Positions 1-64,000 of a stretch of DNA of 64,000 nucleotides are shown piece after piece. Position numbers and translations under genes: made by a program. Position 1 is the first letter of the stretch; the number at the start of each line of letters is the position of its first letter. The notes below the pieces were generated by a model. The model was not told the DNA's origin. It did not search any database and saw only the letters and a program-made list of their open reading frames with translations. Origin of the DNA: Loxodes magnus (Eukaryota > Ciliophora > Karyorelictea > Loxodida > Loxodidae); contig CAMPDV010000850.1 in assembly GCA_946699065.1 (NCBI GenBank), positions 62,001 through 126,000 on the forward strand. The letters run 5' to 3'.

Positions 1-1137
1 TATAATTTTTTAACATTATTAACTAAATAGAGTAAAAAATAAAAGGATGCTTCATGGAAATTAACATCAATAAAGCATTTTTCTTAAAGCTGAACTTTAG
101 TTTATTTCATTCTCTATTATGTATTTATATCTAAATGATATTTTATTATCTACTTATAATTGAAATATTTGAAATGTTAGGCATATAAATATCCTCATAT
201 AGTTATTTACTATTTTCATATCTTCACAAAATAAAAAATAATATAATAATTATTATTATTAATTATTAATTATAGTGTATTTATCATTATTAGGTTAATT
301 ACTTTAAGTTCAATTGCATGTGCTTCTATAAAATTTTTGCTATTTCCTTCGAAGTTTTTCATAGATTTCTAGTTCTTCAGCTCATTTTTCATCTTGTTCT
401 GAAGATAATTTATTTTCTTCCCTCTTAATTCTATATACCCTTTAGCTTCTTATAGTATTTCCTTCATTAATCAATAATTTGCTTCCTCTTCCATGTTTTT
501 ATTTTCTTCTATATCCTCTCTCTTCGTATATGTGTTTATATTATAGAACGAATATCAAAAATAGTCTGTATTCAACCTGTTTCTCCACACTCTATTACTT
601 AAAAATATCTAAGAGCTGTCTTTTATTTATTTAAGTTAAGTAAAAATGTTATAGTAGATTTAGGGAAATCTAAAGGGAGGATAGACCATAATAATATATT
701 TACAACGTTGAAATACTTATAAACCACCAATTTAAGAGTATTACTTTAATAAAACTCCTATTTGCTAACTTTAGTAATATTTAAGTCATATAAGATATTG
801 TCTTTGTATAATAGTTTTAAGCAAGTCTTAAACTTTTAGAATAGCAAAGAACTAAGATTTTTAATCAGTCACAAAAATAGAAATTTATTAGAGAATATTT
901 CATAATAGAGATGCTATAAAAGAAAATAATACTATAAAATTAAAATTACTTTGCCATTTCAAAAATAAACAGCAGTTTATAATTATCTTTTCAATTATAA
1001 ACTATACAATAAAGCAATTTATTTATCTCAATTATTAGTTAATTAGTAATTAACTTTTAAACGAAAAATCAAATTTAAGATAAATGTGTTAATCATTTTA
1101 TATATTTTTCAAAGACATTTTATATAAAATTGCTTAT
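1..1137. repeat. left copy of a direct repeat shared with the window end
   Basis: This stretch matches 62862-64000 almost base for base in the same orientation, with an offset of about 62861. Only a few differences are visible by eye: one base in the first 50, and a two-base length change in the TAA-rich tract near 240-290. The right copy runs to the window edge, so the true length is at least 1.1 kb. It may be a tandem duplication with a period near 62.9 kb, a dispersed segmental duplication, or an assembly joining two alleles. Confidence 0.9.
230..903 (-). CDS. hypothetical protein, possibly spliced (left copy)
   Basis: With Gln/Trp decoding the minus strand gives soluble, Lys/Glu/Gln-rich protein. 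A start is possible at 903 (MKYSLINFYFCDWLK) and another at 689 (MVYPPFRFPQ). The last part, about 270-530, includes MEEEANYWLMKEILQEAKG and is the most convincing. The best-looking stretches lie in different frames, which tiny introns of the size seen elsewhere here could explain, but no splice junction is proven. No family is recognised. The end is unclear: no in-frame TGA comes before the TAA-rich tract, whose length differs by two bases in the other copy. The whole region recurs near 63091-63764. Confidence 0.3.
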
Positions 1138-1234
1138 TAAATTAAAAAATTAGATTCATATACTATTTAATTAAATATACTTATATGTAAAAGAATTTAA
1201 TAAGAGTTATAAAAGTTTTAAAGCCAACTCTCAC
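904..1234. other. AT-rich intergenic stretch
   Basis: No gene, RNA or repeat unit is recognised here. It lies between the possible gene at 230-903 and the 3' end of MORN-F-box-LRR copy A, and most of it belongs to the direct repeat shared with the window end. Confidence 0.6.
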
Positions 1235-3811
1235 TCACAAAATCAAATTAATGCCTTATCCGTAAACTTAAATCTCTTAATATCCATTAAATATTTTTAT
1301 TTTTCTATATTTCTCCATTAATCCCCTAAACTATTCTTAAATTTCGATGTTCTAAAAAGTTACCTTTAAAATCTTTAAACCTTTATAAATATGATAAGGT
1401 TAGTTACTTTCATCATTTAAAGGAAATGTTTTGCTTGTAATTAAATTTTCACGTAAATCTAACTTTTATAATTTTATTGCTTTTTATAATATTTTAGTTA
1501 TATTATTATCATTTAAATTTAAACTACTAAGTTATAAGTTATTTAATTGACTAATTTATAATATCTCATCTAATCAATTTCCTTATATTTCTAAGTTTCT
1601 TAGTTTTAATCTTTGCAAATAAAAATTATTTTACTTCATTACTTGAATCATTTCAACATCTACTTAGTTTAGTTAGCCAAGCTCTACTGATTTTAATCTC
1701 TTGCAATGTTAGAAGATAAAAACTAAAGTTTCATGTGTTATTAGATTTAAGTCAATTAAACTAGTTTATTCATACTTCTATCCATAGTTACCTATTTACT
1801 TTAGAGAAGAGTTAGTAAGCTATACTAAGCTTTTTAATTTAAGTGACTAAATGTTATTAGTATTTTATAAAAGAATCTACAAATTTAAATCACTAAAACT
1901 ATCACAGTTTTAAATACTAACTTTATTAAGTTTACTGTATTTCACTTATAAAAACTACTTAAAGGATTCAGACTTGAAATTTCCTTATAACTATAAACTT
2001 TAAATTGTTGGATTTATCACTTTATCTAAAATTTACTAAGCAGAACCATATTCATAAGAATTAATTACAGTTAAGTTAGGACACAAATGAGTAAAATTAG
2101 AAGTTATTTTTGGATTATTTATGCAAAGTTATTAAATAAGTGTTCCTTTTTATTCTAAATAGTATTTTATATACTTTAGTTAAAGATTAAGACTTTTTAT
2201 TTTTAGTACTTTAAGTTTATTTAAATGCATACAATACTTAACTAAAAATTATCCACTAAGACCTTAATCGTTTTGATTACTATTCATATCATTTAAATCT
2301 AATGATTCAAGATTAGTCAAATATTCAATAAAATATAAATCATCATCCTTAAAAAATCCTTGAAATATTAAATTTCTTAAACTCTGATAAGGTAAAAAAG
2401 TAGGAAGTATAAATTTCTTATTATCACTATAAAGAGAAAAGTCTTATAATGTATCTTTTTTTCCTTGTTTAAGGTTTGTTCATTATCTTAATAAGATACT
2501 GTGATATAAAGTAGTTTATAATTAGTCTATCAAATGTTGAGATAAGTTATTCAAATCAATAACTAGCTTTATTATATCTTAACTCTATATTTATTTTATT
2601 ATTCAGTTTATTTTGCTTTTAATACGATCTATAGATCCATTCCAATATTTAATCTTTATAATTTAGAATTTATAATTATAGGAATAAAAAAAGTTATTAG
2701 TCTTTTATAAAGTGCAAATATCCTTTAAGCTAAGAAAAGTAAATATATTATTAAGGATATTTTAGCTCTATTTTATGAGTAATTATTAAATTTCTCCTTT
2801 TTACTTTCTCAATAAAATTTAATTCTAAATTCTTATAGAATCTTATAATTAGTTAAGAATATGCTTAACATTTTTATCCATTTTGAAGTAAAAAGAATCA
2901 AAAAATCCTCCATCATTGAAATATAAAATAGATCATTTTCCTAAAATTTAACCTCATTTTCAAAATCCTATAAGCATATCTCCATTTTTTCATTTATAGA
3001 TACCTTATCCATATTTATTATCTTATATCCAATCTCCTTCATAATTATCACCATTTGAATAATACATAACTCCTTATCAATGTCTTTAATCTTTAATCCA
3101 ACCTCCTTCATAAGTATCTCCACTTGAGTAATATATTATTCCTTTGCCTTCCTTTAAACCTTCTATTCATTAGCCTTCATATTTAAATTAATTTTTTCTT
3201 TCATATGTTCCTTATCCATGTCTTTTATCTTTTATCCAATCTCCTTCATAAATATCTCCATTTGAGTAATTCATTATTCCTTTGCCTTCTTTTAAGTCTT
3301 CTATTCATTATCCTGCATATTTTTAACCTTATATTCATTTATAAATACCTTATCCATATCATTAGTTTTTTACCCAATCTCCTTCATAAATATCTCCATT
3401 TGAGTAATTCAATGTTCCTTTTCCTTCTTTTTTATTTTCTTGCCATTATCCTTCATATTTATCTCCATATCATCATTTAAATGTACCTTTTCCATGTATT
3501 TTATCATTTAATCATTCTCCTTCATAAAAATCTCCGTTTGAGTAAAACATTGCTCCTCTACCTTCTCTTTTATCTTTTGATCATTATCCTTCATATTTGT
3601 GTCCAACTTTTCATTTATAAATACCGAATCCATGTCTTTAATCTTTTATCCAATCTCCTTCGTAGACTGCTCCATCTTAATAATAGTTTATTCTTTTACC
3701 TTCTAAACATTATCCTTCATATTTTGACGCATCTTTTTATTTACATTCGCCTTATCCATGCATTTTCCCATGAAGTAATTCTCTTTCATAGTTTTTCATG
3801 TTGTTTCCCAT
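1235..3811 (-). CDS. MORN-F-box-LRR protein, copy A
   Basis: ATG at 3811 (MGNNMKNYE) runs in frame for 859 codons to TGA at 1235-1237. Roughly residues 5-300 are tandem MORN repeats (pattern Y-E-G-[DEQ]-W...HGQG). An F-box-like segment starts near residue 351 (NILNNIFTFLSLKDIC), and leucine-rich repeats fill the C-terminal half. In known families F-box proteins bridge a substrate to Skp1/Cullin-1, LRRs bind the substrate, and MORN repeats often bind membranes or scaffolds. A role as a membrane- or cortex-tethered SCF adaptor is inference. Paralogues B, C and D end at the same TGA, after which alignment loses frame. That supports this TGA as the stop even though TGA is Trp inside the ORF. Antisense frames give Leu/His-rich shadows only. 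Confidence 0.83.
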
Positions 3812-3987
3812 TTTTTTATAATTTTAGCACTTATTATTTTTTAAATCTAATTTTATCAGTTTTGATCATAGTTTTTTCGTTATCCTTTTTTATATATTAA
3901 AATTAATTTAATTTAATTATTCCAATATAATTCTTTTTTAGTTTAACGTTTGAGAATTTAAATTTATTAATTTTTTTAATTATCATA
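3812..3987. other. 5' flank of copy A
   Basis: AT-rich leader and upstream region of copy A, conserved in the right arm in front of copy E (about 49020-49182). No promoter element is recognisable. Confidence 0.4.
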
Positions 3988-4470
3988 TTATATATTTTAA
4001 AACCGCCATAGCTGTTCGAAGGTGAACAACAAGGTCATCTTCATCAGAGGTTGGGGAAGTTAGGTACCCATAATCGACCTATGTCTTCCTCTGCTTTGGT
4101 TTGGCCTCGAGACATAAGATTCTTAGACCTTCGGCACTGGCTCAATTTAAATTTAATTTAATGATGGAACTAAAAAGAAATAATATTGCGAGCTTCATCA
4201 GAGGTGGGGAATTTAAGTACCCATAATTGACACATGTCGTCCTCTGCTTTGGTGATGCAATGAGACACAATCCTGCCATGTCCTTGGACCTCCAGCAAGT
4301 ATTAAAGATTACGAGTATTCTAAAATTATACCAGTATTGAGCAAGGTTTATCAGTATCTGATAATTTTATCAGTAACAAACATTCTTGTCAGTATGAAAC
4401 AATTTTTTTAAAGAGCTGCGCACCAACGAGAGTGCTACGCTCTATAATCAAATTTATTTATTTATTTATC
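3988..4470 (+). mobile_element. GC-richer SINE-like insertion, left arm only
   Basis: The right arm lacks this block: its sequence runs straight across the equivalent point near 48995. The block contains two diverged copies of a structured GC-richer core (4039-4100 and 4193-4253) in which CAGAGG can pair with CCTCTG. A run of CAGTA-containing motifs follows (about 4334-4396), and it ends in a tail at 4409-4449 beginning AAAGAGCTGCGCACC. The same tail closes the left-arm-only insertion at 15908-16225, on the other strand. No ORF is evident. Exact ends are uncertain by some tens of bases. Confidence 0.6.
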
Positions 4471-5601
4471 TTGATCTCATCAATTTTTAATTATTCTTGC
4501 TATAATATAATCTTTTATTCCTTCCTTTTTTGCTTTTTCCATTCTAACAATCGGATTCTATTTTTTTATTTAATTTTAATATTATAAAATATGATAATCC
4601 TATTTAAGTAGATTCATTCTAATGGATTATTATTTTTATTATTTTCTTAAATCTAAAATCATAATTTCATTCTATATCAAATATTATTCTTTTAAAAATT
4701 TCAAATATTAATAGATTAACCACTTTTAAAATTTTTAAATGCTATATTTTTCTATTTCCTCCTTATATAATTATTAGTTCTTTCATTTGGTCTTTTAATC
4801 TACCTAATTTTTTATCTTTTTATTATAACTTTTTCAACCTGGTTTATCTTCATAATGAATTAATCTTGCTTTTTGTTAATGATTACAATTAATTAGAGCT
4901 CCAATATCGTTTTCTTCTAAAGTTTGTCATAGGATCCAATATATGACATACAATTTAATATACTTTGCTTTGCTTATCAAGCTTTTATTTGCTTTTTAGA
5001 ATCTTCAGTTTCTTACGCAAATCAATATTTCTTAATTAGCTTTCGTTATTTACTGAAAGATCTACGATACATACAATTAGAATCACTTATACCATTTATT
5101 GATTCATGTTATTTATTTGCTTTCTTTCCATATTTTACCAAATAATGTTCAGATAAGAGATTTCACCAATTTACCCTAGATATTTTACTAAATATTATTT
5201 TCAATCTGTAAATAAATTTTAGAATCGTATTCTGTGAAAATTGCTTAAGATTGCGAAAAAGATTTGTCTGAGAATTGATAAAAGCAGGTTAGTTAAATAC
5301 TCCGCTATACGATATATATAGTAGAAATAATAGAGTTTGATTGGTAAAGGTTGTTTTAAAGATAAGATTTAAATATATTTAAGATGATATGTATAGTTAT
5401 ATTTGATAGTATAAAGAAAGTATTTGATTAAATTAGTAGTTGTTTATTTGATATAAAGTATAAATTAGTTTAACTAGTTCTATATAGGATAATGTATAAA
5501 TAAATAATTAAAAATATAAATGTTATTTTTAAATTTCCTTTTACTAGTAATTTTATCTATTTTGTATAAGTAATTTTAAATAACTTAATTTTATAAGTAA
5601 T
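4471..5601. other. arm sequence without a supportable gene
   Basis: The minus strand (plus strand at 48103-48995 in the other arm) reads as tempting Gln/Lys-rich protein such as GALINCNHQQKARLIHYEDK. However, the two arms differ by indels of two and four bases within it, so no frame is kept. I treat it as non-coding or as a decayed gene. Confidence 0.4.
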
Positions 5602-5614
5602 TAAAACAGAAAAA
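5602..5614 (+). repeat. target-site duplication, left side
   Basis: The 13-mer TAAAACAGAAAAA occurs here and again at 6445-6457, flanking the coiled-coil/zinc-knuckle element. The unoccupied right arm has it once, as reverse complement, at 46971-46983. This is direct evidence of insertion after the arms were duplicated. Confidence 0.88.
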
Positions 5615-5625
5615 TATAAAAAAAG

Positions 5626-6420
5626 ATGTTAAGCAAGCAGTAGAAAATTGAAGCAAAGAAAGCCAGAAAGCTTGCATAAAAGCAAATAGAACATCAAATA
5701 AAAGAACTTACCGACCCTGACTCTCCTCCATCGGTAAAAGGAAAGCGCCTTGAAGGGAATACTAAGGACCAGGAATCTGATACAATCGAATCATTAAGCA
5801 ATCAAATTTGACTTATGAAGAAAAATTTCTAAAAGCAGGATGAGGTAATATTTAATCTCGCGGAAAAGATAAGGGAACTCCTAAATACAATCGAAGAACT
5901 TAATTAGGAAACAAACTGTTTAAGGAATCAACTGATACAAAGTCAAGTAGTGACTAAAGAACAACTCTGACTATAATCCTAATCTAGATCTAACAAAGTT
6001 GACAGAATGGACATTGAATAAGAATAAAAAACATAGAACTAATAGAATTAATAAGAATTGAAATAAGAATAGAATCTAATAGCTAGAATAGAAAAGATAG
6101 AGAGCCACTTATATCCAGAATTCAAGCCTTAAATCACCAAATATAGAAGATGCTGGTTCTGCCACTCAAATAACCATTTACTGAAGACTTGCCAAAACTT
6201 TAAGTAACTAAAGAGAAAGGAAGATCAAAAGACGTGAAGATAACTTACAAGACTATACGTAACTCCATAAGGAGTATTCAAGAAGAAGATTTCCAACGGA
6301 ACAAGAAGATTATCATAGTGGTTACCTCCCACTTAAAAAACTTGGTCGTGGTTTCCACCACGTTAAAAAACTGGCAGCGAGAACCTGGTTTAGATTCCAG
6401 GGAACGCAAACTTTTTTTGA
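5626..6420 (+). CDS. coiled-coil CCHC zinc-knuckle protein (ORF1/gag-like)
   Basis: 265 codons from ATG to TGA in one frame with Gln/Trp decoding. Order of parts: a basic N-terminus (MLSKQQKIEAKKARKLAQKQ), a Ser/Pro patch, a Glu/Leu/Gln-rich coiled coil, a Gln-rich linker, then one zinc knuckle of exact CX2CX4HX4C spacing (CWFCHSNNHLLKTC, near residues 187-200) and a basic tail. Such proteins in non-LTR retrotransposons (ORF1) and gag proteins bind the element RNA. Which class applies cannot be decided here, because no polymerase is attached. It reads whole. Codon use and the GC-richer 3' part differ from the MORN genes nearby. Confidence 0.75.
6317..6401 (+). other. three consecutive hairpins at the element 3' end
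   Basis: Perfect 5-bp stems: AGTGG (6317-6321) with CCACT (6329-6333); CGTGG (6347-6351) with CCACG (6358-6362); CCTGG (6384-6388) with CCAGG (6397-6401). The third loop and stem resemble a tRNA T-arm/B-box. The related insertion at 47237-48102 keeps the first and third hairpins at the same places (47958-47974 and 48026-48042). They may be the RNA feature recognised for reverse transcription, but they also lie inside the ORF. Confidence 0.55.
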
Positions 6421-6457
6421 CTTTTAGTTTACTATATATATATATAAAACAGAAAAA

Positions 6458-7223
6458 TTTTGAAGCTAAATTACCTAGAACACTAGTTATTTCTAATTTA
6501 AATTACAAAATTTACTAAATAAAATATTTTAGAGTAGAAGCAATGCTGAGTTGTTGCTGACTTACTAAATTAAGATTAAATTAAATAAAAATCACATTAT
6601 AACTCTTATTTCTTTATTTTTTACAAAAGTAAATAAGATGCCATCAATTCCTAAGCCAATAATAAGTTATTTTTCTTTAGTAACTGAAAAAAGGATTTCA
6701 ATATTATGATTATTTTACATGCTAACTTACTTTTTCGATATTTAATTACAGAATTAAAAAAATGCAAGACTAAAATATTTTTATGTATATGATAAAAAAT
6801 ACAAAATCATAACATTATTACTATAATGTAACTATTTAAAAATTAGAAGAAATCAGTAACTCATATAAATCAGATACTTTATTTTATTATGTTCCTAAAA
6901 TTCAACCATAATTCCTTTCGTCTTCCTCCATTATATCGTTGCTTTTTGTACTTTCTTGTTGGACTTCTTTAGTCTCTAATTAATTGCTTGTGCTTTATCC
7001 TACACTTTTAATAATTTTTTAGTAGATTGGTGTAAAAAATAGATATTTGAAGGTATAAATTGTTTATTTATGAGAAGTAATCTATTTTATTTAGACATGG
7101 TCATATGTTATTAATTTTTCAAATTTTTTAGAGAGAGCAATTTGAAAATTTTCTAAGTAAATAAAAATAAAATGCACATTAAAGGTAAAAGGAGTCTTTA
7201 CCTCTGCATGAAGAGTTAATTTT
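6458..7223. other. AT-rich arm sequence, no gene seen
   Basis: Nearly identical to 46205-46970 in the other arm, including non-coding-looking parts. No domain or RNA is recognised. Confidence 0.5.
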
Positions 7224-7616
7224 TCACAAGATAATTACACGAATATAAATAATATTGAAAACTGTAAGATTAAGTGCGTGACTTTAATATTTAAATTATC
7301 TCTTTCTCTGTATTCCTAACTAATTTTAGTATAAATTATTTCAGCAAATTTCTAAAGCTCTTTTAGTTGCTATAGTCTGTACAATTGGCATGCTCTTTAA
7401 AATAGGAATTAGTATCTTTATCATATTTTTTTAAAGCTTTATATTTAATATAGTTTTAAAGAGGAAACGACTAAAAGCATAAAGCTGATTATTTATTCTC
7501 ATATCATAGAACTTTAACATCTTTTTTAATTACTAAACAATATAAAATTTTAAGTTCCAGCTAACTGCAAACAGCTTGCCTATATCAGAATCAGGATAAT
7601 TCACAGCTTCTTTCAT
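7224..7616 (-). CDS. hypothetical 130-residue protein (left arm)
   Basis: ATG at 7616 reads MKEAVNYPDSDIGKLFAVSW and stays in frame to TGA at 7224-7226 (131 codons). It is basic, with internal TAA/TAG Gln and one internal TGA (ALEICWNN). No family is recognised. The right-arm copy at 45812-46204 is the same length with no visible change. Since flanking non-coding sequence is equally conserved, this gives no evidence of selection. It could be chance in a stop-poor code. Confidence 0.4.
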
Positions 7617-7751
7617 TTATAAAGCTACTTAAAGAATTAAAAAAACTAGAATGTATATTATTTAAAATTCCTTATTTTATATAAAATACCTGATATTTAC
7701 TCAAATCATATGCCAATATTCTTAAAACTATTGGCTTAACAATAGTATAAG

Positions 7752-7817
7752 GCTCAAATACCTCAGTAGGGACAGCCTTAGACTGAACATCTAAAGGTTA
7801 AATCCCAGGTTTGGGCA
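7752..7817 (+). pseudogene. decayed tRNA-Phe copy (left arm)
   Basis: This aligns along most of its length with the intact tRNA-Phe at 62412-62484, including the GAA anticodon loop region. The T-arm is shortened and the acceptor stem no longer pairs fully, so it is about 66 bases instead of 73. The inverted copy lies at 45611-45676. It is followed by a T run as in a Pol III gene. Confidence 0.75.
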
Positions 7818-8031
7818 TTTTTTAGAATAAAATAAATGAATTTTAAATAACTTAAATAGTATTTTAATATTATCAGCAATAAATACTAATATTTATTTTA
7901 GGTAGGCAGATTCAAATCCTTATCTTATATAGCTAAACAACATTATATTTATTTCATTATTATTTGGTTTTATCAAAATATTACATACTTAAAATCTCAA
8001 AATTATTAATAACTAATTTAAATAATATCAA

Positions 8032-9066
8032 ATGGCTGGCTTCAAGAAGCGTTTTTACCATCTCCTTAGGACAGAAGAGAAAACCAGAAGCACATATTCT
8101 CACCACGTCTTCTTCAACTTAACACTCTTCTTAATAAAAATAACCAGCACTATCTAATAGATTAGAAGAACTTATAAAAAATACTAACTTCTACAAATCG
8201 AAATAAAGTGAATCTCTTCCATCAAAGGACAAGTAAGAACTGAGATAAAGTTCAGAACAGAAAAGTTAACACAGCTCTCAACATCTCCATTGAAAACTAA
8301 AAAAAGAGTTCACTCAACTGAATTCATAAAAATAATAATGAAAAAATAAAAAATAAACGAAGAAGGTAAAGTACGATAATTCAATATAAATCCTATTACC
8401 TTTTATTTAGACAATACTGAAATAGAATAAATGGACTCTTTGTAGATGAAACAGCTGATTTATCAACTTATTAGAAATGTAAAAAAATCTCGAAGAGGAA
8501 TTAAATTCCCAGAAGGAAGAGATTTTTGTAATAAGTCAGGATTTGACAAATCCTGAAGATGATGATTAAGCCCATATGGTAGACCGAAGAGCTAAAGTCG
8601 GAGTTTATGAGCAAATAGCAAGTTTTAAGAATTATATTTGAGTAATGTAAGAGCAATACGAGAAAAAATGAGTAAAATTAGATTAAAGACTCAAATTAAT
8701 AGAAGAAAACTTGTAGAAGCCTTCATAAGGAACTCCAATGGAAATAGAGAAACAAGAAAAGGCATTTCTGAGAGCAAGAAAAAGATGCTATATTTGCAAC
8801 AGCATTTGACATTTATGGCGAAAATGTCCCCAATAGAAAAAAATAAGAATGAATATCTGGAGAAATGTTAACTAAAAGCAACTGAAGTAACGAGCGACGG
8901 AATTCTTCCCATCTGGAAATGGGAAATTTGAAAAAAAATTCTCAACTCAGACTATATAAAAGAGAGAAGTAAAGGAAAAAGTGCAATGAAAGGATAGAAC
9001 AGGTAGGAACGGAGATTTTATACATTTAAAACTTCAATTAACCGGAAGATGAACAGTTGTTTTGGT
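8032..9066 (+). mobile_element. coiled-coil/zinc-knuckle element, second subfamily (left arm)
   Basis: Begins ATGGCTGGCTTCAAG. The latter half reads as a coiled coil rich in Lys/Glu/Gln leading to a good CX2CX4HX4C zinc knuckle (CYICNSIWHLWRKC, near 8790) and a basic tail. A related copy sits at 13962-14835. The inverted counterpart is at 44362-45396, and the two arms differ by indels that do not keep frame. The element looks broken, with several breaks, and was already present before the arms were duplicated. Confidence 0.6.
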
Positions 9067-9144
9067 GATTTAATAATATTTAAAATAATTTTAACTTAAT
9101 TAAATAAGATTTATTATAGAGTTATAATAGTTCGTAAGCCTATC

Positions 9145-11832
9145 TCACAAAATCAAATCAATTTCTTCAGTGAGAAAATAAATCTCTTTATCTCCATTAA
9201 ATATTTTTAGTTTTTTATATTTCTCCATTAATCCCCTAAACTATCCTTAAAATTAGAAATTCTAAAAAGTTACCTTTAAAATCTTTAAACCTTTATAAAT
9301 ATGATAAGGTTAACCATTTTCATCATTCATAGGAAATGATTCACTTGAGATTTAATTTAACCGTAAATCTAACTTTTATAATTTTATTGTTTTTTATAAT
9401 ATTTTAGTGATATCATTATCATTTAAATTTAAACTACTAAGTTATAAGTTATTTAATTGACTAACTTATAATATCTCTTCTAATCAATTTCCTTATATTT
9501 CTAAGTTTCTTAGTTTTAAGCTTTGTAAATATAAGTTATTTTATTTCATCGTTTGGAAGATTTCTACATTTATTTAACTTAGTTAATCAAGCTCTATTTA
9601 CTTTAATCTCTTGCAATGTTAGAAGATAAAAACTAAAGTTTCATGTTTTATTTGATTTAAGTCAATTAAACTGATTTTCTGATAGTTATATCCATAGTTA
9701 CCTATTTATCCTAGAGAAGTATCAGTAAGTTATGCTAAACTTTTTAATTTAAGTGATTAGATGTTATTAGTATTTTATAAAAGAATCTATAAGCTTTAAT
9801 CATTAAAACTATCACAATTTTCAATACTAACTTTGATAAGTTTGTTATAACTAACGGAGAAAAACTATTAAAAGGATTCACTACTAAAATTTCCTTATAA
9901 CTATAAACTTTAAATTGCTGGATTTATCACTTTATCTAAAATTTACTAAGCAGAACCATATTCTTAAGAATTAATTACAGTTAAGTTAGGACATAAATAA
10001 GTAAATTGATTTGTCTAAGCTCCATTAATATCAAGTTATTAAATAAATGTTCCTTTTTATTCCAAATATGCTGTTATATACTTCTATTAAAGTTACTCAC
10101 TCTTAATTTTTAGTACTTTAAGTTTATTTAAATGCATACAATACTTAGTTAAATATTATCCACTAAGACCTTATCCCTTTTTATTATTTGCTATATCATT
10201 TAAATCTAATGATTCAAGATTAATTAGCATCTCAATGAAATATAAATCATCATCTTTAAAACATCCTTAGAGTGTTAATCTTTTTAAACTCTAATAAGGT
10301 AAAAAAGTAGAAAGTATAAATATCTTATTATTACTGTAAAGAGAAAAGTCTTATAATGTATCTTTTTTTCCTTGTTTAAGGTTTGTTCATTATCTTAATA
10401 AGATACTGTGATATAAAGTAGTTTATAATTAGTCTATTAAATTTTGAGATAAGTTATTTAAATAAATGACTAGCTTTATTATATCTTAATTCTATATTTA
10501 TTTTATTATTCAGTTCATCTTATTTTTTATATAATCTTCAGTTCCATCAAAGTGTTTTATCTTTATAACTTATAATTTATAATTATAGTAGAAGAAGAAG
10601 TTATTAGTCCTTTATAAAGCACAAATATCCTTTAAACTAAGGAAGCTAAATATATTATTAAGGATATTATGACTTTATTATATAAGTAATTATTAGTTTA
10701 GTCTTTCTTATTTTCTTAGTAATTCTTAATTTCACAGATCCAAACTTTAAATAATATCTTTTTATTAATTAAGAGATTACTTTTTATTTTTATCCATTTT
10801 TAAATAAAATGAGTCAAAAAATGCTCCATCGATAAAATATAAGATTGATTGCTTTCCTAAATTTTATCCTAATTATCATTTTCCTTCATATTTTGAACCA
10901 TCTTTTCATTTATATATTCCTTATCCATGTCTTTTATCTTTTAATCACTCCCCTTCGTAATTATCTCCATTTGAGTAATAAATTACTCCTTTACCTTCTT
11001 TTAAATCTTTTATTCATTATCCTTCATATTTGCTTCCATCTTTTCATTCATATATTCCTTATCCATGTTTTCAAATTTTTAATCAGCTTTCCTTTTAAGC
11101 ACCTTCATCTGAATAACACATTAAATCTTTTATCCAATCTTCTTCATAAATATCTTCATTTAAAAAATACATTTTATCTATATCATATCTATAATCTTCT
11201 TCCTATTAATTTTCGTATTTACTTCCAAGTTTTCAATCTTTTAATCAGTTTCCTTTATAAACATCTCCATTTGAATAATACATTATTCCTATTCCTTCCT
11301 TTAAATCTTATTTTCATTATCCTTCATATTTAAATTCATCTTTTCTTTCATATGTTCCTTATCCATGTCTTTTATCTTTTAGTCAATCTCCTTCATAAAT
11401 ATCTCCATTTTAATACCACATTATTCCTTTGCCTTCCTTTAAATCTTCTATTCATTATCCTTCGTATTTACTTCCATCATTTCATTCATAGATACCTTAT
11501 CCATGTTTTTTATCTTTTAGTCATTCTCCTTCATAAATATTTTCGTAGGAGTAATTCATTTTTCCTTTGCCTTCTCTTTAATCTTATACTCATTATCCTT
11601 CGTATTAACGTCCATCTTTTCATTTATAGATACCTTATCCATGTCTTTTATCTTTTAGTCAATTTCCTTCATAAATATCTCCATTTGAGTAATACATTTT
11701 TCCTTTACCTTCTCTTTAATCTTATACTCATTATCCTTCGTATTTACTTCCATTATTTCATTTATAGATACCTTATCCATGTCTTTTATCTTTTAGTCGA
11801 CTTCCTTTATAAGTTTTGGTAGAGTTTCCCAT
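9145..11832 (-). CDS. MORN-F-box-LRR protein, copy B
   Basis: 896 codons from ATG at 11832 to TGA at 9145-9147, exactly the length of its inverted twin D. About fourteen MORN repeats occupy roughly residues 9-335. The F-box-like segment starts near residue 389 (NILNNIFSFLSLKDIC), and leucine-rich repeats follow to about residue 835. The N-terminus is MGN. Divergence from D seems low and keeps frame throughout, which supports coding. The role proposed for copy A, an SCF-type ubiquitin-ligase adaptor anchored by MORN repeats, applies equally and is inference. Confidence 0.87.
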
Positions 11833-12247
11833 TTTTTATAATTTTTATAGATGTAATTGCATTAAACTAAGTTTTATCAGTAATGTTTATATTTATATAA
11901 ATATCTTAGTTTTATTTAATATTACCTGCTAATTAAAAACTAAATTAATTTTAAATTTTCTTTTAGTTTTTTAAGAATCCTACAGTCTTTCTTTTTTACT
12001 TTTAGCTAACCTTTACTTTATAGATAAATATTATTTTCTTTTTAGTTTTACATTATTAAATCTTCTTAGAACTTATTTTATCTACTAATACTAACTTATC
12101 CTTCAATTTATCATTTTTATTCTTACATAAATCTTAAAAGTAGTAATTCTATAATTATCATAGAAACCAAACAGAAGCTTATCTAGAATTTAATAAATTC
12201 TTGTGCAGCTTTTAGATTATTAGATAATTAACTTTTAATTTTTTTAT
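11833..12247. other. 5' flank of copy B, no gene seen
   Basis: AT-rich leader and upstream region, mirrored at 41180-41595 upstream of copy D. No promoter or other signal is recognised. Confidence 0.4.
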
Positions 12248-13868
12248 ATTATTTTTCTTATCAAATGAAAGTTTAAGATTCTTTCTAGATTTTCAACCAG
12301 TTTCTACTATCCATTTTTATCAAGATTAAATTATTCATCTATTTTTTATGTGGATGACTATCACTCTCTACATCTGTCAAAGTTTATTTTGTATCCAATT
12401 TTTTTGTAGACTATATTTTTATTTATTTACAGTATGTTAATTATTTTAATTTTCTTGAATTATCTTGCCTTTAAAAACTATTTAAACCAAAGTACTTTTC
12501 ATTAGATTCTTAGAAGAATTTTAATATCAATACTTCTTTATCTTGTAATAATAATTAAATTAAAATGTTCAACAGTGCCAATCTGGACACCGTTTAAAAT
12601 AAGTTGTTTTATCAGCAACACTTCTCATCATTCTTGATCTAATGAAATCATCTTCACTAAGGTCTTCTCAGTTTCTTTGATTTCTTGTTCTTATTATTTC
12701 GAAAGGTACTTCACATCATTTTCTTCTGTAAATATCTCCATGCTAGTTGCAATAGAGCCTCTAGTATTTTTCTTATTCTTTACGCCATAATTTTTTCTTG
12801 AAATTCTAAAATTTTTAGCAATTCTTGTACAAATGTCACTTACTCTTACAGTATTTGCATTTCTTCCTTACTTATTTGATTGGTTTTTGATTTATAACCT
12901 CTTTTTATTCTATCTCCATCTAATTTGTCTAATTAGTTATGTTTGTGCTAATATTCTTTTGATTAATAAACTCCAACTCTTGTTTTTATACGATATTTTC
13001 AAGCCTTGCTGTTTCTTATCTATGTTCAGTTTAAATGTTCCAATATGCTTGGAGTTCTCTTTCTTAGTTAATAATTCTAATCCCTAAGTGATCTTATCCA
13101 AGCGATAATAAGTTTCTTAGTTCTTAATTTTCCTACTTAAGCACTTTAATCTCTTCCTAGAGATTGGATATTTCAAATACTAACTGTTAAATATTGATTT
13201 CCTTTTTAATTATCTTTGATGGAAGTTCTTTTCCTGCTATTATAATAGATTCCTTTCTTTTTATTACTTTAGGAGGTGTTTATTATAGTTATTAGGTTCT
13301 TTATTAGTTTTGTAAGTGAGGAGAAGAAAACTCTTGATACTTTTTTTATGTCTGCTTTTTCTCTAGAGCTTTTTTCTCTTCTTTTGCTCAAGAAAAAGCC
13401 GGGGACAAGATTTTAAGACTCCATTTAATTTTTTTAAATTTCTTTATCTTGTATTAACTTTTTTATTTTCAATAAATAAAGTTCTTAAATTTTTACACGC
13501 TTCTAGTTATTTAAATTAAATAAGCATTTATATTAAGTTATTTACTTTATTAGAAGCATTTCAATCTTAGTTTTTTGGTAATTGTTGGACTTTCTCAATT
13601 TAATTGGTTTAGAGATAAGGGCACAGCTATTCTTCTGTTAAAACTTTATTTTGAACAAGTTACTACCATATATATGTCATTTCTAAGGTTAAATGTTATT
13701 TAACATCTAGTTCTTTTTATCTACCTGAAAGATAGTTATTAACTCAGCTTGCTTGATGAGAACTTTCTTTATTTTTATTATTATTCTGATATGGATTAAT
13801 TTTTCTGTTCTATTATTGAAATGCTTTCCTATTTTTCTTATAGTCGTTTTCTTTGGCATGTTGACTGA
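12248..13868 (-). mobile_element. nested pair of coiled-coil/zinc-knuckle elements (left arm)
   Basis: An outer element, related to the one at 17830-18570, is split by an inner element of about 900 bases. The inner one is flanked by two copies of TTCTTTATCTTGTA (12534-12547 and 13440-13453). The inner element encodes a Pro/Gln patch, a coiled coil and a zinc-knuckle-like segment. Mirror image of 39569-41175. Both look broken, each with a few breaks, and both predate the inverted duplication. Confidence 0.65.
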
Positions 13869-13961
13869 AATTCGAAAGATTTTTTTCTTCTACTCTGGCT
13901 TATCTCCTAATCTTTCTTCGCTAAGTTAATTGATATCTCTATTTTAAATTTACCTATATAA

Positions 13962-14835
13962 ATGGCTGAACTCTAAAAGTAATTTTTTACAACTTCATCA
14001 GAGAAGGAGAGAAAACCAGAAGCATCTTCTCTTTCTAAATCTCAGCTTTAACAAATCCATTCTGCTTAACACTAGCAATTGACCAGCAGGGAGGGAACTT
14101 AAAACATTAAGAAATAAAATCCTTAATAATTAAAAATTTAAAGCGGTTTTCTTCATTCAACGGATATTTAAGCGTTGAAGTGAAAAATACTAAACATAAA
14201 AAGTAACATAACTCTCTAAACCTCCACTAATAGATGAAAAAGTGACCACTCAACTGAAACTCTGAAAGTAATAATTAAGAAATAAAAAATAAATAAAGAA
14301 GGCAATATACGCTAATTCAATATATACTATGATACTTTTGATTTAGATAATATTGAAATAAAGTAAATGGATCTTAATAAATGATACAGTTAATATATTA
14401 AACTATAAAAGACTCTAAGAGGATTTAAACTTGTTGAAGGAACAAATGCTCGAATTAAGTCAAAACCTCATAAAGCTTGAAGATGATGAAGTAGTCTATA
14501 TAATAGATTGAATAGTTAAAGGATGAGACTATGAAAGAATGACATGCTAAGAGAATGATATTTGAATAATTGGAGAGTAAAACGATAAAAACTTAGTATA
14601 ATTAGATTCGAAACTCCAATAAATTTAAGAATATTTGTAGAAGTTTTTAAAAAAAATGTCCACGAAAATAGAAAAACAAGAAACAACATTTCATAGAGCA
14701 AGAAAAAGATGTTATATTTGCAATACGTAACACTTGTGACGAAAATGAAAAATCTTAGAAAGAAACAAGATTTGAGATTAATGTAAGAAATGGAGAAGTT
14801 AGGAGAAGAATTGAATATACAAAAAATTAAAATTT
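13962..14835 (+). mobile_element. coiled-coil/zinc-knuckle element, second subfamily
   Basis: Begins ATGGCTGAACTC and resembles the element at 8032-9066 along its length: the ACAGAAGAG/AGAAGGAGAG leader, a Lys/Gln-rich middle, then a decayed zinc-knuckle region near 14710. Its inverted counterpart is at 38590-39466. It looks broken, with several breaks. Confidence 0.55.
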
Positions 14836-15907
14836 TACTTTTAAATTGAAGGACAAATTATGTTAATGATTAATGATAATATGCACTTTCATCTAGCAAA
14901 TATTTTCATGCTGTTGTCTTAATAAATTCCCTTCTTCAATTTGATTAATCAACTTACATTGTCGTTTCTTGATCTACATAATATCATACAATTTCTCATA
15001 GAAGCTTCATAAGAATTTAATGCTCAAAATATTTTTGTTTATTTAAGTTATTCCTAAATTTCACTTTCCATTTCCTGAGAAAAAATTTATTTTAATTAAC
15101 TATAAAAATAATAGAATCAAATTATATATTTTTCATTCCTTTTACATTTTGATCTCAACTTTATTAAAATATTGAACTTCTTTTTCATTCATATAGAAAT
15201 GATTGTAAGTTTTTTCCCATTATATTTCCTTATACAATAAAAGTTTATAAAATAAATTATAATGAAAATTACTTATTTTAATGCTTTTGATATTTTAATT
15301 TGCATCAAGAGCAGAACTTAATCTTTTATTAGAAATTTATCTATTAAATTTTTTATTTTTATAAATAATAAAAAATCGATAACTTATTAGAAAAGTATGA
15401 TAGTTGCAATTTATGTTAAATATAATAAACTATTTTGAAAGTTTCTCTATTATTATGATTTTAGGAGTATTTTTAAGGAAATAAATTTTTGTATCATTTA
15501 TGATTTTTTATTTTAAGCAATATTTAAATTACTTAACTAAAAGTTTTATTTAATCATTCAACTTAATTTCTTAATCATTTATTTAGTTGATTAAGAGAAA
15601 CTTAATATTTTCCATTTACTGCTATTATAGTTATTAAATATATTAAAGGATATTTTTCTAACTGTTAGTGAAGTTCTAAGAAAGAAACTAATAGTTATAT
15701 TAATAAAAGATATAGGTTTAATATTGAAATTAGTAATATGAATATGATAGATAATTGATTGAAAAAATTATAATTTATATGTTTACTTTTCCCCAAAATA
15801 AAATAGAGTCTTCGCATTTAAAAGATGTAATGAATATTAACTAGAAGATAGTTACAGAATAAACAGAAAATTTGGATATTAAATTTTTATTAATTATAAT
15901 ATAAAAA
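14836..15907. other. AT-rich arm sequence, no supportable gene
   Basis: The minus strand can be read as a hydrophobic protein, but several two-base indels separate this copy from 37500-38580, so no frame is conserved. No RNA or repeat unit is recognised. Confidence 0.45.
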
Positions 15908-16225
15908 AATGAGATTATAGAACCCGTAGCACCTCAATGGTGCGCAGCTCTTTAATAAAGATTTTTAAAGTTAAAAAATTCCTTGTTGAAGTCTTCCACA
16001 ATGCTAGCATTCCCTTGTGAATTTGTTTTCTATAGGGCCACGATCGGAATACTACCCTAAGAAACCTTAATATCTGGCATCTTTCGTCATTAATGCTACT
16101 TGATTCCTCTTCGATCTTGTCTTCTCTTCTCTTGGCTGGTTCTTCACCTATGGGGTTCTTCCTGGTACCAGATTTTAAATCAGTTTCAGTTGGAGGATTG
16201 CTCATCCCTATTTATTTGTATATAA
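15908..16225 (-). mobile_element. ORF-bearing insertion, left arm only
   Basis: The right arm lacks this block near 37530. On the minus strand it carries an ORF with near-balanced codon use, ATG at 16205 (MSNPPTETDLKSGTRKNPIG), about 97 codons, acidic/basic and unrecognised. It ends at 15912-15953 with the tail AAAGAGCTGCGCACC, as in the insertion at 3988-4470. The two are therefore probably one mobile family. Base composition is clearly less AT-rich than the flanks. Confidence 0.55.
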
Positions 16226-17500
16226 TAATACTAAAAGCATTAAAATAAGCTATCTTTAAGAAGAAAAGAGATATTATATATTTAAAATTGAATCTATAAG
16301 TGTATATTAATATAGTTATTAATAGATCTTATATTATTGAGAAATCTATTAAGTTTATATAATGTTTGATTGATATTGAGAAGTTGAAAATTATTAAAAA
16401 TCTAGATTACTATAAATATATAAAAATGCTGTTTATTAAGTAAGAAGTAAAAAATAATAACTACTTTGAAAGCTTTACTTAATGTTTTGAGTAAACTAAA
16501 TAATTAAAAATATTCTAAAATTATATTAAATTAATATAAAGCAAAATATAAGAAAAATAAGGTAATTAATATTTTTAAGTTCTTTTATTTCTTAAATAAA
16601 CTAATTTTTATTAGATTTATTTTTTATTACTTGTTCTTGTATTATACTTATAACTAAGCAGTTTAATTTTAAAGTTTTGTGTTTTTATTTTAGAGATTAG
16701 ATAAATAGTGATCGTGTGAAATATCAGAATTAATAATATTATTTTATTTTTAGATAATTTCATTACATCAATTTTAATCTATCTACTGATTGACCCTATT
16801 CAAAGATGAGTCTTAAGTTTATGTGTCTTTTAGATTACCATATAAAGGTATTTTTATTTTTATTTTAGTTTAGATTTGAGTGAATATCTTTAATATTCTC
16901 ACTATCTTTGATAATATCCTATTTTTAAAAGTATCTATAGGATACTCATTATTTATCTTTGGCGGTAATACTATTTTTCTTCTTATGTATTGATTTTTCT
17001 TTCAGTAAGCTCTATAATTAATATTTTTGATGAAGAGAGTTAAGAAAAAATTTTAATGAAACACATAGGAATTTATTTTCTAGTTTTTAACTTCAGTTTT
17101 TTAATAATTTCCTTAATAAATTTATTATTAAGTTAACTTCTGTAAATTATAGAGACTCTAAATCTCTTATTTGGAGGTTTTTATACTCATGCCTGTGCTA
17201 AGCCTTTGAATTTTCAGCTTCTTTTTAGTTAATTAAAGAAGAGTCCCTATTTAAAACTAGTGAATTCTATATCTCATCCATTTTTTTACTTTTGAATACT
17301 AAGGATTAGAAGAAGCTTGGCATTAATCTTATCTACTTCATTTAACTGAGTCTTTTATTCTACTAGCTAATAATTCTTTCACTTCAAACCTGCTAAAGTC
17401 TCTTAATATTATTGGTTATTAAGTTACTCTGTATTTTCAAGTAAAATTTCTAAGGAAGCTTTTTATACAGAATTTGGTCTTCGAAAAATATTTCTGAGCT
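16226..17500 (-). other. possible coding region, unresolved
   Basis: The minus strand reads as Lys/Gln/Ile-rich protein (for example RLSTGMSIKTSKQEIQSLYN) with no TGA over a long span. It crosses the inner end of the left arm (16569) and no start is clear. No domain is recognised. The stop-poor code makes this weak evidence. Confidence 0.2.
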
Positions 17501-17511
17501 TATTTAACTTT

Positions 17512-17805
17512 ATGAAATATATCCTTTCTTTTACAATCCTATTCGCTGTTTCCTTGGCTATATCTTCATATGATCAAAATAAAGCTTGATCTTGTTCTTA
17601 TTTTTGTCCTATTTTCAAATTACCTAATTGCTAGCTTTATGCCTAACCAAACTCTCCATCCACTAAGTCCGATATAGAACTTTTTTTTTCTTATTTTGCT
17701 TTTCTTGCCTAGCAAATATATGCTAATTCCATTATAGAGTCTGCTTTTATACCTATTATTATAAGCCTTTTTTTTGTTTGCTATACTATTATATTTATAC
17801 CTTAA
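17512..17805 (+). CDS. small secreted or membrane protein, hypothetical
   Basis: ATG at 17512 gives a typical signal peptide (MKYILSFTILFAVSLAISS). A short Cys-containing region follows (SCSYFCPIFKLPNC), then a hydrophobic segment near the end (AFIPIIISLFFVCYTIIFI). No in-frame TGA follows closely; the frame runs into the mobile element from about 17830. The real 3' end may therefore be lost, or a TAA may stop it. T-rich DNA can mimic membrane segments, so confidence is modest. Confidence 0.35.
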
Positions 17806-17829
17806 ATATTACACAGGAATATAGAGCAA

Positions 17830-18570
17830 TAAAGAATCGAAAACTTAGTAAAAAAAAGGTTAGAAGATGAGCTCGACTAGAAAAAGAGCAAAAATCATCT
17901 GAGGCTTCGTCATCGTATCAAGGTAAACGAATTTAAGGAAGCTAGGAAATCCTTTTAATAATAGAACGGGAAATTGAATCCGTATATGAATAATATGATA
18001 AAATGAAGAAAACTCTCAGCAAGCAGGAAGATAGAGAAAGAGAACTGATGGCGCACTATGAGCAACTTTCGTTAGAAATGACATACAGTGAGAGTTAATA
18101 GTCTTAACAGAAGAATAGTTGTTCATTAAGCCTAAACTAACTAAGTAGAAGAAGTTTCAACAGTTACTGAAGAAATTAAGAATTATAGCGTGACTTATTA
18201 ATTAAGTGATAAATAGAATTTGGAAGAACTGAAATAACAAGAATAATGGAAAAACTCGAGAATTTTATTCTTTCAAAATAGAAGCAGAAATAGAAAAAAA
18301 GAGAGGTGCTAATATTACAATGTTAACCAACATCTAATAAAGCGTCTTCTGGCTATTAAAAACTTAAAAGACATAAAAACTAAACAATAAAGGGCTTTCA
18401 AGACTTTTTATAAATAAAAATAGAATCTGCAAAAAAGGTTAAACACAGAATAAATTTGTCAGATGGAGGAGGAACGATAACCATCCATATAAAAAATGGT
18501 CGAGCTTTCCAACTTTGAAAAAAAATAGCAGGAACTGATTGAAAATCCAAAGAAAGCAAATACTTCTTAA
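17830..18570 (+). mobile_element. coiled-coil/zinc-knuckle element
   Basis: Coiled-coil-like protein (ESVYEQYDKMKKTLSKQEDR) preceded by a basic, Ser-rich N-terminal part. A decayed zinc-knuckle region lies near 18310, and a basic tail matches the outer element at 39569-41175 on both its 5' and 3' sides. It looks broken, with a few breaks. No target-site duplication was identified. Confidence 0.5.
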
Positions 18571-19250
18571 AATTTTAGCTTATATTAATTACTATTATTA
18601 TTTTTCTTCCTAATCAACTCTATTTTTTCATTTAAAATTCCATTTCCCATTTTTTTTACTCACTTTCTCTTTTGGTGTATAAGATTAATAAATAATTAAA
18701 TTAGTGTGGTACTACCATTATTAGGATCATAATGATTAATAAAAAACCAAATTTTACTTTTTATGATTCACATAGACATGATTTATTTTTCCTTCATTGA
18801 ATCATATTCTCATCTTATTTTCTTTTTTGAATAAAAATTGATTCCCTTCTTCTCTAAATTCTTGAAGTTCTTTAAGAAGGCTGAAGTTAGAAGGGATTAT
18901 ATGAATTCTTTTACTAAATGACAAATTCAAATTAAATTCTTCTAAATAAAAATTTTAGTCAGCCACAGTCATGTCTTTAGTTATTTTTCCACTCTTGCCA
19001 GATTAGAGAAATCTGAAGACAAGAGGACTCACAGACCTGGATTTAAAAGCCAATTAGTTAGCTTCTCATACAGCTAGAGAATCTCAAATAAGCAAGACTT
19101 ATACACAAAGAATATGTCTTTACTTATCCATGGTGGTATTTATTATGAGAGTGACTAGAACACATCATCCATTTTTCAATTATATTATTTAAAAAGAAAT
19201 TAAAGTAAAGGAATGCTTGAAAGCTCATTACTTTATTTTTTATATCTAGC
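18571..19250. repeat. dispersed repeat, copy 1
   Basis: The part at about 18780-19060 resembles 61380-61650 in the same orientation (shared blocks AATAAAAATTGATT, GTTAGAAGGGA, CAGTCAT). No ORF or tRNA-like fold is recognised. The remainder is AT-rich and featureless. Confidence 0.4.
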
Positions 19251-20280
19251 CTGCTCCTAAATATTTTTACTGGTTTTCCATCCAGTATTTAATAGGTTGT
19301 GCGTGGGAGCAAATTTGCTTTTATATCAGTATCAATTATTTCAATACAATATTGATGTTGTGCTTCATAGTTCTTAATTTTTGTCCTTCTTCTTATTTCA
19401 AAGCTTCTTACATTTCTTGAAAAAATGTTAGTCTGAATCTAAGGGAGGTCATTATCTTCGATGTGTTTTTAGTATTTAAAAATCCTGTTGCTTTTATTTC
19501 TATTCCATCAGTTTCTCAGATTAATTTTATTAGTTATTTTTCAGATATTTGATATCCATTTAAATTATAGTTTCCTATTCTAGTCCTGTAAAAAAATTGA
19601 TTTTTGTGGATATTCTATTAACTTTAATTACAGAGAAAAAGTCTTCTCTTTTGTTAATTAGTTGGTTCTAGCTTTCAATTCGATTACACCATTAAGCTTA
19701 ACTATCTCTTTCTTAACTCATCAGTTTTCTATAAGATTCTAACGAATTTCTTCTAGTCTGTAATTTTTCTTTTAATTAGCATAAAGCCCTCTTTACTTTG
19801 CATACATTAGTACTAATTTGCCGAAACAATCAGCTCTTCAGTCTACTATATTTCTTGAACTTTTGTTAACTTGAATCCTTCTTTAATTTTAAAATACTTG
19901 GAAATCCATTTTTGGCCTTTTTAACTTCCGTTTCTTTTACCAAATCGAGAGTTCAGCTTCATTTTTTTCTATTTGATTGAAAAAACAAGCCATTTATTTA
20001 TCTTCATACCAATCACCTACTAAACTATCTATCTTTAATGCAATATAAACAAAACCTTTGACATATGAACGCTTTATTTTAAGCCTCTTTATTTGATTTT
20101 CTCATTAGCAGCGTAAACTATCTCTCTCATTAACATTTTATTACATCGAAATAAGTGCTTTGATTTACTATTTCTCTTATACTTCATTACATTGATTAAG
20201 CATTGCTAAGCTTTTTATCCAGATTTGCTTATTTTCAGTGTCAGTTCTATTAGAGCTCCTTATATCTATGTTAGCCTTTT
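19250..20280 (-). mobile_element. degenerate coiled-coil element
   Basis: The A-rich strand here is the minus strand. Near 19930-20010 it reads FFNQIEKNEAELSIWQKKRK and, further on, Lys/Gln-rich coiled-coil-like protein, resembling the element ORFs elsewhere in the window. The zinc-knuckle region cannot be placed with confidence. Probably an old, broken copy. Confidence 0.3.
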
Positions 20281-20293
20281 AAAATTGTATCTT

Positions 20294-21040
20294 ATGTTAA
20301 GCTCATAGCAACTTTCTAAATCTATATACTAATTCATTAATAGAAAGTTAAGTCAACTCAATCATTGGACACAAAGAAGCTTATTTTTGGAAGTCAATGA
20401 AGTATAGTTTAAAGTTTGTGATTGAGATAGATATTAAGTGATTATGCTACTTGTTGCTGATTACTTAGAAGAAGCATCTAAGTAGTATGCTTCAAGTGTA
20501 TGTCCTTAGTTTGATTTATTTGCAGTACTATCTTAAACAGAGTGAAAAGTATAGCCATTTTGTTTCTTTTTTAAAGATTTATCTGAGAAGTTAAATTCAT
20601 CTATCCACTTCATCATATTCGTGTGCCTATGTATCTTATCAGTCATTTATTAGCTATGGATTTAAAAGGTTATTTTTGGAAGCGAAAAATGACGAAACTT
20701 TTTTCTAAAATAAAAAAATGTTGAATCCACACCATAATCAAAATGGTTGGGTATTAGGATGCTGATTGTTAATAAAGACTAATATAAGAACTATTAGAGA
20801 AATAGTTTAAGCTTGGATTCTTACAAATAGTATGCTTAAAAATATATAAGTCTTTTAGAAAAGCACTAAAGGATAGTCTCATAATCTGAAAAATATTAAA
20901 TAGATAGAAAATTAAAAATGCCTCAGAGATGAGTTTTTAAAACTGCTGATCCGGAGATATAATCTAAATATCTCCAAAATTAAAAAGTGAAGTTAGATTA
21001 GGAAATGATTAATTAAATATTCTTTAGATAAATCAACTTT
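20294..21040 (+). CDS. hypothetical single-pass membrane protein
   Basis: From a possible ATG at 20294 the plus strand reads as balanced protein: a Cys-containing region (VCDWDRYQVIMLLVADYLEE), one transmembrane-like stretch (IHFIIFVCLCILSVIYQLWI), then a basic cytoplasmic-like part (KNYQRNSLSLDSYKQYAQKY and PQRWVFKTADPEIQSKYLQN). No family is recognised. The start may lie further upstream and the 3' end is not fixed by a TGA. Composition is more protein-like than the shadows around it. Confidence 0.4.
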
Positions 21041-21245
21041 CAAAGAAAATATTTACAAGTAAATATTTTAAAAACCACTATAAATAACCAAATATTCACA
21101 TAAAATAAACCGAAATTATAACTTCTTTTGACAGTATTAAGCAATTAAAGAAAGTAAGGAAGATATATATAAGCACAAAACTATTAGAAGATGAGATTTG
21201 TTTTTATATGTATAAGAGTTTAAAAAAACTATGCTTAATTTTGAG

Positions 21246-23270
21246 TTAATTAGTCCATGCTAAATTCTTTCTCTTATTTATCTCCATCTCTATTACTTTG
21301 TTATAAGATAATAGATCTGGATTTATTGCTCCTGGCTAGGGACACAGTTTTCCTATTAACTAACATTCTTCACAACTGTTTTCTACTCTATCGGTTCCAC
21401 TATCATCCACTTTTTGCCAACATCCTAAAGCATGGTAATGATCTCCATGTGCTAATATTGGCTGCATTAATACTTACGCTTATTTTCTACTCACAACAAA
21501 AAGTTCAATCTTTATGGCATCAATCACATACAACATATTAGTATTGTCAATCTTTTGCTGCATATTATTCACAATGAGGACATTTCCTTATATCAACTCC
21601 TATTTTTCTTACAACTTCTCTTGCCTGTATTTTTTAATAATTGTTACTTTTATAATATTTTCATCTTGGCAATTTCCTGAATGTTTCAATTATAGACACA
21701 CTGAGCAAATATAAGCTTGACATTCTTTGCATTTGATATTATTAGTTAGTTTAGGTAACTAAAATAAAGCCTAACAATTCATTTATGGACAGTGTCTGCA
21801 CATGAAATATTACATTAAATCAGAAGCCTAACTTGCTCATAGATTATCAAGCTTTACTTAATGCTCTTTACTTACAATTTCTTGGATTATATCATCATTT
21901 CTACTTCCTACTCCTTTTACTATAGATGTAGAGCATTTTAAGCATATTATATCTTCATTTTTAAACTTCCCTTGATCTATTAGAGATTCTATTCAGCCTT
22001 TCAAACACTTAATGCAAAACTGATGATTACAACTAAAAGTTTTAATTTCAGCTAAATTAAATTATCCTTAGCAACATTAGCATTACTTTGTTCTTCATTA
22101 AGATGAAATATCTTCTTATACTTATTTTTCTTACTTTTGCTATTAAACTGAAATATCTATCTCTTACTTTTGTTTCTCCATCTCATTATATGATTAGTTT
22201 ATAATACTCTCGACTTATTAAATTTAATCATTTTCTCAAAAACCTTTATATAATTCTCCATTTTATAACTTTAGAATTCCATATCCTTATTTATTTCCAT
22301 CTATTCATTCCCCTTCAAAAGTATCTCCAGTTGAATAATAATAAATTCCTTTTCCATGCTATTAATTATCTTACCACTCACCAACATATTTTTCTCCAGC
22401 TCATTATCCATCTCCTCAAATATAGGTACCTTTTCCTCATTTTTTATCATTTATTCATTATCCTTCAAATTTATCTCCATTTTTAAATTTTAATATTCCA
22501 TATCCATGTTTTTTATCTTAAATCCAATCACCTTCATAAACATTTTCATTAAGAAATTTGAAAATTCCTTCACCATGCTTTAAATCACCTTTAAAGTCCC
22601 CTTCATAAATATCTCCATTTTTAAAAAATAATTTTCCTTTTCCATTTTTCTTATCTTCAACAAAATTGCCAACGTATTTATTTCCCTCATGCTATCCTTT
22701 TCCTCATATAAAAGTACCTTATCCATGTCTTTTGCCCTAATATCACTCACCTTCATAATAATTTCCTTCAAGTCATTTATATATTCCATAACCATGTCCT
22801 TATCCATCTTTTAAATCTCCTTCGTAAATATCTCCATTTACTTTATAAATAGTTCCTTTCCCATTCATTTCATCATCATATCAATCTCCTATATATTTTT
22901 CTCCTTCTCATGAACTAATCATTCAAGTAAATGTTCCTTTTCCTTATTTTTTATCATTTATTCATTATCCTTCATATGTATTTCCATTCTTAAGTGAGTG
23001 AATTCCTTACCCATCTCTTTTGTCTTCTTTTCACTCTCCTTCGTAAAAATCTCCATTTTTTCATTTAAATATCCCATTACCATGTCTTTAATCCTCTTTT
23101 CAATCTCCTTCATAAATATCTCCATTTTAATACTATAGCCTTCCTTTTCCCTATCTCTTTCCATTTGCTAGATTACCCTCATATATTTCTCCTATTTTAT
23201 AAGTAATCTTGAATTTTCACTCTCCAGTTAAAGAATCTTAATACTGAATAACCGAATCCTGTTACTACAT
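21246..23270 (-). CDS. MORN-RBR (RING-IBR-RING) protein, intact copy
   Basis: ATG at 23270 (MQQQDSVIQYQDSLTGEW) leads into about fifteen MORN repeats, then an RBR module. RING1 starts at Cys397, which is in frame with the ATG (396 codons). The IBR is near residues 491-534 (CRHCPQMNC, CKEC, CSVC, H, C). RING2 is near 556-590 (CPHC, CDWC, FCC), followed by a distal His/Cys (HYHALGC). Two short introns, 21625-21647 and 21462-21477, restore one frame of about 661 residues. RBR ligases pass ubiquitin through a RING2 cysteine; here that position, five residues before the second Cys pair, reads Tyr569. Catalysis by the usual route is therefore doubtful. No TGA closes the frame at the expected place; the end given is an in-frame TAA and is uncertain. 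Confidence 0.83.
21462..21477 (-). other. 16-base intron
   Basis: GTAAGTATTAATGCAG on the minus strand. Removing it joins the RING2 part (FCCEQKIS) to PILAHGDHYHALGC in one frame. The broken paralogues have a GTAAGT element of 17 bases at the same codon. Confidence 0.8.
21625..21647 (-). other. 23-base intron
   Basis: GTAACA...TACAG between NIIK and AREVV. It is not a multiple of three, and removing it keeps the IBR and RING2 in frame. Both paralogues carry a 21-base GTAAG...TAG element at the same codon. Confidence 0.8.
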
Positions 23271-24690
23271 CTTCTATAATTAAAATTATTACTTTTTTCA
23301 GTTTCAACTTTTAAGTCTTTTAAGTGCCAAAATTATTCAGATTAACCATATTTATCAGACTTTTCAACTTAACTCAGTTTTTTATTTATGAGGTATCTTT
23401 TTTTTATCCCTGTCTATTATCTATCTTATTGAGTCTATTCTAAGACTTGTAGATTATAGAGTATGATATACTATGCTTATTATGTCATAGCATGTGTTCT
23501 GTCAATATTTGTATTCCTTGAATCTTTTTCTTTGTTGAAACTGAGAATTTTTCCTTACATTTCTAGTAAGAACTTGCTATGTGCCATTGAATGCTAGTTA
23601 TAGTATCATTTGTTCCTGTGATGATAATTTTGATGAGTTGGATCGTTTTTCTGTTGCTTATACGAAGCAATTATTAGTTAGATTGTCAGTTTCGTAGATA
23701 AAAGAAAGGCTGTAATAAAGTTTTGGACTGTCTGGCTGCACATCCAATTTTAGAAAGTTCACTGGCTAGATCCAAGATCTTGAAGGGAACACATCTGACG
23801 ATTATCCTGAATCAGGGATGAGTTTGAAATCTAAGTTTATGAAGTGTACTAACATTACTAATGGTTGTTGGTGTTGTAGAAACTGATGAGGATATAATTA
23901 GTGTGAGTTTTAATTAAGGATGATAATATAATGATAATAATATTGACAGTATTATTGATTTGGTTATATTAATATCACATTGATTTAATATTTAAAAGTA
24001 TATAGAATACTAAATATTACAAACATAATTATTTGCTATATAAATATCTTTATTAATTTCATCTGCTTATATAAATATAGTTTCCTATATAACTTTATAC
24101 TACTACTATTTTTTATCAATCATATCATCAACTAATTACTTCTTATAAAAATAGAAATTCTATAAATTATGCAAAAAGAAACTAAGTTTATTAAAACTTA
24201 ATAGAAAAATGAAAATTATACGAATAATATTATTGCAATGGCTTTATATTAAATTTATTTTTATTTCTAATTTTAAAGAATTAATTAATTATATGTTTAT
24301 ATACACTAGACTATCTAATTAGAAAAGTATTATCATTAAATAATTTATTTTATTCTATATCACTTAATAAAATCTAATATTTTTAAGAAAATGTTACGTA
24401 GTTTTAAAAATAATACTGCCTATCTTTCTTTTAATTTGTTTTATTATAATTTTTATAAACTATGATAATTTATATTATTGATATTTAAAACTAGGCTTTA
24501 GTATTTATAATTTTCCTTATACTGCTTTAATTTTACTTCTTTTTTTAATTAAATCTAATTATTAATTTTGCCATTTCTTTATATTTCTCTAATAGTACAT
24601 TCTTAAACTTGTCATTTCATAAGTAATTTATCATTACTTAATTGCTTTTATTAATCAATTATTTTAACATCGAACTTTCCAAACTTTGCC
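23271..24690. other. region with unresolved coding potential
   Basis: At 23390-23960 all of three alternative frames on the two strands give plausible protein. On the plus strand one is a multi-pass membrane-like frame and another a Ser/Asp-rich one (RFSVAYTKQLLVRLSVSQIK); the minus strand gives RFQTHPWFRIIVRCVPFKIL. I cannot choose. Base composition here is less AT-rich than average. The rest, 23960-24690, is AT-rich with no feature seen. Confidence 0.25.
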
Positions 24691-24990
24691 TTCCTTTAAT
24701 GGGTGGAACCTCCGAAGAAATTAGAGCCATAACGAAGGATGAAGAAAAGGATAGCTTCAACAGAGATTGGGGAATTAAGTACCTGTGATCGACTATGTCT
24801 TCCACTGCTTTGGCTTATTCTCAGAACCTTGAAACGAAATGATCTTCGGCTGTGGCGACCTGAAATATGACTTAGGTGACATATGAATACTGCCTTGGTA
24901 GTTTCAAGAGATGCAACCTGCCGTAGCTCCATTTTCAAGAGGTAATTATTTATCAGTATTTAACATTTAAGCAGTGATTAACCTAATAAT
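24690..24990 (+). repeat. GC-richer structured repeat upstream of an element
   Basis: The core at 24755-24813 matches the two cores in the insertion at 3988-4470 (GCTTCA.CAGAG, GGGGAA, TTAAGTACC, CTGCTTTGG). It also carries a TTATCAGTATTT motif related to the CAGTA run there. It lies directly 5' of the coiled-coil element at 25028, so it may be that element's promoter or leader, or an independent SINE-like insertion. Confidence 0.5.
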
Positions 24991-25027
24991 GGTAGACCCT
25001 CTTTAATTAATTATATATACAAAAAAA

Positions 25028-25790
25028 TGGCACCTAAGAAATAGTTTTCTCTTATCTTATTCGTAAAAAAGAATAATTATATAATCTAACTGAATAAGAG
25101 CCTCAATAGGCTTAAGAAATATAATCTAAGAAAGCATATGCATAATCAGGGTAATAACGAATAAATAAAGAATAATAAGAAATAAAATAGCAAAGATAAA
25201 GGATAGAAAAACTAGTAAACATCCTAGAAAATCTGATTGAATAACTTGACCTATAATTTCCATCCATGGAAGAAACTTTTAATAAAATTTAATCATAAAT
25301 GGTAATTAATATGGAAGAATTTGACTAATAATTAAATGAATTTCTCAAATTTTTTAATTCCAATTTTCTAAATTTTAATAGCAAATAAAAGAACGGCAAG
25401 AAAAGTAAGAATAATAATAAGTAGTAACTTAAAAAGCATTAGACTAGTTATTTAGAATTCAAACGAAATTGAATCTAAATATTAATAATAAGATACAAAC
25501 AAGATAAATTTCTATCTTAGAAAAATCTGGTGCTATATATATTAGAAGAATCACTACTGAAAAAATGTTGAAATAAATAATAAGAAATAAATCTTAGAAA
25601 AAATTTTCTGCTTTTGGACCAACGAGAACAGGATAAATATATAGAAAGAAATACTATAACTCAGATTCAATGAATAGTATAACAATTAAAGAAGAAATCA
25701 TAAGGACAAATATATTTTGGGGGAGACAAGGATGGCAGATCATTGAAGTCCTTCGACATCCTATAGTTTAGGAGAGAGTAGAAATAAATA
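25028..25790 (+). mobile_element. coiled-coil/zinc-knuckle element
   Basis: Starts ATGGCACCTAAGAAA. The body reads as a Gln/Lys/Glu-rich coiled coil (EKLVNILENLIEQLDLQF). A zinc-knuckle-like region near 25530 is decayed. It looks broken, with a few breaks. A short GATAAT tandem repeat lies just downstream (about 25820-25850). Confidence 0.5.
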
Positions 25791-25899
25791 GAAATTGACT
25801 GTGAAGCTTTTTTCTAAGCTGATGATAATGATAATGATAATGATAATGATAAAATTAAGTTTAGCAATCTTGGAGGAATTTCACCTCTTCCTGTTGATC

Positions 25900-26640
25900 G
25901 CCGGATTGTTCAGGTATTTAATAAAAATATTTAAAAGTTTAATCTCCTCTCTCTCACTTGATCTTATTTTCTTCAGTTTCATCTTCCATTCTGTTCTGAT
26001 TTCTTCTTGTAGATCTGCTAAGCTCATTCATATAAAATCTTCTCTAATTCTTCTCTATTACAGTTGATTTTTTCCTTTATTGTGCTTGTAGTTTTCTTTA
26101 CTTTTTTCAGTATTAAATTTTGAAACTTATGAATTTCTTGTATCTTCTTCATAAATGTTCTACCGAATTGCAGTAACATCTTTTCTGAATTATTTTAAGT
26201 TTTCTTGTGTCTTCCTTCTCAATCATCCATGAATCACTTCTTTGCTCATTTTACTCCATTTGTCGTTGGATTAGCTACTCTGATTTTGCTATATGTTCCA
26301 AAAAGCGCATAATTCTCTTTCCTAGGAAATGAGACTTGATTCTATTCTTCTACTAGGCTAAGCTGTTTCATTAGCTTCTCATTATCCTTCTTTAGCTTCT
26401 TGATATCTTTCTGGAGATTTAGTACCACTTTGATGAGCTATTCCATGCTCATCTGGCCAGAAGGATTAAATTGAGACCTCCTGGTGCAAAGCAGAGTAAG
26501 TTTGCTTTCTGACTTCTTCTGAGACGCTGGGGTGATTGCACGAGTGACTTTTTTAGATTACCCCCTCAGTAATAGCCTTGATTAAATTTTAACTCTCCAT
26601 CAAAAGAAGGAAAATTTCTTTTATCAAATACTGATAAAAA
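25900..26640 (-). mobile_element. coiled-coil/zinc-knuckle element
   Basis: Minus strand: a Thr/Ser/Lys-rich N-terminal part (TPASQKKSESKLTLLCTRRS), a strong coiled coil (KVVLNLQKDIKKLKKDNEKL), then a zinc-knuckle-like region near 26180 and a Lys/Glu-rich tail. A TATCAGTATTTGATAAAA motif lies at its 5' edge. It is most similar to the element at 30640-31375. It looks broken, with one or a few breaks. Confidence 0.55.
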
Positions 26641-27024
26641 TAATTAAATTTGATTGTATAAGTCTGTCATTTCTTAGGTACCATTTTATAAATATAAACT
26701 CTTATATATTTTTTATTTTTTTCTAATTTTTATATTTAAGCTTGCTATTTAACGTAGATTTATAAGTATTTTTTATTTAATAGCAGCAGTTATTTTTTAA
26801 ATATCTCCTGTTTACTTTACTTATTTTATTGTTTCTTTCTAAAAGACTTTAGATAGTATTTTAGGGAGAAGAACTTGAAAATATCTTATCTATCCCTAAA
26901 CTTTTCAACTAATCCATACTATTTTGCTTTATTTAACTTCTTCAGCTTTTAGGTTTTATATAGTTTATAAAGATTAAGAGAGAATAATGTAAATAATCAT
27001 TTAATTTTATTAATTCAATATAAA

Positions 27025-27650
27025 ATGCGGAAATTAGAGAGTAATAAAGCATCAAAAAGTTAATAAGAAAAGCTTGTAAATAAGTTATAAAAAAAGTTAC
27101 TGGAATCTTATCATCATTTTAAGGAAAAGATGACAATCAAATTAAATTGTACTTTTATTATCAAAATGTAAAATTAAATGACCAATGAAACTGCATATGA
27201 GTTTTATGTGAAAATTGATAAGCTATTAAAAAGCAAGATGAGTAAATCTAAGATTATAAAGAGAGATATGAGAGTTAATAACAAATATCAAATAACTTAA
27301 TTTAGAATAAATGTACTTATTTAAGCAACTTGCTAGAAATAAAATAATTACACAAGAAAACTGTATCATTAGTCTTAATAAATTTAATTTAAAAGGTTAC
27401 TATGATAAAATAATTAACTAAGGCTTATAGTGTGAATACTTAAGATCAAGATAAAATAGAAATTTTTAGAACTAAAACAATTAATTTAGGAAACACTTAA
27501 CAACTTGATTGCTCCAAGGACATAATGTATAAAATGAGATGCTAATATTGTAGTTTTTTGGCATTTTATAAAATGCTACTTCAGCTTTAAAAGAATTAAA
27601 AGATAAGATAATCAAAGAACTTTAGGTAAGCCCACAAGATAGTTTAATTT
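27025..27650 (+). mobile_element. coiled-coil/zinc-knuckle element
   Basis: ATG at 27025 gives a basic N-terminus (MRKLESNKASKSQQEKLVNK), then a Lys/Gln coiled-coil part and a CQYC-containing zinc-knuckle region near 27545. It looks broken. It lies directly upstream of the 2.2 kb repeat that carries a MORN-RBR copy. Confidence 0.45.
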
Positions 27651-29467
27651 GTATAAGTTTTACTTAAAACTCTTTATATCTTTTTTAAGTACAATTTTTC
27701 TTTAATACATTACTCAAAACTTATTTCTAAATGTAAATAACTGAGAGATTCCTTAATATAATTAAATGCCTAGATTCACGTAGAATATGGTTATCTAGAT
27801 AATTTTTTAAGATACTAGGATTATTAAGATGTAATGTGTTACTTTTTTAAAGCATAAAATCCTTTTATAAATACTCTATAATATTTAATTGCTTAGCTTT
27901 AAAATCTAATTCTTCATATTTATTATGTTTAATTTTGGTATTTTAATTATCTTAAAGTTGCTCAAGTTTGTTTTTATAATAAAATGGAGCAAGAAAAAGA
28001 GGAAGATATTACTTAGAGTTAAGTGATAGAACTTTTATAACAAGGTATATATAGGATAACTTATAATAATGGAAATGTTTATGAAGGGTAAGTAGTAAAT
28101 GGCAAAAAATAAGGAATAGGAAAATATTCTTATAAAAGTGGAGTTATTTATGAAGGAGACTTTCTTGAAAATAAGAAGCATGAAAATGGATTATATAAAT
28201 ATACAAATAGAGATTTTTATTAAGGGGAATGAAAAGAAGATTAAAAGTATGGATAAGGAATTTTATAATATATAAATGGAGATTGTTATGAAGGCCAATG
28301 AACAAAGGTAAAAAATAAGGAAAAGGAAGTTAAACTTGAGTTACCAATAAATATGAAGGTGAAAAATATGTAGGAGATTGATATGAAAACAAAAGACATG
28401 GCAAAGGTATTTATTATTATCCAAATGGAAATATTTATGAAGGAGACTTCAAAGAAAATAAAAAGGAAGGAAAAGGAGTTTTTAAATATATAGAAGGAGA
28501 TAATTACGAAGGAGAGTAAAAGGAGGAAAAGTATCTGGTAAAGGAATTTTAAAATATAAAAATGGAAATATTTACGAAGGTGATTGATTTAATGATAAAA
28601 AGCAAGGATAAGGAGTTTTAACATTAAAAAATGGAGATAAATATGAAGGATAGTGATTAATTGATAAAAAATATGGAAAAGGTATTTACACATGAGGCGA
28701 AGGATAATGATAGGGTGAAAAATACGTAGGAGAATGAAAAGAAAATGAATGTCATGGAAAAGGAATTTATTATTATTCAGCAGGAAAAATTTTTGAAGGT
28801 GAATGAATTGATGGAAAAAAGCAAGGATATGGAGTGTTAAAATTATAAAATGGAGAAATTTATGAAGGTTAGTGAAAAAATGACTAAATATAGTAAGTAA
28901 ATATTGTTATAAACTAATAATAGAACTTAGAATGAAAATAATAATAAACATAAGATATTTAGTCAAATTTACAAAAATTTGAACAATAAAATAATGAAAA
29001 TATTTAGACTAATTTTGAAGAGAACCATATTATTTGCTAATCATGCTAAAGATATTATACTGCATCTTATATAAAAATATTAGGTTGTAATCATCAATTT
29101 TGCATATTTTGCTTAAAAAAATGAATAGAAACATAAATAATTTAAGGAAAATTTAAAAGGGAAGATATTGTGTGTGCTTAATGTTCTGATCTTTTAGAGA
29201 TAGGAATCGGAGTTATAGATCACAACATTATTAAAGGTTTAATTAATAAAGAGAATTGAGAAAAGCTAGCAAACTTAAGATAAAATTTATAAAATGGATT
29301 AATGTATTCTTTTATATAGATGTTGCTTTTAAATGGGATGCCAAGGTAAATTTAAACTACCTGCGATAACAAATGTTATTATTTGTGACAGATGTTAGTA
29401 AAAAGTTTGTTCGACGTGTCTCCAATAGCCACATTCTGGAAATTGCTAAGAAATAAATGTTATTAAG

Positions 29468-29488
29468 GTAAGTGACATTTAAAAATAG
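29468..29488 (+). other. 21-base intron
   Basis: GTAAGTGAC...AAATAG between the IBR and RING2 of MORN-RBR copy 1. The length is a multiple of three, so frame does not prove it. Its position matches the 23-base intron of the intact gene, and the 5' site is a perfect GTAAGT. Confidence 0.65.
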
Positions 29489-29635
29489 GCAAGAGAAGTT
29501 GTAAGAGAAATAGGAATGGATATTAGAAAATGTCCCTATTGTGGATAGTATACTACAAAAGATTCAAAATATTTATATATTACATGTTCTGGATGTAAAA
29601 GAGACTGAGCTTTTTGTTGTGAGGTCAAATTAAGA

Positions 29636-29652
29636 GTAAGTAATAAATATAG
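29636..29652 (+). other. 17-base intron
   Basis: GTAAGTAATAAATATAG. Removing it joins CCEVKLR to PILEHGNHYHAIGC and carries the frame to TGA at 29851, strong evidence for splicing. In copy 2 the same site (60941-60957) ends in AA instead of AG. Confidence 0.85.
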
Positions 29653-29853
29653 CCTATATTAGAACACGGAAATCATTACCATGCAATAGGTTGTTGATGC
29701 TATGTTAAAAATGATGGCGTAGATTGAATGAAAAAAGATTGCGAAGAATGCATAAAATTTGGGAATCTGTGTCCATAACCAGGTAAAATAAATCCATATT
29801 TATTGTCATTCAGCAATCTATTAGAGGAAGAGATAAAAAGGCGAGAAAAATGA

Positions 29854-30639
29854 TTTGAAGCGTTTGACTAAAACTTTAACTTAAAATTAGCAATTATTAA
29901 GTTAATCTCATTCTTAAGTAAAATCTTTAAATAAAGAAATTTTAAAAGCCAAATTAATTATTACTTATTATATTTTTATTCCTTTAACGCTAAAAATTCA
30001 AAATTACATGGCTTTTACTATCCTTCTACTTTTTTTATATTAAAAATTCTGCGTCAAATTTTTATATAAATCTTGTTTACTTAAATAAAATTCTAAAATC
30101 ATTTTTTTTTATTTTTCATGTTAAAGAAGAAAACTTAAAATTAAATAGAAACAATTTTTGCTATTAATTTTAGAAATATATTTTTTCCAGTTTTTTTATT
30201 GAATTTTTACTAGTAAAAAGATTATTTATTTTTATATATTTTATCATTAATCTTCCTTTATATATATACAATTTTACATATAAGTTTATATATTTTTTCT
30301 TATGGTAATTTTAATCATTTACTAATATATATTAACATATGGCTTTGATTATGTAAATTTAATATTTTTATGTAAATCAAATTCTGTTTTTATGACTTTT
30401 TAATATTATCTGACTTATTCCTATTCTAATTTAGTCTTCTACTTAAATTTCACTTTATCATGCAAGTTTTAGTTTATATCGTCTTACCTATTTCATGATA
30501 ACTTAAAGATTTAGATGTGGTTAAATTAAAAATTTTTATGTACAAGATGAATATCTCATATTTTTTAATTTGTGTTATAAAGTTTTGTTATAAAACTAAA
30601 AAAATTTGAATTACTTGATCTTTTTCCTGGTATTTCAAC
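29854..30639. other. AT-rich intergenic, nothing recognised
   Basis: Long T and A runs with no protein-like frame, RNA or repeat that I can support. Confidence 0.6.
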
Positions 30640-31375
30640 ATGTTTCTAAGATACCGATCTCCTCAGTGATTGGAAATACCATGTTCACTTCAATTTGATC
30701 TGGTGTTCAGGATCAGGATAATATCTTTATTTCACATCTTTCCTTGAAAGGCACAGTATACTTTCTAAATTATTTAGTCTTCTTTCTTTTTATTAAGTAT
30801 TTCAATTGCCAATTTGATTTTTCCTTTTTATGAAATTGCTAACATTGTCGATAAAAATGATTTCACTTCTACAACAGTATCATTTCTTCACAATTATCTT
30901 AGTTAATATTTCCGAATGTATTTTAACATTATATTTTTATAGTATTAGTATATCTTTTCTTCTCATTGTGCATTTTAAAGTTTCAGTTTATGTTTAAGCT
31001 TACTTTGCTCAATTTTTTATATTTGTTTCTTAATTCTGTCTGCTTCTATTATTTGGTCTAAGTTTGACTGTTCTAGCTTGAGATATGTTTCTAAAGGCTT
31101 TCATTTCTCTTTCTTAGGCCTTAAGTCTTAACTCTTTGTTCTCTGCGATTTCAAGTTTTCATAAGCATTTTATTATCTTTTTTAAATTTTTAACCTCTTC
31201 CTGGAGGTCCAACACCACTTTAATCGGCTAATCTTATTTTATTTGCTGCTCATGACGAAATTAGAAACTTCTGAGTGCAATATATCTTTAATCTAATTAA
31301 TTGGTATTTTCTTCAAAGGTAGGAGTCTGAATCTTGTGTGCAACTTTCTTTCCAACTTTTCCTTTGTCCTAAAGA
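30640..31375 (-). mobile_element. coiled-coil/zinc-knuckle element
   Basis: Minus strand: a coiled coil (IKVVLDLQEEVKNLKK) very like that at 25900-26640, a Lys/Arg-rich middle, then a zinc-knuckle region near 30860 with a basic tail. It looks broken, with one or a few breaks. Confidence 0.5.
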
Positions 31376-32208
31376 TTCTAGAATATCACTTATTCCTATT
31401 TTGGTATGCAAGAAAATATTTATGCATTCCTTATATCTTTTAAATTTTTAATAGTTTATTTAATTTATTCTATTATTAAATTTAACTTTTTAATCAAAAT
31501 AATTTTAGATATAATAAATTTTAATTTTCTCTTTTTATTAAAGAAGTTAATAGATGTCTTTAAAATGATATCTTGGTCTCACTATTAATACATAATTTAA
31601 TAAAGCGACTTAATTTTCTTATTACCATAAGGCTATTTAACTATAAATGGACTAAATATTTTTATTGCTAATGAGTTATTTTAATTTTAATGAAGTAGAA
31701 AAATATTTAAGTTATTAGTATTTATAGTTGCCATGTCCAGTTTCTTAAATAAGGAATTTCTTGTGGTAATTTTATTAGTAATATACACATATAATTAAAT
31801 AGGTATCTTTGTTAGCTCTTAAATATTCATTGATGATAATTTAGTAATAAGATATTTTATAAATCTAAGAAATATAGATATTTAAAACTGCTCTATATAT
31901 TTTTATTTACTATATATTCCTTTTTTCTATTATTTCTATACTTAAAATTGTATATAGCTTACTTCATTTTAGCAACTTTTTATTTTACTAAAGAGTTAAA
32001 ATCTTAATTTTTTTTCTTAATATTAGTTAATTTCTGAAAGAGATTTAATATAAAGGAGCGAAATATTTTGTAAGTACTATATTTGTAATATTTAGGATTA
32101 AGGAGTAATTAAATAAGCAATTTTAGTTATTTAAATGTTTCTATTTTTAATATACTTAATTTTTATTATTTTTGATGCATCAAATTTATAATACTTTAAT
32201 ATATACAA
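31376..32208. other. AT-rich stretch, no supportable gene
   Basis: A plus-strand frame around 31730-31960 (MSSFLNKEFLVVILLVIYTY) looks secretory, but T-rich sequence makes such frames by chance. Nothing else is seen. Confidence 0.3.
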
Positions 32209-32292
32209 TGGCAGCTGTGGGATTCAAACTTTTACCCACTAGTGTGCAACTTATTTTAAATCTGTCTCCTTAACCGACTCGGACAAACTACC
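32209..32292 (-). tRNA. tRNA-Leu(UAA)-like sequence, probably decayed
   Basis: 84 bases on the minus strand. The acceptor halves GGTAGTT and AGCTGCC pair (with G-U), the D-arm is of type II form (TCC...GGA), and the anticodon loop TTTAAAA gives UAA (Leu). A long variable region follows, and GTGGG...CCCAC forms the T-stem. Against this, the anticodon stem has two mismatches and the T-loop is six bases too long. It may be a pseudogene. Confidence 0.4.
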
Positions 32293-33189
32293 TTAAATAA
32301 TCCTTGATCACAATTATATAAATCTGATTTATTATGCTTCTTATATAAATTCCTGCATTATTGAAATAAAGGAACTATATACTATTTATACACCTATAAA
32401 TGTATAATAGATTACACTAAATAACATCTTAGTTATTTCATTTAATAGCTAGTTTTGATCAATTTCTTATTATTAGTCTTAAAAGATAAAAATATTGGTA
32501 TAAATGATAAAGTACAATAATAATAATATATAAGCATTTATACTTATTCATATCACTTTTATTTCTATAAACTATCTCATAAATTATATCATATTCACTA
32601 TAATCTATCTTAAGTTATAGTTATATATTCAATTTTAAATAGATAACAGACATCATCATTCCATAAAAACTATATCTCATTTACTCACTTTCAAATTATA
32701 ACTTATTACCTTCTAAAGTAAAAACTATTATTAAGTCATTACTTCCAGATTAAACATTCTTTTTTAAATTTATCTTTATCAAATTATTATAACCTTTTTA
32801 TTACTTTCAACAACAACTATTTTAATCAATTACTTTACCAATAAACAAATAGAAAACCAAATAATTTATAAATATAAACCTATAATAAACATAGATGCTT
32901 CAAACTAATACTATTGCTTAAATATTCCTATAAATCTAAAACTTAAACTAATATTTTTAATGAATGTAGAATATAAGAAAATAGTATGTAATTTTACTTA
33001 ATTAGATTAATTATAGAATTTTAAATGGAAATATTTATTACTTTATTAATAAGAATACTTAATTAGATTTTAAAGTTAATTGTTCATTTTATCAAAGCTT
33101 TTTTCTTGTTATTAATAAGTGATAATTAATTTGTTTATTTCTTATAAATTTTAATGTTAAAGTCATTTACATTGATTACTAATAGATCA
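32293..33189. other. AT-rich stretch with weak coding look
   Basis: A plus-strand frame at about 32600-33060 (IIYKYKPIINIDASNQYYCL) resembles protein, but no start, stop, domain or paralogue supports it. Confidence 0.2.
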
Positions 33190-33534
33190 AGCAGTTTAGC
33201 TGCTTGTTAAGCTAAGTTATATAATAACCATTTGCAAGCGTATTTTTGTTCGACTTGAATGTCTTTTAATTTTCAGATATGGAACCTTCATTTGCAAGTC
33301 TTGTCATTTTTTCGTTCATAAATTTATCTCCTAAAAAAATGATAGTTTGATACCATAATTCCATAAATATCAGATTCTTTAAATAAGTTTCCTTGCATAT
33401 TACAAAGTCATTAAATCTGCATTTCCTCTATCAATTTCCAAGAAATCCACTTCAGGAAGTATTTCAGGATGATTAAACTCATGCAAGCAAATAGCTAAAA
33501 TATAAAACTAAGTTTGCTTCTCAGTATACGACAT
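33190..33534 (-). CDS. hypothetical protein with one short intron
   Basis: ATG at 33534 (MSYTEKQTQFYILAICLHEF). A GT...AG segment of 23 bases (33428-33450) can be removed to join LPE to RKCRFNDFV. That gives a soluble continuation (NLIFMELWYQTIIFLGDKFM, NEKMTRLANEGSISENQKTF). The unspliced frame is also readable for a while, so splicing is likely but not proven. No family is recognised and no TGA marks the end clearly. Confidence 0.4.
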
Positions 33535-34254
33535 TTTTTTATTCTTTACTTTATCTATTCTTTTGTTATAACTCCATTATATAAAAAATGTTTCTGTAGA
33601 ATAAATTTAATTTTACTATTTTGGTTCAATTATAAATTGTATAATTGTATAGATGAATTTTTCTAATAATTAAGAAAATAAAATAATGAAATAATTTGTA
33701 TATTTAGAAATATAAAATGCTATAGTAATAGTTAATAATTAAATCTAAAATATGCTAAACTAAAAGTTAACATAAGAAAATTAATATAAAACAAAAGGCT
33801 TTTATTATATAAGATTAATCTTACTTTTATACAAAACTTTCTTTTGCAATCTTATTTCCTTCTTCAATTATGATTAGTCATCAAGTTTATCAAAACCTTA
33901 TTCCCTATAACAGATTTAATAGGGTTTCTATATCTTCAGTTAAAATAATTACTTGTTCTTTCTAAAAAGATGTTATGTGAAATTAGTTTTAAAATAAATT
34001 AGCAAATGGAATGATAGATTAATATTTTAAAATAAAGAAGATAAATACTAATTAGTTAGTTAATTTAATCTTTATTAATACTAATATCTGCTTTTTGTAA
34101 GTAATACCATTATAACCTTTTTAATTATATTAAATAATTAATTATTTTTGTTTAAATAAGTAAATTTATTAATTATTTAAAGCATTATTTTAAAAATTAC
34201 TTTAGCTTATTTTAAATAAATATAATAGAGTTATAATAGTTATTCAACCAAATC
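33535..34254. other. AT-rich intergenic, nothing supportable
   Basis: A short minus-strand patch near 33850-33960 (EQVIILTEDIETLLNLL) looks protein-like but is isolated. The rest has no recognisable feature. Confidence 0.4.
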
Positions 34255-37062
34255 TCATAAAACCAAATCAAGGTCTTCAAAGAAGAAATAAATCTCTTAA
34301 TCTCCATTAAATATTCTTATTTTTCTATATTTTTCCTTTAATTTCCTAAATTATTCTTAATTTTAGAAATTCCAAAAAGTTACCTTTAGGATCTTTAAAC
34401 TTTTATAAGCAGGATAAGGTTAGTTATTTTCATCATTTATTGTAAATGTTTAGCTAGATATTTAATTTTTACATATATCTAATGTTTATATTTTTATTGC
34501 TTTTTATAGTATTTTAGCTATATCTTTATCATTTAAGCTTAAATTATTAAACTGCAAGTAATTTAACTGGTCAAATGATAATATCTCATCTATTCAATTT
34601 TAATTTCCTTATATTTTTAAGTTTCCCAATTTTATACCTTGCAAATAAGGATTATTTTACTTCATTGCTTGGAAGATTTCTTAATTTATTTAACTTAGCT
34701 AATCAAGCTCTATTGACTTTAATCTCTTGCAATGCTAGAAAATAAAAACTAAAGTTTGATGTGTTATTTGATTTAAGTAAATTAAGCTTATTTATTCATA
34801 CTTATATCCATAATTAGCTATTTACTTTAGTGAAGAGTCAGTAAGCTATATTAAACTTTTTAATTTAAGTGACTAGATGCTATTTGCCATTAATAAAAGA
34901 ATCTATAAACTTTAATCACTAAAGCTATCACAGTCTTAAATACTAACTTTTATAAGTTTACTATAACTAACTGAGAAAAACTACTAAAAGGATTAATTAC
35001 TAAAATTTCCTTCTAACTCCAAACTTTAAATTTAAGGATTTCTAACTTGCTCTAAAGTTTTGTATGCAGAGGCATAAATTTTATAATTAATAGCAATTAA
35101 GTTAGGACATAAGTAAGTAAACTAATAGGTTAAGTTTTAATTAATGTTTAGTTGCTAAATAATTATTCCTTTTTACTCTAAATATGTTTAAATAAATACT
35201 TATTAAAGTTAATCACTTTTAAGTTTTAGGGATTTAACTTTATTTAAATGCATACAATACTTAACTAAAAATTATCCTCTAAATCCTTAACCTTTAGGTT
35301 TGCTTGGTATATTATTTATATCTAAAGATTCAAGATTAATTAGCAACTCAATAAAATATAAATCATCATCATTATAGCATCCAAGAAGGGCTAAGTATTT
35401 TAAACTCTAATAAGGCAAAAAAGTAGAAAGTATAAACTTCTTATCATAACTTAAAAGAGAAAAGTCTCATAATAAATCTTTTTGTCCTTTTTTTAAATTT
35501 GTTCCTTATCTAAATAAAATACTATAATATAGCTTATTTTATAACTAGTCTATCAAATTTTGAGATAAGTTGTTTAAATCAATGACTATCTTTGATATAT
35601 CTTAATTCTATATTTATTTTATTATTCACTTTATTTTGTTTTCTATATGCTCTTTTGTACCATTTCAGTATTTAACCTTTATAACTTAGAGATTATAATT
35701 ATAGAAATAGAAGAAGCTATTAGTTTTTTATAAACTGCAAATATCCCTCAAATTAAGGAAACTAAATATGTTATTAAGGATATTTTAACTTTAATATATG
35801 AATGATTATTATCTTTATTCTTCTTGTTTTCTTAATAATAATTAATTTTTAATCATTAAATTCTTTTCTAAATCTTATTATTAGTTAAGAATTTTCTTGC
35901 CATTTTTATCCATTTTGAAGTAAAAAGAATCAAAAAACATTCTATCGTTGAAATAGAACATCGACTATTTTCCTTAGATTTAGCCAAATTATCATAATCC
36001 TTCATATTTTTCTCCATTTTTTAATTTGCAAATAGCTTATCCATGTAGTTTATCTTTTAGTCACTCTCCTTCATAAACATCTCCATTTGAAAAGTTCATT
36101 ATCCCTTTGCCTTATCTTAAATTATCTAATCATTATCCTTTATATTAACGTCCATCTTTTCACTTATATATACCATATCCATGCATTTTTTCATTGAGAT
36201 ATTCACCTTCATAAGTGTCTCCATTTGATCAATAATTTACACCTTTACCTTCTCTTTTGCCTTCTACTCACTATCCTTCGTATTTTTCTCCACTTTTTCA
36301 TTTTAAAGTACCTTATCCATGTCATTTATCTTTTAGTCAGTCTCCTTCATAAGAATCTTCTTTTGTAAAATACATAATTCCTTTACCTTCTCTTAAATTT
36401 TCTAATCATTATCCTTCATATTTATGTCCAGATTTTCATTTATAAATACCTTATCCATGTGCTTTATCCCTTAATCACTCTCCTTCATATAAATCTCCAT
36501 TTGAATAGTACATTAATCCTTTGCCTTCTCTTAAATTTTCTAATCATTATCCTTCATATTTATGTCCAGATTTTCATTTATAAATACCTTATCCATGTGC
36601 TTTATCCCTTAATCACTCTCCTTCATATAAATCTCCATTTGAATAGTACATTAATCCTTTGCCTTCTCTTAAATTTTCTAATCATTATCCTTAATATTTA
36701 CGTCCATCTTTTCATGTTTATGTACCCTATCCATTTGTTTTATCATTTAATCATTCTCCTTCATAATTATCTCCATTTGAATAATACAAAAATCCTTTAC
36801 CTTATCTTTTATCTTCTATTCATTATCCTTCATATTTATTTCCATCTTTTCATTTAAATACTCCTTATCCATTCTTTTTATCATTTTATCATTCACCTTC
36901 ATAAAAATCCCCATTCTCATAAAACATTGTTCCTTTTCCTTATCTTATTTTGTCTACATAATAACCTTCATATTTATCTCCATTTTGTCATTTTTAAGTT
37001 TTTCATTCTGGATTTTTAGTATATCTTATTTCTTCTTTAATGACTTTCACTATGTTTCCCAT
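34255..37062 (-). CDS. MORN-F-box-LRR protein, copy C
   Basis: 936 codons from ATG at 37062 (MGNIVKVIKEEIRYTKNPEW) to TGA at 34255-34257, one frame throughout. It has more MORN repeats than A or B, including two near-identical tandem units (about 36420-36690). The F-box-like segment starts near residue 427 and LRRs follow. It is not part of the inverted repeat and is the most diverged of the family, so it marks an older duplication. It ends just inside the inner edge of the right arm. Confidence 0.85.
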
Positions 37063-38589
37063 TTTTTATAATTTTTATAGTTATTGCTTTTCAAGCATAA
37101 TTATATCAGTTTTGATCATTTTAACTATTTAATAGTTTCATTTTTTTATTTTAAATTTTAGTTACTTAATTACCTTATTTTATTATACTTTGCCTTCATA
37201 TTAATTTAGTATAATTTTAGAATATTTTTAATTATTTAGTTTATTAAAAAACATTAAGAAAATCTTTAAAAGTAGTTATTATTTTTTACTTCTTACTTAA
37301 TAAACAACATCTTTATGTATTTATAATAATCTAGATCTTTAATAATTTTATAACTTCTCAATATCAATCAAACATTATATAAACTTAATAGATTTCTCCA
37401 TAATATAAAATCTATTAATAACTATATTAATACACACTCATAGATTCAATTTTAAACATATAATATCTCTTTTCTTTTTAAAGATAGCTTATTTTAATGC
37501 GTTTATTATTATTATTTTTTAGATAATCAGTAAAATTTACCCATTCCAATTTTCTGTTTATTCTGTACTATCTTCTAGTTAATATGCATTACATCTTTTA
37601 AATGCGAAGACTCTATTTTATTTTAGGAAAAAGTAAGCATATAATTATAATTTTTTCTATCAATTATCTTTCATATTCATATTACTAATTTCAATATAAA
37701 CCTATATCTTTTATTAATATAACTATTAATCTCTTTCTTAGAATTTCACTAACAGTCAAAAATATCCTTTAATATATTTAATAATTCTAATAGTTGTAAA
37801 TGGAAAATATTAAGTTTCTCTTAATCAACTAAATAAATATTTAAGAAATTAAGTTGAATGATTAAATACAACTTTTAGTTAAGTAATTTAAATATTGCTT
37901 AGAAATAAAAAAATCATAAATGATACAAAAATTTATTTCCTTAAAATACTTTTAAAGTCATAAGAATAGAGAAACTTTTAAAATAGTTTACTTTATTTAA
38001 TATATTTAAACATAAATTACAACTATCATACCTTCTAATAAGTTATCTATCTTTTATTGTTTATAAAAATAAAAAATTTAATAAATAAATTTCTAATAAA
38101 TGGTGAAGTTCTGCTCTTGATGCAAATAAAAATATCAAAGTATTAAAATAAGTAATTTTCATTATAATTTATTTTGTAAACTTTGATTTTATAAGGAAAT
38201 ATAATGGGAAACAACTTAGAATCATTTCTATGTGAATGACAGAGAAGTTCAATATTTTAATAAAGTTGAGATCCAAAATGTAAAAGGAATGAAAAATATT
38301 GTATTTGATTCTGTTATTTTTATAGTTAATAAAATAAATTTTTTGCTAAGGAAATGGAATATGTAATTTAGTGATAATTTAAATAAACAAAAATTTGTTA
38401 AGTTTTAAATTCTTATGAAGCATTTATGAGAAATTATATGATATTATGTACATCATGAACGACAACGTGAATTTCTTAATAAAATTAACAAAGGGAATTT
38501 ATTAAGATAACAGCATGAAAATTTTTGCTAGAAGAAGGTGTATATTTACCATTAATCATTAACATAATTTGTCCTTCAACTTAAAAGTA
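37063..38589. other. inner part of right arm, no supportable gene
   Basis: 37063-37165 is the leader of copy C. From 37166 the sequence mirrors 14836-16569 of the left arm without the 15908-16225 insertion. A hydrophobic plus-strand frame is readable, but indels between arms do not keep it. Confidence 0.45.
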
Positions 38590-39466
38590 AAATTTTAATT
38601 TTTTTGTATATTCAGTTCTTCTACTAACTACTCTTTGTCTTATATTAATCTCAAATCTTGTTTCTTTCTAAGATTTTACGTTTTTGTCACTAATGTCACG
38701 TATTGTTGCAAATATAGCATCTTTTTCTTGTTATATGAAATATTGTTTCCTATTTTTCTATTTTAGTGGACATTTTTTTTAAAACTTCTACAAATATTCT
38801 TAAATTTATTGGAGTTTCGAATCTAATTATACTCAATTTTTCTCTTTTTACTCTCGAATTATTCAAATATCATTCTCTTAGCATTTAATTCTTTCATAGT
38901 CTCATCCTTTAACTTTTCAATCTATTATATAGACTACTTCATCATCTTCAAGCTTTATGAGGTTTTGACTTAATTCGAGCATTTGTTCCTTCAACAAGTT
39001 TAAATCTTCTTAGAGTCTTTTATAGTTTAATATATTAACTGTATCATCTATTGAGAGTCCATTTACTTTATTTCAATATTATCTAAATCAAAATTATCAT
39101 AGTATATATTGAATTATCGTATATTGCCTTCTTTATTTATTTTTTATTTCTTAATTATTACTTTCAAAGTTTCAGTTGAGTGGTCTCTTTTTCATTTTTT
39201 AATGGAGTTTTAGAGAGTTATGTTACTTTTTATGTTTAGTATTTTTACTTAAACGCTTAAATATCCGTTGAATGAAGAAAGCCGCTTTAAATTTTTAATT
39301 ATTAAGGATTTTATTTCTTAATGCTTTAAGTTCCCTCCCTGCTGGTTAATTGCTAGTGTTAAACAGAATGGACTTGTTAAAGCTGAGATTTAGAAAGAGA
39401 AGATGCTTCTGGTTTTCTCTCCTTCTCTGATGAAGTTGTAAAAAATTACTTTTAGAGGTCAGCCAT
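38590..39466 (-). mobile_element. coiled-coil/zinc-knuckle element (right arm)
   Basis: Inverted counterpart of 13962-14835, with ATG at 39466. It looks broken. Same subfamily as the element at 44362-45396. Confidence 0.5.
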
Positions 39467-39568
39467 TTATATAGGTGAACTTAAAATAGAGATATCAATT
39501 AACTTAGCGAAGAAAGATTAGGAGATAAGTCAGAGTAAAAGAAAAAAATCTTTCGAATTTCAGTCAAC

Positions 39569-41175
39569 ATGCCAAAGAAAATGACTATAAGAAAAATAGG
39601 AAAGCACTTCAATAATAGAACAGAAAAATTAATCCATATCAGAATAATAATAAAAATAAAGAAAGTTCTCATCAAGCAAGATGAGTTAATAACTATCTTT
39701 CAGGTAGACAAAAAGAACTAGATGTTCATATTGAACATTTAACCTTAGAAATGACATATATATGGTAGTAACTTGTTCAAAATAAAGTTTTAACAGAAGA
39801 ATAGCTGTGCTCTTATCTCTAAACCAATTAAATTTAGAAAGTCCAACAATTACCAAAAAACTAAGATTGAAATGTTTCTAATAAAGTAAATAACTTAATA
39901 TAAATGCTTATATAATTTAAATAACTAGAAGCGTGTAAAAATTTAAGAACTTTATTTATTGAAAATAAAAAAGTTAATACAAGATAAAGAAATTTAAAAA
40001 AATTAAATAGAGTCTTAAAATCTTGTTCCCGGCTTTTTCTTGAGCAAAAGAAGAGAAAAAAGCTCTAGAGAAAAAGCAGACATAAAAAAAGTATCAAGAG
40101 TCTTCTTCTCCTCACTTACAAAACTAATAAAGAACCTAATAACTATAATAAACACCTCCTAAAGTAATAAAAAGAAAGGAATCTATTATAATAGCAGGAA
40201 AAGAACTTCCATCAAAGATAATTAAAAAGGAAATCAATATTTAACAGTTAATATTTGAAATATCCAATCTCTAGGAAGAGATTAAAGTGCTTAAGTAGGA
40301 AAATTAAGAACTAAGAAAATTATTGTCGCTTGGATAAGATCACTTAGGGATTAGAATTATTAACTAAGAAAGAGAACTCCAAGCATATTGGAACATTTAA
40401 ACTGAACATAGATAAGAAACAGCAAGGCTTGGAAATATCGTATAAAAACAAGAGTTGGAGTTTATTAATCAAAAGAATATTAGCACAAACATAACTAATT
40501 AGACAAATTAGATGGAGATAGAATAAAAAGAGGTTATAAATCAAAAATCAATCAAATAAGTAAGGAAGAAATGCTAATACTGTAAGAGTAAGTGACATTT
40601 TTACAAGAATTTCTTTTAGAATTTCAAGAAAAAATTATGGCGTAAAGAATAAGAAAAATACTAGAGGCTCTATTGCAACTAGCATGGAGATATTTACAGA
40701 AGAAAAAATGATGTGAAGTACCTTTTGGAATAATAAGAACAAGAAATCAAAGAAACTGAGAAGACCTTAGTGAAGATGATTTCATTAGATCAAGAAAGAT
40801 GAGAAGTGTTGCTGATAAAACAACTTATTTTAAACGGTGTCCAGATTGGCACTGTTGAACATTTTAATTTCATTATTATTATTACAAGATAAAGAAGTAT
40901 TGATATTAAAATTCTTCTAAACATCTAATGAAAAGTACTTTGATTTAAATAGTTTTAAAGGCAAGACAATTCAAGAAATAAAGAGAATTAACATACTGCA
41001 AATAAATAAAAATATAGTCTACAAAAAATTGGATAAAGAATAAACTTTGACAGATGTAGAGAGCGATAGTCATCCACATAAAAAATAGACGAATAATTTA
41101 ATCTTGATAAAAATGGATAGTAGAAACTGGTTGAAAATCTAGAAAGAATCTTAAACTTTCATTTGATAAGAAAAA
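39569..41175 (+). mobile_element. nested pair of coiled-coil/zinc-knuckle elements (right arm)
   Basis: The outer element (ATG 39569, MPKKMTIRK) matches 17830-18570 at its two ends and is split by an inner element at 39992-40896. The 14-mer TACAAGATAAAGAA flanks the inner one (39978-39991 and 40883-40896), a clear target-site duplication. The inner ORF reads with a Pro/Gln patch (QESSSPHLQNQQRTQQLQQT), a coiled coil (EISNLQEEIKVLKQENQELR) and a zinc-knuckle-like segment near 40595. Both look broken, with a few breaks each. Shared with the left arm, so older than the inverted duplication. Confidence 0.68.
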
Positions 41176-41595
41176 TAATATAAAAAAATTAAAAGTTAAT
41201 TATCTAATAATCTAAAAGCTGCATAAGAATTTATTAAATTCTAGATAAGCTTCTGTTTGGTTTCTATGATAATTATAGAATTACTACTTTTAAGATTTAT
41301 GTAAGAATAAAAATGATAAATTGAAGGATAAGTTAGTATTAGTAGATAAAATAAGTTCTAAGAAGATTTAATAATGTAAATCTAAAAAGAAAATAATATT
41401 TATCTATAAAGTTAAGATTAGTTAAAAGTGAAAAAAGAAAGACTGTAGGATTCTTAAAAAACTAAAAGAAAATTTAAAATTAATTTAGTTTTTAATTAGC
41501 AGGTAATATTAAATAAAACTAAGATATTTATATAAATATAAACATTACTGATAAAACTTAGTTTAATGCAATTACATCTATAAAAATTATAAAAA
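41176..41595. other. 5' flank of copy D
   Basis: AT-rich, mirrors 11833-12247. No promoter motif is recognised. Confidence 0.4.
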
Positions 41596-44283
41596 ATGGG
41601 AAACAATACCAAAAACTATAAAGGAGGTTGACTAAAAGATAAAAGACATGGAAAAGGTATCTATAAATGAAGTGATGGAAGTAAATACGAAGGATAATGA
41701 GTATAAGATTAAAGAGAAGGTAAGGGAAAAATGTATTACTCAAATGGAGATATTTATGAAGGAAATTGACTAAAAGATAAAAGACATGGATAAGGTATCT
41801 ATAAATGAAAAGATGGACGTTAATACGAAGGATAATGAGTATAAGATAAAAGAGAAGGCAAAGGAAAAATGAATTACTCCTACGGAAATATTTATGAAGG
41901 AGAATGACTAAAAAATAAAAAACATGGATAAGGTATCTATGAATGAAATGATGGAAGTAAATACGAAGGATAATGAATAGAAGATTTAAAGGAAGGCAGA
42001 GGAATAATGTGGTATTAAAATGAAGATATTTATGAAGGAGATTGACTAAAAGATAAAAGACATGGATAAGGAACATATGAAAGAAAAGATGAATTTAAAT
42101 ATGAAGGATAATGAAAATAAGATTTAAAGGAAGGAATAGGAATAATGTATTATTCAAATGGAGATGTTTATAAAGGAAACTGATTAAAAGATTGAAAACT
42201 AGGAAGTAAATACGAAAATTAATAGGAAGAAGATTATAAATATGATATAGATAAAATGTATTTTTTAAATGAAGATATTTATGAAGAAGATTGGATAAAA
42301 GATTTAATGTGTTATTCAGATGAAGGTGCTTAAAAGGAAAGCTGATTAAAAATTTTAAAACATGGATAAGGAATATATGAATGAAAAGATGGAAGCAAAT
42401 ATGAAGGATAATGAATAAAAGATTTAAAAGAAGGTAAAGGAGTAATTTATTACTCAAATGGAGATAATTACGAAGGGGAGTGATTAAAAGATAAAAGACA
42501 TGGATAAGGAATATATAAATGAAAAGATGGTTCAAAATATGAAGGAAAATGATAATTAGGATAAAATTTAGGAAAGCAATCAATCTTATATTTTATCGAT
42601 GGAGCATTTTTTGACTCATTTTATTTAAAAATGGATAAAAATAAAAAGTAATCTCTTAATTAATAAAAAAATATTATTTAAAGTTTGGATCTGTGAAATT
42701 AAGAATTACTAAGAAAATAAGAAAGACTAAACTAATAATTACTTATATAATAAAGTCATAATATCCTTAATAATATATTTAGCTTCCTTAGTTTAAAGGA
42801 TATTTGTGCTTTATAAAGGACTAATAACTTCTTCTTCTACTATAATTATAAATTATAAGTTATAAAGATAAAACACTTTGATGGAACTGAAGATTATATA
42901 AAAAATAAGATGAACTGAATAATAAAATAAATATAGAATTAAGATATAATAAAGCTAGTCATTTATTTAAATAACTTATCTCAAAATTTAATAAACTAAT
43001 TATAAACTAATTTATATCACAGTATCTTATTAAGATAATGAGCAAGCCTTAAACAAGGAAAAAAAGATACATTATAAGACTTTTCTCTTTACAGCTATAA
43101 TAAGATATTTATACTTTCTACTTTTTTACCTTATTAGAGTTTAAAAAGATTAACACTCTAAGGATGTTTTAAAGATGATGATTTATATTTCGTTGAGTTG
43201 CTAACCAATCTTGAATCATTAGATTTAAATGATATAGCAAATAATAAAAAAGGATAATGTCTTAGTGGATAATTTTTAACTAAGTATTGTATGCATTTAA
43301 ATAAACTTAAAGATCTAAAAATTAAGAGTGAGTAACTTTAATAAAAGCATATAACAGCATATTTGGAATAAAAAGGAACATTTATTTAATAACTTGATAT
43401 TAATGGAGCTTAGACAAATCAGTTTACTTATTTATGTCCTAATTTAGCGGTTATTGATTCTTAAATTCATGGTTCTGCTTAGTAAATTTTAGATAAAGTG
43501 ATAAATCCAACAATTTAAAGTTTATAGTTATAAGGAAATTTTAGTAGTGAATCCTTTTAATAGTTTTTCTCTGTTAGTTATAACAAACTTATCAAAGTTA
43601 GTATTTAAAATTGTGATAGCTTTAGTGATTTAAATTTGTAGATTCTTTTATAAAATACTAATAACATCTAAATACTTAAATTAAAAAGTTTAGCATAACT
43701 TACTGATACTTCTCTAAAATAAATAGGTAATTTTGGATATAACTATTAGAAAATCAGCTTAATTGACTTAAATCAAATAACACATGAAACTTTAGTTTTT
43801 ATTTTCTAACAATGCAAGAGATTAAAGTAAATAGAGCTTGATTAGCTAAATTAAATAAATGTAGAAATCTTCAAAACGATGAAATAAAATAACTAGTATT
43901 TACAAAAGTTAAAACTAAGAAACTTAGAAATATAAGGAAATTGATTAGATGAGATATTATAAATTAGTCAATTAAATAACTTATAACTAAGTAGTTTAAA
44001 TTTAAATGATAATGATATCACTAAAATATTATAAAAAGCAATAAAATTATAAAAGTTAGATTTAAGTTAAAATTAAATCTCAAGTAAATCATTTCCTATA
44101 AATGATGAAAATGGTTAACCTTATCCTATTTATAAAGGTTTAAAGATTTTAAAGGTAACTTTTTAGAATTTCTAATTTGAAGATTAGTTTAGGAAAATAA
44201 TTGAGAAATATAGAAAACTAAAAATATTTAATGGAGATAAAGAAATTTATTTTCTCACTGAAGAAATTGATTTGATTTTGTGA
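41596..44283 (+). CDS. MORN-F-box-LRR protein, copy D
   Basis: ATG at 41596 (MGNNTKNYKGGWLKDKRHGK) runs 896 codons to TGA at 44281-44283. MORN repeats occupy about residues 9-335. The F-box-like segment is near 389-425 (NILNNIFSFLSLKDICALQR). Leucine-rich repeats follow, clearest near the end (LNNLQLSSLNLNDNDI, KLQKLDLSQNQI). TGA encodes Trp at many MORN positions, yet the terminal one is shared by A, B and C and is followed by frame-breaking differences. The inferred role is as for copy A. Confidence 0.87.
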
Positions 44284-44361
44284 GATTGGCTTACGAACTA
44301 TTATAACTCTATAATGAATCTTATTTAATTAAGTTAAAATTATTTTAAATATTATTAAATC

Positions 44362-45396
44362 ACCAAAACAACTGTTCATCTTCCGGTTAATTGAAGTTTT
44401 AAATGTATAAAATCTCCGTTCCTACTTGTTCTATCCTTTCATTGTACTTTTTCCTTGACTTCTCCCTTTTATATAGTCTGAGTTGAGAATTTTTTTTCAA
44501 ATTTCCCATTTCCAGATGGGAAGAATTCCGTCGCTCGTTACTTCAGTTGCTTTTAGTTAACATTTCTCCAGATATTCATTCTTATTTTTTTCTATTGGGA
44601 ACATTTTCGCCATAAATGTCAAATGCTGTTGCAAATATAGCATCTTTTTCTTACTCTCAGAAATGTCTTTTTTTGTTTCTCTATTTCCATTGGAGTTCCT
44701 TATGAAGGCTTCTACAAGTTTTCTTCTATTAATTTGAGTCTTTAATCTAATTTTACTCATTTTTTCTCGTATTGCTCTTGCATTAATCAAATATAATTCT
44801 TAAAACTTGCTATTTGCTCGTAAACTCCGACTTTAGCTCTTCGGTCTAACATATGGGCTTCATCATCATCTTCAGGATTTGTCAAATCCTGATTTATTAC
44901 AAAAATCTCTTCCTCTGGGAGTTTAATTCCTCTTAGAGTTTTTTAAGTTTCTAATAAGTTGATTAGTCAGCTGTTTCATCTACTAAGAGTCCATTTATTC
45001 TATTTCAGTATTGTCTAAATAAAAGGTAATAGTATCTATATTGAATTATCGTACTTTACCTTCTTCGTTTATTTTTTATTTTTTCATTATTATTTTTATG
45101 AATTCAGTCGAGTGAACTCTTTTTTTTAGTTTTCAATGAAGATGTTGAGAGCTGTGTTAACTTTTCTGTTCTGAATTTTATCTCAGTTCTTACTTGTCCT
45201 TTGATGGAAGAAATTCACTTTATTTCGATTTGTAGAAGTTAGTATTTTTTATAAATTCTTCTAATCTATTAGATAGTGTTGGTTATTTTTATTAAGAAGA
45301 GTGTTAAGTTGAAGAAGACGTGGCGAGAATATATTCTTCTGGTTTTCTCTTCTGTCCTAAGGAGGTGGCTAAAAAACCCTTTTTGAAGCCAGCCAT
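44362..45396 (-). mobile_element. coiled-coil/zinc-knuckle element, second subfamily (right arm)
   Basis: Inverted counterpart of 8032-9066, with ATG near 45396. The zinc-knuckle region (near 44635) and coiled coil are recognisable. It looks broken, with several breaks that differ in part from the left-arm copy. Confidence 0.55.
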
Positions 45397-45610
45397 TTGA
45401 TATTATTTAAATTAGTTATTAATAGTTTTGAGATTTTAAGTATGTAATATTTTGATAAAACCAAATAATAATGAAATAAATATAATGTTGTTTAGCTATA
45501 TAAGATAAGGATTTGAATCTGCCTACCTAAAATAAATATTAGTATTTATTGCTGATAATATTAAAATACTATTTAAGTTATTTAAAATTCATTTATTTTA
45601 TTCTAAAAAA

Positions 45611-45676
45611 TGCCAAAACCTGGGATTTAACCTTTAGATGTTCAGTCTAAGGCTGTCCCTACTGAGGTATTTGAGC
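45611..45676 (-). pseudogene. decayed tRNA-Phe copy (right arm)
   Basis: Mirror of 7752-7817, with a minor difference at the acceptor 3' side. The D-arm and anticodon arm still resemble the intact gene at 62412-62484, but the T-arm is shortened. Confidence 0.72.
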
Positions 45677-45811
45677 CTTATACTATTGTTAAGCCAATAG
45701 TTTTAAGAATATTGGCATATGATTTGAGTAAATATCAGGTATTTTATATAAAATAAGGAATTTTAAATAATATACATTCTAGTTTTTTTAATTCTTTAAG
45801 TAGCTTTATAA

Positions 45812-46204
45812 ATGAAAGAAGCTGTGAATTATCCTGATTCTGATATAGGCAAGCTGTTTGCAGTTAGCTGGAACTTAAAATTTTATATTGTTTAGTAATT
45901 AAAAAAGATGTTAAAGTTCTATGATATGAGAATAAATAATCAGCTTTATGCTTTTAGTCGTTTCCTCTTTAAAACTATATTAAATATAAAGCTTTAAAAA
46001 AATATGATAAAGATACTAATTCCTATTTTAAAGAGCATGCCAATTGTACAGACTATAGCAACTAAAAGAGCTTTAGAAATTTGCTGAAATAATTTATACT
46101 AAAATTAGTTAGGAATACAGAGAAAGAGATAATTTAAATATTAAAGTCACGCACTTAATCTTACAGTTTTCAATATTATTTATATTCGTGTAATTATCTT
46201 GTGA
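45812..46204 (+). CDS. hypothetical 130-residue protein (right arm)
   Basis: Mirror copy of 7224-7616: MKEAVNYPDSDIGKLFAVSW to TGA at 46202-46204. Same length, with no visible change from the left copy. No family is recognised; see the left copy for the caveat on selection. Confidence 0.4.
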
Positions 46205-47236
46205 AAAATTAACTCTTCATGCAGAGGTAAAGACTCCTTTTACCTTTAATGTGCATTTTATTTTTATTTACTTAGAAAATTTTCAAATTGCTCTCTCTAA
46301 AAAATTTGAAAAATTAATAACATATGACCATGTCTAAATAAAATAGATTACTTCTCATAAATAAACAATTTATACCTTCAAATATCTATTTTTTACACCA
46401 ATCTACTAAAAAATTATTAAAAGTGTAGGATAAAGCACAAGCAATTAATTAGAGACTAAAGGAGTCCAACAAGAAAGTACAAAAAGCAACAATATAATGG
46501 AGGAAGACGAAAGGAATTATGGTTGAATTTTAGTAACATATTAAAATAAAGTATCTGATTTATATGAGTTACTGATTTCTTCTAATTTTTAAATAGTTAC
46601 ATTATAGTAATAATGTTATGATTTTGTATTTTTTATCATATACATAAAAATATTTTAGTCTTGCGTTTTTTTAATTCTGTAATTAAATATCGAAAAAGTA
46701 AGTTAGCATGTAAAATAATCATAATATTGAAATCCTTTTTTCAGTTACTAAAGAAAAATAACTTATTATTGGCTTAGGAATTGATGGCATCTTATCTACT
46801 TTTGTAAAAAATAAAGAAATAAGAGTTATAATGTGATTTTTATTTAATTTAATCTTAATTTAGTAAGTCAGCAACAACTCAGCATTGCTTCTACTCTAAA
46901 ATATTTTATTTAGTAAATTTTGTAATTTAAATTAGAAATAACTAGTGTTCTAGGTAATTTAGCTTCAAAATTTTTCTGTTTTAATTACTTATAAAATTAA
47001 GTTATTTAAAATTACTTATACAAAATACATAAAATTACTAGTAAAAGGAAATTTAAAAATAACATTTATATTTTTAATTATTTATTTATACATTATCCTA
47101 TATAGAACTAGTTAAACTAATTTATACTTTATATCAAATAAACAACTACTAATTTAATCAAATACTTTCTTTATACTATCAAATATAACTATACATATCA
47201 TCTTAAATATATTTAAATCTTATCTTTAAAATAAAG
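46205..47236. other. AT-rich arm sequence with an empty insertion site
   Basis: Nearly identical to the left arm. At 46971-46983 it holds the single unoccupied copy of the 13-mer that flanks the left-arm element at 5615-6457. Confidence 0.6.
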
Positions 47237-48102
47237 AAAAAAAATTGAAAATTGCGCGGTAAAAACGAAATAGTCGATTCGCCTTTCTAGAAACTAAAAC
47301 AGAAAAGCCAAAAGAAAGGAAGGCAAAGAAAAATAAAAGTAGATGACTACATCAGAATCTAGTTCTTCTTCCAAAGGTAAAGTGATGGTTGGAATGTAAT
47401 AAGTAGAAGAATAAAAAAATGACCCATATTAAAAACTCTAAAATTAAGTCGAATAAATGAAAAAATAAATTTTCCGATACTAAGAAACCATATTCAACCA
47501 AAGCATATAAATAAGAGAACTTATAAGTAATATTGATTTTTAGGATAATAAATTAACAATCTTAAGAAAATAACTAATATAAAATCAATTAATAACAGAA
47601 GGATAATTATGAAGATAATCTTAATCAAACTTACCCAATAATCAAATAATGGAATTAGAAAAAACTCAAACTTAAATAAAAAAAGAAGAAATCTCATAAA
47701 TCGAAATTTAAGATCAGAATATAATAAAAAATTAGAAAAGATAGAAAGCAAGATATTTATAAAAAAATAATCAAGATAAGAACTTAAACAATGTTGATAC
47801 TGCAAATCAAGATTTCATTTATTAAGGAAATGCATAACCTGAAAAAAACTGAACAAAAAAGAACAAAACAGAACATGAACTTAAATTAACAAACTTTGAA
47901 TTACATCAAATGGAATTTATAAGAGAAAAATATTTGCTGGATAGACTGAGAATCAACAGTGGTTACCTACCACTTAATCAAGAAGGCCGTGGTATCCATC
48001 CTCGTTAAGAAAATGGCCGCAAGTTCCTGGTTTAAATCCCAGAAAATGTTAAACTCTTTTTTATATTTAGTTTATAATTAATTAATTAATCTTGAAAACA
48101 AG
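47237..48102 (+). mobile_element. single-ORF coiled-coil/zinc-knuckle element 2
   Basis: Right-arm-only insertion. The left arm is unoccupied at the matching point near 5355-5365. A short imperfect duplication (AAAATAAAG at 47228-47236, AAAACAAG at 48095-48102) flanks it. The protein aligns with element 1 along the coiled coil (RKQLIQNQLITEGQLWRQSQ against RNQLIQSQVVTKEQLWLQSQ) and the zinc knuckle (CWYCKSRFHLLRKC, near 47795). The 3' hairpins are partly kept. The 5' part is diverged; it probably has a few breaks. Confidence 0.68.
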
Positions 48103-49182
48103 CTTTAGGAATCAAACTATATTATTTCTACTATATATTATTATCGTATAGCGGATTATTTAACTAAGCTGCTTTTATCAATTCTCAGACAAATCTTTTT
48201 CGCAATCTTAAGCAATTTTCACACAATATGATTCTAAAATTTATTTACAGATTTAAAATTAATATTTAGTAAAAAAATCTAGGGTAAATTGGTGAAATCT
48301 CTTATCTGAACATTATTTGGTAAAATATCGAAAGACAGCGAATAACATGAATCAATAAATGGTATAAGTGATTCTAATTGTATGTATCTTAAATCTTTCA
48401 GTAAATAACGAAAGCTAATTAAGAAATATTGATTTGCGTAAGAAACTGAAGATTTTAAAAAGCAAATAAAAGTTTGATAAGCAAAGCAAAGTAGATTAAA
48501 TTGTATTTCAAATATATTGGATCCTATGGCAAACTTTAGAAGAAAACAATATTGGAGCTCTAATTAATTGTAATCATTAACAAAAAGCAAGATTAATTCA
48601 TTATGAAGATAAACCAGGTTGAAAAAGTTATAATAAAAAGATAAAAAATCAGGTAGGTTAAAAGACCAAATGAAAGAACTAATAATTATAGAAGGAAGAA
48701 ATAGAAAATATAGCATATAAAAATTTTCAAAGTGGTTAATCTATTAATATTTGAAATTTTTTAAAGGATAATATTTGATATAGAATGAAATATGATTTTA
48801 GATTTAAGAAAATAATAAAAATAATAATCCATTAGAATGAATCTTCTTAAATAGGATTACCATATTTTATAATATTAAAATTAAATAAAAAAATAAAATA
48901 AAATCCGATTGTTAGAATGGAAAAATCAAAAAAGGAAGGAATAAAAGATTATATATAGCAAGAATAATTAAAAATTGATGAGATCAAGATGATAATTAAA
49001 AAAATTAAAAACATTTGCAAATTTCAATTCTCAAACGTAAAACTAAAAAAGAATTATATTGGAATAATTAAATTAAATTAAATTAAATTAATTTTAATAT
49101 ATAAAAAAGGATAACGAAAAAACTACGATCAAAACTGATAAAATTAGGTTTAAAAAATAATAAGTGTTAAAATTATAAAAAA
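48103..49182. other. outer right-arm sequence, no supportable gene
   Basis: Mirror of 3812-3987 plus 4471-5365. The readable plus-strand frame is not kept between arms. The left-arm insertion of 3988-4470 is absent here (near 48995). Confidence 0.4.
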
Positions 49183-50854
49183 ATGTGAAACGGCATGAAA
49201 AACTATGAAGGAGAATTATTTCATGGAAAAATGCATGGATAAGGCATATGTAAATGAAAAGACGGGTCAAAATATGAAGGATAATGAATAGAAGATAAAA
49301 GAGACGGTAAAGGAATAAATTATTATTAAGATGGAGCAGTCTACGAAGGAGATTGGATAAAAGATTAAAGACATGGATTCGGTATTTATAAATGAAAAGT
49401 TGGACATAAATATGAAGGATAATGATCGAAACATAAAAGAGAAGGTAGAGGAGCAATGTTTTACTCAAACGGAGATTTTTATGAAGGAGAATGATTAAAT
49501 GATAAACTACATGGGAAAGGTACATTTAAATGATGATATGGAGATAAATATGAAGGATAATGGCAAAAAAATAAAAAAGAAGGAAAAGGAACATTGAATT
49601 ACTCAAATGGAGATATTTATGAAGGAGATTGGGTAAAAAACTAATGATATGGATAAGGTATTTATAAATGAATATAAGGTTAAAAATATGCAGGATAATG
49701 AATAGAAGGCTTAAAAGAAGGTAAAGGAATAATGAATTACTCAAATGGAGATATTTATGAAGGAGATTGGATAAAAGATAAAAGACATGGATAAGGAACA
49801 TATGAAAGAAAAAATTAATTTAAATATGAAGGCTAATGAATAGAAGGTTTAAAGGAAAGCAAAGGAATAATATATTTCTCAAGTGGAGATACTTATGAAG
49901 GAGATTGGATATAAGATAATAAATATGGATAAGGTATCTATAAATGAAAAAATGGAGATATGCTTATAGGATTTTGAAAATGAGGTTAAATTTTAGGAAA
50001 ATTATCTATTTTAAATTTCAATGATGGAGGATTTTTTGATTCTTTTTACTTCAAAATGGATAAAAATGTTAAGCATATTCTTAACTAATTATAAGATTCT
50101 ATAAGAATTTAGAATTAAATTTTATTGAGAAAGTAAAAAGGAGAAATTTAATAATTACTCATAAAATAGAGCTAAAATATCCTTAATAATATATTTACTT
50201 TTCTTAGCTTAAAGGATATTTGCACTTTATAAAAGACTAATAACTTTTTTTATTCCTATAATTATAAATTCTAAATTATAAAGATTAAATATTGGAATGG
50301 ATCTAAAGATCGTATTAAAAGCAAAATAAACTGAATAATAAAATAAATATAGAGTTAAGATATAATAAAGCTAGTCATTGACTTGAATAACTTATCTCAA
50401 CATTTGATATACTAATTATAAACTACTTTATATCACAGTATCTTATTAAGATAATGAACAAACCTTAAACAAGGAAAAAAAGATACATTATAAGACTTTT
50501 CTCTTTATAGTGATAATAAGATATTTATACTTTCTACTTTTTTACCTTATCAGAGTTTAAGAAATTTAATACTTCAAGATCATTTTAAGGATGATGATTT
50601 ATATTTTATTGAATATTTGACTAATCTTGAATCATTAGATTTAAATGATATGAATAGTAATCAAAACGATTAAGGTCTTAGTGGATAATTTTTAGTTAAG
50701 TATTGTATGCATTTAAATAAACTTAAAGTACTAAAAATAAAAAGTCTTAATCTTTAACTAAAGTATATAAAATACTATTTAGAATAAAAAGGAACACTTA
50801 TTTAATAACTTTGCATAAATAATCCAAAAATAACTTCTAATTTTACTCATTTGT
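49183..50854 (+). pseudogene. MORN-F-box-LRR protein, copy E, cut off by the LINE
   Basis: Mirror of copy A. ATG at 49183 reads MWNGMKNYEGELFHGKMHGQ (copy A has MGNNMKNYE). MORN repeats, the F-box-like segment from 50176 (NILNNIFTFLSLKDIC) and the first LRRs stay in one frame. The gene then stops at 50854, where a run of A and the LINE begin. The remaining LRR half, present in copy A as 1235-2083, is not found beyond the LINE. Confidence 0.82.
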
Positions 50855-50870
50855 AAAAAAAAAAAAAAAA

Positions 50871-53522
50871 ATGGACATGCACAAAAATTCGCAAGATTTC
50901 TTTCTTAGCGACTCTTCTTTATCTAAAAATAAAGAAGCTGCTTTCTAAAACGATGAGCATAGGCAGATGCTCAACTACTTTTATGAAATAGACATGGAAT
51001 CGCTGCAACTTAAATCCGTTGATAATATCATGAAATTACTAAGAAATTTGCTAAAGAGCTGCAGTTAATGCCAAATTAATAGATATCTTCGAATTCCACT
51101 AAGACAGCTTGGCAATTCTTTAAAACGTGGACATTAATTGAAGACTAATCTCAAATATAGGAAATATACTTATAGGTAAAAAGACTAGCTTGTTACTTCA
51201 ACCTCTACGATGGTATCTAAAATATCCAATATACAGTAAGATACTTTAGATACTTAGGATATTTAAGATATTTCTTTAATTAAAAACTAAAATTAAATTT
51301 AAATACAAAATTAATAAGAGACTATAAAAATTCAACAATTCAATACACAAAATAACATAAAAAGTCAATAGCAGATTTCAATAGACATTTAAACTGATTA
51401 CTAAGAGAAGTTTGATATTACATACTTAACTGATCTTGAGATTTAAAATGCGTAACTTTAAGAAAAAATTGCAAAATTAAAATATAAAATTTAAAGCAAG
51501 ATAGAAGAGGCAAATACTTTTGAAAATTAAAGGATAAATGAAAGCAAAAATCTTAAATTTCGAATTTAAAAACTCATAACTAAAAATAATTCTCTGTAAG
51601 AAAATCTAATACATATATATGAGTAACACAATAAAGAAACTTTAAACATTAAATCACAATATAAAATACACTTAGAATAATACCAAAATTATTTATTTAA
51701 AGCTCAAAAGTAAATTAAGAAAATCTAGAATAAAAATTAAATCTTAAGGTTTGATAATTAGTAGAAATAGTTAATGCTTTAGTCCAAATAATTTGTAAAT
51801 AATGCTACAAATAAATAATAATCAATATAAACGAATACTGATCTTTCTTTAACTTAAATATAAGAATTGGAAACTTAGAGTTAACTTCTCACTTAGACTT
51901 AATAGCAAAGTATAGTAAAACAAGCTATGCTTAGTGAGGAGCTAATGAACATGACACTATCATTTAAACTACAAGATGAGGCAATACTTGCTTCCAAGTA
52001 AGAAGCCCAAAATATTATAAACAACTTGGTTACTCAAATTTAATTCACTCAAGCTGAATTGAGTAAATGTAATTTGAGACATAATGAAGTATAATAACAT
52101 CTTAGGGAGGTAGAAACTCTTAACTAAAATCTCAAAGGTGAAAATTTTCATTTATTAAGCAAAATAGATCAGATCGACTAAAAGGTACATTCACTCACAG
52201 TCAATTGCTAGTAACAACAGGCTTAGTCTTAATTATTACAAAATGAGAATTATTAAATATCATAGGAACTGAGCTTTCAAAAAAATAAATATGCCAAATC
52301 AGTCAAAAGCATTTTTACATAAACAATCACTCCTCAGGCATAGAATGAATAAACATAAATTGAAATTAAATTCAGCAACTAAATTTCTCAAGCAACTATA
52401 TCGACTTTAGATTTAACTACTGGTACAGACTTATTATTCTTAGATCAATCTACCTAGTGCGACTTCGTTGAATTGAAGTATACAAAGTTGTAGAATTTAT
52501 ATGATAAATTAAACAAATAATTTATCAATTAAGATATATAGAGTGTCTACTAAAGGCTTGTCTCGTGTTAATAAAAATAGTTTTGAGAAAAGGAAACACA
52601 AACCTGTTTAAAAATTAATAGCAAAGATGCTTGAACATGAACAAAAAAAGGGAAATTAATAAGCAATTATAGTTAGACAAGAATCATGCAGTTAAAGAAT
52701 TAGGTTATTTAGACTTAAAATTCTATCAATGCTAAGGATGAAGGAACAATAACAGTAGTTACCAATCATTAGCTAGTTGCTTCTTAACAAGAACTATAAA
52801 TCACAAAATAGAATAATGGAAAACTGTAAGAGTAATATAATGAATTAAACGGATTATATGTTTAACTCATGCAGGATTATGAGCATCAAGTAGAATTGAA
52901 GCTAAATGTCTATGCATAAATTTCAGAAATATAGAGAAAATAATAAGATGTTAAAACTCAATCTTACTTGAAAGAAATAAAATGAAATGCTTCAACATAA
53001 ACATTTTTAAGTGATTAAATTTAAGAAGATTAGCAGATTGAAATTTTAGAAAATTCAAATATCTAGACATCATATGTGATGAATTGGGATAGCCAAACAA
53101 AATTTGGAAAGAGAAGTTGAAGAGATGCCAAATTTAACCAAGACACTTTAAACTTAAAATAGTCAAAATTTGGGTTTAATGAAATAAATATTGAAGAGAT
53201 TTTAAATAAATACGAATTTAAAGACGCCTAACTAATTCAATTTATAAGGTCCAATAAATGATGAAATTAGAATCTTTTCACTTTAGTAGGCAATAGATTT
53301 ATAACTTTATCTTGCAAACTAAACCATGCTACGTGTGATGGAAATGAAATAGATATAAAAATCGATAATAAATTGAGTGAAAAGTACGATTCATTGACAT
53401 TATTCATTATAATAAGTTACAGGTAATATATCAAAAATTACCCAAATTGCTTAACATATAAATTCATCAAAATGAGAAGATTCTCTGTATTTATGAGCCA
53501 GGAATAAAAGGAGGAGTTTTGA
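50871..53522 (+). CDS. LINE ORF1, coiled-coil protein
   Basis: MDMHKNSQDFFLSDSSLSKN from 50871. One frame gives Gln/Asn/Lys-rich coiled coil for about 830 codons. It has a CSQC pair near residue 66 but no CCHC knuckle. ORF1 proteins bind LINE RNA and form multimers. TGA is read as Trp inside (DAWTWTKKG). An in-frame TGA at 53520-53522 is the possible stop. From about 53390 the frame of ORF2 already looks more protein-like, so the ORFs may overlap or be linked by a frame change. Confidence 0.7.
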
Positions 53523-53707
53523 CTTCATCATAAGAAATTCATCGATTTATAAAAAACGGAAATTATATAGTTAAAACGCTGCTATAAACTGATTTTAGAA
53601 TTAACTATATTGTCCTTTAAAAATAACTAAGACTCAAAGGAGGTGTAGAGAACAATGTAGAATAACCGTATTAATGCAAACAAGAATTTGAGAATTAAGA
53701 AATAAAG

Positions 53708-56700
53708 ATGCCTATCGATAAGCAAAGAGAGATAGGCATAATAAAGCTTGGACATATTAACATAAATGGAATTGGAAGCAAGCAATTAAACGTGGAAGAA
53801 TTTATACGAAATAATGACTTAGACATTTTCTCAATTAATGAAACGTGATAAAAATAAGACTATCCTCCAATACTTATTAATGGATATAGGACCTATTTCA
53901 AGAACTCAGGAAAAGGAGGAGGAGTTTGCTTAATTGTTAGAGATTAACTTAATAGCACGGAATAGAATAGCATATAACAATTAGCTCAAGAGAGGTTCGT
54001 TACAATCAAACTAGATAATATATTCATAACATGTTGTTACATGCCAGATAACAGCAAGAGTGAAAATATAAAAGACGAAGCATATGAATATATAAATGTA
54101 TTCCTTAATTCTTTTCCTGACAACTCACATATATTATTAGGAGATTTTAACGCACTACTATAAGGCTTTGGGGATAACCCTATTAACAACTATGACAATA
54201 CAAATAGATTCTAAGAATTCATTCTCTAAAACGATTTAGAAATAATAAACGATGCAAATATGAACACATGCTTACATAAAGGGAATAAAAATATGTATTG
54301 CAACGATTATATTGTCATCAGTAATCACTTGAATATGAATTAATTTAGAAATTTTCAGGTTCATAATTATAGCTTATTTTCAGATCATATTCCATTCACA
54401 GTTGAATTTGTATACCATACTCATCTTCAAACTGAAAAAATAAAAGTGAGAAAGTACAAAATAAGTAGACTGTAGGATCCTATTGATAGATTTATCTATT
54501 AGAATTCATTCAAAGATTAAGTAGAAGTATTCTTCCTAATTGATAGAGATAACTTAGAATATTAATACACTTATATTAGAGACTGCATTTAGAACAATGC
54601 AGATTAAGTTTTAGGCTCATTTATCCCAGACCCGAAGTATAATAGACTTCCTAAGGACCTCACATAAAAATATATCGAAGCAAAGAGAGCAAATTAATTG
54701 TACAAAGAAACTTTAGCATATATAGGGAGGAATAACTAAGAAATCATTGATCTTCACTAAAGAGCGAACACATTATGAAAAAGCTTTTAGCATCATTTAT
54801 GAAAATTAAAAAAACAAAAGGCCAAAAACAGATTCCTACTCCTCAATGAAACCACAAAAGATATGTTTTCTTAAGCAAAGAAAATACTTAACCCTAGACA
54901 AAGAAATTTGATGAACTTTAATAAGGAATTGAAGGACTAATTTGTAGAAGCATGGGAAAATTAGGTATTTAGCAAGCATTCGAATTTAACTAACCAATAG
55001 ATTGAACTAAGTAACTAGAAAATAGATGCAATTTATGAAAATAACATAGAAATTCAAAATTAACCCTTTTCTTACTTATAAGATTTCGATCCTTTTACAA
55101 TAGAAGAGATTACCTAACTTATAAGTCTAATTCCTAATGGTAAAGCAGCAGGGCCAGATGGAATAAAAGGAGAACTGCTAAAATATGCAGGATATTATCT
55201 AGCGTTGATGCTTCATTCTTTTATAAATAACATGCTTAGAATTGGAAGGATTCCTGAAGAGCTTAATACTTCTATCATAATCCCCATTTTCAAAAAAGGA
55301 AGTAAAGACGATTGAAAAAACTGACGCCCTATTTCCCTTATCAATACTATTTTGAAATTATATGATAAGGCCCTTACGAAGAGACTCTACTCAATAATTT
55401 ATGAAAGACAGTTAATCCACTCAAGCTAAATGGGGTTTATGAAGAACAAATAAACGACCTAATAAATATGAGTGATCCAATAAATCATAGATCTTTATCG
55501 AAAACAAGCGAAAGGAAAAACTAAATTGATTGCAACTTTAATTGACGTAGAGAAAATGTTTGATTCTATTGAAAGAAGAATTCTTTTTAAATAACTAAGA
55601 AGAGTCAAATTACCACTAGGTCTCATCTTGGCTTTAGAATCATTTTATAATAACTTAACTACTTCCTTTATTATAGACGGAGCAAATTCTAAGAAATTGA
55701 AATTTAGCAATGGAGTGATGTAAGGAAGTTCGCATGGACCTGTGCTTGCATTATTATACTATGACATTGTCATTAGACATATAGAAAACAAAGGAGAAAT
55801 ATTAGGATTCAGATGTGCTAATTTTAAGAATAGGTTCACTTGTAGAGGTTGAGCTGACGATTTAATCCTATTATCGAACTCATAAAAAAATATGTAGTCA
55901 CTTATTAATGAAGCAAACTCCATTTTCAATTAGACATTTCTTAAAATAAATGTCTCCAAATGCGAAACGATATAGTTTTTAAAAAAGAAAAGCAAAGAAA
56001 CAAAACTAGACTTAAAAATAGGAGACCAAGCAATAATTTAGAAACAGCAAGTCACATATTTAGGGGTGATCCTTCACCAAAAGAAGAATCTAATTAACCA
56101 TTGCAAATACGTTGCTGCAAACTATCTTTCAGCAATTAAAAAGGCAGTATTTGCATTATCAAGATATAGAAACGTAACACCTTGAAACTTCAAAATGCTT
56201 TGTAGACTGTTCACGCTTCCTAAAGCAGAATACGGTGGGGACTTAATACCTTGGACTGTTCAGTATGGAATAAATGGAATCTTGAACAGAATTGAAAAGA
56301 GCATGAGGTTAATAGCCAGAAAAGCCTTTTAATCAGCAGGAAATACGTTTAATGAATCATGCTTTGTAGACCTCAACTGGATGCCATTCAAACACATGAT
56401 GGCTCTTAAGTATTTCAGGTTTTTCTTTAAGATTAGAAATGAAAGCTAAAATCAACCTTAATCATCTATTGGAATATTGTTTGAGAACAATTATAAAGAG
56501 GGATATCAATATTATGATGAAGTTTAGAAACTGGCCTCATTTTATAAAATAGAAATTGATAATAAAGAGCACAATAACAACTTAACTTAATTCAGTAAAT
56601 ATGTGTAGGCATAAATATAAAAGACATATTTTGAATTAGCTCTTTCAAGATTCAGCAGAATGCCTACTGCATAAATATATACAGAACAATTTTAAAACCT

Positions 56701-57373
56701 AAGATAATTCCCCAAAATAACATACACGAAATTAAACAAAAAATATTTGAAAGAAATAATTTGTATCTATAAGATTAGAAGCCAGTCTTACGCATTTCGA
56801 AAGACTCTGAAAGATCGAAATTATATTATTGAAAACCCTTTTTGTATATGCGGAGAATATGACACTCTCCAACATGTAATGGAATGTATATATTACATTG
56901 ATATAAGAGAATGATTGGTCTCCAAAATTGGTTAATGTGATATTTTGAAACTAATAAGTTACGATTAACTATATATAAACTCTTTTTCTAAGAAAAAAAT
57001 AGAAATGGTGGATGAATAAATAAAAATATTCATTCAAATGTTTATCAAAAGGAGGCGAGAAATTCTATAACAAGAGAAAGAAGAAGAGCAATACGAGAAA
57101 TAATAAAAAGAAGCAAATCTAAGAATAGAAAATTTTAATGAAGAGAATGAAGAATAATAAAAACAAGAAAACAAAGAATAAGATGTCCAACAAAATTAGA
57201 TGAAAAATGATGAGGAAGAAGAAGATTGGAACGAAGAGGAAAACGATAGCGAAGATGAAGAAGAAGAAGATTGACAACAGAAAATAGAAAAAAATGAAAG
57301 TTAGTTTGAAAATGAACAAGAAAGGAGATACTTAGAAGAAAAAAAAAAACCTAAATTAGAAAATTAGTTCTGA
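53708..57373 (+). CDS. LINE ORF2: AP endonuclease and reverse transcriptase
   Basis: ATG at 53708 (MPIDKQREIGIIKLGHINING) to TGA at 57371-57373, 1222 codons without a break. AP endonuclease: N in HINING, Glu45 in SINETW, LLGDFNA, SDH at 225-227. Reverse transcriptase: GKAAGPDG (478), IPIFKKGSKDDWKNWRPISL, LIDVEKMFDS (motif A Asp), GVMQGSSHGP, and WADD at 715-718 (normally YADD/FADD; the Trp is TGA). A C-terminal knuckle CICGEYDTLQHVMEC (1046-1060) is typical of non-LTR elements. A Glu/Asp-rich tail follows. It nicks target DNA and copies the element RNA there. The clade cannot be fixed; no RNase H is seen. Confidence 0.93.
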
Positions 57374-57460
57374 AGAGCAATAAACTTGATATATAATAAC
57401 ATTTAAAAACAATATAATACCTTCAATTTGAAGAACATATTCTGAAAATTGAAGGTACCA

Positions 57461-58230
57461 CAAATTTTTTTGGTTAAATTTAATTACTTTTTAATCTAGG
57501 AATATGATGAAGTTATTCAGATAGATATAACAATACTGTAACTTATTTAATTTACTCAATTTCAAAAGAGAATTTTATTAGCTTTATCTCTTAAATAGTT
57601 TGAAGCTAACTTTAACAAAAGAGATAACAATGAAATTACACTCTACAATTCTAGTTACTTACTAAGAATAATATAAACTTAAAGGAAAATAATAAAGGCA
57701 AAATACTAAAAGAATTTTTCTAAACTTAAGAAACAAAAATTATATAGACAAATAATAATAAGAAAGTCGTTCATAAATAAATCCTATTTCTGAAGTTAAA
57801 AAAAATAAATAGATGAAATTAATTTAACAATAGGAAGTATTATTAAATTTGAAAGAAAAAATAATCATTTAAAGAAGAATAATCAAAATCTTAAGAGATT
57901 TTAAAAGATAGAAATAATGAATAGATATTTTTGCTTTGAAAGTGAAAATTAAATATTGTATAACTTTAATAAAATTAAAATAGTAATCTTATACCAGTCT
58001 CATAAATAATTATAAAATTGTAAAATTTACTAGATAATTATGCAGAAAAAAAGAAAGTATACTAACTTAAAAAAAATTTAAATATCTGTTTTATTACAAA
58101 TAGAGGATGTTCATATTCAAAATTAAAAGAGAAAAAAGAAAAAGAAAAAGAAAAAAATCTTATTATTACAATACGAAGTAATTTTACAAAATATTTTAAA
58201 AGATTTAACTTTAAAAATAACTATAAAAAA
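57461..58230 (+). other. LINE 3' flank with weak coding look
   Basis: Lys/Gln-rich frames are readable (for example KQMKLIQQQEVLLNLKEKI), but no frame is favoured and no domain is seen. The sequence is unrelated to the inverted repeat. Confidence 0.25.
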
Positions 58231-58960
58231 AACCATAAAAAGTAAAAAAAAATTAAAAAAGTTAATACTGGAGAAATATCAAGTGAAATAGGAAAAATTT
58301 TACAACAATGATTTAGGAGAAGTTTGAAGAAAAATTATAAATATTGAAAAATTAATCAATCATCAATAGAATTAGGCAAGATCTAAAAATAATAAGCAAA
58401 AGTTTTCAAATTTTTTTAATTTATACTATTGATATTAGAGATTGCTGAAAAAGAGGTAGAAAATTCCCAAGAACGCAAAGGTTTAAAATATTCATTCTCA
58501 CTATAATTGCGTAAAACCTGATACTGAAACTCTAATTTTGATTGATAAAGTGAAACAAACAGTTAAATCTAATAATAAAAATAAAATATTGCTTAATTTG
58601 TAATAAGAGGATTTACAATAACTGAATATCATCATATTCCTATGAAAAAGCAATAAAATTTAAGATTTCTTCGGTGCTTATATTAGTACGAATTTAAAAT
58701 TCTATATTAAAAGGCAAAATAATACTAATCATTCTCTGAATATCTTTACTAATAGCCCGAAGTTTAAGAAAGAATTTTCTTAAATAAGATATTTCTTAAA
58801 TAATATTTTTGAATGTAAAGGTAAATATAAAAATAGCAGCACTTGAAACTAATTTATATCCAGTATATTTATTAATTGTATAATTATTAGCCAATTTATT
58901 TATTTTTAAGTAAATTAGCAAAAAACTTCTATAATGATATAATGCTTTATCTGGCAAAAA
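58230..58960 (+). CDS. hypothetical protein, unclear ends
   Basis: One frame gives balanced soluble protein over about 700 bases (YQVKQEKFYNNDLGEVWRKI, HSHYNCVKPDTETLILIDKV, FFGAYISTNLKFYIKRQ). No start or TGA stop is clear and no family is recognised. It lies directly upstream of the second MORN-RBR copy and could be part of a larger gene. Confidence 0.3.
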
Positions 58961-58969
58961 TATTTTCTA

Positions 58970-61163
58970 GTTCTTTTGACTTCTTCTTATAAGTTAAATT
59001 TTATTTTAATACGTTATTCAAAACTTATTTGCTCATTGAAAATAACTGAAAGATTCCTTAATATATTAAATATCTAGAGGCACATAGAGAGTGGTTATCT
59101 AGAAAATGTTTTGCAGATATATGGATTATTAAGATATAATGTGTTACTATTTTAAAGCATAAAATCCTTTTATAAATGTTCTATAATATTTAATTGCTTA
59201 GCTTTAAAATCTAATGCTTCATATTTATTATGCTTAATTTTCCTATTTTAATTCAATTAAAGTTTTTCAAATTTGTTTTTATAATAAAATGAAGCAAGAA
59301 AAAGAGGAAGATATTACTTAGAGTTAAGTGATAGAACTTTTATAGCAAGGTATATATAGGATAGCTTATAATAATGGAAATGTTTATGAAGGGTAAGTAG
59401 TAAATGGCAAAAAATAAGGAATAGGAAAATATTCTTATAAAAGTGGAGTTATTTACGAAGCAGACTTTCTTGAAAATAAGAAACATGGAAATGAAAAGCT
59501 TAAATATCCAAAAGGAGACTTTTATTAAGGGGAATTTAAAGATAATTAAAGGCATGGATAAGGGATTTTATAATATATAAATGGAGATTGTTATGAAGGC
59601 CAATGAATAAATGGTAAAAAATAAGGAAAAGGAACTTTTACTTGGATTATAAGTTAATGAAAAGGAGAAAAGTATATAGGAGATTGGTATGAAGATAAAA
59701 GACATGGAAAAGGGATAACATAATATTAAAATGGAGATGTTTACGAAGGAGATTTTAAAGAAAATAAAATGGACAGAAAAGGAGTTTTTAAATATATAGA
59801 AGGAGATATTTGCGAAGGAGAGTGAAAAGAAGGAAAAGTATCATGGTAAAGGAATCTTAAAATATAAAAATGGAAATATTTATGAAGAGATTGATTTAAT
59901 GATAAAAAGCAAGGTTAAGGAGTTCTAACATTAAAAAATGGAGATAAATATGAAGGATAATGACTAAATGATAAAAAATAAGGAAAAAGTACTTACTTAT
60001 GAGGCGAAGGATAATGATAAGGTGAAAAATACGTAGGAGAATGAAAGAAAATGAATGCCATGGAAAAGGAATTTATTATTAATCAATAAGAGAAATTTTT
60101 GAAGGTGAATGAATTGATGGAAAAAAGCAAGAATATAGAGTGCTAAAGTTATAAAATGGAAAATTTATGAAGGTTAGTGAAAAAATGACTAAATATAGTA
60201 AGTAAATACTGTTATAGAGCAATAATAGAACTTAGAATGAAAATAATAATAAACATAAAATATTTAGTCAAATTTACAAAAATTTGAATAATAAAATAAT
60301 TAAAATATTTAGACTAATTTTGAAGAGAACCATATTATTTGCTAATCATGCTAAAGATATTATTTTGCATCTTATATAAAAGTATTAGGTTGTAATCATC
60401 AATTTTGCACATTTTGCTTAAAAAAATGAATAGAAACATAAATAATTTAAGGAAAATTTAAAAGTGAAAATATTGTGTGTGCTTAATGTTCTGATCCTTT
60501 AGAGATAGGAATCGGAGTTAGAGATCACAACATTATTAAAGGTTTAATTAGTAAAGAATATTGAGAAAAGCTAACAAACTAAAGATAAAATTTATAAAAT
60601 GGATTAATGTATTCTTTTAAATAGATGTTGCTTTTAAATGGGATGCTAAGTTAAATTTAAAATACCTGTATAACCAGATATCATTAATTGTGACGAATGC
60701 TAGTAAAAAGTTTGTTCGCCGTGTCTCCAATAATCATGTTCTGGAAATTGCTAAGAAATAAATGTTATTAAGGTAAGAGACATTTAAAAATAGGCAAGAA
60801 AAGTTGTAAGACAAGTAGGAACGGATATTAGAAAATGTCCCTACTGTGGATAATATACTACAAAAGATTCAAAATATTAATATATTACATGTTCTGGATT
60901 TAAAAGAAACTGGGCTTTTTGTTGTGAGGTCAAATTAAGAGTAAGTAATAAATGTAACCTACATTAGAACACGGAAATCATTACCATGCAATAGGCTGTC
61001 GATGCTATGTTAAAAATAATAGCGTAGATTGAATGGAAAAAGATTGTGAAGAATCACAAAGTTTGATAATCTGTGTCAATAGCCAGGTAAAATAAATCCA
61101 TAATTATTGTCATTCAGCAATCTATTAGAGAAGGAGATAAAAAGGCAAGATAAAATAAATTGA
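58970..61163 (+). repeat. 2.2 kb direct repeat, copy 2
   Basis: Second copy of 27660-29853, same orientation and boundaries. The region upstream of the first Met keeps an in-frame reading in most of its length. Confidence 0.85.
59289..61163 (+). pseudogene. MORN-RBR protein, broken copy 2
   Basis: ATG at 59289 (MKQEKEEDITQSQVIELLQQ). The MORN repeats are in frame where copy 1 is not, but one extra base lies near 59840, and other differences include a short deletion near 59885. The RING1-IBR offset (near 60632) is shared with copy 1. The 21-base intron (60773-60793) is kept, but the 17-base intron (60941-60957) has AA in place of AG. RING1, IBR and RING2 cysteines are still mostly recognisable, and the end is at TGA 61161-61163. 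Confidence 0.72.
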
Positions 61164-62411
61164 AGAATTTTACAAAATTATTAACTTAAATTTAATATTT
61201 ATTAAATAAAATAATCCCATTGGCAAGGAAACTTATTCAATTCTCAAATTATTAAAAACAAATTTTATTTTTGAATAAAAATAATAATTAAATTAAAGTT
61301 ACCGCCATTTATTGGATTTCCACGATTAAAAAATAAACCAATTTCATTGTAAATAATATTCTAGAAATGTTTCTATGTTCATCTGTTCTCTTCGTTTATC
61401 TTTTCTTCTTTTCTCTATTTTAAAAATAAAAATTGATTATCTCTTTTCTTTCAAATCTTAAAACTTTCCAAATGCTAAAGTTAGAAGGGAATAGAGAAAA
61501 TTCAGATCTTTTGCTATGTCAAGGGCAAATTAATTTCTTCTATAAAAATTTTAATTTGTCTCAGTCATATTTTTAGACATTTTCTGACTCGTGCTCAGAA
61601 TTTACCAGGGGTACAAAGATTTGACTTACGGGTCGCTTATTTTTTTCAAATTTTAATTCTTTCTTGGAATTTATTTTAGAAGACAGGCATATCACAATAA
61701 AATTCGAGAATAAATTTAGAATAAGAAGATTCCCCATTTGGAGAAGTTGATTTGATTCATTTGATGATTATATAAAGAAAATGTAGAAAATGAGAAAATT
61801 TAAATTAACATCAAAAAGTTAATTCACGGCAACTTAATAATGGTAACGTCAAGTTAATTAATTTATTTATTTATTTATGCTTTTCTAATGAATAAGTAAG
61901 TTTAAAAATTTAGATTTGTATGTCATGAATAAATAATAACAAAATTTGATATGTTTAGAAAATATTGATTCTAATTATATTTAACAGACTATTTTACTTT
62001 ATAAGATGAAAAAAATTAAACGAAGTGTTATTAACTAATTTTTTAAATAATAGGATTTAAAATTGGATTGTAGATTAAATAATAAGCTTATTTAATTTTT
62101 TCCAAATATTTTGTAGTAATTTAATATAATAAAACCTTAAAATTTGTGAAAAGTCTATAATCTGAATGAGCTAACAAAGATAATACATTATGTGAAAATA
62201 AAATTTCTTTAGTTCTTTTATAAAGCAAGATACTCTAAGTATTTTTATCTATTTATATAGTAAAGAAGCATATTTTCTTCTTATTTTTGTTTTTAAAAAA
62301 GGATTAAAAGAATTAGAATTAACTGTCCTAATCTTTTTATCATTTATATTGCTATCAAAATTATAAGTTTAATCTATTTATTAAAATGCAAAAGATTAAT
62401 AATTATTTAAG
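61164..62411. repeat. AT-rich stretch with dispersed repeat copy 2
   Basis: 61380-61650 resembles 18780-19060. A run of ATTT repeats lies near 61858-61880. No gene is supported. Confidence 0.4.
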
Positions 62412-62484
62412 GCCGAAATAGCTCAGTAGGGAGAGCGTTAGACTGAAGATCTAAAGGTCCCCGGTTCAATCCCGGGTTTCGGCA
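62412..62484 (+). tRNA. tRNA-Phe(GAA)
   Basis: 73 bases, full cloverleaf. The acceptor GCCGAAA pairs with TTTCGGC, discriminator A. The D-arm is GCTC...GAGC. The anticodon stem TTAGA/TCTAA carries loop CTGAAGA with anticodon GAA. The T-arm is CCCGG TTCAATC CCGGG. It is followed directly by six T, a Pol III terminator. No intron. Confidence 0.96.
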
Positions 62485-62490
62485 TTTTTT
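62485..62490 (+). terminator. Pol III terminator of tRNA-Phe
   Basis: Run of T directly after the discriminator base. Confidence 0.8.
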
Positions 62491-62536
62491 ACTATAACTA
62501 TATTTATTAAAAAGAACTAAAAATTTTAGATAAAAG

Positions 62537-62603
62537 CGACTCTACAGGGATTTGAACCCCAATTTTGGGCTCCGTAGGCGTGCTACCCTTACACCATAGA
62601 GCC
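62537..62603 (-). tRNA. tRNA-like sequence, possibly tRNA-Arg(ACG), shortened
   Basis: The acceptor GGCTCTA pairs with TAGAGTC (one G-T), discriminator G. The D-arm is GTGT...GCAC, and the T-arm TGGGG TTCAAAT CCCTG folds with G-U pairs. The loop CTACGGA would give anticodon ACG. However, only 67 bases are present and the anticodon stem cannot form, so about five bases are missing. Probably a decayed gene. Confidence 0.45.
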
Positions 62604-62861
62604 TTGTTATTCTTTATATTATTTCCTTTACTAAAAGTAAACTAAATAAATAAATTTTAAATAATCTTCTACTTAATTAATTAGTAAGATTAAGCTATTT
62701 CATATTTAATATTAGGAATTTATAAACCAAAAAACTTTTTAGTTTAATAATTGAGAGCCATATGCAGTTAGCCTCTTTAAAAAATGGTTTTTATATTACT
62801 AAAAAATAAAAATACATAAATTTACTTTTCAAACCTATCAAACTACAGTAGATTATCAAAT
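62604..62861. other. AT-rich intergenic
   Basis: Nothing recognised between the tRNA-like sequence and the terminal direct repeat. Confidence 0.5.
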
Positions 62862-64000
62862 ATTATAATTTTTTAACATTATTAACTAAATAGAGTAAAA
62901 AATAAAAGGATGCTTCATGGAAATTAACCTCAATAAAGCATTTTTCTTAAAGCTGAACTTTAGTTTATTTCATTCTCTATTATGTATTTATATCTAAATG
63001 ATATTTTATTATCTACTTATAATTGAAATATTTGAAATGTTAGGCATATAAATATCCTCATATAGTTATTTACTATTTTCATATCTTCACAAAATAAAAA
63101 ATAATAATAATAATTATTATTAATTATTAATTATAGTGTATTTATTATTATTAGGTTAATTACTTTAAGTTCAATTGCATGTGCTTCTATAAAATTTTTG
63201 CTATTTCCTTCGAAGTTTTTCATAGATTTCTAGTTCTTCAGCTCATTTTTCATCTTGTTCTGAAGATAATTTATTTTCTTCCCTCTTAATTCTATATACC
63301 CTTTAGCTTCTTATAGTATTTCCTTCATTAATCAATAATTTGCTTCCTCTTCCATGTTTTTATTTTCTTCTATATCCTCTCTCTTCGTATATGTGTTTAT
63401 ATTATAGAACGAATATCAAAAATAGTCTGTATTCAACCTGTTTCTCCACACTCTATTACTTAAAAATATCTAAGAGCTGTCTTTTATTTATTTAAGTTAA
63501 GTAAAAATGTTATAGTAGATTTAGGGAAATCTAAAGGGAGGATAGACCATAATAATATATTTACAACGTTGAAATACTTATAAACCACCAATTTAAGAGT
63601 ATTACTTTAATAAAACTCCTATTTGCTAACTTTAGTAATATTTAAGTCATATAAGATATTGTCTTTGTATAATAGTTTTAAGCAAGTCTTAAACTTTTAG
63701 AATAGCAAAGAACTAAGATTTTTAATCAGTCACAAAAATAGAAATTTATTAGAGAATATTTCATAATAGAGATGCTATAAAAGAAAATAATACTATAAAA
63801 TTAAAATTACTTTGCCATTTCAAAAATAAACAGCAGTTTATAATTATCTTTTCAATTATAAACTATACAATAAAGCAATTTATTTATCTCAATTATTAGT
63901 TAATTAGTAATTAACTTTTAAACGAAAAATCAAATTTAAGATAAATGTGTTAATCATTTTATATATTTTTCAAAGACATTTTATATAAAATTGCTTATTA
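62862..64000. repeat. right copy of the terminal direct repeat
   Basis: Same sequence and orientation as 1-1137, running off the window end. It includes the second copy of the possible minus-strand gene. Confidence 0.9.
63091..63764 (-). CDS. hypothetical protein, possibly spliced (right copy)
   Basis: Copy of 230-903 with an offset of about 62861. The internal ATG corresponds to 63550. The visible length difference lies in the TAA-rich tract at its 3' side. Same caveats as the left copy. Confidence 0.3.

Follow-up and report, generated by a model that had tools for sequence, protein, structure and literature searches.

Short ORF1-only elements of Loxodes magnus as probable non-autonomous passengers of a resident LINE

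A stretch of 64,000 nucleotides of the Loxodes magnus genome (hereafter the window) carries scattered short elements with a single gene, whose product combines a coiled coil with one CCHC zinc knuckle, and this raises the question of what these elements are and by which machinery they spread. We consider them, with a probability of roughly 0.8, to be compact non-autonomous non-LTR retroelements whose sole product is an ORF1-like protein and which are mobilised by a resident LINE. The preliminary description of this DNA had proposed single-ORF, non-autonomous elements with such a product. We uphold this proposal because of controlled target-site duplications (TSDs), an empty site, defined ends and many near-identical copies.

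The code that fits this genome reads TAA and TAG as glutamine and TGA as tryptophan or stop. Table 6, the usual ciliate code, was rejected, since many reverse transcriptase frames in the genome hold about eight TGA, four TAG and eight TAA each. In an alignment of two LINEs, LINE A and L050, tryptophan stands opposite TGA in 16 of 26 aligned TGA cells; as these tryptophan cells include TGA itself, the alignment demonstrates a conserved sense use of TGA and not the identity of the residue. When aligned against LINE B, the TGA positions of LINE A are mostly opposite F, Y, P, I and others, and the assignment to tryptophan rests on table 27 as used in PMC11441545. Most loci had been described as broken and at least one as whole: element 1 (e1) is indeed whole, and frame changes are present in e4 and in the mirror copies of e2, e2b and e3, but the TGA that e2, e3 and their mirror copies have in the knuckle fits a sense codon (W) and not a break. 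Reading the L. magnus genome with the usual ciliate code thus carries the risk of mistaking sense codons for breaks.

The window copy of e1 (Table 1) has an intact gene of 264 codons, which encodes a basic N-terminus, a coiled coil and one CX2CX4HX4C knuckle. AlphaFold2 gave block means of 80-94 pLDDT over residues 51-110, a whole-model pTM of only 0.26, and values under pLDDT 50 for residues 222-264. Subfamilies with 31-42% amino-acid identity retain this one layout. Between e1 and its sister subfamily 1b we calculated a dS of 1.6 and a dN of 0.54, a difference that was gone when the same alignment was read out of frame; judged from such substitution patterns, with dN below dS between subfamilies, the proteins are under purifying selection.

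No Pfam family, zf-CCHC and the known gag families included, reached its cut-off in the proteins of e1, 1b, e2, e3, L059e and e2b (all but e1 read in the knuckle frame), the best sub-threshold match being DDE_Tnp_2 to e2 (16.5 bits versus a cut-off of 20.2). Likewise, NCBIfam, a prokaryote library, yielded no family at cut-off in the element proteins, and a PDB profile search returned nothing under E 0.08. The Pfam profile search detected neither a reverse transcriptase nor an endonuclease domain in the elements, which therefore do not qualify as autonomous LINEs. Hence, the earlier statement that the loci lack a polymerase is borne out, and clear membership of a known gag family, which would have spoken against the proposal, did not emerge.

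Table 1. Positions of e1 features, further family loci and the candidate partner LINE in the window
Feature	Position	Strand	Remarks
Left TSD of e1	5602..5615	+	14 nt; repeated exactly at 6445-6458 and in the empty site of the mirrored arm
5' end of e1, A-rich leader abutting the ATG	5616..5625	+	homology among copies begins about here
ORF of e1, 264 codons	5626..6417	+	TAA/TAG=Q; three internal TGA=W
Long helix of e1, residues 47-105, read as coiled coil	5764..5940	+	AlphaFold2 model
CX2CX4HX4C zinc knuckle of e1, CWFCHSNNHLLKTC	6151..6192	+	motif search
Structured 3' region of e1, over the ORF end	6317..6431	+	hairpins, then TTTAGTTTA box
TGA of e1 taken as true stop	6418..6420	+	genomic matches stop at residue 264; 24 nt to element 3' end
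(AT)n tail of e1	6434..6444	+	
Right TSD of e1	6445..6458	+	
e2, group II	8028..9105	+	knuckle at 8786; mirror copy 44323-45400 on -
xp, group I fossil	13926-13465 plus 3' part 12545-12266	-	mirror copy about 39503-41166 on +
e3	12680..13411	-	knuckle at 12859 (CKYCKSKWHLYKNC); sits inside xp
e2b, group II	13959..14824	+	decayed knuckle at 14710; mirror 38603-39469 on -
x18, group I fossil	17795..18599	+	decayed knuckle; 3' hairpin region 18473-18582
x27, group I fossil	27146..27795	+	independent match 27220-27639
e4, group I, frameshifted	47232..48090	+	other arm lacks e4: empty site at about 5354-5363
LINE B, candidate partner	50855..57485	+	A-run+ATG 5' end; ORF1 from 50871; ORF2 with endonuclease and reverse transcriptase

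Eight distinct loci of the family were found in the window (e1, matched at 5617-6440, e2, xp, e3, e2b, x18, x27 and e4, matched at 47240-48083), or 12 when the mirror copies of e2, e2b, e3 and xp are added, and not the eleven or more first proposed. Seven of them lie inside 5626-31375, the interval to which all had been assigned, and the eighth, e4, lies outside it, at 47.2-48.1 kb. With TGA read as tryptophan, the window contains five exact CX2CX4HX4C sites (that at 44642 on the minus strand mirrors that at 8786 on the plus strand), compared with none in any of 10 first-order Markov shuffles, in agreement with the reported occurrence of knuckle-bearing loci on both strands and in several subfamilies. 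A knuckle at every locus was not confirmed, as only remnants are left in x18, x27 and e2b. Looser spacing gave seven four-ligand sites versus 0-1 per shuffle (second-order control, 10 shuffles); two of the seven (21707- and 29408+, CX2CX4HX3C) were left uncounted because they seem to belong to a different zinc domain. Also uncounted was a match at 59002-59099: a large duplication involves the 27.7-29 kb region, and the match is its edge. Reversed-window controls for the locus searches, the search with the structure model R1 aside, gave a best E of 0.11; e3 matched a group I profile built without it at E 1e-5. From the order of the matches, xp has apparently been split by the insertion of e3.

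Genome-wide, at least 85 near full-length copies of e1 were identified, the window copy included, with 144 of 11019 first-look candidates scored. The window copy differs from the other 24 fetched copies at 1-8 positions in 792 nt. Exact TSDs of 13-17 nt flank 22 of 22 distinct e1 insertions (25 loci were fetched, three of them with a site common to another), whereas none of 462 mismatched flank pairings reached 13 nt, the maximum being 12. Furthermore, the mirrored arm keeps the empty site of e1, that is, the target before insertion. All 22 insertions display the hallmarks of target-primed reverse transcription, namely TSDs of variable length and a 3' tail of simple repeats.

Homology among e1 copies is limited to about 830 nt, and independent copies are alike only within the element ends (25 loci, 1.5 kb flanks). 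Most start with an A-run adjoining the ATG and all finish with TTTTAGTTTACT and AT repeats shortly after the stop; between the TSDs, 2-18 nt precede the ATG and about 18-30 nt follow the stop. Such defined ends, together with the TSDs, indicate complete elements and not pieces of something longer, and we therefore reject for e1 the longer parent element of which these loci, according to the preliminary description, might have been internal fragments. The same ends bear on the idea of gag-only LTR-type elements, which the knuckle and the coiled coil would suggest by recalling the organisation of a gag nucleocapsid. The two ends of e1 are unlike, with an A-run at one and TTTAGTTTACT(AT)n at the other, so that terminal repeats are absent, and LTR elements usually produce TSDs of 4-6 nt, not of 13-17 nt; we regard this origin as extremely improbable.

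An exact 23-nt pattern of the 3' end occurs at 273 genomic places versus 0 in the reversed control. Among the first 100 places listed, 63 were assigned to 1b by a longer pattern and 31 to e1 by position, and the remaining six (L074, L089-L093), read individually, are e1 or 1b. Subfamily 1b accounts for 182 exact 3' ends in the genome; its last in-frame TGA lies 44 nt ahead of the tail in L064 and L066, and L065 and L068 contain frame changes. Tails vary by subfamily: e1 and 1b end in (AT)n, e4 in a TTAA-like and L059e in a T/A-rich sequence. This absence of poly(A) makes it very improbable that LINE machinery generated the family by retrocopying a short host gene into processed pseudogenes, an idea to which the TSDs and the mRNA-like short leader and trailer might otherwise lend themselves. 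Retrocopies would also fit poorly with diverged subfamilies that keep one layout, mutual constraint and a conserved 3' structure.

The 3' structure of e1 consists of two hairpins (CGTGG..CCACG and GCG..CCTGG..CCAGG..CGC) inside the 3' coding end. Across 10 sequences from four subfamilies, four of 13 pairs have changed on both sides, and as many two-sided changes arose in only 2 of 500 shuffles. Single-sequence folds were no better than shuffles (z -1.24 for e1 and -0.78 for e4). A tRNA-like origin of the hairpins is without support, as ARAGORN and Rfam (gathering threshold) detected no tRNA-, 5S- or 7SL-derived head in any element. The only tRNAs in the window are located at 62.4-62.6 kb.

Which LINE, then, might mobilise the family? 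LINEs with endonuclease and reverse transcriptase occur as near-identical copies in the same genome. LINE B shares with e1 the start by an A-run and ATG, and a TTTAGTTWA box ahead of the AT-rich tail is found in e1, 1b, e4, L059e and 10 of 12 LINE B copies (background, 39 in 393,524 sites), the two exceptions including the LINE B of the window. The 3' hairpin of LINE B is unlike that of e1, and what they have in common is a box of 9 nt in AT-rich sequence. We built the structure model R1 from the e1 3' region and used it to locate that region; neither R1 in 43 sources nor the first 100 of the 273 exact 3' ends revealed a LINE with the (AT)n tail or the hairpins of e1. The proposed partnership with a LINE, for which this box is the sole 3' feature found in common, is an inference, and naming LINE B as the partner of group I is a tentative best guess. 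A LINE-B-like fragment directly adjoins the element in two of 25 e1 loci (L032 and L045); at L032 it lies on both sides (upstream weakly, E 0.013), which we read as a probable insertion of e1 into an old LINE.

For group II, our best guess is LINE A. Over roughly their first 95 nt, e2 and e2b share sequence with the LINE A 5' end, ORF1 start included, a feature absent from the preliminary description; in e2 the shared ATG falls outside the knuckle frame. Moreover, the final 70 nt or so of a separate insertion in the window, 0.47 kb long, are also found in LINE A, and therefore LINE-tailed short elements do exist in this genome. Some LINEs carry knuckle-bearing ORF1 proteins. In LINE A and likewise in the L050 LINE, a CX2CX4HX4C knuckle precedes ORF2, with weak sub-threshold zinc-knuckle matches there; it has the 2-4-4 spacing of the family, but the residue before its histidine is G instead of W, N, F or Y, and the family adds the coiled coil. 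By eye, ORF1 of LINE A also has an RRM-like stretch, yet no such Pfam domain was detected.

The shared 5' end of e2 and e2b and the knuckle ahead of ORF2 in LINE A and L050 would be expected if the elements had arisen by deletion from an undetected LINE whose ORF1 is this coiled-coil/CCHC protein, which would make them a strict equivalent of mammalian HAL1. In mechanism this would be a sub-case of our main explanation, and only in origin a rival to it. We find it possible but doubtful, since independent e1 copies have nothing in common beyond their ends and the ORF1s of LINE A and LINE B are without significant similarity to e1, both by six-frame BLAST and by hhalign profile comparison (E 0.24 and 0.1); with 144 of 11019 first-look candidates scored, a rare parent may nevertheless exist. 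The long ORF1 of the window LINE B has no CX2CX4HX4C match. It is conceivable from this, and from the many near-identical copies in both families, that the elements are helpers and not parasites, and that LINE B depends on a knuckle protein which they provide in trans; that LINE B possesses a long ORF1 of its own renders this very unlikely.

Returning to non-autonomous elements mobilised by a resident LINE, we infer their RNA binding, self-association, transcription and use of a LINE in trans. An element would be transcribed from its extreme 5' end, and its protein would then package its own RNA, with the coiled coil serving self-association next to the CCHC knuckle. A LINE endonuclease/reverse transcriptase could subsequently engage the structured 3' end and the AT-rich repeat tail, nick the target and carry out target-primed reverse transcription of the RNA, from which the 13-17 nt duplications would result.

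To our knowledge, HAL1 (half-L1) of mammals is the sole LINE-dependent element known to encode only ORF1, and it appears to be the closest known system by analogy. HAL1 elements are described as non-autonomous derivatives of L1 that encode only an ORF1-type protein (PMC5753468). As in our family, reverse transcriptase is lacking; unlike the L1-derived HAL1, e1 has no parent LINE with its ORF1 among the two compared, LINE A and LINE B. Moreover, e1 is about 830 nt long, almost wholly coding and terminated by (AT)n, where HAL1 has poly(A), and its protein bears a CCHC knuckle and no Pfam domain at cut-off. LINE-tailed SINEs, which have their 3' end in common with a LINE, are likewise short, flanked by TSDs, terminated by simple repeats and presumed to be mobilised in trans. 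The family differs from them in its conserved protein, in the absence of tRNA or Rfam matches and in a LINE-shared 3' end of only the 9-nt box. LINE A and LINE B may correspond to rnd-1_family-27 and -19, listed among the L. magnus LINEs of non-LTR type in PMC11441545, whose main text does not contain the words non-autonomous, SINE, zinc or coiled. Titles and opening lines of abstracts in the literature surveyed describe no such elements in ciliates.

L. magnus has a large fraction of unclassified repeats, to which the family probably belongs. A bolder reading, which we consider rather unlikely, divides ORF1 and ORF2 functions between units that move separately: swarms of ORF1-only elements, each almost wholly coding, would live alongside LINEs, supply or steal ribonucleoprotein function in trans and keep the structure recognised by the reverse transcriptase inside the 3' coding end. 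The family sits on a deep ciliate branch, has very short ends and numbers hundreds of recent copies next to young LINEs; it would allow a test of whether an ORF1 protein by itself gives its own RNA preference in reverse transcription.

Loxodes magnus uses NCBI table 27, in which, according to PMC11441545, UGA is the sole stop and is read as Trp where it lies at a sufficient distance from the poly(A) tail. Given this code, and the in-frame stops of many genomic reverse transcriptase (RT) frames (about 8 TGA, 4 TAG and 8 TAA each), we translated TAA and TAG as Q, and TGA as W. Under that reading, five exact CX2CX4HX4C sites were found in the window, against none in each of ten first-order shuffles (ciliate table 6 reading); a second control with looser knuckle spacing gave 0-1 sites in ten second-order shuffles. 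Two CX2CX4HX3C sites lie within Cys-rich frames outside the coiled-coil/knuckle family, in what is probably a RING/IBR-like zinc domain. The preliminary description had counted at least eleven loci of the family. We could not reproduce this number, as protein and DNA profiles yielded eight distinct loci, with a best E of 0.11 in reversed-window controls.

Features of the window and of related genomic loci
Feature	Position	Remarks
Element 1 (e1) ORF	5626-6417	264 residues; stop TGA 6418
e1, e2, e3, xp, e2b, x18, x27	within 5626-31375	range of the preliminary description; protein/DNA profiles
e4	47.2-48.1 kb	protein/DNA profiles
LINE A	locus L047, start at L047:143-144	endonuclease (EN) + RT
LINE B	50855-57485	long ORF1 without knuckle; ORF2 = EN-RT
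Further LINE family	locus L046, rc 361-2085	
0.47-kb insertion	3981-4451	one arm only
Long imperfect inverted repeat	2083-16569 / 37166-50854	aligned blocks 92-99.6% alike
CX2CX4HX3C sites	21707 (-), 29408 (+)	
69/138-nt tandem-unit arrays	about 2930-3747, 10781-11825, 22425-23197, 35897-37025	
Second set, 69/138-nt units	28164-28963, 41581-42594, 49168-50019, 59468-60166	
Direct duplication, far apart	1-526 / 62864-63387	pieces 93-100% alike
Direct duplication, far apart	27804-29155 / 59109-60460	pieces 93-100% alike; extends back to 3' part of x27
tRNA-Phe; second tRNA-like gene	62412-62484 (+); 62537-62603 (-)	

Element 1 is complete in itself. The searched assembly (705,730,643 bases, 7,843 contigs) holds at least 85 near-full-length copies of its protein, its own included, among the 144 of 11019 candidates scored. 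Reported identities are 86-90%, the window's own copy scoring just 90% because in-frame TAA, TAG and TGA are counted as mismatches. Among 25 copies fetched with 1.5 kb flanks, the likeness between independent copies begins shortly upstream of the ATG and extends no further than the AT tail; L025-L027 have flanks in common as members of one tandem array, and L035 and L036 have one insertion site in common. All 22 distinct insertions are flanked on either side by a perfect copy of a 13-17 nt direct repeat, the target-site duplication (TSD), compared with a maximum of 12 in 462 pairings of left and right flanks from different insertions. The layout reads TSD, A-run and G, ATG, ORF, TGA, CTTTTAGTTTACT, AT-rich tail, TSD. 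The A-run counts 7-14 followed by G in 20/22 insertions (L024 has AG only, and the run of L028 is interrupted), and the tail is 2-14 nt long, its border with the TSD being ambiguous in some copies since both are AT. Moreover, the empty site of e1 is kept in the window's mirrored arm with a single copy of the 14-nt repeat, and that of e4, whose TSD has decayed, in the first arm. The arms of the inverted repeat differ by mobile-element insertions and offer convenient pairs of filled and empty sites. Elsewhere in the window, long open frames arise from some of the 69/138-nt arrays.

The exact 3' end CTTTTAGTTTACTATATATATAT occurs at 273 genomic places versus 0 in the reversed control. In the first 100 of these, 63 belong to the sister subfamily 1b by a longer pattern and 31 to e1 by position, and the remaining 6 proved on individual inspection to be e1 or 1b; genome-wide, the longer pattern gives 182 exact 1b ends. 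Five 1b copies were examined along some 700 nt: the knuckle frame is intact in L064 and L066, where 44 nt separate the final TGA from the tail, but not in L065 and L068. A further element, L059e (in L059), has by eye a 13-nt repeat at each end. The e1, 1b and L059e proteins have a common layout at 31-42% identity. We obtained dS 1.6 and dN 0.54 for e1 versus 1b (186 codons) and 1.96 and 0.55 for 1b versus L059e; for e1 versus L059e, synonymous sites are saturated (dN 0.71). Out of frame, the dS excess is gone for e1/1b (dS/dN 0.58/0.68, 0.55/0.70) and smaller for the other two pairs, for which one shifted frame of two still has dS > dN (1.32/0.79, 0.89/0.64). No Pfam or NCBIfam family reached the cut-off in the element proteins, and no PDB relative fell below E 0.08. 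The AlphaFold2 model of the e1 protein (pTM 0.26) has a long helix at residues 47-105 plus shorter helices, and residues 222-264 are disordered.

Towards the 3' end, the subfamilies drift in frame and DNA is kept better than protein (both by eye). In ten distinct sequences from four subfamilies, 13 hairpin pairs form in 96.2% of cells, on a structure drawn from the same ten sequences and carried by four lineages only. Both-side changes affect 4 of the 13; slid controls gave 0-1, and 2/500 shuffles reached 4. Single-sequence folds were not clearly better than shuffles for e1 (z -1.24), L059e (-1.74) and e4 (-0.78), and were clearly better for 1b (-3.35).

A covariance model of the elements' 3' end, run on 43 sources, matched the 3' end of no LINE, and e1 has no significant similarity to ORF1 of LINE A or LINE B, the candidate partners. 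LINE B, with at least 40 near-identical copies, begins with A-run and ATG, as e1 does. TTTAGTT[AT]A precedes its tail in 10/12 copies, is absent from the window's own copy, and is also found in e1, 1b, e4 and L059e (background 39 in 393,524 sites, about 0.0015 per 15-nt span). As a tie to LINE B this box is a hint only, because the ends are T-rich and several LINEs were tried. LINE-B-like fragments adjoin e1 at L032 and L045 (2/25 e1 loci), which we read as probable insertions of e1 into old LINEs. The L046 family is about 30% identical to LINE B ORF2.

LINE A has a knuckle, CCLCKVKGHTDQQC, upstream of ORF2, and ends in a hairpin and a (TTTA)n tail. The first about 95 nt of e2 and e2b are nearly those of LINE A (72-78% identity), the likeness beginning at the first base of e2. 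The 0.47-kb insertion has its last about 70 nt in common with LINE A, and a (TTTA)n tail, and would be a SINE-like partner of it. At L051 (G000:C5131), LINE A fragments form a head-to-tail array with a period of about 2532 nt, possibly a real tandem or an assembly effect.

We found no published description of such elements in the literature searched. HAL1 resembles e1 and 1b in its way of working; e1 and 1b are nonetheless distinct from it, as neither L1 ancestry nor a poly(A) tail was found in them. The likeliest reading is that e1 and 1b are non-LTR elements which encode ORF1 alone, are non-autonomous and have been amplified recently. Together with their older relatives, they would make up two groups with different LINE ties.
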